Shown here: one piece after another, positions 1 to 40,426 of the stretch
Position numbering within the stretch: position 1 is the stretch's first letter
Layout: each line of letters begins with the position of its first letter
Origin: Zygnema cylindricum
Lineage: Eukaryota; Streptophyta; Zygnematophyceae; Zygnematales; Zygnemataceae
NCBI GenBank assembly: GCA_037447655.1
Contig: JBBHKE010000124.1
Location: forward strand, 1 to 40,426
Reading direction: 5' to 3'
Length of the DNA: 40,426 bases
Notes under the pieces: model-generated
What the model was told of the DNA's origin: nothing
What the model saw: only the letters and a program-made list of their open reading frames with translations
Databases searched by the model: none
Position numbers and translations under genes: made by a program

Positions 1-685
1 AGTTGTACAACTCCAATGGAGTTGAAGAAGGGAAGTGAGGGGAGTGAGGAAGAAGAAGTCATAGTCTTAGACGAGGAATTAAGTCTTGAAGAACAGAAGT
101 TCATGCACACTATTCCTTACAGGCAAGTAGTGGGAAACCTAATCTATTTTATGAATTATACCTTGCCGTATTTAGCTGCAGTTGTAGAAGCATTTGGGTG
201 GGGAGAATACCGATATCACTACTTGGAGTGATGCCAGTTATGGTGATGCTCCAATGAGGAGATGCACTTCTGGATATGTATTATATGTGCGTGATGGGGC
301 TTGCTGTTGGAGTAACAAACAGCAAAAGGTTATTGCTCAGTCCACCATGGAGGCTGAGTAAATGGCCTCTTGCTCTGTTGTAAAAGAATTGATGTGGGTC
401 AATTCTTTGCTTGGTGAGCTTGGTCACCTTAAGAGTGGTGTGCAGAATTTTTTTTGTGATAAAGAAGCAGCGATCGCTATTTTTGCCAATCCTAAACATC
501 ATTATATAGCCAAACACATGGACATTAGACTCAACTTTGTTAGAGAGAAAGTAAAAAACAAAATAATCAGTTTAGAGTACCGACCAGATAGCGAGATGGT
601 GGCAGATATGATGACCAAACCTGTGCCTTCTCCTAAGCTAATTTTCTGCAGGGAGAAGTGTGGTCTGAAATTAAAGAGTGACTAG
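1..685 (+). pseudogene. Copia element E: C-terminal pol remnant (end of RT plus RNase H)
   Basis: This is the 3' end of a forward Ty1/copia pol gene whose upstream part lies outside the window. The first 70 codons match the RT/RNase H connection of element A (PYRQVVGNLIYFMN). A deletion of about 0.1 kb then joins the connection directly to the RNase H segment around position 190, and the frame shifts there. RNase H continues with the CTSGYVLYV and STMEAE segments. A Tyr codon has become a stop at 359-361, and the frame then stays open through a CDKEAAI segment and KHMDIRLNFVREK to the normal stop at 683-685. With a deletion, a frameshift and a nonsense codon it cannot make a working enzyme. 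Its LTR follows directly. Confidence 0.9.
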
Positions 686-698
686 AAAATACGGGGAG
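686..698 (+). other. Polypurine tract of element E
   Basis: A purine-rich run (AAAATACGGGGAG) sits between the pol stop codon and the LTR start. In LTR retrotransposons this tract primes plus-strand DNA synthesis. The same AAAATAaGGGGAG pattern is found in front of every LTR start in the window. Confidence 0.85.
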
Positions 699-1766
699 TG
701 TTGAAATTGATCGTCTGTTTTTAAGTATTTTCTAGGTCTAAATAGAAATATAGAAAGAAGCCGAGGCAGTCTATCTCTAACTTCTCTCTCCAACTCTCAC
801 ACTTGTCGCAGTCACTGAATAATTTGAGAGGAAGCTAGAGCTATGGCTACCTAGGCCATCCAGAGGTTTACGGGAAAATATATTAGTTTATTTACCATTA
901 GGGGTTGATTTACTAAAAAGACTTATGTTGCACTCTGGATTTGATCCTGGTGTCTGTCGGAGTGAAAGCAACCGATAGCTGTTAGCCTTATCTGTTAAGC
1001 CTAGAACTAGTGTTACGTACTATAGGGTTTGATATTCATTTAAACATTTCCACGTAGGATAATTAATTTAACCGAAACTGTTTATGGGATACAAAGATCC
1101 AGTAATGTAAAAGTACGGATTACGGTATGTATACAAAGCGAGTACCACGCATTTGTTTCTTTAACGAAACAAATACCGCGCATGTATTTTTGACGGCATT
1201 GATTGAAATCTACATTTAATCGGACGGCCGTGAAAAAAGCCGAGATCGCGGAAGAGATTCTCGACGGTTTATCGTCATCGCCACATCAGATGACACGTTG
1301 CAAAATTACGTTGGATCGCGGTATCTCCGGGGATTAAGACACCGAATCCGGATATGACATGTGTCGACTTTCAGGCCATGTCGTACAATTTCCGTACAAA
1401 AAGTACATCGGCAGCTGTACTTTGGTGTACGGAAGTGCAATATGATTGGCTCCCTACATTAGTAGATAGAGTCTGTGAGAGAGATAGGATTTAGAAATTT
1501 AAGTAGATAGGACCCTCTCTCCTAGAGAGCTTCGGTACAAAAGGTCAACCTTGACCCTCCCTAACTTATTGCTCAGGGGAGAAAATTCAGAGATTCTTTT
1601 TGCTATAGACTTAGAGGAGTCTTGCCTTTATAAGGATGAAGGTGGTCAGAGTTTTTGTTTGCCAGGGTGGCGGTTATTCGTACTGAAAGACAAAGGGGTT
1701 AGGGTTATCCTAGAGGCTTCGTGTGAGCTGCTTACGCTCAGGTCATATGGAGGTTTCAGAGTTGCA
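699..1766 (+). mobile_element. 3' LTR of copia element E
   Basis: A 1068-bp LTR running from TGTTGAAATT to GAGTTGCA. The start is fixed by the polypurine tract. The end is fixed by alignment with the LTR ends of elements A and C, which have the same closing segment (ATATGGAGGTTTCAGAGTTGCA here). It contains a TATTTTCTAG box near the start, the ATTTGTTTC/GAAACAAAT hairpin (1151-1174), a GTAC-rich hairpin (1392-1432) and a TACAAAAG TATA-like box near 1537. Its length is almost the same as the LTRs of C (1067-1068 bp), so E and C are probably one family. The upstream target duplication is off the window. It inserted into the LTR of fragment F. Confidence 0.85.
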
Positions 1767-2418
1767 CCTTTTGTACGGCCAGTGTACGACAAGGCCATTG
1801 AGTGGACGCGTGTGTTTTTTTTAATCCTCCTTATATCTCGAAGATTTCCTCTTCCAAATGTTATCTCTCTACGTGGCGCCAGGTCATGCCGCATCTGAAA
1901 ACCGCCAAAGTGACCATTCTAAGATCTCGGCGGCAACATGTGCTGTTGGATAAAAAATGACTTTTAATGAGAGCCGTTTGAAACAAATGTCGAATTCATT
2001 TGTTTCGTGCATGATCATGTTGCAATATATATTAACTAGTTCTATGTCCCTTCATTCGTATTTTCGTTAATCGGATTAGAGATCACAATACAATTTAAAT
2101 AAATATCCCACCCTATGTAATTTAACGAACTCTTACGATAGACTGGTTTTGAGTTGACGGCTAAGCCTCGCTCTGCCGATAGGAGGCTAAAGTCCTGCCG
2201 CACGTAACCTTTTGTTGAAAGTGATTTATGTCACTATTTAGTCTTGCATATGGAGCTGAGACAGCCTTGGCTTCACCACTCTCTCTCTTCTTCAAGGACT
2301 ACAACAAGTATGGGGCTAGAGAGAAGAGGAGGAGGCAGACTATCTGTGCTTTTCTTTTATTTTTTCACTAATCTATTTAGACCTAGAAAATACTCTTTAA
2401 ATCTAATTATTTTCAACA
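1767..2418 (-). mobile_element. Partial LTR of reverse copia fragment F
   Basis: On the minus strand this begins TGTTGAAAATAATTAG, followed by TATTTTCTAGG equivalents, as in the element B LTR. It is cut at its other end by the insertion of E. It keeps the GAAACAAAT/ATTTGTTTC hairpin (1980-2006) and a tRNA-like block (about 2150-2205). The polypurine tract lies immediately to its right in plus coordinates, so this is the 3' LTR of a minus-strand element. The rest of this LTR should lie beyond E, outside the window. Confidence 0.75.
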
Positions 2419-2700
2419 CTCCCTTTATTTTCTAGTCTAGTTTTAACTTCCCTTTTAGTCCACAATTTTCCCTACAATACTTTAACTTGGTGATAGCACA
2501 GGTCTAGTCATCATATCAACCACCATTTTTTTATCAAACCTTTACACAAGATTCACAATTTTATTTTCTACTTTTTCCCTCACATAACTCAATCTTATGT
2601 CCATATGCTTAGCTTTGAAATGATGCTTTGGATTAGCAAAAATTGCAATCGTAGCCTGATTATCACAAAAAACTTTATGCAATTTCTTCTTTATATACTC
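2419..2700 (-). pseudogene. Copia fragment F: RNase H C-terminus
   Basis: On the minus strand, codons for HKVFCDNQATIAIFANPKHH, then KAKHMDIRLSYVREK and NKIVNLV, match the RNase H C-terminus of the copia elements here. The NKIVNLV wording is closest to element B. The last part before the polypurine tract is degraded, with stops. Homology ends upstream near 2700, so the rest of the element has been deleted. The minus ORF continues into 2700-2871 with residues I cannot align to pol. Confidence 0.8.
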
Positions 2701-3739
2701 TAGTTCTTCTGTCGTGCATGTGTCAAATAACATGAAGGTGCATGCAATATCATCAGCTGTGCTCGACTTAAACTCAAATGATAGCGAGATATCGGAAATG
2801 AAATAAATCATAAAAGTAAAAATGGGTAAATACAACAATAGGCAAGGTGGAAGAAAAAGAAAGGTCAACAACTTAGCTGGTTATGGTTAGGTCGGTTTAT
2901 CAACTAAGCCGATGGATGACCACTAGGCCCCACGGTCTATTTATATTCCTTGCATGAGTTACCTTATCAAGGATAATCTGAATTTATACTTAAATAAAAT
3001 AAATCAAAGCATAAACAACCGAGAAAGATAAATAAAAACCGAAAATGACAATATGCCCGACACTTATGAGGTTTGAGATAACCAAACTCAAAGATGCGCA
3101 AAAGCCAAATAGAAATAAATACACAATAACAATAAATAAAAACAACACAACAATAACCCCAAAATGCAACTTCCACACTAATTAAAGTTCAGCCACAATC
3201 GGGAAAAGAAGTTTGTGTTGTGAGATCGCGGTCGAAATCCACTCGAAAAGATGAGAAAAGTGAAGGGAAACCGTGTAGGTCTTGGCCGAAGCCGTATAGA
3301 TTAATTTGTAAGGCTTTACAAGATATTGATAATGTAATAGAAAACTAGACGCTTCACGCAAAGGCACAAAATCGCTTCTAAGCTGTCAGGACAATTTTAC
3401 AAATAAAAAGATGACTGCAAAAAATCCTCAATACTGAAAATAAATCAAATGAATAATTCCTGCACTTGAAAATTGTGTGCAGGAAATGATAAGAAATGAA
3501 CTAAGTAACAAAAACTACGCCTAGCGAAAACAAGCTAATCAGAGCACAGCGTGTTATGTCAATATTTGCGTCTAGTTTGGATTCAGCCAATAGGAAGCCG
3601 AAATCCAATGCCCTATGTTACAAAATCTATAACCTACGGATTAAAACCCTTCCTATCTACCTGTGAATGCGTAAACCTCCAAATAGTTCACGATTTAAAA
3701 TAGTCCAATAGCGTAGCTTCGTCAAAACTGACAGTCGAT
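2701..3739. other. No gene recognised; AT-rich
   Basis: About 1 kb of AT-rich sequence with only short ORFs (up to about 70 codons) and no motif I recognise. It lies between a truncated copia fragment and an LTR-like block, so it may be remnant LTR or intergenic DNA. I could not align it with any other part of the window. Confidence 0.5.
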
Positions 3740-4842
3740 TTGTATGTCACTTGCGTCGACGGTTCAGATGTGATATTACAAAAATCGCATATTTTGTGTC
3801 GACGGTCGAGATACTACTCCACGCGAAATGATTAAAATTTGATGTCGGTCGAGATTCAAGGGAATGGAAGCTTGTATGGTAGGACCGCAGCTGCGGTCCA
3901 CTTTGTCGTCGCGCGAATTCCGGATAATATAAGTCGTACGGTCGACGTGAAGTGATGAAAATTGTCGTCGGCGAGAATCACGGAAAATGTATATAGTACG
4001 GTAAGTCGTCGGTGAAAAATCCAGGAGAAATAAACAAGGTACGACAGGACCGCAAGTACGGTCCAATTTGTGGTCGCGGGAATTCCGGTCGACGTAAGTC
4101 GTACGGTCGACGCGAAATAATCAAATCTGCCGTCAGCGGAAATCGCGGAAAATATACGTCGTACGGTAGGACCGCGGGTACGATCCAAATCGCCATCCCG
4201 GAAATCTTGGAAAATGAAGGTCGTATGGTACACGTCGTACGGTCCTGCGAAACCCAAATAATACCCAAATACAAATTAGTGTAGCGGTTGCTCGTCCTAA
4301 CACCCAAATATAAACAACTAAAATAGCCGACGAGATGCGGCATGACACGGCCGTCCGATCAAAATTGGCTATAATCCTAGCCGCAGAAATTCGATGTGCG
4401 GTATTTGTTTCGCTATCGAAACAAATGCGCGGTATCCGTTCTGTCCCCATACCGTACTTCGTACTAAATCAAACTGTATCTATGCACTAAGCATCTATTC
4501 GCCGTTAAACGAATTAATCTACATGTAACGATTTATATATTTATCAAACCCAATATCTCATAATATGTTTCCTAGACTTAACGGCTAGAGCTAACGGCTA
4601 ATGCAAATTGACGGACGGCAAGGACCAGGATCAATTCCTGGGTCCGTCAACTATCTTTTGGAAAGTCTACCTTATTTACCCCGTGTCTTCTCTAGAGAGC
4701 TTAGGCAGCCATGGCTCTACCTCCCTATCCAGCCTTTTGTGACTACAACAAGTGTGGGGGCTTGGAGAGGGGAGTTAGAGGCAGACTGCCTCTGCCTTTT
4801 TCTATCCTATTTACAGACCTAGAAAATACACAAATATCAACA
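3740..4842 (-). mobile_element. LTR-like block G (solo or truncated LTR related to D)
   Basis: From about 4350 to 4842 the sequence aligns by eye with the D-family LTR. Shared points are the ATTTGTTTC/GAAACAAAT hairpin (4403-4426), the AGGATCAATTCCTGGGTCC block (about 4627), a CCATGGCT box, CTAGAAAATA (4819-4828) and the terminal AAATATCAACA. There is no polypurine tract or pol sequence to its right, so it behaves as a solo or truncated LTR. The part from 3740 to 4255 is built of diverged GC-richer subrepeats not seen in D. The left edge is approximate and I could not find its target duplication. Confidence 0.65.
3881..4255. repeat. Diverged tandem subrepeats with palindromic heads
   Basis: Three unequal units start with AGGACCGC at 3881, 4046 and 4168. 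Each runs through GAATTCCGG-like and GTCGTACGGTCGACG-like segments. A more degraded unit seems to precede them from about 3750. The first unit opens with a perfect 18-bp palindrome, GGACCGCAGCTGCGGTCC (3882-3899). The second has GGACCGCAAGTACGGTCC (4047-4064). They lie in the part of block G that would be U3. Confidence 0.7.
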
Positions 4843-5991
4843 AACACTTGACCTTTGCCATTAAAAATAACGTGAGAACACTTTACGTATGACATTACAA
4901 ACAAATAAAAAGTACAGTCATATTGTCGTCCTTTGGCGCCTTAGGCGAATTTTTTTTTACTACGCTACGTGAAATGAGTATTAACGCCAATAGTGTAAAA
5001 ATATCCTACAGTCATCATTCAAGTTATATTTTGAAACGAGGAGAAGGTATTTTGAAAGCGGAGAAGGTAATTTTGAAAGCGGAGAAGGTATGTATATTCA
5101 AATTTAAAAAAGTACAGGACAAATTCGCGTGTACTATTTACTTACTCCAAAATGTGACGGTATTTATCATATTCCGTAGTCGAAAGTGAAATTCCATACT
5201 TTTCAATGTAGACTCGGCACGCGGATGTCCGTATGTGGTAAAATTTAATTCCGTACTCTCTAATGTACATTAACCCTCCGGGCGAATTTCGTATGCTCAA
5301 ATGTGAACCAATTTTTTTCAGTAGGTATTACAAATGATTACGTTTCAAATTGTATTGTTTTGAAACGTAAGTAAATATCATAATTCAAAAGTAGGTGAAA
5401 GTAGGCCCATACAATATGCCTATTGTTTGCAAAACATACAATATGTCCTTAAGACCCATATTGTATTCAGACCTATTCGGACCAATTAAAACATTCGGAC
5501 AAAAAATTAAACCAATTAAAACATTTAGACCAATTTTTTATATTTACACCGTCAGATTCAGATGATCGGACGGTCGCTGATCAAATTATCGACCTAAGAA
5601 GATCACATGAAAAGCCCATAACACAACTTACGATAAAGGCGCCGTCCAAAGGCCTACCATAAACGCCTACTTTTGAACTATGGTAAGGACGTCGCGACTA
5701 AATTACGTACGCGAACCATAGGTTGATTTACATTTTGCGATATAAGTTAAAACGACAGCTAAATCAGCCTAACCCTAAATCCAAGAAATAAATCTTACAG
5801 CCTAACCTTAAATCTTACAGCCTAACCCTAACCTACGATTTGTTTTTTCGTTTGTTTTTTTTTTTTTTTTTTTTCATCTTTTATCTTTACTTTTTTCTTT
5901 CGAAACAAATTTATTAAATTAAACTTTTGGTTTTCTTATTATTTTTTTCTTTTATTATGATTTTTTTTTCTTCATAATTTTTTTCATTTCA
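4843..5991. other. AT-rich region upstream of the Crypton, no gene recognised
   Basis: This has only short ORFs. It contains three near-identical 20-21 bp tandem copies of ATTTTGAAAGCGGAGAAGGT (5028-5089). It also has a short array of TTACAGCCTAACC-type repeats with CCCTAAA telomere-like words (5766-5837), then long T-rich tracts up to the first Crypton coding segment. It may hold the 5' end or promoter of the Crypton. Cryptons have no terminal inverted repeats, so I cannot place the element boundary. Confidence 0.5.
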
Positions 5992-6405
5992 ATGTTTTCT
6001 TGGCCTAAGGGAATTTTCCAATTTTTACCTAGTATTGTCTCAGGGCTCACATTTCGACACTGTCAAAAAAATGTTCATTTAGAAGATAACGATAGCAATG
6101 TAGGAAAAAAAAACCGTCCACAATATAGTGAAACTGATAGAGCACGGATCATCATAGATACATTAAAACAACGTAACCCAAACACAGAAAAAGCTTATCA
6201 AGTTGGTTTAAATCAGTATGAAAATTTTTGGAGTGCACAACGGCACCCAAATGTAGCTATTACACCTGATGGAGTTAGAATAACAAAAATAAAAGCCATA
6301 CCGCACTTATAGAATGGGTGAAAGGACTCCAAGACTCGTATAAAACAAAATTAGCCATAAAATGGAGGAGGGGGGGGGGGTGAAAATCTTAGAGATAACA
6401 ATATC
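5992..6405 (+). pseudogene. Crypton-type tyrosine recombinase, N-terminal segment
   Basis: This encodes the start of a Crypton-like recombinase: a hydrophilic leader, then a helical core-binding region including ARIIIDTLKQRNPNTEKAY and NQYENFWSAQ. Such a segment typically precedes the catalytic domain in Crypton and Ndc10-like proteins. At about 6300 a one-base frameshift ends the first ORF (stop at 6310-6312). The other frame continues with ALIEWVKGLQ and KLAIKWRR up to a G-run (6370-6380) that probably causes another slip. The segment ends where retrotransposon B is inserted. The ATG at 5992 is the first in frame, but an upstream exon is possible. It continues at 24673. Confidence 0.75.
6401..6405 (+). 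repeat. Left target-site duplication of element B
   Basis: ATATC directly precedes the TGTTGAAAT start of B. AAATC directly follows the B 3' LTR at 24673-24677. The two differ at one base, as expected for an old 5-bp duplication. Confidence 0.75.
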
Positions 6406-6610
6406 TGTTGAAATAACTAGATTTATATAGTATTTTATAGGTCTAAATAGCTCAGTAAAATCGAAAAAGAAAAAGGCAGACAACCTGCCTCCACCTCCTC
6501 TCCCTACCCACCATACTTGTTGTTGTCACTGAGGGATAGAGAGGGTGGTTGAGCCATGGCTGTCATAGCTAAGTAGGCAGGACTAAAGGGTGACTTACGT
6601 CACCCTCAAC

Positions 6611-6690
6611 AAAAGGTTGAGTTCGGTAGGACTTGAACCTCCGACCGGCAGAGCGCGGCGTAGCCGTTAGCGCTAACCAGTCTGTCGTGG
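6611..6690 (-). other. tRNA-like block antisense in the B LTR
   Basis: Read on the minus strand, this has a GGTTCAAGTCC word matching the Pol III B-box/T-loop consensus. About 45 nt upstream is a CTGGTTAGCGCTAACGG stretch resembling a D-arm/A-box. The copy in the 3' LTR is at 23871-23950. I could not fold a full cloverleaf with an acceptor stem, so this is a tRNA-derived or SINE-head-like relic, not a tRNA gene. Confidence 0.5.
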
Positions 6691-7190
6691 AAGTCCGTTA
6701 CGATATATTAGGTTTGATAATTATTTAAAGAGTGTTCAGACACTGAATTCGATTAAATAGCATGACGGACGAAAGAACATACAACCAAGTGTTATATAGT
6801 GCGAACATTGTCTCGCACGGAACAAATGAATCAGACATTTGTTTCGACGGCCTACATTTAATGTCATATTTTATCCGACGGCATATATCACTGCCGAGAT
6901 CGCGGAATGGTCATTTTGGCATTTATGGACGTGGCATGATGTGGCACCACGTGGAGGGATAACATTTGGTCGCAGGAATTCCGGGGAACATTAGGACGAG
7001 TTAAAAGTGGACACGTGTCCACTCAATGGCCTTGCCGTACACAAGCCGTATAAAAAGAACATCGGCCGTAGTACCTTTCAATACCCTACAGTCATCTGAT
7101 TGGTTCGTACGTCAATAGATAGGGGTTGTGAGAGAGGTTTACGACTTAGAGAATTTGGTAGGTAGTAACCTCTCTCCCTTTGAGAGTTTG

Positions 7191-7197
7191 TATAAAA
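7191..7197 (+). promoter_or_regulatory. TATA box of element B LTR
   Basis: TATAAAA lies about 220 bp before the LTR end (counted without element A). It is repeated in the 3' LTR at 24450-24456. The position fits a Pol II promoter giving a long U3 and a short R-U5. In elements A, C and E the equivalent word is TACAAAAG, and in D it is TATAAAT. Confidence 0.65.
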
Positions 7198-7290
7198 CTT
7201 GGCATCTTTGCCACCTTATAATTTATCGGCTGGTTGGCCGTTTTCACTAAATCTCTTTTCTACGGACTCAAGGTAGTCCACGCTACACAG

Positions 7291-8321
7291 TGTAGAAATA
7301 AAAGGTTATTTTAGTATTTTCTAGGTTTTGCAAAATGCAGAAAAGAAGCCGAGGCAGTTTGCCTCTAACTTCTCTCTTCAGCTCCCACACTTGTTGTAGT
7401 CAAAGAAGGTTGAAGAGGGAGCTAGAGCCATGGCTGCCTATGCTGATTAGAGATAGAGTTACGGGTTGTAGATTTTGGTAGATTTACCAAAATAGAAACT
7501 GACGGACCCTGGATTTGAACTTGGTACCTACCGTCCGTCAACATAGCCAGTAGCCTTAGCCAGTTTGTCTAGCATCATGGTTGGACATATAGGGTTTCGT
7601 AATTATTTAGATGTTAACACGTAGCCTATTTTCATTCAACGAAATATTTAGACATAGATACTGTTGTAATGTACGGCCACGGAACTTCCGAAACGGATAC
7701 CGCGCATTTTGTTTCGAAGGCGAAACAAATAGTGCGCAAGTATTTATGACGGCCATGATTGTAATCCGACTTCATCGGACGGCCACGAAGCATGCCGAGA
7801 TCTCGGAATGAGTTTTCGGCGGTTTATGGTCGACGTCACATCAATTGCCATGTGGCACAATCACATTGGATTTCGGCATCTTTGGGGATTCCGGGAACGA
7901 ATCCAAAAATGACATGTGTCGACTTGTTGGCCATGTTGTACAATGGCCGTACACAAAGTACATCGGTAATGTACCTTTATGTACGAAACACTCTTATGAT
8001 TGGTGCCGTACTTTAGTAGATAGAGTTTTAGAGAGAGATAGGACTTAGAAACTTTTGATAGATTAGACCATCGCTCCCAAAGAGCTTCTGTACAAAAGGT
8101 CAACTTTGACTCTTCATAACTTACTGCTCAGGTGAGCAAATTCAGAGATTCTTTTTGCTATAGACTTAGGGGAGTCTTGCCTTTACATGGGTGAAGGTGG
8201 TCAGAGTCTTTGTCTGCCAGGGTGGCAGTTATTCTTGCTGAAGCACAAAGGGGTCAGGGTTATCCTTGAGGCTTCGTGTGAGCTGCCTACTTTGAGGTCC
8301 TATGGAGGTCTCAGAGTTTCA
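7291..8321 (+). mobile_element. 5' LTR of element A
   Basis: A 1031-bp LTR, TGTAGAAATA to GAGTTTCA. It holds a GAGGCAG/CTGCCTC-type hairpin near the start, an AGCCATGGCT palindrome, an antisense tRNA-like block (about 7500-7585), an ATTTTGTTTCG/CGAAACAAAT hairpin (7706-7730), a perfect CCGAGATCTCGG palindrome near 7795, a GTAC hairpin (7949-7984) and a TACAAAAG box at 8091. The gag ATG at 8302 lies 20 bp inside its 3' end. Confidence 0.92.
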
Positions 8322-9300
8322 GGTTATGGGCCCACCATCTAGGGTGCCCATATTCAATGGAGCTGGCTTCATATACTGGGAAAGTATGATGACAGGAGCT
8401 CTATGTGAGAAACGATTTTAGGGAATAGTGAGTGGACGGGTGAGGTGTCCATCCACTCTTGGGATACCTCCAGGGTTTACAGGAGGCAGATTCACTAGAG
8501 ATGCAGATTCATCTTCAACGGAGGAGACAAAAGAAGGAGAGGTGGTGGACAAAGGAAAGGAGAAGGAGACAATCACACCAATAGCAACCGGTTCGGCATT
8601 CATGTCACCTATTCCGAGGAACGAGGAGAATGATATCGATACGTGGGACTTCAACAATATGGCGGCTAAGCACTTCATCCTCCGCCATCTTACTCAAGGG
8701 CTTGCATCTCCCCATTTGCAGGTAGAGAGAGCATCCGATATTTGGATGGCTCTCATAGAGATGTACCAAAGTGGTACGATTCAGCAACATTAATTGGCTG
8801 ATCAGAAAATTAAGGAGTATGTATACAAACGGGGGAAGATGTTGGATTTTTCAAATGAGCTTGCTACACTTTTCATGGAACTAGAAAGTGCTGGAAAAGT
8901 ATTTAGTGAAAAGGAAAAGGTTAACTGTTTACTAATGAAGTTACCTGAGGAGTTCGAGAACATAGTAAACCGTGTGCAGGATTTGGCGGACTCGAAGTGG
9001 ATTTGGAATTTAGTGGTAGGGATGATTCTCGTTCGGGAGAATACAATTGAGATCCGAAGGGGAGGAAAGAGTGGGCAAGCCTTGGCAGCCGTGACTGATT
9101 CGAGCAACAATGATTCCAGAAAATAGGTTGGAAATTATCGAGGGGAGGTGCAGAAAAATCAGACCAAGGAGTTCGGACCAAGGACTCCCAAGGGATTGTG
9201 CCATTTTTGTAAGAAACCCGGGCACTGTATGGCTAAATGCACTAAGTTAACCGAGCTGCGGTTAAAGGAGGGGCAGACTGGTGGACCCCCGAGAGGAAAG
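8302..9300 (+). pseudogene. Gag of element A (broken)
   Basis: The frame opens at the ATG at 8302 inside the LTR, with codons MEVSEFQVMGPPSRVP reading straight through the primer site. The capsid-like gag continues in the same frame with stops at 8419 (a Trp position in D), 8791 and 9124. It ends in a CCHC zinc knuckle, CHFCKKPGHCMAKC, about 9200-9241, which packages RNA. A one-base loss near 9300 shifts the frame into the acidic linker. Gag forms the virus-like particle. Compared with the open gag of D, the length and order are normal and only point changes break it. Confidence 0.85.
8322..8337 (+). other. Half-tRNA primer binding site of A (initiator Met)
   Basis: GGTTATGGGCCCACCA starts at the first base after the LTR. 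It is the exact complement of the anticodon arm and loop of plant-type initiator Met-tRNA as I remember it (GGUGGGCCCAUAACC core), not of a tRNA 3' end. The usual plant copia site, TGGTATCAGAGC, is absent. This implies priming by a 5' tRNA fragment cut in the anticodon stem-loop, as known for Drosophila copia, Ty5 and Volvox Osser. Confidence 0.85.
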
Positions 9301-10680
9301 AAAAGGCCCTTGTGACACAGGTAGATGAGGCGGAATCCGAGGGCGAGGACGATGAACTCCTATTGGATGAGGAGTTGGAAGCGAAAAGTGAGGTCGAAAT
9401 TCCACGAAAGCAGAAATGTGCTTTCAGTGGATTGAAAGGTGAAGCAGGCTAGATAGTAGATTCAGGTGCATCCATGCACATGTGTAAAGATAGGCACCTG
9501 TTCACTAAGATAAGAAAGATTCCCACCGTAGAGATAGAGTACGGGGATGGGAGGATAGTCACTACTACATTTGTTGGATCGGTAGATCTAAAAGTGTTAG
9601 TAGAAGGAAAGACATCTATAGTTACATTCTCCGATGTGTTGTTTATTCCGGAGCTGAACAAAAACCTCATCTCTACGTCTGTATTAGATTATAAGGGTTT
9701 TGATACTAGCACTAGGAAAGGAGTCTTTACTGCTAGTTTTGAGAATGAAGTTTATTTCACTGCTAAAAAAGGTAGCCAAGGGATGTTTAGGCTGATTTTA
9801 AGCAATGAAAAGAAGAAACTTTATTATGCTGGTATTCATGATACACTGTTGTGGCATAAGAGGCTTGGGCTTGTGAATCTAGATAAATTAAGAGAGATGA
9901 AAAAGATGGGAGTAGTGGAAGGGATTCAGTTCGGTGAAAGTGAGAATCTAAGTGATTGTAGTGGATGTGCTTAAGGTAAAGCACACATGTTACCCTTCCA
10001 AAAAACTGCCACTTATAAGGGAGAAAAGATTCTAGATTTAGTACACACAGATATATGGGGGCTGGCTAGAGTGCCATCACTCGGGGGGAAGAGATTTATG
10101 ATGACTATCACTGATGATTAGTCTCGGTATTCCAGGGTGTATTTTTTGAAAAATAAGTCAGAGGCTCAGGAATGTTTTAAACAATATAAAGCTAGAGTGA
10201 AAAACTCCATGAAACCTCAATCAACAGAGTAAGGAGTGACAATGGTGGAGAGTATACCTCTAACCAGTTTGAGGATTTTCTGAGAGAAGATGGAGTGCAA
10301 CACCAAAAGACAGTTCCTGAAAATCTTGAGCAGAATGGTGTAGCCGAAAGATTAAATAGAACACTGAGTGATAGTGCTAGGAGTATGTTGTCAGATAAAA
10401 AGATAAGAAAGAAGTTTTGGGCCGAAGCAATAAATTGTGGAAATTATCTCAAAAATAGAGTTCTTACTTCAGCAGTAAAAGGCCAAACACCCTATGAGAG
10501 ATGGACAGGCTGAAAACCAGATGTTTCACACTTAAAGGTTTTCGGTAGTCAAGTGTTCAGTTTAGACACAGATGGGTCAAACTGGAAGTTAGACCCAAAA
10601 GGAAAACCAGGATATCTACTAGGATATGATGAAGATTAAAAAGATATAGAGTCTACGATCTCAAAAGAGAGGATATTATC
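9301..10680 (+). pseudogene. Protease and integrase region of element A (broken)
   Basis: After the acidic linker comes the aspartic protease active site, DSGASMHMC (about 9460-9484). A Trp two codons before it is a stop. The ORF at 9474-9974 covers protease and the GAG-pre-integrase zinc region, with LWHKRLG and CSGC (the usual GHVN His is Leu here). The integrase core follows with HTDIWG as the first catalytic Asp, SDNGGEYTS-like coding as the second, and PENLEQNGVAERLNRTLSD carrying the Glu. Stops or shifts occur at 9972, 10120 and around 10210. From 10295 to 10513 the frame is open again. The integrase would insert cDNA, but this copy cannot. Confidence 0.85.
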
Positions 10681-10683
10681 CTA

Positions 10684-11049
10684 GTGAAGCATCTTGTGGT
10701 TATGGATGAAGGAAAATCTATAGATCCCTTTAAGCATACAAAGACAGTCAAAATCAGATTTGAGTCAGAAAATTCTGATGACTTTGAGCTTCCTAACTAT
10801 CCAAGATTTCAAGAAGATGATGATCTTGCAGGTATGGATCAGATCGAGAAGGACCCAAACGTGGAACCCCTAGTAATAACTCCAACCGAAGCGGAAGACG
10901 TGGTGGAAATCGACCCGGAATCAAGGGATAGGGGAGAAGTAGAAACTGTTCGAAAGAATCCAAGAGAACCATCTATTCCGGCAACCGAGTTTGAGGGAGG
11001 TATAGAAGCAGCAAAAGACTGGAAAAGAGACAAGTTAACAATAAGGTAA
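10684..11049 (+). pseudogene. Acidic linker between integrase and RT, element A
   Basis: 121 codons open in one frame, beginning MKHLVVMDEGKSIDPFKH and rich in Glu and Asp. This matches the variable C-terminal integrase extension of copia polyproteins. It ends with a stop and a frame change about 40 bp before the RT ORF, so it was once continuous with the ORF at 11094. No catalytic motif is expected here. Confidence 0.75.
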
Positions 11050-11093
11050 CCAAACTGTCTCACCCCGATGAACCTCAAACTTATAATGAGGCA

Positions 11094-12656
11094 ATGACTT
11101 GTCGTGAAAGAAACCGGTGGGAGACACCCATTAACGAGGAGATGGCCTCAATTATGGCTGTCGATACATGGGAATTGGTGGATTGTCCTCCTGATAGGAA
11201 GCCAATTGGGTGTAAGTGGGTATTTAAGCTGAAACTCAACACGGATAACACCATTGAGTGCTACAAGGCTCGGTTAGTGGCGAAGGGATTTACCCAGAAA
11301 GAAGAAATTGACTACAAAGAGACTTTTGCCCCGGTCGTCAGGTTTCCTTCGGTTCGAATACTTCTCAGTATGGCGGCAGCAGAAGACATGGAAGTGCATC
11401 AGATGGACATCAAGACGGCCTTCCTACATGGAGAGTTGGAAGAGGAAATTTTTATGCGACAGCCCGAAGGATTTGTGGAGCAAGGGGAGGAAAGCAAGGT
11501 ATGCCGATTGATCAAAACTTTGTATGGGCTGAAACAGGCGCCCCGACAATGGAACAAGAAGCTTGATGAGTTTCTTACAGGTTTGGGATATATTCGGATC
11601 AGCTCAGATCACTCAATTTATTTGTTTGAAGATGAGGAAGGAATTATTTTTATTGCAATTTATGTAGATGATTTGCTTGTTTTAAGTAAATCTATGGATA
11701 AAATAAATAAGTTGAAAAATGATTTAAAAGGAAGATTTGAGATGAAAGATATGGGAGAAGCAAAGTATATTTTGGGAATTCAGGTAGAAACAGACAGTGC
11801 AAAAAAAATAATAAGATTAACTCAAAAGGAGGCCATTGGAAACATGTTAGAAAAATTCCAAATGGACAAGGCTAATAGTTGTACCACTCCTATGGAATTA
11901 AAAAAGGGAAGTCAGGGGAGTGAGGAAGAGGGAGTTATAATCTTAGATGATGAGGTAGGCCCGGAAGAGAAAATATTTATGCAGACCATCCCTTATAGAC
12001 AAGTAGTGGGCAGCCTAATATATTTTATGAATTGTACCAGTCCGGACATAGCCGCAGCTATAGGAGTACTAAGTAGGAGTCTGAATGCTCCCACTAAGAA
12101 AGATTGGGAGGCAGCTAAAAGAATCCTTAGATATCTCATAGGGACTAAGAATCTATGGTTGCATTTGGGTGGTAACAATACTGACATCACCACTTGGAGT
12201 GATGCCAGCTATGGGGATGCTCCTATGAGGAGATGCACATCTGGATATGAATTGTATATGGGTGATTGGGCTTGCTGCTGGAGCAGCAAGCAACAAAAGG
12301 TCATTGCTCAGTCCACCATGGAGGTTGAGTACATGGCTTCTTCCTCTGCTATAAAAGAATTAATGTGGGTCAAGTCTTTGCTTGGTGAGCTTGGTCATCT
12401 TAAGAATGGTGTCCAAAAAGTGTTTTGTGATAATCAGGCTACCATTCCTATTTCTGCCAATCCTAAACATCACTTTAAAGCCAAACACATGGACATTAGG
12501 CTTAGCTTTATTAGGGAGAAAGTAGAAAACAAGATAATCAGTTTGGAGTATAAACCAGAGAGTGAAATGGTAGCTGATATGATGACCAAACCTGTTCCTT
12601 CCCCTAAACTAATTTTCTGTCGTGAGAAGTGTGGTCTTAAATTAAAGAGAGACTAG
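11094..12656 (+). CDS. Copia reverse transcriptase-RNase H (intact ORF, element A)
   Basis: A 520-codon uninterrupted ORF for the C-terminal half of copia pol. The RT starts near [10 protein letters not shown] and LVAKGFTQ (residues about 43-70). It has the fingers/palm Asp in MDIKTAFLHGELEEEIFM and the catalytic YVDD at 11661-11672 (about residue 190). A connection follows with PYRQVVGSLIYFMN. RNase H then has WSDASYGD, EVEYMA and CDNQATI as its acidic residues. It ends KLKRD at the normal stop, which overlaps the inverted repeat at the polypurine tract. RT copies the genomic RNA to DNA inside the particle. The ATG is only the first in frame, since in the native polyprotein this is internal. 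It is the only long intact enzyme frame in the window. Confidence 0.9.
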   Translation: MTCRERNRWETPINEEMASIMAVDTWELVDCPPDRKPIGCKWVFKLKLNTDNTIECYKARLVAKGFTQKEEIDYKETFAPVVRFPSVRILLSMAAAEDMEVHQMDIKTAFLHGELEEEIFMRQPEGFVEQGEESKVCRLIKTLYGLKQAPRQWNKKLDEFLTGLGYIRISSDHSIYLFEDEEGIIFIAIYVDDLLVLSKSMDKINKLKNDLKGRFEMKDMGEAKYILGIQVETDSAKKIIRLTQKEAIGNMLEKFQMDKANSCTTPMELKKGSQGSEEEGVIILDDEVGPEEKIFMQTIPYRQVVGSLIYFMNCTSPDIAAAIGVLSRSLNAPTKKDWEAAKRILRYLIGTKNLWLHLGGNNTDITTWSDASYGDAPMRRCTSGYELYMGDWACCWSSKQQKVIAQSTMEVEYMASSSAIKELMWVKSLLGELGHLKNGVQKVFCDNQATIPISANPKHHFKAKHMDIRLSFIREKVENKIISLEYKPESEMVADMMTKPVPSPKLIFCREKCGLKLKRD

Positions 12657-12669
12657 AAAATAAGGGGAG
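12657..12669 (+). other. Polypurine tract of element A
   Basis: AAAATAAGGGGAG, between the pol stop and the 3' LTR. It lies in the loop between CTAGAAAATA (12653-12662) and TATTTTCTAG (12694-12703). Confidence 0.88.
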
Positions 12670-13702
12670 TATAGAAATAAAAGGTTATTTTAGTATTTTC
12701 TAGGTATTGCAAAATGTAGAAAAGAAGCCGAGGCAGTCTGCCTCTAACTTCTCTCTTCAGCTCCCACACTTGTGGTAGTCACTGAAGGTTGAAGAAAAAG
12801 CTAGAGCTATGGCTGCCTATGCTGATTAGAGATAGAGTTACGGGTGGTAGATTTTGGTAGATTTACCAAAATAGAAACTGACGGACCTTGGATTTGAACT
12901 TGGTACCTACAGTCCGTCAACATAGCCAGTAGCCTTAGCCAGTTTGTTTGGCATCATGGTTAGACATATAGGGTTTCGTAATTATTTAGATATTAACACG
13001 TAGCCTTTTTTCATTCAACGGAATATTTAGATATAGATATTGTTGTAATGTACGGCCACGGAATTTCAAAAAACGGATACCGCGCATTTTGTTTCGAAGG
13101 CGAAACAAATAGTGCGCAAGTATTTATGACGGCCATGATTGTAATCCGACTTCATCGGACGGCCACGAAGCATGCCGAGATCTCGGAATGAGTTTTTGGC
13201 GGTTTATGGTCGACGTCACATCAATTGCCATGTGGCACAATCACATTGGATTTCGGCATCTTTGGGGATTCCGGGAACGAATCCAAAAATGACATGTGTC
13301 GACTTGTTGGCCATGTTGTACAATGGCCGTACACAAAGTACATCGGCACATGTACCTTTATGTACGAAACACTCTTATGATTGGTGCCGTACTTTAGTAG
13401 ATAGAGTTTTAGAGAGAGATAGGACTTAGAAACTTTTGATAGATTAGACCATCGCTCCCAAAGAGCTTCTGTACAAAAGGTCAACTTTGACTCTTCATAA
13501 CTTACTGCTCAGGTGAGCAAATTCAGAGATTCTTTTTGCTATAGACTTAGGGGAGTCTTGCCTTTACATGGGTGAAGGTGGTCAGAGTCTTTGTCTGCCA
13601 GGGTGGCAGTTATTCTTGCTGAAGCACAAAGGGGTCAGGGTTATCCTTGAGGCTTCGTGTGAGCTGCCTACTTTGAGGTCCTAAGGAGGTCTCAGAGTTT
13701 CA
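12670..13702 (+). mobile_element. 3' LTR of element A
   Basis: A 1033-bp LTR aligned to 7291-8321. Its first dinucleotide is TA instead of TG, and the gag ATG of the 5' copy reads AAG here (about 13683). Both are post-insertion mutations. It ends GAGTTTCA and is followed by the CACAT target copy. Confidence 0.92.
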
Positions 13703-13707
13703 CACAT

Positions 13708-13830
13708 GGGTGCAGTCAAACTATTAGTTTTCTATCTTGGGCAGCAATGATTGTGGCTTGAAGTGAGTTAGTTATAAACTATCTAGAGGCTTGCAGTATT
13801 CTGTCGTCTAATGGAGGACACATAATTGCA
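13708..13830 (+). mobile_element. 5' LTR of B, second part
   Basis: 123 bp from GGGTGCAGTCAAAC to ATTGCA, aligning with 24550-24672. It restores the B 5' LTR after excision of A and one target copy, giving 1008 bp, equal to the 3' LTR. In the 3' copy the terminal coding words read ATGGAGGACTTTGAATTGCA. In this 5' copy two codons have changed, creating a stop right after the gag start. Confidence 0.9.
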
Positions 13831-13845
13831 GGTTATGGGCCCACC
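13831..13845 (+). other. Half-tRNA primer binding site of B
   Basis: GGTTATGGGCCCACC immediately follows the LTR end. It is the same 15-nt complement to the initiator Met-tRNA anticodon arm as in element A. Confidence 0.85.
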
Positions 13846-15223
13846 CTTTAGGGTGCACAACTTCAATGGATCAGGGTTCATCTATTTGGAAGCCATGATG
13901 ATAAAGGCTTTGTGCAAAAAACGATACTGGAGTATCGTTAGTGGACAAGTGAAACGTCCACCTTCTGGAACTCCACCAGATTGAGTAAGGTTTCTTGCAG
14001 CAGCTACTGCTTCCGCGGAGGAGGCAGATGATGGGGACAACAGTGTGTTAGAAAATGGGAAAGGGAAAGAGACACCCCTCACTCCTATTGCCACGGTACC
14101 GAGAGAGGTGACGTGAAGACCATGGAGAACGATACTCAAATGTGGGAAGACATGAACATAGCTGCCAAGAACTTCATTCTAAGGCACCTCACTCAAGCTT
14201 TGGCCACCCCTCATCTTCACATTTACAAGGCCGAAGAGTTTTGGGTGAGTTTAGTGGAGATCTATAGAGCTGGTACTATTCAGGAGCTCTAGTTGGCTGA
14301 GCAAAAGCTAGTGAGTTACAGTTACAAAGGAGGAAAGATGTTAGATTATTGTAATGACCTTTCTTGTTTGTATATGGAGATGGAAAGTGCCGGGTGAACA
14401 GGTATAATGAAGATGAAATTTTACACTCTCATCATGAAGTTACCAGATGAGTACGAGAACATAGTGCACCGAGTACAGGAAATGACTAAAAGTTCATGGA
14501 AGTGGAATATAGTGGTCCGGATGATACTTGTGGAGGAAAACACCATGGAGATTATGCGAGGAGGAAAGAGCATTCAAACTCTAGCTGCAAGAGGGGATCG
14601 ATGGGGGAAGGACCCGAAGAAAGCGTACAATGGAGTAACAGATCAACCTGCAGGACTAAGGCCTCCAAAGGGCTTTTGTCATTTTTGCAAAAAGCCGGGA
14701 CACTTTATCTTAGATTGTGTCAAGCTATCGAAGCTGAGGCTCCAAGAGAATCATGGAGAGGGTTCTTCCGAAGGGAAGAAAAAGGCACTTGTGGTTACAA
14801 AAGTGAAAGGAGAAACCGAGGACGAGTCCTTTGAGGAGGACAGGGAACTTCTTCTTGACGAGAGTCTGGAGGAGAAGGAGATCCCTTGGAGACAGAAGTG
14901 TGCCTTTAGAGCAATTCGAGAAGCTCCACAAGAAGGATGGATCATCGACTCAGGTGCATCCATGCATATGTGTCGTGACAAGGAACTCTTCACTAAGCTA
15001 AGAAAGATCCCTACTGTAGAGATAGAGTATGGGGATAGGAGAGTGGTTACTACAGATCTAGTGGGGTCACTAGATCTGAAAGTCTTAGTGAAGGGTAAGT
15101 CTTCTATACTCACATTCTCAGATGTACTTTACATTCCTCAGCTGAGTAAAAATATTTTCTCTACATATGTGTTAAATGACAAAGAGTTTGATACCTTCAC
15201 TAGAAAGGGAGTCTTTACAGCTA

Positions 15224-15228
15224 ACTAT
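15224..15228 (+). repeat. Left target-site duplication of element C
   Basis: ACTAT before C pairs with AGTAT at 21707-21711, one mismatch. The B protein frame continues across the deleted insert. Confidence 0.75.
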
Positions 15229-16296
15229 TGCAATTGTGAGACCTCCATAGGTCCTCAGAGTAGGCAGCTCACACGAAGCCTTTAGGATAACCTTGACCCC
15301 TTTGTTTTTTAGCAAGAATAACTGCTACCCTGGGAGACAATAACTCTTACCACCTTCACCCATGTGAAGGGAAGACTCCCCTAAGTCGATAGCAAAAAAA
15401 ATCTCTGAATTTTCTCTTGTGAGCAGTAAGTTATGGAGGGTCAAAGTTGACCTTTTGTACAGAAGATCTTTGGGAGACAGGGTCCTATCTACCATTTTTT
15501 TCTAAGTCTTATCTCTCTCTAAAACTCTATCTACTGATGTACGGCACTAATCATATTACACTGTCGTACACAAAAGTACAACTGTCGGTGTAATTTATGT
15601 ACGAATATTGTTAGGCATGGCCTAAATGTTGACACATGTCATATCCAGATTCAGTCTCGTAATCCTCAAAGATGCCGCGATCAAATGTAATTGTGCCACG
15701 TGTCATCCGATGTGGGGTGGACCACAAACCGACGAGATTCTCTTTCGCGATCTCGACATTCTTCAGGGCCGTCCGATTGAATGCAAATTTCAATCGTAGC
15801 CGTCATAAATACTTGCGCGGTATTTGTTTTGTTTAAAGAAACAAATGCGCAGTACTCGTTTCTTATCCGTACTGTAATCTGTACTTTTACATAACTGGAT
15901 CTATGTATCCCGAAAACAGTTGTTGTTAAATGAATTATCCTACGTGCTAACATTTAAATACTTAACAAATCCTACATCACGTAACTTTAGTCTTAGACTT
16001 AATGGATAAGTCTACCGGCTACTGGCGGCTATATCGGACGGTAGGTACCAAGATCAAATCCAGGATTTGACATATCCCCTTTTAGTAAATAAACTACCTA
16101 TCCGTAAATGAACTAATCTATTTCCCGTAAATCTCCAGATAGCATAGGCAACCATGGCTCTAGCTTCCTCTCCAACTTTTAGTAACTGCAACAAGTGTGG
16201 GAGTTGAAGAGAGGAGTTAGAGGCAGATTGCCTCGACTTCTTTTCTACATTATATTTTAGACCTAGAAAATACTAAAAGAACCATCAATTTCTACA
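15229..16296 (-). mobile_element. 3' LTR of element C
   Basis: A 1068-bp LTR, on the plus strand TGCAATTGTGAG to ATTTCTACA. It has the ATTTGTTT/AAACAAAT hairpin (15822-15846), a GTAC-rich segment (about 15560-15600), a tRNA-like block (about 16030-16075) and CTAGAAAATA (16263-16272). Confidence 0.92.
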
Positions 16297-16309
16297 CTCC
16301 CCTTATTTT
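16297..16309 (-). other. Polypurine tract of element C
   Basis: CTCCCCTTATTTT on the plus strand, i.e. AAAATAAGGGGAG in element orientation, between the pol stop and the 3' LTR. Confidence 0.85.
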
Positions 16310-17960
16310 CTAGTCACTCTTTCATTTCAGACCACACTTCTCCCAGCAGAAAATTTGCTTAGGGGAAGGCACAGGTTTGGTCATCATATCTGCTACCATC
16401 TCGCTATCTGATCGGTACTCTAAACTGATAATTTTGTTTTCTTCTTTCTCTCTAACAAAGTTGAGTCTAATGTCCATGTGTTTGGCTTTAAAATGTTGTT
16501 TAGGATTGGCAGAAATAGCGATTGCTGCCTGATTATCACAAAAAATGCACACCACTCTGATGGTAACTTAGCTCACGAAGCAAAGCTTGACCCACATCAA
16601 TTCTTTTACAGTAGAGAAGAGGCCATATACTCAACCTCAATGGTGGACTGAGCAATTACCTTTTGATTTTTGCTACTCCAACAGCAAGCTCCATCACCCA
16701 CATATAATACATATCCAGATGTACATCTCCTCATCGGAGTATCACCATAACTGTTATCACTCCAAGTAGTGATATAAGTATTCTCCCCACCCAAATGCAA
16801 CCACAGATCCCTAGTTCATATCAAATATCTAAGGACTCTCTTAGCTGCCTCCTAATCCCTCTTAGTGAGAGCAATTAGACTTCTACTCAACACTCTTACA
16901 GCTGCAGCTAAATCCAGCTGGGTACAATTCATACAATAGATTAGGCTTCCCACTACTTACCTGTAAGGAATAGTCTTCATGAACTTCTGTTCTTCATGAC
17001 TTAATTCCTCGTCTAAGACTATGACTCCTTCATCGTGACTCCTCCCACATCCATTTTTTAACTCCATTGGAGTTGTTCAACTATTAGCTTTGTCCATCTG
17101 AAATTTTTCCAACATGTTCCATATTGCTTCCATTTGAGTCAATCTTATAATCTTTCTTTCTTTGTCTCTTTCTACTTGAATTCCCAAAACATATCTTACC
17201 TCCCGCATATCTTTCATTTCAAATCTCCCCTTAAGATCGGTTTTCAATTTCTTATTTTTTTCCAGTGATTTACTTAAAACAAGCAAATCATCAACCTAAA
17301 TTGCAATAAATATAACACCTTCCTCATCTTCAAAAACATAGATTGAGTGATCTGAGTTGATCCGGATATATCTTAGACCGGTAAAAAACTCATCAAGCTA
17401 CTTATTCCACTGTCGAGGCGCTTGTTTTAAACCATAAAGAGATTTAATCAGCCGGCATACCTTACTCTCCTCTCCTTCCTCCACAAATCCTTTGGGTTGT
17501 CATATGAAGATCTCCTCTTCCAATTCTCCATGCAAAAAGGTTGTCTTGATGTCCATCTGGTGCACCTCTATGTTTCTGCTGCTGCCACACTGAGAAGTAT
17601 GCGGACGGAGGGAAATCTGATGACCGGGGCAAAGGTTTCCTTGAAGTCGATTCCTTCTTTGTGTGTAAATCCTTTTGCCACTAATCGGGCTTTGTAACTC
17701 TCAATGGTGTTATCTGGGTTCAGTTTTAATTTGAAGACCCACTTACAACCGATTGGTTTTCGGTTAGGTGGACAATCCACCAGCTCCTTAGTATCGGATG
17801 CCATAATTGAGGCCATCTCCTCATTGATGGCTGTCTTCCACCGGTTCTTTTTAGGACAAGTCATCGCCTCTCCATAAGTCTCAGGTGCATCTTGATGAGA
17901 CAGTTTTGTTTCCTTGTTATTAACATGTTTTTCTTGCAACCTTTTGCTACTTCTCCTTCC
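16310..17960 (-). pseudogene. RT-RNase H of element C (broken)
   Basis: Several minus frames together cover the same region as the intact ORF of A. From 17939 to 17568 are [17 protein letters not shown] and [11 protein letters not shown]. The catalytic Tyr-Val-Asp-Asp area near 17285-17310 contains a stop just before DDLLVLSKS-like codons. 17286-17077 covers the ILGIQ-type palm end. 16800-16606 and 16555-16322 cover RNase H (WSDNSYGD, STIEVEYMAS, CDNQAAIAI, KHMDIRLNFVREK). At least four stops or shifts separate them, so it is inactive. Confidence 0.85.
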
Positions 17961-18914
17961 CCCCTCAAAATCTGTGGCCGGAGTAGATGGTTCTCATGGG
18001 TTCTTTCGAACAATCTTGGCTTTTTCCCTATCCCTTGATTTCGAATCAACTTTCACCATGTCTTCCGCTTCGGGTAGAGTTGTCACTGGAGTTCTGCAAC
18101 CGAATCCTTTTCGGTCTGATTTGTACCTGCAAGAACGTCATTTTCTCTAAAACTTGCATAGTTAGGAAGCTCAAAGTCATCGGAATTTTGTGACTCAAAT
18201 CTGATTTTTACTGACTTTGTATACTTGAAGGGATTCACACACTTTCCTTCATCCATAACTACTAAATGTTTTACTAAGATTATATCTTCCCTTTTTAGAT
18301 CATAAACTCTATATCCTCTAACATCCTCATCATATCCTAATAAGTATCTCGGTTTTCCTTGAAGATCTAGCTTCCAATTAGACAGATTTGTATCTAGACT
18401 GAATACTTGACTGCCGAAATCCTTTAAGTGAGATATGTCTGGTTTCCAGCCGGTCTATCTCTCATAAGGTGTTTAACCTTTTATAGTTGAAGTAAAAACT
18501 CTATTCTTGAGATAATTTGCATAGTTCATTGCTTCAGCCCAAAACTTCTTTCCTATCTTCTTATCTGACATCATTCTCCTAGCACCATCACTCTACGTTC
18601 TATTTAATCATTCAGCTACACCATTCTCCTCAGAATTTTCAAGAACTATCATTCGGTGTTGCACTCCATCTTCTCTCAAAAAATCCTCAAACTAGTTAGA
18701 GGAATACTCTCCACCATTGTCACTCCTTACTCTGTTGATTGAGGTTTCATGGAGTTTTTCACTCCATGCTTTATATTGTTTAAAACATTTCCTGAGCCTC
18801 TGACTCATTTTTCAAAAAATACACCGTGGAATACTGAGACCAATCATCGGTGATAGTCATCATAAATCTCTTCCCCCCGGGTGATGGCACTCTGGCTGGC
18901 CCCCAAATATCTGC
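17961..18914 (-). pseudogene. Integrase core and linker of element C (broken)
   Basis: In minus orientation this region aligns by position with the integrase of A: a HTDIWG-type start near 18900, an NGGEYSS-type word near 18700, an ENGVAE-type word near 18620 and the KVFGSQVFSLDT-like end near 18400. The acidic linker follows. No minus ORF longer than about 60 codons survives, because of many stops and shifts. It would have been the DDE integrase. Confidence 0.7.
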
Positions 18915-20659
18915 TTATACTAAATCTAGAATCTTTTCTCCCTTATAGGTGGCAATTTTTGGGAAGGATAACTTGTGTGCTTTACCTTGAGCACATCCAC
19001 TACAATCACTTAGATTCTCACTCTCACGGAACTGAATTCCTTCCACTACTCCCATCTCTTTCATCTTTCTTAACTTATCTAGATTCACATGCCCAAGCCT
19101 CTTATGCCACAACATTATATCAAGAACACCAGAATAATAAAGTTTCTTCTTTTCATTGCTTAAAATCAGCCTAAACATCCCTTGGCTACCTTTTTCAGAA
19201 GTAAAATAAACATCCTCCTCAAAACTAGCAGTAAAGACTCCTTTCCTAGTGCTAGTATCGGAAACCTTATCATCTAATACAAACGTAGAGATGAGGTTGT
19301 AGTTCAGCTCCGGAATAAACAATACATCGGAGAATGTAACTATGGATGTCTTTCCTTCTACTAACACTTTTAGATCTACCGATCCTACAAGAGTAGTAGT
19401 GACTATCCTCCCATCCCTATACTCTATCTCTGCAGTGGGAATCTTTCTTATCTTAGTGAACAGGTGTTTATCTTTACACATGTGCATGGATGCACGTGAG
19501 TCTACAATCCAGCCTGCTTCACCTTTCAATCCACCGAAAGCACATTTCTGCTTTCGTGGAATTTCCACCTCGTTTTTCGCTTCCAACTCCTCATCCAATA
19601 AGAGTTTATCATCATCGTCCTCGGATTCCGCCTCATGTACCTGTGTCACAAATGCCTTTTTCTTTCCTCTTAGGGGTCCACTGGTCTGCCCCTCCTTTAA
19701 ACGCAGCTTGGTTAACTTAGTGCATTCAGCCATATAGTGCCCGGGTTTTTTACAAAAATGGCACAATCCCTTGGGAGTCCTTGGTCTGAACTCCTTAGTC
19801 TGATTTTTCTGCCCCTCCCCTTGATAATTTCCAACCTGTTTCCTGGAATCATTGTTCCTCCAATCGGTCCCAGCTGCCAAAGATTGCCCACTCTTTCCTC
19901 CCCTTCGGATCTCAATCGTATTCTCCCGAACAAGAATCATCCCTACCATTGAATTCCAAATCCACCTTGAGTCCTCCAAGTCCTACGCACGGTTGACTAT
20001 GTGCTCGAACTCATCAGGTAACTTCATCAGTAAACAGTTAACCTTTTCCTTTTCGCTAAATACTTTTCCAGCACTCTCCAGTTCCATGAAAAGTGTAGCA
20101 AACTCATTGCAAAAAGCAAACATCTTCCCCCGATTGTATGCATACTCCTTAATTTTCTGATCAGCCAACTCTTGTTGCTGAATCGGACCACTTTGTTACA
20201 TCTCTATAAGAGCCACCCAAAGATCGGATGCCCTCTCTACCTGCAAATGGGGAGATGCAAGCCCTTGAGTAAAATGGCGGAGGATGAAGTGCTTAGCTGC
20301 CATATTGTTGTAGTCGAAGGTATCGATATCATTCTCCTCGTTCCTCGGAATAGGTGACATAAATGCCGAACCGATTGCTATTGGTGTGACCGTCTCCTTC
20401 TTCTTTCCTTTGTCCACAACCTCCCATTCTTTTGTCTTCTTAGTTGAAGATGGATCTACATCTCTAGTGAATTTGCCTCTGAAAACCTTGGAGGTATCCC
20501 AAGACTTGATGGACGCCTCACCCATCCACTCACTATTCCACAAAACCGTTTCTCACATAGAGCTCTTGTCATCATACTTTCCTAGTATATGAAGCGAGCT
20601 CTATTAAATATGGGCACCCTAGATAGTGGGCCAATAACCTGCAACTCTGAGACCTCCAT
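18915..20659 (-). pseudogene. Gag, protease and GAG-pre-integrase of element C (broken)
   Basis: The start codon at 20659 lies 20 bp inside the LTR and reads MEVSELQVIGPLSRVP across the primer site. Gag fragments are open at 20543-20196 and 20168-19983. A 354-codon ORF (19979-18915) carries the gag C-terminus, the CCHC knuckle CHFCKKPGHYMAEC, an acidic linker and the protease site written DSRASMHMC. The usual Gly of DSGAS is Arg here, which should kill the enzyme. It then has LWHKRLGHVNLDKL and CSGCAQGKAH of the HHCC zinc domain. The frame ends at LDLV just before the integrase core. Confidence 0.87.
20625..20639 (-). other. Half-tRNA primer binding site of C
   Basis: In element orientation GGTTATTGGCCCACT directly follows the LTR. 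It has two mismatches to the GGTTATGGGCCCACC site of A and B. Confidence 0.75.
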
Positions 20660-21706
20660 AGGTCCTCAGAGTAGGCAGCTCACACGAAGCCTCTAGGATA
20701 ACCCTGACCCCTTTATGTTTCGGCATGAATAAATGCCACCCTGGCAAAAAAAAACTTTGACCACCTAAACCATTGTGAAGGCAAGACTCCCCTTAGTTGA
20801 TAGCAAAAAGAATCCCTGAATTTGCTCCCCTGAGCAATAAGTTATAGAGGGTCAAAGTTGACCTTTTGTACAGAAGCTCTCTAGGAGAGAGGGTCCTATC
20901 TACCAATTTTTTCTAAGTCCTATCTCTCTCTAAAAATGTATCTACTGATGTACGCCACCAATCATATTTCTCTGCCGTACACAAAAGTACAGCTGCCGGT
21001 GTACTTTGTGTACGAATATTGTACGATATGGCCTAAATGTTGACACATGTCATATTCGTATCAGTCCCGTGATCCCCGGAGATGATGCGATCAAATGTAA
21101 TTGTGACACGTGTCATCCGATGTGGCTATGACCACAAACTGTCGAGATTCTCTTCCGCGATCTCGACATTCTTCCTGGCCGTCCGATTGAATGTAGATTT
21201 CAATCGTTGCCGTCATAAATACTTGTGCAGTATTTGTTTCGTTTAAAGAAACAAATGCGCGGTACTCGTTTCTTATCCATACTGTAATCCGTGTTTTTAT
21301 ATAACTGGATCTATGTATCTTGAAAACAGTTGCAGTTAAATGAATTATCCTACGTGGTAACATTTAAATACCTAACAAATCCTACATCACGTAACTTTAG
21401 TCCTAGAATTAATGGATAAGTCTACTAGCTACCGGCGGCTTTATCGGACGGTAGGTACTAGGATCAAATCGTGGATTTGACATATCCCCTTTTAGTAAAT
21501 AAACTACCTATCCATAAATCAACTAATCTATTTCCCGTAAATCTCCGGATAGCATAGGCAGCCATGGCTCTAGCTTCCTCTCCAACTTTCAGTGACTGCA
21601 ACAAGTGCGGGAGTTGAAGAGAGGAGTTAAAGGCAGATTGCCTCGACTTCTTTTTGACATTATATTTTAGACCTAGAAAATACTAAAAGAACCATCAATT
21701 TTTATA
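20640..21706 (-). mobile_element. 5' LTR of element C
   Basis: A 1067-bp LTR aligning with 15229-16296. It has the ATTTGTTTCG/AAACAAAT hairpin (21231-21256) and the GTAC hairpin (20977-21013). Its outer end reads TTTTTATA where the other copy has TTTCTACA. Confidence 0.92.
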
Positions 21707-22266
21707 AGTATGGGGATGAAGTTTACTTCACGGCACATAAGGGAAGCCAATAAATGTTTAGGCTTAACCTGAGTAATGAAAAGAAGAATGCTTACTATGT
21801 TGGTGTTCCAAAGTTTATGATTTGGCAGAAGCAATTCGGGCATGTGCATTTTGATAGGTTGAGGGAAATGAAATAACTTGGGGTAGTAAAAGGCATTCAG
21901 TTTGGGGATAATGAAATGATAAATGATTCTAGTGGTTGTGCTCAAGGTAAGGCTACAGACTTCCATTTCCTAAAGCCGCCACATATAGAGGTGAGAAAGT
22001 ACTAGATCTAGTCCACACAAATATTTGGGGACCTACAAAGTACATTCGGTTGGAGGAAAGAGGTTTATGCTGACGATAACCGATGACTGGTCTAGATACT
22101 CTACTGTCTACTTCTTAAAAACAAAGTTAGAAACATCAACTTACTTCAAAGAATATAAAGCCTGTAGTGAGAAGTTCCATGGAACTCCCATTAAGAGAAT
22201 AAGGAGTGATAATGGGGGGGAGTATACCACTAACCAGATAACACCATTGAGAGATATAAGGCTTGA
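21707..22266 (+). pseudogene. Integrase of element B, truncated by internal deletion
   Basis: The B frame resumes after C with GDEVYFTAHKGSQ, then a stop, NLSNEKKNAYY and a degraded HHCC zinc region (SSGCAQGKA). The integrase core runs in the ORF at 22025-22273: GGKRFMLTITDDWSRYS and RSDNGGEYTTNQ, the second catalytic Asp. The sequence then jumps straight into RT codons (DNTIERYKA). Compared with A (10260 to 11240) about 1 kb is missing, including the catalytic Glu segment, the linker and the RT start. No inserted sequence is visible at the join, so it is a simple internal deletion. Confidence 0.85.
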
Positions 22267-23651
22267 TTGGTAGCAAAGGGGTTCACCCAAAAGAAGGGAT
22301 TTGACTATGAAGAGACCTTTGCTCCAGTTGTTAGGTTCCTATCAGTAAGGATTCTCCTCAGTTTGGCAGCAGCGGAAGACATGGAAATACACCAGATAGA
22401 ATTTAAGACTGCCTTTCTTAATGGTGAGTTAGAGGAAGAAATGTTCATAAGGCAACGAGAGGGATTTGTGGAGGAAGGAGAAGAGAGCAAAGTGTGCAGG
22501 CTCATAAAGTCCTTATACGGACTGAAGCACGCTCCCCGACAGTGGAATAAGAAACTAGATGAGTTTCTCACCGGTTTGGGATATATCCAGATCAGCTGTG
22601 ACCATTTTATCTATATGTTTGAGGATGAGAATGGTGTCATTTTGATTGCAATCTATGTGGATGATCTGCTTGTGCTCAATAAGTCTTTGGAAATGATCAA
22701 TAGGCTAAAGAATGATCTTAGAAGCAGATTTGATATGAAGGATTTAGGTGAGTCAAAATACATTCTGGGGATCCAAATGGGAAGAGATAAGGGGAAAAGG
22801 GTTATCAGACTTACTCTGAAAGAAGCAATAGGTAATATGCTTGAAAAATTCAAGATGGAAAAGGCTAACAGTTGTACCACTCCCATGGACTTGGAAAAAG
22901 TAAGTGATGGAAGTGTAGAAGGAGTGATGATCTTAGATGACCAGATGAGTCCTGAGGAGAGAGAGTTTATAAAGTCTATCCCTTATAGACAGGTCGTAGG
23001 AAGTTTGATCTATTTTATGAACAGTACAAGGTTGGACATAGCGGCAGCAGTTGGATTACTCAGTAGGAGTCTTAATGATCCTAGGAAAAGAGAATGGGAG
23101 GCAGCGAAGAGAGTCATGAGATATTTGGTTGGAACCAGAGAGTTATGGTTGCATTTGGGAGGGGAACACACTGACATCACTACTTGGAGTGATGCAGTTA
23201 TGGGGACGCACCTATGAGAAGATGCACTTCTGGATATGTGTTGTATGTTGGGGAAGGTGCTTGTTGTTGGAGCACTAAGTAACAAAATGTGGTTGCTCAG
23301 TCTACTATGGAGGTTGAGTACATGGCCTCTTGTTCTGCTGTGAAAGAGTTGACGTGGGTCAAATCCTTGTTGCAAGAATTGGGGTATATGATTGAGGGAG
23401 TGCATAAAGTGTTTTGTGATAATCAAACTACCATTGCAATTGCAACTAATCCAAAAAATCATTTTAAAGCTAAGCATATGGATATAAGATTGAGTTTCGT
23501 AAGAGAAAAACTTGAGAATAAGATTGTGAATCTTGTATATAGATCTGATAAAGAAATGGTGGCTGATATGATGACAAAACCTGTGCCTTTTCCCAAATTA
23601 AAATATTGCAGAAAAAAGTGTGGATTAAAACTAGAGTTAAAGTTACACTAG
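22267..23651 (+). pseudogene. RT-RNase H of element B (N-terminally deleted, frameshifted)
   Basis: A 316-codon ORF (22267-23217) begins VAKGFTQKKGFDYEETFAP and holds the palm motifs, including YVDD at 22654-22665 and the PYRQVVGSLIYFMN connection. Before it, an Arg codon of the KARLVAKG motif is a stop (22254-22256 region). A one-base loss at about 23195, in the WSDASYGD active site of RNase H, shifts the frame. A stop follows near 23279, and 23289-23651 is open again with EVEYMASCSAVKE, CDNQTTIAI and the normal end. It lacks the RT fingers and cannot work alone. Confidence 0.88.
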
Positions 23652-23664
23652 AAAATAAAGGGAG
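23652..23664 (+). other. Polypurine tract of element B
   Basis: AAAATAAAGGGAG, next to the pol stop. It is bracketed by CTAGAAAATA (23648-23657) and TATTTTCTAG (23690-23699). Confidence 0.87.
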
Positions 23665-24672
23665 TGTTGAAATTATTAGATTTATATAGTATTTTCTAGG
23701 TCTAAATAGTTGAGTAAAATCGGAAAAGAAAAAGGCGGACAGCCTGCCTCCACCTCCTCTCCCTACCCACCATACTTGTTGTTGTCACTGAGGGATAGAG
23801 AGGGTGGTTGAGCCATGGCTGTCATAGCTAAGTAGGCAGGACTAAAGGGTGAATTACGTCACCCTCAACAAAAGGTTGAGTCCGGCAGGACTTGAACCTC
23901 CGACCGGCAGAGCGCGGCGTAGCCGTTAGCGCTAACCAGTCTGTCGTGGAAGTCCGTTAGGATATATTAGGTTTGATAATTATTTAAAGAGTGTTCAAAC
24001 CATGAATTCGATTAAACAGCATGACGGACGAAAGAACATAGAACCAAGTGTTATATAGTGCGAACATTGTCTCGCACGGAACAAATGAATCAGACATTTG
24101 TTTCGACGGCCTACATTTAATGTCATATTTTATCCGACGGCGTATATCAATGCCGAGATCGCGGAATGGTCATTTTGGCATTTATGGACGTAACATGACG
24201 TGGCGCCACGTGGAGGGATAACATTTGGTCGCAGGAATTCCGGGGAACATTAGGACGAGTTAAAAGTGGACACGCGTCCACTCAATGGCCTTGCCGTACA
24301 CAAGCCGTATAGAAAGTACATCGGCCGTAGTACCTTTCTATACAATACAATCATCTGATTGGTTCGTACGTCAGTAGATAGGGGTTGTGAGAGAGGTTTA
24401 TGACTTAGAGAATTTGGTAGGTAGTAACCTCTCTCCCTTTGAGAGTTTGTATAAAACTTGGCATCTTTGCCACCTTATAATTTATCGGCTGGTTGGCCGT
24501 TTTCACTGAATCTTTTTTCTACGGACTCAAGGTAGTCCACGCTACACAGGGGTGCAGTCAAACTATAAGTTTGCCATCTTGGGCTGCAATGATTGTGGCT
24601 TGAAGTGGGTTAGTTAAAAACTATCTAGAGGCTTCGTGTATTCTGTCGTCCAATGGAGGACTTTGAATTGCA
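23665..24672 (+). mobile_element. 3' LTR of element B (uninterrupted)
   Basis: A 1008-bp LTR, TGTTGAAATT to TTGAATTGCA. It is the intact reference that shows where A entered the 5' copy. It contains the tRNA-like block (23871-23950), the AACAAATG hairpin (about 24080-24105), a TATAAAA box (24450-24456) and the terminal gag start MEDFELQ. Confidence 0.92.
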
Positions 24673-24859
24673 AAATCATCCAAACTTTTTAACAAGAGTC
24701 CAAAAAAAATACATCAAATTTAAAAAAAAATAACCATGAAAACCGTCAAGAAGGCATACGAGAAGCGTATTCTCTTGAAGATTACAAAGGGTTTTCAACA
24801 TTCTGGTTGGAGTTGGCCGAAAGAAAGCACAAGGAAAAAAAGTTGGGGATGGAACCATA
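24673..24859 (+). pseudogene. Crypton recombinase, middle segment stranded between B and D
   Basis: 187 bp between the B 3' LTR and the left edge of D. Read in the frame that continues from 6405, it gives a short stretch with one TAA. It then gives EAYSLEDYKGFSTFW, LELAERKHKEKK and LGMEPY up to the D target site. The codons join across D to TSIEVG at 30115. Taken alone it looks like meaningless spacer. Its identity comes from the continuity of frame over both excised transposons. It would belong to the helical region before the catalytic domain. Confidence 0.7.
24855..24859 (+). repeat. Left target-site duplication of element D
   Basis: CCATA, repeated perfectly at 30110-30114 on the other side of D. 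Confidence 0.92.
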
Positions 24860-26913
24860 TGAAATTCTATGGGCTCCATTGCCACACAGAATTCGCAGGT
24901 CCAAAGGAAGCTAATCTAGATAGTGCCGACTCCAACTTGATATAAACCCAAATGATTGACCCCTTGACAATCAGAACCCCAATATAGCTTCACCCTTGTG
25001 AATTAACACTTTCTGTGTGCTCAGTTCCACCACAGAATGCAAAGTTAGAATATGAGATTTGGACACATTCACCCACTTTGACTTTCCCTAAGAAATGCAG
25101 CCACCCAGGCAAGCAAAGACTCTGACCGACTACACCCCTGTGTAGCTTGGACTCCCCTGAGTCCGCAGCAACAAGAATTGTTGTTCTGAGACAAGTGTTG
25201 GTACTGAAGATGAAGAAGATGCAGCAGTAGTCATCGTAGAACAAATCAAGAGAGGAAGCTTCCACAAATACCGATGGCTGAACAGCAACTTTGACAGACT
25301 ATAACTTTCAGAAAAACGCTCTAAACATCCTGAAAATTTGCCACAATGTAGATAACATACAAAGGAACACACACACAAAATTTCAATCAATTCCGCTCAC
25401 AAATCTGTGAGATATGTAGAAATGAAATTACATAAAACTGAGTGTACAGTTTTCATATCATTTGTTCCTAAAAATCAAATTCACTAAGTCCTGCTTTTAT
25501 ACACCGAAACTACACTAAGCTGTACGGAGGCATTCCAGCCGTACATCTAACATTCTATCACACATATTTACACCGAAGTTCAGACAACGTAAAGTGATAA
25601 TGATCTAGTCACGCCTCGTCACTATTTGTTGGCGGCGGCTGTCAGCGGTCCGATTAGAGGATTTGGCACCGTAGAATTGACTTCACGAAGTCCAGAGGTC
25701 CTGCCGAATTTCCGTACGTCCACGGAGGACATACTCACGCATTCTCCCAAGTGACGACACGTGTCCCAAGTGTGAATGAACCGTGAACTCCCAACTTCAC
25801 TGTCACACTAATTTCGGTAAGTACTGAACCGAACTCAACCAAAAATAGCTTAAGTCCTGAACAGCTCTCTCTCACAGCTGAGGCATAAAGAGGACTAAAG
25901 CTTTCTAAAAACAACAAGAATCACTGAATTTGGTCAACTGAATTGATAGTTATGGCTGGCCAAAGTTTGACATTTATACAAGGTGCTCTCTGGGAGAGGC
26001 AGCTACCTACCAAAAATATTCTAAGTTCTAAACCCCTCTCTAAACCCTCTAGTACTGAGGTACGGACCAATCACATTACTGTATAGTACATAAAGGTACA
26101 GATGCCGGTGTACCTTTTGTACGGACATCGTACGACATGGCTCAAAAGTCAACAATTGTCCTATCTGGATTCGCTCTTGTATTCTCCGGAATTCCTGCCT
26201 TCAAATCTTATCTCTCCACGTGGCGCCAGGTCATGCCGCGTCAGAAAACGGTACCGTACAAGAAAGTACTAGTGTCCGGAGTACTTTCTGTGCGTACATT
26301 GTACGATGTCGCCATAGTGCGACATTTGTCACTTCCGGATTTGTTTTCTGCCGTTCCGTAAATTCCGTAATCCAGTACGTTGTTGCCACGTGTCATCCGG
26401 AGTGGCGGAGTCCGCAAACCGCCAAATTGTCCTTTCCTCGAGACCGGCGCTAACCACGGCCGTCCGATTCATATAGAGATTAAATACGAACCGTCGAAAC
26501 AAATGTCCGTACTATTTGTTTCGTCCGGTACTAATAGTACAACTGATTCTATGTTCTATAGACCGTAACCCAGTTAAATGGAATTCCCTACCTGTAACTA
26601 TATAAATATCTATCAAACCCTATATGTTTTAGCACTGGTCCTAGACTAAATGGACAAAGCTAACTCCTATGGGACGATTCACCGACGGTAGGTACTAGGA
26701 TCAATTCCTGGGTCCGTCAACTGCCTTTTTGGTAAACATACCTTTATTATCTATTCCTGTCTCTCTGGAGAGCCTAGGCAGCCATGGCTCTAGCTCCATT
26801 TCCAGCCTTCAGTGACTACGACAAGTGTGGGGGCTTGGAGAAGGGAGTCAGGGGCAGACTGCCTCTACTCTTTTCTATCTAATAAAGACCTAGAAAATAC
26901 CCAAATATCAACA
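24860..26913 (-). mobile_element. 3' LTR of element D (contains a solo LTR)
   Basis: Plus-strand edges are TGAAATTCTATGG and AAATATCAACA. It aligns with 28800-30109 except for a 743-bp insertion at 25179-25921. It carries hairpin GAAACAAAT/ATTTGTTTC (26496-26522), GTAC hairpins (26088-26124 and about 26254-26296), a TATAAAT box (25972-25978, minus) and a tRNA-like block (about 26680-26725). The gag start codon of the LTR is present here too and opens a 69-codon read-out into the flank (24885-24676). Confidence 0.9.
25179..25916 (-). mobile_element. Solo LTR of an unrelated family inside the D LTR
   Basis: 738 bp beginning TGTTGTT and ending AACAACA, flanked by perfect 5-bp AGAAT repeats (25174-25178 and 25917-25921). 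The other D LTR has one AGAAT at this point, so the insertion is certain. It has no coding sequence. A TATAAAAG word on the minus strand (about 25492-25499) suggests minus orientation. It does not resemble the copia LTRs here in sequence. It could also be a small LTR-derived element, but no internal domain is visible. Confidence 0.88.
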
Positions 26914-26926
26914 CTCCCCTTATTTT
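26914..26926 (-). other. Polypurine tract of element D
   Basis: CTCCCCTTATTTT on the plus strand (AAAATAAGGGGAG in element sense). It is flanked by CTAGAAAATA (26890-26899) and TATTTTCTAG (26921-26930). Confidence 0.87.
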
Positions 26927-26941
26927 CTAGTCTACTTCCTT

Positions 26942-27772
26942 TCAACTATTACAAACAAAATAAACAAAACACTCCCTCCCCTTTTTCCTTTTTCTTTTCT
27001 TTTTCCTTTTATATAACTTAAGAAATATGCTCTCGTATTTAAAACAATGCATTAGATGAAATGAAATAATAATTCCATCACACATTTCATTTAGCATCCC
27101 ACTTATTATAAATCCGAGCAAAGTTTTTATCCACCTCACCTCTTTTCCATCCACACTAAATCCGATTTCCCTCTTGCAATTCAAACAGCCAGCCCCATCT
27201 CCAATCTGCAACACACATCCTGAGGCTAACCCTTTTACAGGCACACCTTCATAAATGTCATCACTCCCTTTAGTGATGTCAAACCCATTACCCCCAAAAC
27301 ATGAACTTTCCTCACTCTCTCCCATGGATTTCTTTCCACTCTCACTTTCTAAATTTATTCCCAATAAATATTTATCCTCCCCTAAACCTTTCATTAAATA
27401 TTCCTCTTCTCCCTTATCCTTTAAAACCCCTTCTAATTTCACATCTCCCCTTTCCTCGTAATCCGTTGAAGTCTCCCTTTCCGACCAGTTTTCTAATTCC
27501 AAACTACCTATAAAATTATCCTCATTAATTTTATTTTTCCCATTTTCACTTATTGATCCTAGTTCTGACTTTCTCATTTCTAAGTCATACACTTTACACT
27601 CCTCCACATCCTCAAGTACCTCCTCTCTCTTTACTTCCCTTATACCTCCAAAAGCACACTGTTGCCTTCGTGGAATTTTTTGTGTACTTTTCTCTCTTCT
27701 CCATTCTACCGATGTGAAGAAGCTCCAAGATTTTTTCATCCTCTTTCTCCTCTTCCCTTTCTTCCTCCTCAT
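26942..27772 (-). CDS. Condensed pol remnant ORF of element D (276 codons)
   Basis: This starts with an ATG immediately after the gag stop and in the same frame, so gag and this ORF are separated by a single TGA. It begins with a Lys/Arg/Glu-rich stretch and has PRRQQCAFGGI, which in other copies precedes the protease. Short relics of pol then follow in the right order: CKVYDLEMR (integrase end), GLGEDKYLLGINLESESGKK (RT palm end), DITKGSDDIYEGVPV (RNase H WSDASYGDAP region) and VRWIKTLLG. There is no protease DSG, no integrase core and no YVDD. A basic Lys-rich tail closes it. No enzymatic role is likely. Whether it is translated is unknown. Confidence 0.65.
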   Translation of the reverse strand: MRRKKGKRRKRMKKSWSFFTSVEWRREKSTQKIPRRQQCAFGGIREVKREEVLEDVEECKVYDLEMRKSELGSISENGKNKINEDNFIGSLELENWSERETSTDYEERGDVKLEGVLKDKGEEEYLMKGLGEDKYLLGINLESESGKKSMGESEESSCFGGNGFDITKGSDDIYEGVPVKGLASGCVLQIGDGAGCLNCKREIGFSVDGKEVRWIKTLLGFIISGMLNEMCDGIIISFHLMHCFKYESIFLKLYKRKKKRKRKKGRECFVYFVCNS

Positions 27773-28825
27773 TCACACTCCAACTTCTAAGTTCTTCCAA
27801 TGAGGACACTCCTCCATATAGTGACCCGGTTTCCTACAAGCGAAGCAAACCCCTTGTTTCAAAGCTCCCCTTTCTTTTCCTCTCCCTCTCTTTCCACCGA
27901 AGTTCCGATAAGGTTTACCTTTGTCCTTCTTCCTTTCATCACGCTTCCGCTCGTCACCGCCGTTCCTCACATCACGCTTCCGCCAGTCACCACCAGCTGT
28001 AAATGCAGTCACCCTTTCACTTCCCCTACGAAGCTCCAAAGTGCTTTCTCTCACAAGAATTATTCCCATGGTAATGCTCCAAGTCCACGAGGAGACATCC
28101 ATTCCCTGCATACGGTAAATGATGTCTTCGTACTCATATGGAAGCTTTATGATTAGTGTATTAATCTTTCTCTCCTCAGATTCTACATATCCCGTACTAG
28201 CAAGCTCAACATATAACACAGCAATATCATTGCAAAACTCTATCATGCTACCGCCTTTATAAACATAGGCCTCTATCTCTTGTCTTACTAACTGCTGCCT
28301 CTGTATAGTCTCACTCTTATAAATCTGAATTAGTGTGTCCCAAATTTCCGACGACTTGGTTAGATTTAAAAGAGTGATAGCTATAGACTTAGACACATAT
28401 CTAAGTATGAGATGTTTTGCTATAGTGTTTTTATATTCCCAAATTTTTCTATCATTTTCTTCAGTTTTTGGTTCAGTTATAACCCCCACAAGTGGAACCG
28501 TAGGCGAGAGCCTAGCTCCCGTCACCATAGGTGTCCCTTTATCCTTCTCCCCTATTTCCCCTTCCATGGTAATGATCTTCCTTTCACCTTCCGTTGCACC
28601 TGAACTCCGGTTGGTTTTCTGGGCAGCCCCAGATGATTCTCCATAGTGATCTCCTCCAAAGCCCGGTGGCGGACACCTCACTTGTCCCGAAACAATTCCC
28701 CACAAGTGCTTCTCGAAAAGCAATCCCTCCATCGTGAACTCCCAATAAGTGAAGTCTGTTCCATCGAACATAGGCACCCTAGATGGTGGGCCTATAACCT
28801 GAAATTCTATGGGCTCCATTGCCAC
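27773..28825 (-). CDS. Gag of element D (intact 350-codon ORF)
   Basis: The start codon at 28825 lies 26 bp inside the 5' LTR. The first codons, MAMEPIEFQVIGPPSRVP, cross the LTR end and the primer site. The capsid-like region continues with YWEFTMEGLLFEKHLWGIV (the retrotransposon gag N-terminal pattern), LSPTVPLVG, a helical TIAKHLILRYVSKSI segment, LTKSSEIWDTLIQIYKS and LIIKLPYEYEDIIYRMQ. A basic region and a CCHC knuckle, CFACRKPGHYMEEC, lie near the C-terminus (about residues 328-341). It would assemble RNA-containing particles. All equivalent gag genes in A, B and C have stops, so the openness of this one is notable. It ends with TGA followed directly by an ATG. Confidence 0.9.
   Translation of the reverse strand: MAMEPIEFQVIGPPSRVPMFDGTDFTYWEFTMEGLLFEKHLWGIVSGQVRCPPPGFGGDHYGESSGAAQKTNRSSGATEGERKIITMEGEIGEKDKGTPMVTGARLSPTVPLVGVITEPKTEENDRKIWEYKNTIAKHLILRYVSKSIAITLLNLTKSSEIWDTLIQIYKSETIQRQQLVRQEIEAYVYKGGSMIEFCNDIAVLYVELASTGYVESEERKINTLIIKLPYEYEDIIYRMQGMDVSSWTWSITMGIILVRESTLELRRGSERVTAFTAGGDWRKRDVRNGGDERKRDERKKDKGKPYRNFGGKRGRGKERGALKQGVCFACRKPGHYMEECPHWKNLEVGV
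28785..28799 (-). other. Half-tRNA primer binding site of D
   Basis: In element sense GGTTATAGGCCCACC, one mismatch from the A and B sites, directly after the LTR end TTTCA. Confidence 0.8.
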
Positions 28826-30109
28826 ACAGAATTCGCAGGTCCAAAGGAAGCTAATCTAGATAGTGCCGACTCCAAGTTAATATAAACCCAAATGATTGAC
28901 CCCTTGACAATCAGAACCCCAATATAGCTTCACCCTTGTGAATTAACACTTTCTGTGTGCTCAGTTCCACCACAGAATGCAAAGTTAGAATATGAGATTT
29001 GGACACATTCACCCACTTTGACTTTCCCTAAGAAATGCAGCCACCCAGGCAGGCAAAGACTCTGACCGACTACACCCGTGTGTAGCTTGGACTCCCCTGA
29101 GTCCGCAGCAACAAGAATCACTGAATTTGGTCAACTGAATTGATAGTTATGGTTGGCCAAAGTTTGACATTTATACAAGGTGCTCTCTGGGAGAGGCAGC
29201 TACCTACCAAAAATATTCTAAGTTCTAAACCCCTCTCTAAACCCTCTAGTACTGAGGTACGGACCAATCACATTACTGTAAAGTATATAAAGGTACATAT
29301 GCCGGTGTACCTTTTGTACGGACATCGTACGACATGGCTCAAAAGTCAACAATTGTCCTATCTGGATTCGCTCTTGTATTCTCCGGAATTCGTGCCTTCA
29401 AATCTTATCTCTCCATGTGGCGCCAGGTCATGCCGCGTCAGAAAACGGTACCGTACAAGAAAGTACTAGTGCCGGAGTACTTTCTGTACGTACATTGTAC
29501 GATGTCGCCATAGTGCGACATTTGTCACTTCCGGATTTGTTTTCTGCCGTTCCGTAAATTCCGTAATCCAGTACGTTGTTGCCACGTGTCATCCGGAGTG
29601 GCGGAGTCCGCAAACCGCCAAATTGTCCTTTCCTCGAGACCGGCGCTAACCACGGCCGTCCGATTCATATAGAGATTAAATACGAACCGTCGAAACAAAT
29701 GTCCGTACTATTTGTTTCGTCCGGTACTAATAGTACAACTGATTCTATGTTCTATAGACCGTAACCCAGTTAAATGGAATTCCCTACCTGTAACTATATA
29801 AATATCTATCAAACCCTATATGTTTTAGCACTGGTCCTAGACTAAATGGACAAAGCTAACTCCTATGGGACGATTCACCGACGGTAGGTACCAGGATCAA
29901 TTCCTGGGTCCGTCAACTGCCTTTTTGGTAAACATACCTTTATTATCTATTCCTGTCTATCTGGAGAGCCTAGGCACCCATGGCTCTAGCTCCCTTTCCA
30001 GCCTTCAGTGACTACGACAAGTGTGGGGGCTTGGAGAAGGGAGTCAGGGGCAGACTGCCTCTACTCTTTTCTATCTAATAAAGACCTAGAAAATACCCAA
30101 ATATCAACA
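28800..30109 (-). mobile_element. 5' LTR of element D
   Basis: A 1310-bp LTR, element sense TGTTGATATTTGG to GAATTTCA. It has a TATAAAT box (29169-29175, minus), the GAAACAAAT hairpin (29692-29718) and a tRNA-like block (about 29878-29920). It is nearly identical by eye to the 3' LTR apart from the solo-LTR insert, so D is younger than A, B and C. Confidence 0.92.
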
Positions 30110-30132
30110 CCATACACTAGCATTGAAGTGGG
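30110..30132 (+). pseudogene. Crypton recombinase, end of interrupted exon
   Basis: After the second CCATA copy the Crypton frame continues with TSIEVG and ends at a GTATGT donor (30133). The exon breaks after the second base of a Gly codon. The next exon (30602) opens with the missing third base, so the phases agree. Confidence 0.65.
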
Positions 30133-30601
30133 GTATGTGTCGATAAATATACTAAATTTTGTATTTCAATTTTTTCGATTCATGTTGTTTTCTACTTAAC
30201 ACTTTATTTTATATGGTGCATTATTTTTGAGTTTGTTATCCGATTTTCTTATTTTAGGGTTTATATTTTAATTTTTGACTTTATATTATATTTTCTTTAA
30301 TATGTTTTTTCGGGATTCAAAAAGTTATTAGAAGTTAACTCCAAAGTCTATTTAAAACATAGACGAAAATTATGTGCGATTTTTGTTTTTGCGAGAAAGT
30401 ATACATTCTTTTAAAATAAAGCTCCAATTATGTTTGTAACATTGTCATTTTTGTTGGTTTGTGTTGTTTTGTTTATTTTTTTTGTGATGCAATTTTTGTT
30501 TTTTGGGTGAAAGGGTATATTTTTTTTCAAAAAAAACTCTCACTATATTTGTAACATTATCATTTTTTGTCTCTTTGATGTTTTGTTTTTGTTTTTTGTA
30601 G
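30133..30601 (+). other. Crypton intron 1
   Basis: 469 bp, GTATGT to TTTGTAG, T-rich throughout. The phase agrees between both exons. No ORF of interest lies inside. Confidence 0.65.
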
Positions 30602-30755
30602 CAATCAATTTATCATGAACCATGCATTTCTCACTCGACGCGATGATTTGAGAAATGGTCAGTTAGCGGATGTTTTTTCATATGATCTTCCTTATCTTGG
30701 GCCGGACAAGGGTTATGTTTTGGCGATGGTTACAAAAAATGGGAAAACTAATGTG
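30602..30755 (+). pseudogene. Crypton recombinase exon: first catalytic Arg region
   Basis: This encodes NQFIMNHAFLTRRDDLRNGQ, LADVFSYDLPYLG and VLAMVTKNGKTNV with no stop. The RRDDLRNGQLADV block matches the tyrosine-recombinase box that holds the first catalytic Arg. GKTN followed by NGRAEFIG in the next exon is a hallmark of Ndc10-like/Crypton proteins. It ends at a GTAAGT donor in phase 0. Confidence 0.8.
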
Positions 30756-30874
30756 GTAAGTAATCTATAATATTGGAGCTTTAACGAAATGTGTATTTTG
30801 CAATGTTTTGTGCATATCCCAAAAACAAATTTTACTATTTTTTTCGGTTTTTTTACGGTATTTTTTAAATGCAG
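30756..30874 (+). other. Crypton intron 2
   Basis: 119 bp, GTAAGT to ATGCAG, T-rich near the acceptor. It joins GKTNV to NGRAEF in frame. Confidence 0.8.
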
Positions 30875-31207
30875 AATGGTCGTGCGGAATTTATCGGATG
30901 CATGCGTCACTTAGACTTTCTTATTTGTCCGGTAGGTGCTGTGGCCCAACAGTTTTTTTGGAGGTGGGAATTAGCTACAAATAAAAATGCAATTCCCAAT
31001 TTTTCAACAAAAGAATCCTGGTACGGTGAGCCTTTCACGGAAGGGAGAGTTTTAGCAAAGACCAAGAAGGAAAAGAAACACCGTTCATGCAACCTTTGCT
31101 ATAATACACAGATTCAGTATATAAAAATAACATTACAAACCAAAAATATTTCCTTGTCTCGTAAAACCCATGCTGGACGTGGTCAAGGAGCAACTATGCA
31201 ACATTTG
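30875..31207 (+). pseudogene. Crypton recombinase exon: Ndc10-like core with HxxR box
   Basis: 111 codons open, with NGRAEFIGCMRHLDFLICPV, AQQFFWRWELA, ESWYGEPF and THAGRGQGATMQ. The order GRxE, RH, LCPVGALA, FFxRW, W, then THAGRSQGA is the signature I know from Ndc10 domain II proteins and fungal Cryptons. THAGR supplies the catalytic His and second Arg of tyrosine recombinases. The enzyme would cut and rejoin DNA through a phosphotyrosine link. The 3' border is unclear: a GTTTTT donor at 31208 is weak, and no good acceptor AG precedes the next coding block. Confidence 0.8.
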
Positions 31208-31292
31208 GTTTTTATCATGCATTTATTTGAAATAATGGAGTTTTGTTATCTATGTTCTAATTTTCCAAATTTTGATTTTTTTTTTTGGTAAA

Positions 31293-31520
31293 TATTTCAA
31301 TGCTGATCGAGAAGTCATCAAAGTGATGGGACGTTGGACATCCGACCACTTCTCATACTCATATGTCACAGATTTGCCAACAGACATTCTTCTTCAAGCT
31401 TCTGACCACGAAAACAACACCAGAAAATATTTTCTACCTCTTTCCAAAGTGAACCCCCCTACTACTCTTTGTGTTATGTTTTGGCCGTGGGTCGAAACGA
31501 CATATGCGGAGCTGCCAACG
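31293..31520 (+). pseudogene. Crypton recombinase exon: GRW and nucleophile Tyr
   Basis: This codes for FNADREVIKVMGRWTSDHFS, then YVTDLPTDIL with the Tyr expected to be the nucleophile. It continues with YFLPLSKVNPPTTL and FWPWVETTYAELPT. GRW, Y(V/L)T.LP, LP....PP..L and (F/W)PW(V/I)E occur in this order in Ndc10-like Crypton proteins. The frame differs from the previous exon by one base, and about 85 bp lie between them, so either a decayed intron or a frameshift separates them. It ends at a GTATGT donor (31521) in phase 0. Confidence 0.78.
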
Positions 31521-31967
31521 GTATGTTTATAAAAACTCTCACCATTTATATCATTACTTTTTGTGTTAAGTAATCTGTGGTGTTTTATGTTCGTCGCATT
31601 TTTTTTTTATATTATTCTATTTTTTTTCTTGGATCACAAATTTTGATTTTTTTTTGTTGTTTTTTGTTTATTTTCATTTTTTTGCCCTTTCAATTATTTT
31701 TCTATTTTTTGAATTGTTTTCCTGTTTTTTTGTTGTTTTTTATATGTTTTTTGGGTAATTGTTTTTGCTTTAATTGTTTCCGTTTTTTTCTCTTTCCCAC
31801 TTAATCTCCTTTTGTTTTTTTTCTTTTTTTCTCTCTATGTCCCATTTTTTTTTTGTTTTATATTTGATATTTTTTTTTATATATATTTAATGTATTATTA
31901 TTTTGTTTTTGGTTTATATATAATGAAATATTCTTCTATTAAAACATACAAATGTTTTTTTGTGCAG
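31521..31967 (+). other. Crypton intron 3
   Basis: 447 bp, GTATGT to TGTGCAG, extremely T-rich on this strand. Both flanking exons are in phase 0. The ORFs seen here are phenylalanine-rich artefacts of the T content. Confidence 0.75.
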
Positions 31968-32438
31968 AAAAATGCTCGAGCTTCTAAATCTAAAAGAGAT
32001 TTAAGCGCACAAAATTTCCTTCACACCATGTTATGGCTCACAAGTTTGTTTTTACAAGACCATGTTTTTTTCCATGTTTTTTTCCAGGATTTATTTCCTG
32101 ATCTTCCTATCTTCAAGCACAAACTGTCCCAATCTCGCTTGTGGTTGTCGTTCAAAGACGAAGTCAAAAAAACTTGTCATGAAGCATCAGACATGTGGGC
32201 TTCAATTGCTGATGTCGAAGCAAATGTGCCGATTACAATCTCACAAGTGGGAAAATTAATTGATTCGCTATTCATGTGGAGTGAAACTTGTGGAAGAAAG
32301 TTTGATTATATGGGAGAGGAAATGTGTTATGTAAAAGAGACAGTTTCAAGTTTGAAAGAGAAAATGTGTAATATAGATGACAAGTTAACCCCTATTATGC
32401 AGGTGATGGACGGTCAAGGAGAGACGTTACATGAGTGA
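31968..32438 (+). pseudogene. Crypton recombinase C-terminal exon
   Basis: An open frame of 156 codons: KNARASKSKRDLSAQ, NFLHTMLWLTSLFLQDH, LFPDLPIFKHKLSQSRLWLS, then an amphipathic, coiled-coil-like region (MGEEMCYVKETVSSLKEKM) ending in ETLHE. NFL..L..L..LFLQD is found after the catalytic domain in Ndc10-like proteins. I do not see a GCR1-type DNA-binding domain, which many fungal Cryptons have. It may be lost or lie in the decayed 32439-32715 sequence, where short frames (e.g. LGGMFPLAKKV) persist. Confidence 0.7.
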
Positions 32439-32712
32439 CAACCTTCTCAAAATCAAAATAGACCATCTGAAAGTGAATCAGCCTGCGACTCAAAGTGATG
32501 TGGTGAAATTTGGTCACAAAACCCGTGTGAACTATACGCGAATGAAACGGGTCCATAACAATGTACATCTTTGCCTACAACAATAGTACACATTGGTTAC
32601 AACCACCATATGAGATGCCATGAGGAGGTTGCAAACCCTAGGAGGAATGTTTCCATTGGCAAAGAAAGTACAAAATTTGAAAAACCCAACTAACTTAAAA
32701 AACACTTTGAAG
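32439..32712. other. Downstream of the Crypton ORF, no clear gene
   Basis: 274 bp with only short open stretches. It may be the decayed end or 3' region of the Crypton. It runs directly into the 92-bp tandem array. Confidence 0.5.
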
Positions 32713-33328
32713 CTTTTCCTCCTACATTATGCGACAGAATATCTTCCCGGTAACCATGTACCTCCGGATCTAGCCTATTTCGTCTTTTCCTCCTACATTT
32801 TCGTCTTTTCCTCCTACATTATGCGACACAATATCTTCCCGGTAACCATGTACCTCCGGATCTAGCCTATTTCGTCTTTTCCTCCTACATTTTCGTCTTT
32901 TCCTCCTACATTATGCGACACAATATCTTCCTGGTAACCATGTACCTCCGGATCTAGCCTATTTTGTCTTTTCCTCCTACATTTTCGTCTTTTCCTCCTA
33001 CATTATGCGACACAATATCTTTCGGTAACCATGTACCTCCGGATCTAGCCTATTTCGTCTTTTCCTCCTACATTTTCGTCTTTTCCTCCTACATTATGCG
33101 ACAGAATATCTTCCCGGTAACCATGTACCTCCGGATCTAGCCTATTTCGTCTTTTCCTCCTACATTTTTGTCTTTTCCTCCTACATTATGCGACAGAATA
33201 TCTTCCCGGTAACCATGTACCTCCGGATCTAGCCTATTTCGTCTTTTCCTCCTACATTTTTGTCTTTTCCTCCTACATTATGCGACACAATATCTTCCCG
33301 GTAACCATGTACCTCCGGATCTAGCCTG
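32713..33328 (+). repeat. 92-bp tandem repeat, about 6.7 copies
   Basis: The word ATGCGACA recurs with GCGAC at 32731, 32823, 32915, 33007, 33098, 33190 and 33282. Steps are 92, 92, 92, 91, 92 and 92 bp. Each unit holds GGTAACCATGTACCTCCGG, GATCTAGCC, and two copies of CTTTTCCTCCTACATT as an inner repeat. Units differ at only a few bases (CAG/CAC, one 2-base loss), so the array was homogenised recently. It ends abruptly at GATCTAGCCT next to GCGGCCGC. Confidence 0.95.
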
Positions 33329-33844
33329 CGGCCGCAGTCAACAGCACGCACATTGGCGAAACCACAGGTGTGATCCCCCTATGTCATCACTAGCTCCCCT
33401 GCTTTACCCGTGAATCACTTGATTCTCCACCCCCCCAAATAGTTAGTTCCAAAAATCATACGCACAACGTGCACACAAAAACACATACACAATCACTCGA
33501 AAAAACAAAACAAAAAAAAAAAAAAAAAAAAAAAAAAAAACAAAAAATATTTATATAAAAAAAAAAAAAAAAAACATTTCTTTACCCTCTCCCCCCCCCC
33601 ACCCCCTCACCTATACCACTTACACACCCAAAACCGATTCTTAAACCCTCTCTTTCCCACACCCCCCCCCCCCCCCCCCCCCCCCCCCCCACTCCCCCGC
33701 CCCTTTCTTTTCCGGCATCAAACTTTATGTTACATTCTGGTTCCTACCAATTTCCCCATCCATCCCACATGGTTCATTTTCCTCTCCCACGCTTTCTCTT
33801 CCTCTCACCCTCCCAATTCCCATGTCGTCTTTGACTTATCAACC
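33329..33844. other. Spacer with homopolymer tracts before the non-LTR element
   Basis: This begins with GCGGCCGC and contains a long A-run region (about 33507-33575) and two C-runs (about 33590-33602 and 33662-33692). No ORF. It may include the 5' UTR of the non-LTR retrotransposon. Homopolymer lengths here should not be trusted. Confidence 0.55.
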
Positions 33845-34462
33845 ATGTCCGGAAGCCCTTCTTATTCCCTTCTCCCTCCCCCACCTCCACCCAAACCTCG
33901 TAAACCTTCGAGGCGTTTGGAATGTCCTGGGTGTCACAACCTTTTTGCCGCTGGGGCCGGCATTTCCCTTCATACACGGAGTTGTCGACACTGTATAACC
34001 CTGGGTGGTCCTTTGTCTATCACCTCTCCTCAATCATTGTCGACCACACTCCCGTCCGGCCCCACAGATGAGGATTGGAATTTCGTACGTGAGTTAGATG
34101 TTTTGGGAGCTTATGACTTGGGAGCCCCCCGCCCGCGATTGTACACCCGTATTCCTATGGCCGTCAGGACAATAGTACAAGATGCCCTCCACCTCCCCTT
34201 GTCCCACATTTCTTCAAACCCGGCGGACAATGCTCCTTGGCACCGTCTTCTTATGTTCTCTCTCTGGGTGCTAGTCCTTCCAGGTCGTGGAGGGGGCAGT
34301 GGGGCTAGAGAAACTATGGCGCGTTGTCGCCGATTCCTTCGTGGTGACCGGAAGTCCCTCCACGCCGAGCATGAGGATCGGGTATCGAGCACCTCTTTAT
34401 ACCACGTCGGCCACCTAAGCCATCGGATGTCCCGGCCTCTTATCGTCGAGCAATTCACTTAG
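33845..34462 (+). pseudogene. Non-LTR retrotransposon: N-terminal zinc-finger region
   Basis: This opens MSGSPSYSLLPPPPPPKPRK and then has LECPGCHNLFAAGAGISLHT followed by RSC, a C2HC-type finger (C-x2-C, H-x3-C) at about residues 26-47. Such a finger should bind nucleic acid. After about residue 170 the frame is shifted: the family-typical YRRAIHLGRVGELSRAVRAL block just before RT is in another frame (about 34380-34500). The ATG chosen is the first in frame. Confidence 0.75.
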
Positions 34463-35154
34463 GCCGAGTTGGTGAGCTTTCTCGAGCGGTTCGGGCCCTA
34501 CAGCCATTCACCCCTGCCCCCGGATCTTCTTCCACTATTGAGGTCCTTCGAGCTCTCCACCCCCCTACCCCTTCCCCTTTACCCCTTTCCATCCACACCT
34601 TTGAGCCTTCTGAGAGTTTTACTTTGGATCGGGAGGTTTTCATTAAGACTCTTAGCTCTTCTCCTCACCTTTCAGCAGGGGGCCCCTCGGGCACAGTATA
34701 CGAGTTGTTTCGCGATGTTTTGTCCCCTGAATCGGGTGCCCGGGGGTTCGATGTGTTTTTTCGAGTATGTTCCCTTATAGCTAGTGGGGTTGTTCCCCCT
34801 CGGATTTGTGATCTTCTCACGGCGTCCCGCCTTGTGGCAATCGCCAAACCTAATGGTGGGATCCGCCTTATTGCCGTGGGAGAGGTTTTATATAGATTGG
34901 TGGCTCGTGCAATATGTCTTCAGCTCCAACCAACATTTCATGATTATTTCTCTCCTCGTCAATTTGGAGTGGCCACGAGAGGAGGTTGTGAGATCGTGGT
35001 CCACAAGATTCGAGCTATGTTGGATGTACATCCAAATTGGTTGGTTCTTCAGGTCGACGTTTCCAATGCCTTCAATACGGTAGATCGGAAAGTCATTTTT
35101 TCAGAGCTTATGGCGGCTCCATCTCCGACTTTGTTAGGACTTTTTATTCTTTGA
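34463..35154 (+). pseudogene. Non-LTR retrotransposon: reverse transcriptase N-terminal half
   Basis: The frame at 34624-35154 (with upstream codons to about 34400) has SAGGPSGTVYELFRDVL, RICDLLTASRLVAIAKPNGG, IRLIAVGEVLYRLVARAI, FSPRQFGVATRGGCE and LQVDVSNAFNTVDR. These are RT motifs 1-4: K-P-x-G-G-x-R-P-like, QFG and the first catalytic Asp in VDVSNAFN. In non-LTR elements the RT copies RNA at a nicked target. A frameshift at about 35115, just after FSELMAA, ends this half. Confidence 0.88.
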
Positions 35155-35775
35155 CCAGCAACCTTTCCTTCTCGGTCGACGGTGACCTCATTCCTCTCTC
35201 CTCTGCGACGGCACTCGCCAAGGCGACCCTTTGGGCGGACCTTTGTTCGCCCTCGCCCATTACCGTGCCCTCTGTGCTTCCGCAACCGCTTTCCCTTCTT
35301 GCCTTTTCCCTTCGGTTGCAGATGATACGCACATTATTGAAACTAACGAACAAGTCGTTTTGGCGTATAATTTTTCAAGGAATGTTTGGCCAAACTCAAT
35401 CTTTCATTCCAACCTTCGAAGTGTGTTATTTGGTCCCCTAAGGATATTCCACTTTCGTTAACTCCCCCTCGTGGTTTTCAAACTCCTCTCTCCGATGGCA
35501 TTCGTGTGTTAGGTTGCCCCCTTGGTTTGGATACTTTCGTGACCCAATTTCTTGATGATGCTTTACAAACACACCTGGCCAACATTGACGACCTTCCTCA
35601 CCTTCCTCATCCCCAAGTGGCTTTTACTATGTTAACCAGGTGTTTCCCCCACCGCCATTTTTACCTTACTCGAACTTCCCCTCCATCCTCGACGTTTGTC
35701 TCTTCTCTCTCAGCCTTTGATGATCGCCTCATGGATGTCCTCCACACTCTGCTAGGTCGCGTGGCATTCGATTGA
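35115..35775 (+). pseudogene. Non-LTR retrotransposon: RT C-terminal half (frameshifted)
   Basis: It continues in shifting frames. ISDFVRTFYSLTSNLSFSVD is in one frame; GGPLFALAHYRAL (motif after the palm) and SVADDTHI, carrying the Asp-Asp pair with Val at the usual Tyr/Phe position, are in another. KLNLSFQPSKCVIWSP and GIRVLGCPLG (thumb) are in the third. A 21-22 bp tandem duplication around GGTCGCG.GGCATTCGAT (35755-35797) carries a stop. Three frames are needed, so the copy is dead. Confidence 0.85.
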
Positions 35776-36232
35776 GGTCGCGGGGCATTCGATCGTGAGT
35801 CCGGGCCTTCAGCCCGCATTAAGGCATCCCTCCCTGTCTCTACGGGGGGGTTGGGTCTATTATCGACTGGCCGTGTTGCTCCCGCTGCATATTTAGGAAG
35901 TTGGTGCCTTATTTCCTCCACTCTTGATTCTCGCTTCTACCCCGTTATCGCCACCGTGGTCCCCCGCGTTTCAGATGGTGTGTTCGCCTTCCAACGGTTT
36001 CTATTGGACGCGTCACGTTCTCTTCCTCCTCATGCCCTAGTAGATGTGCTGATCTCTTCCACCCTTGTTACGAAATCCATTGAACTTGTCCAGGAATCGA
36101 TTTACGATCACGTTGTCGCCATTAAATCCGAGCTTTTCGAGGCGTTTCCCTATGATTCTTCGCGTGCCATTCTTCTCTCTTGTGGTGGCCCTGGTTCTAG
36201 GTCTTTGCTATTCGCTACACCTATTTTGTTCA
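35776..36232 (+). pseudogene. Non-LTR retrotransposon: region between RT and endonuclease
   Basis: The frame is open again, same frame as 35386-35775: ESGPSARIKASLPVSTGGLG, AAYLGSW, VSDGVFAFQRFLLD and SIELVQESIYDHVVAIKSEL. This spacer type (GGLG, YLGSW) follows RT in plant relatives of this family. A frameshift at about 36230 precedes the endonuclease part. Confidence 0.75.
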
Positions 36233-36700
36233 CTCTCCGATTCTCACCAGCTCAGTGGTCGTGTCTTAGGGCGTGATGGTGTCCATTTGCTTCGTTGCTC
36301 CCATGGGGGAGAATTATTTCAGGCGCACGACACTTTTTTTGACGCCGTTGTGACTATTGCTTCAAAGGGGGGCTTTTCTATGCGTCGCGAGGTTTATCAT
36401 GTTATTCTTTCGCGCCGAATCGAGGTTGTTTTGCTCGATGGTGCGCGTCGCATCTTCTGTGATATTGTTTTGGCAAAGTGTACTTCGGCTACAGTTGTTC
36501 GTCAGGCGGCTCGACATGTTGGGGTGGCAGCTCGTGATTCCGCTAAGGCGAAGGAGCGTGATTATACCCACCGGGACCCTATGGATGACTTTATTCCGAT
36601 GGCGGTCGTGATCTTTGGTTGTTTGGGTGTTGCGTTGGACCAGTTTCTCCTTATCTGTGCTCGACGTGCTTTCGAGCGACGAGGACTTGGGAGCCCTCCT
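36233..36700 (+). pseudogene. Non-LTR retrotransposon: restriction-like endonuclease region
   Basis: LGRDGVHLLRCSHGGELFQA gives the H-x3-C half of a Zn-binding CCHC (the first Cys pair would lie in the frameshifted stretch). HDTFFDAVVTIASKGGF, VVLLDGARRIFCDIVL (an R...D-I pattern) and AAR-DSAKAKERDY follow. This order resembles the PD-(D/E)XK-type endonuclease at the C-terminus of R2-group and similar non-LTR elements, which nick a specific target. The clade is uncertain. The ORF runs on to 36994 through a tandem duplication. Confidence 0.65.
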
Positions 36701-36840
36701 CCTTTGGTACTTGCTTCTTTTTATTGTCAACGTTTATCTGTGGCTTTTGTGCTTGACGTGCTTTCGAGCGACGAGGACCTGGGAGCCCTCCTCCTTTGGT
36801 GCTTGCTTCTTTTTACTGTCAACGTTTATCTCTGGCTTTA
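36657..36840 (+). repeat. Two-copy 92-bp tandem duplication in the non-LTR element
   Basis: GACGTGCTTTCGAGCGACGA occurs at 36663 and 36755. The units continue through GGGAGCCCTCCTCCTTTGG to GTCAACGTTTATCT. It lies at the end of the endonuclease frame or the start of the 3' UTR. Confidence 0.9.
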
Positions 36841-36994
36841 CAGCCGGTGTAGGATTACATACTCCTTCGATCGGCTATGGTGGTTATGGATTGTCGACGT
36901 GTTCCGGAACTCCCTCAACGTGCTCCCCCGGGCTTGGGGGACTTACGAGGTTGCTTTTAGTAGATATTTAATCGAGTTGGGGTTGGGCTTGTAG

Positions 36995-37262
36995 CTTTGG
37001 TTTTGTCTGTTGCCGTGCTTCTCATTTTGGGTTTGGGTGCTTTTATTTTACTTGCCATTTTTATGTGTTCACGTTGCTTTCTTTGTTTTTTATTGCCCTG
37101 CTTGTAGTTTTTCAGTTTTGGCCTTACCATCTCTTTTGTACCCTTGGACTCAGATGGTTTACCATCGTGCTTTTCAATTTATCGTGCTTTTTTTTATGTA
37201 GTCAGCTGGTTTGCCATCGTGCTTTCTTAATAAGAAAAAAAAAAGTAAACGGGCAGACTTTC
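36995..37262 (+). other. Non-LTR retrotransposon 3' UTR and tail
   Basis: Non-coding T-rich sequence ending with a GACTCAGATGGTTTACCATCG block, an A-run at 37229-37242 and an AATAAAG end (about 37262). The block GGACTCAGATGGTTTACC is repeated in reverse at about 37563, which marks it as the family 3' end. Confidence 0.65.
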
Positions 37263-37463
37263 TTAATAAAGCTATTTGCTACTAAAGTTAGTCACTTAAT
37301 TCAAGTGAGTAATGACCCAAAATCGGAAAGAATTGTTAATAGTGAGGCACGTTAATTTAGTTAAGTGGCCCATAATGAGCCACTTTGCAGTTTGGTATAG
37401 TCAACTATAATGTAAGTTTATGTGGGTATTTTACTAAAATTTGATGTGTATGTAAACAAGATA
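37263..37463. other. Spacer between two non-LTR 3' ends
   Basis: About 200 bp, AT-rich, no ORF or repeat recognised. Confidence 0.5.
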
Positions 37464-37675
37464 CTACCGGCGACATGGCACCGATGGAGCCCTTAACCAC
37501 ATCTGGCCCAGGGTATCTAAAAGAAAAAAAAAATGGCTGACTTTATTACAAAAGCGCGACGGTAAACCATCTGAGTCCATGGGAACAAAAGGAAGTGGCA
37601 TAGCAAAAACGGAAAAACTACATGTCGGGGGAAGAGACAAAAAGGATAGATGCAACTTTTGATGTGAGGTCAACG
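37464..37675 (-). mobile_element. Reverse-oriented 3' end of a related non-LTR element
   Basis: Its reverse complement aligns with 37100-37262: TGTAGTTTTTCxGTTTT, GGACTCAGATGGTTTACCxTCG and a CTTTTxTAATAAAG tail. It has no RT sequence, so it is a 5'-truncated copy, the usual form of dead non-LTR insertions. It lies tail-to-tail with the larger copy, about 200 bp away. Confidence 0.75.
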
Positions 37676-37689
37676 CCCCTCGTGCACTG

Positions 37690-38412
37690 CTACACCTCTA
37701 ATCGTTACCACACCGTGAATCGCTATTAGCGTTAATAACACTAATTCGGTGCCCCCAAATTTTGACCCTCAAACCTAAATTAGAAATAATAACTCTATTT
37801 TTTTTTACGTTAACATAGGTACTTTCTTAGTAGCGTTAATAACTCTAATTTAGATAGTTTTAAATAGTGTAGTGTACCAAATGTGTCAGTCCGTATTATT
37901 TGGTACAATCGTACAGAAAGAAGGCGTCGACACGCGAAAGTGAGTGCGTCGACACGAAAAAGCGCACTCATATTTGATTCCCCGTGATAAAGACGGGGGG
38001 AAATTACTCTAACCTGTTCTCACATGTCCGGTGTGAGTACAGGCTATACCTGCTACACTATGGGAAAAGTGTACCCAAATTAGCGTTAGTGAGTAAATTA
38101 GAGTAAAAAAAAAATTAGCGAAGGGCCTTGAACCCAAATTAGAATTAATAACACTAATTGTATTTTTACGCTAATTATTTCTTGACGCAAATAGCGATTC
38201 ACGGTGTAGTGTTAAAGTTTTTTTCGCCACTTAAAACATCTTTTCTTAGTATGCTCACTCATTTGATTGTCAATCCGATGGTTGCTATTGGAAGGCAAGA
38301 TTCTCACGCTCCTATTGGCGGTCTCCAATTGACAATCCGAAAGGTGTGCACAAATAAAAGATATTTCAAGTGTCGAAAAAAACTTCAACACTAATAATGA
38401 TTAGCGGTGTAG
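37690..38412. mobile_element. Outer MITE-like element with long terminal inverted repeats
   Basis: The left end CTACACCTCTAATCGTTA (37690) and the inverted right end CTACACCGCTAATCATTA (from 38412) align gaplessly for about 42 bp once the inner MITE is removed. CACCGTGAATCGCTATT is shared in both. Further inverted similarity (AATAACACTAATT, AACC(C/T)AAATTAG) extends inward. It has no coding capacity, so it would be moved by a transposase from elsewhere. I could not define the target duplication, so the superfamily is open. Confidence 0.8.
38211..38392. mobile_element. Inner MITE with TA target duplication
   Basis: 182 bp. The left arm GTGTTAAAGTTTTTTTCG (38211) pairs with the right arm CGAAAAAAACTTCAACAC ending at 38392. 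The match continues to about 36 bp, and a second inner palindrome around GATTGTCAAT/ATTGACAATC lets the whole element fold back. TA flanks both sides (38209-38210 and 38393-38394). Removing it with one TA makes the outer terminal repeat continuous. TA duplication points to a Tc1/mariner-type transposase. Confidence 0.82.
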
Positions 38413-38552
38413 TTTTGAGTCGTTGGTGGAGTATGCCAACAGGTCGTCCATAGTATACCGTCGCCCCCATAGACTTGGCAACTCGGACTTGGGTAGCGAG
38501 GATGTCCTCGCAAAAGAGTAAAATGACAAAGTACAAGTACTCATTACAATAA

Positions 38553-38927
38553 GTGGCGCTCAAAAGGACATATGTATCCACATTGTTCGCGTCTTTAATG
38601 TTGAGCATGAAGGATGCACTCCCCGTGGAGTGCTTGTCTGGTCAAAATAAAACATTAAGGGCAAGAGAGGGGTTACATTACACATGTTTTTCATTTAGGG
38701 GCCTTAACGAGGGTGGTATAGTGACTTTGGGGCCAATGATATGCAAAAAAGGCATTATCGTACAAGAAGCAATTGCTGCCGAGTATCCACACGGAGGCGT
38801 GATCCTCTACGGCTTGAACTTCCATTTTCATACGACAAAAGATTTTACACTAACACCTTATAATTCATTTATAAAAGACAAAGGACAAAATTTCGCCCTG
38901 AATGTTTACGTCCCGACATCGAAATAA
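38553..38927 (+). CDS. Unrecognised ORF, 124 codons
   Basis: An ORF starting MALKRTYVSTLF, with GLNEGGIVTLGPMICKKG, IIVQEAIAAEYPHGG, VILYGLNFHFHTTKD and FTLTPYNSFIKDKGQNF. The amino-acid composition looks like a real globular protein (beta-rich, mixed), but I recognise no family. It lies just after a MITE and before another orphan ORF in the same direction, which starts 53 bp downstream. It may be one exon or a decayed fragment of a larger gene. The start is only the first ATG. Confidence 0.35.
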   Translation: MALKRTYVSTLFASLMLSMKDALPVECLSGQNKTLRAREGLHYTCFSFRGLNEGGIVTLGPMICKKGIIVQEAIAAEYPHGGVILYGLNFHFHTTKDFTLTPYNSFIKDKGQNFALNVYVPTSK

Positions 38928-38979
38928 ATACCAATTTGTTCACAATCAAATACCGCCCTAGCAGATCCGCAAAAGCTCA

Positions 38980-39489
38980 ATGATTGAAATAGCCGCGGGA
39001 AATAGGGCAAGTTCCTTAACACGTGCAATTTACGGAAGGAAGAAAAATGAAACACTACATTTGTCTTGGATACACGTGCACCACAATGTACCATTGATTG
39101 TCGTATTATGGGGCCTCGAAGTTGTTAACACTCCCACGGGCATTGATGACGAAACTGAAAAAAAGAAAACAAAAAACAAAAAACAAAAAAAAAAAAACGA
39201 AAGAAAAAGAAAAACAAGAAAATTGCATAATTGCATATCAAGTTTGGGATCTTACACACCACATACTAGGTTAGGGGTGGAAAGACTAGCCCTTATGGCA
39301 TTACTCGTAGCATCAAGAGGGTATTGTGTCACGCCTAAGTTCATGCCACTATGGCCTCTGACGTCACTCACTATTGGTGACGCCACTCACCACTGGTTCA
39401 CATTAGAGGATGCAAGGAGTGTTGGTGTGCGGAGGGATATGCCTCCCTTCACGGAGCCACTAGCTTATGGGAGCTCAATGGGGTACTAA
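38980..39489 (+). CDS. Unrecognised ORF, 169 codons, with Lys-rich insert
   Basis: It has two protein-like parts: ASSLTRAIYGRKKN to PLIVVLWGLEVVNTP (residues about 9-50), and RLALMALLVASRGY to DMPPFTEPLAYGSS (about 103-166). They are separated by an A-rich stretch coding a run of Lys/Asn/Arg (39158-39220). Beyond the stop the same frame goes on with METRREAVGGTSGILYTSDV, a TAG, then YEALLLDILLEHTKNAQ. This suggests an old gene or element with nonsense mutations. I do not recognise the family. Confidence 0.35.
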   Translation: MIEIAAGNRASSLTRAIYGRKKNETLHLSWIHVHHNVPLIVVLWGLEVVNTPTGIDDETEKKKTKNKKQKKKNERKRKTRKLHNCISSLGSYTPHTRLGVERLALMALLVASRGYCVTPKFMPLWPLTSLTIGDATHHWFTLEDARSVGVRRDMPPFTEPLAYGSSMGY

Positions 39490-40426
39490 ATGGAGACAAG
39501 AAGGGAGGCCGTAGGAGGCACCAGTGGTATATTGTACACAAGTGATGTTGAACAAAGGGTCGAGAACTTGAAGGACTAGTGTGTTTATGAGAACTACGAA
39601 GCCCTCCTATTAGACATCCTTTTGGAGCATACCAAGAATGCCCAGGGTATTGCGGTGATCAAAACTTGAGGACAAAGTAGCCTCGTTTAGGGATCCCAAG
39701 AATGATCGTAGAGTGCACACTACCATCATATTTGAGCACTCCTTAAAGTGCATGGGACTAGCAGTTTATATCACCGCCCGTTGACATGAGTGACATGTCG
39801 TGTGCCCTGGTGTCCTTAGGGAACACCCTTCCCTTTGCTTGAATGCCTCCCCCCGTGACATATCTCACTCCCGTGTGTTGGTGTACCACAATGTCTCATG
39901 AAACACCTTAATCCTTCCTTGAGGCGCATGCAATAAGATCGAAGGACACCTCCTTCTCTTTACACGACCGTCAGTAGAAGACGGGTCCCTATAGCGGAGG
40001 CCACGAATCCGTACCCGGCCGTTATCCGGCTGCCCGCGTCGGATCCGAAACGGATTCGGGGGGGTGATTCACAAAAAAAAATTAAAAAAATTGGGTATGA
40101 TCGGGTAAGCAAAAACGAAAAAAAAAAAATAAAGGTTTCGTAGGTACAGTATTTTTCAGTACAGTTCGTGTCCATACTATCCAACAATGTTGTACTTTAT
40201 ACTCTTGGTATAGTGGAAGGTATAAGGGAGATGTACCACTAATTTTGTACTTATTCGGGTACGAGCGGGTACGGGTAATCGCGGGAAATCGAGTTTCGGT
40301 TAATTTTTTTTTTCGTAAACGTGTATCGGGTAACGGGTAACAATTTAGGAGCGTGACATAACCCGGTTGGGTATCGGGTGTTCAGATTTTGAAAAAAAAA
40401 ATTTGTTGGTGTCGGGTATCTAAAAG
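39490..40426. other. Unassigned right end with GGGTA-rich repeats
   Basis: The first about 180 bp continue the decayed frame of the preceding ORF. From about 40010 the sequence has frequent GGGTA and CGGGTA words (for example GGGTACGGGTAATCGCGGG near 40270 and GGGTAACGGGTAAC near 40330) with A-runs between. This looks like a dispersed repeat edge. It shows no ORF of note. Confidence 0.45.

Follow-up and report, generated by a model that had tools for sequence, protein, structure and literature searches.

A dead, nested copy of a probable CryptonF-type transposon in a green-plant genome

Cryptons are rare DNA transposons moved by a tyrosine recombinase. The table of a survey by Kojima and Jurka (2011, PMC3212892) lists them in fungi, animals and stramenopiles only. 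The CryptonF type, known from fungi and oomycetes, is described there as combining a tyrosine recombinase and a GCR1_C domain in one protein, with GCR1_C as the mark of the type. In the survey's account, CryptonF elements have short terminal direct repeats (4-6 b; 6 b in most fungal ones), no obvious terminal inverted or long direct repeats, and no reverse transcriptase. The types CryptonS, CryptonA and CryptonI are likewise tyrosine recombinase DNA transposons, but CryptonS is described as having no GCR1_C, and CryptonA and CryptonI have a distinct domain make-up (PMC3212892). Budding yeast has a related centromere protein, Cbf2/Ndc10, which has not kept the catalytic site (PMC3212892). A review of Arabidopsis elements states that no Crypton had been described in that plant (PMC7385966), and no Crypton of a green plant was found among the literature matches listed, which covered titles and the starts of abstracts from sources with few subscription journals and without Repbase.

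We analyzed a stretch of 40,426 nucleotides from Zygnema cylindricum (contig JBBHKE010000124.1), referred to as the window. It very probably holds one dead copy, interrupted by nested inserts, of a multi-copy CryptonF-type Crypton (NDC10_II with a C-terminal GCR1_C) in a green-plant genome. The type is assigned by predicted domain make-up. This is a known kind of element in an unexpected host. In contrast to the described CryptonF elements, it has a green-plant host, a length of 6.8-7.3 kb (two complete elements of 6788 and 7272 b) with a stretch of 2.1-2.6 kb after the gene that holds tandem repeats, four spliceosomal introns (the intron content of fungal CryptonF genes lies outside the comparison), and ACCG-like direct repeats of 3-5 b. 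If the gap in the literature is real, tyrosine-recombinase DNA transposons of eukaryotes have hosts in one more kingdom. Since a single genome offers dozens of matches, complete ends and an open gene, a plant could then serve to test target choice, circle formation and domestication.

The genome (352.8 Mb) contains at least 61 matches to the element over at least 38 contigs, and 26 sibling copies were read for comparison of the gene and of the insert sites. A search for intact copies, suggested in the preliminary description, yielded the sibling L003, which is open end to end and has five exons encoding 758 aa. The other 25 siblings differ from it by a stop, gap, insert or splice-site change, some of them merely because the locus was cut. 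Two copies are 97.2% alike over 7318 b. The L003 protein matched the window (tblastn) in seven stretches, in order and all on the + strand:

5992-6276, +, L003 residues 1-95
6279-6380, +, L003 residues 101-131
24675-24860, +, L003 residues 140-201
30582-30755, +, L003 residues 201-258
30875-31198, +, L003 residues 259-367
31299-31520, +, L003 residues 372-445
31968-32483, +, L003 residues 446-613

These alignments confirm the earlier proposal of one interrupted gene, predicted to be that of a Crypton; its pieces are 5992-6405, 24673-24859 and 30110-32482. The layout of the window copy is as follows:

4843..5378, +, 5' non-coding stretch, corresponding to roughly nt 400-990 of sibling C715 (6788 nt); 4870-5378 is 80% identical to the C715 element (blastn), 4843-4869 was assigned by eye against sibling sequence
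5379..5701, no strand given, further insert whose parts recur elsewhere in the fetched loci (another repeat; sibling comparison)
5702..5991, +, 5' leader (sibling alignment, blastn of the C715 element)
5992..6405, +, exon 1, first part (sibling residues 1-131; tblastn with the L003 protein)
6406..24672, no strand given, insert B, LTR retrotransposon that itself contains more nested elements, copia-like ones (ends, LTRs, siblings)
24673..24859, +, exon 1, second part (sibling residues 140-201; blastn, tblastn)
24860..30109, no strand given, insert D, LTR retrotransposon (ends, LTRs, siblings)
30110..30132, +, end of exon 1 (sibling splice sites, window sequence)
30133-30601, +, intron 1 (sibling splice sites, window sequence)
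30602..30755, +, exon 2, with the first-Arg box RRDDLRNGQLADVF at 30636 (splice sites, tblastn, window sequence)
30875..31204, +, exon 3, with NDC10_II 82-178 and THAGRGQGA at 31166 (Pfam, tblastn, siblings)
31301..31520, +, exon 4, with NDC10_II 188-264, GRW at 31329 and the Tyr of YVTDLP at 31362 (Pfam, siblings, sequence)
31968..32482, +, exon 5, broken off, with NDC10_II 268-312 (Pfam, tblastn, siblings)

The two large interruptions have the structure of the nested retrotransposons that the preliminary description saw in them. Each begins with TG and finishes with CA. Insert B has LTR stretches at 6406-7290 and 23665-24549 that are 96% alike and is bordered by the target repeats ATATC (6401-6405) and AAATC (24673-24677); insert D has an LTR distance of 0.011-0.013 and the target repeat CCATA at 24855-24859 and 30110-30114. 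Continuity across them was judged from the sibling copies and not by joining the window's own pieces. With a pattern allowing four changes, the site of insert B is uninterrupted in 24 of the 26 siblings and that of insert D in 25, and most siblings, not all, have exact ATATC and CCATA there. Because the siblings mostly read straight through both sites, 6406-24672 and 24860-30109 are LTR-retrotransposon inserts. The short piece between them, which had been regarded as a genuine part of the gene, matches 26 fetched sibling loci (27 rows in blastn) at 80-95% identity. The third insert, 5379-5701, is missing from siblings that align on both of its flanks; about 20 b separate the equivalents of 5378 and 5702 in L002, L006, L009 and others. 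At the 5' side, an LTR element ends at 4842, where the Crypton part starts. The true 5' end of the copy was not found within the window, and the element start lies before 4843.

The identification as a Crypton/Ndc10-like tyrosine recombinase gene with introns, made originally from motifs, is borne out by Pfam profiles and by the five exons of L003. The whole L003 protein matches NDC10_II (E=1.2e-38) over positions 29-313 of the 317 in the profile, i.e., nearly the whole profile, as in Ndc10/Cbf2 of budding yeast. Three window exons match the same profile in its order: 82-178 scores above the Pfam cut-off (E 1.1e-7), while 188-264 (E 1.6e-5) and 268-312 (E 2.3e-4) each miss it alone. A chance motif match is ruled out by these matches in the window exons and in L003. 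Boxes named in the preliminary description are present, namely RRDDLR (30636), THAGRGQGA (31166), GRW (31329) and YVTDLP (31362). The window copy retains R, H-x-x-R, W and Y, the putative catalytic residues, whose boxes align with those of the proteins P0002-P0004 (see below); this distinguishes it from Cbf2/Ndc10. Sequence searches of the PDB gave no match, five rows with E of 0.3-0.83 being taken as chance.

The remark that the gene lacks an obvious GCR1-type domain has to be corrected. Pfam finds no GCR1_C in the window copy because this copy, compared with the siblings, breaks off at 32482. L003 continues for 145 residues beyond that point and ends in GCR1_C (E=2.2e-9 for the whole protein; E 6e-10 for its last exon alone), and the last exon of L018 gives E 3.4e-10. 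Other damage is also evident from the siblings. The reading frame of exon 1 is broken past residue 95, a deletion has removed the end of exon 3 together with the intron 3 donor, the acceptor of intron 3 is CAA (CAG in L003), and a premature TGA lies at 32436-32438 in exon 5. With neither end, no GCR1_C, a lost splice junction and a broken exon 1, the window copy is dead and cannot transpose.

Tyrosine recombinases are likewise carried by DIRS-, Ngaro- and PAT-type retrotransposons, and the gene could be the recombinase of such an element seen alone. Elements of these types occur in green algae. A Chlamydomonas sequence stands among the eukaryotic recombinases in a tree legend of the Crypton survey (PMC3212892). 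Nevertheless, we consider this origin very improbable. In the two complete copies, frames of at least 90 aa, inspected by eye and without a profile scan, included no pol-like one (reverse transcriptase/RNase H) outside the recombinase gene, and no other transposon-gene-like frame besides the recombinase exons. GCR1_C, in the survey's account, points to CryptonF (PMC3212892), and the presence of spliceosomal introns makes an RNA intermediate less likely.

On the CryptonF reading, the recombinase would excise the element as a circle with abutting ends (ATACC-GTAGT-GGTAT), GCR1_C may bind the element DNA, and the circle would integrate at targets with a common ACCG-like core; short direct repeats and, occasionally, head-to-tail tandems would result. 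The fetched loci gave 18 five-prime and six three-prime end matches. The end is seen in 14 of 16 aligned five-prime regions, with mostly unrelated flanks before it; it is not visible in L017 and L025, and the final bases of the 3' end are apparently missing from C1042. ACCG stands at both ends in C224 and CCG in C447. Among the 14 non-tandem 5' flanks, seven end in ACC and eight in CC, and the direct repeats are imperfect. Tandem joins are present in C2533 and C990. Empty sites, which it had been proposed to look for, were found as well: a target repeat is unfilled in three loci and filled at the same place in 4/14 non-tandem 5' flanks. In C224 only the 3' side carries this repeat, which means that the flanks of this copy derive from different sites. 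The inverted arms at the join, matched by 581 of 5000 shuffles, are a hint only.

Purifying selection acted on the gene in the past. Ka/Ks is 0.19 between L003 and L018, and the median for 14 copies (91 pairs) is 0.29. In comparisons of L003 with each of L018, L009 and L017, exons 1-4 have changed less than the introns. Exon 5 changes at about the intron rate, and in the decayed copy L013 exon and intron divergence do not differ. Such selection would also suit an immobile host gene family of the Ndc10/Gcr1 kind, as would P0001, an archive protein open over 782 aa in which the catalytic Arg, Trp and Tyr are lost. For the window copy and its siblings this is very improbable, given the spread over the contigs, the recurring ends with mostly unrelated flanks, the tandems, the filled and unfilled target repeats and the retained recombinase boxes; it may hold for P0001.

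P0001 was the sole match in the protein collection for residues 190-758 of L003 (37% identity, covering 98% of the part used as query). It has NDC10_II and GCR1_C but differs by RG->HG, HAGR->HLGC, GRW->GRL and Tyr->Leu, and is perhaps a domesticated gene. Alignment A1 found three further proteins in the collection, P0002, P0003 and P0004, from archives and metagenomes. They share NDC10_II (3/3), GCR1_C (2/3) and the THAGRGQGA, GRW and Tyr boxes, but identity is just 26-29%, over 51-81% of the query. For P0003 the predicted structure is of poor quality (mean pLDDT 37.9). The window exons gave no match in the protein collection and no relative in viral contigs; with alignment A2, 144 stretches of viral contigs fitted one of two patterns and none was confirmed. 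A wider history can be sketched tentatively. Fungi or oomycetes may have passed CryptonF transposons to the green lineage, or the transposons may always have been there; they may have spread by inserting preferentially into ACCG-like sites of a particular repeat, been active recently, and in some lineage yielded a non-catalytic host gene (P0001), repeating what happened elsewhere with Ndc10/Gcr1 in yeast.

Contamination of the assembly by a fungus or oomycete would agree with the known range of CryptonF (PMC3212892), but it is extremely improbable, as the copies are scattered over so many contigs, including one of 826 kb, and contig C1116 holds a copy of the element (187-189 kb) together with light-harvesting genes (87-115 kb). 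The genome has 88 matches to the light-harvesting family PF00504, in keeping with the green-plant nature suspected from the window. In the PDB, the best single-stretch match of the light-harvesting genes is 5xnl_3, a chlorophyll a-b binding protein from a plant.

The gene model was taken from L003 (contig C647), a sibling of the window's Crypton in the same genome. Its gene has five exons (620, 154, 341, 220 and 942 nt) encoding 758 residues without a stop, and its introns are of phases 2, 0, 2 and 0, with GT-AG borders throughout. Two of the profiles that the preliminary description had named for a search, Ndc10 domain II and GCR1_C, matched L003 in Pfam: NDC10_II at residues 205-497 (E 1.2e-38) and GCR1_C at residues 666-735 (E 2.2e-9). 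Phage_integrase, Phage_int_SAM_1 and DUF1664 gave weak matches below the cut-off. The recombinase boxes are present. The domain set is the one given for CryptonF in PMC3212892.

The assembly comprises 352.8 Mb in 2689 contigs, the window being contig C97. Window segment 30110-32438 has at least 61 matches on at least 38 contigs, its own counted, which is a lower bound with 40 of the 156 candidates scored; identity is 77-93%, the self-match excepted. We studied 28 loci (L001-L008 and L009-L028, L001 being the window). L024 did not match the 3' anchor and could not be included among the oriented loci, leaving 26 siblings besides the window. The only one free of stops, gaps and inserts is L003, judged against its own frame as the reference; it is an open copy of the kind that had been proposed to be sought in the same genome. 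L018 has no stop or gap and 49 extra nucleotides relative to L003, and its exon 5 is open up to a stop. L002, L004, L007, L011 and L017 each have 1-2 stops and 1-2 gaps in the L003 frame; part of the sibling gaps are missing data, since the sequence of some loci does not reach the stop codon. L003 and L018 give a Ka/Ks of 0.19; among 14 selected copies (91 pairs) the median is 0.29 and the range 0.19-0.92. When L003 is compared with L018, L009 and L017, exons 1-4 are more conserved than introns; with L013 the two do not differ, and the divergence rate of exon 5 is similar to that of introns.

Alignment of the L003 protein with the window placed 5992-6405, 24673-24859 and 30110-32482 in order along a single gene, as had been claimed for three pieces there; the 3' limit is 32482. 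The inserts are:

6406-24672, first insert, target repeats ATATC/AAATC
24860-30109, second insert, target repeats CCATA/CCATA
5379-5701, further insert, missing in siblings alignable on both flanks

The first two had been listed with these target repeats, and their sites are uninterrupted in 24 of 26 siblings (L027 and L028 undetected by the pattern) and 25 of 26 (L028 undetected), respectively. Since both lie within the Crypton, the Crypton must be older than either. LTR distances (0.040 for the first insert, 0.011-0.013 for the second) suggest that the first predates the second. The distance of the window copy is 0.097-0.108 to four siblings and 0.169 to L018; a DNA tree places it next to the L003 group, weakly supported (84/82). 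Compared with sibling C715, which is 6788 nt long, it retains about nt 400-4290. In the window, the Crypton's 5' part begins at the end of an LTR element, at 4842. The window copy is dead: it is truncated at both ends, two large inserts interrupt it, the exon 1 frame is broken, one splice junction is gone, and a stop codon comes too early. By repeat map and frames, the first insert contains several copia-like elements in both orientations. A 92-b tandem array occupies 32656-33388, just past the element break, and frames at 33443-36994 resemble, by eye, a LINE reverse transcriptase whose N terminus carries a zinc finger.

Allowing up to 4 changes, the five-prime end GTAGTGGTATTAGACATTGGGGG occurs 18 times and the three-prime end TCTCCGCGCGAAGCAGTATACCG 6 times in the fetched loci; the 3' end of C715 was placed by exact string, and C1042 seems to lack the final bases. 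Complete elements measure 6788 nt (C715) and 7272 nt (C224), the latter 97.2% identical to C447 across 7318 b. In contigs C2533 and C990 a 3' end is joined directly to a 5' end, as expected from a circle entering an existing copy; unequal crossing over would also give such joins. The abutting ends read ATACC-GTAGT-GGTAT, and these arms are only a hint because 581 of 5000 shuffles also gave 5-b arms. L016 (C990) has three 5' ends within 140 b (oriented 3148-3284), linked via 3'-end remnants.

Four of 14 non-tandem 5' flanks (L012, L022, L023 and L027) stop at the identical point of one repeat, and the L014 element sits further on in it. Empty sites, another proposed check, were found: the repeat is unfilled in L009, L014 and L032. 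At C224 the 3' flank resumes the repeat at the same point and the 5' flank is unrelated to it; C224 is therefore rearranged or of more complicated history. The element would be excised as a circle and would integrate at an ACCG-like core, with GCR1_C presumably binding DNA. In L023 (4738-5559) the target repeat forms 75-b tandem repeats immediately upstream of the element copy.

The window exons matched none of 5.8 billion proteins at E 0.001. L003 residues 190-758 retrieved P0001 (37% identity), and alignment A1 retrieved P0002-P0004 (26-29%), which retain THAGRGQGA, GRW and the Tyr; no relative was confirmed in the viral contigs searched. P0001 lacks the first Arg, second Arg, Trp and Tyr, and is possibly a domesticated CryptonF-derived gene. 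This archive protein is open over 782 aa, with its recombinase residues replaced.

The host group is new relative to CryptonF, as are element size and intron content within the accessible literature. No Crypton from a green plant was found in the titles and abstract starts listed from that literature. Background on Cryptons came from PMC3212892, PMC7385966, PMC8232201, PMC6681497 and PMC11630846.

The chlorophyll a/b-binding family is matched 88 times in the genome, and contig C1116 carries such genes together with an element copy. Among the best 60 of 86 PDB matches, one such gene, L036, matches chains named chlorophyll a-b binding protein, chloroplastic; the best single-stretch chain there is 5xnl_3 (E 1.1e-125), outranked by the longer 9vfj_2 (LHCI-2) through two stretches. 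We take 5xnl_3 to be pea Lhcb3; Lhcb3 indicates streptophytes.
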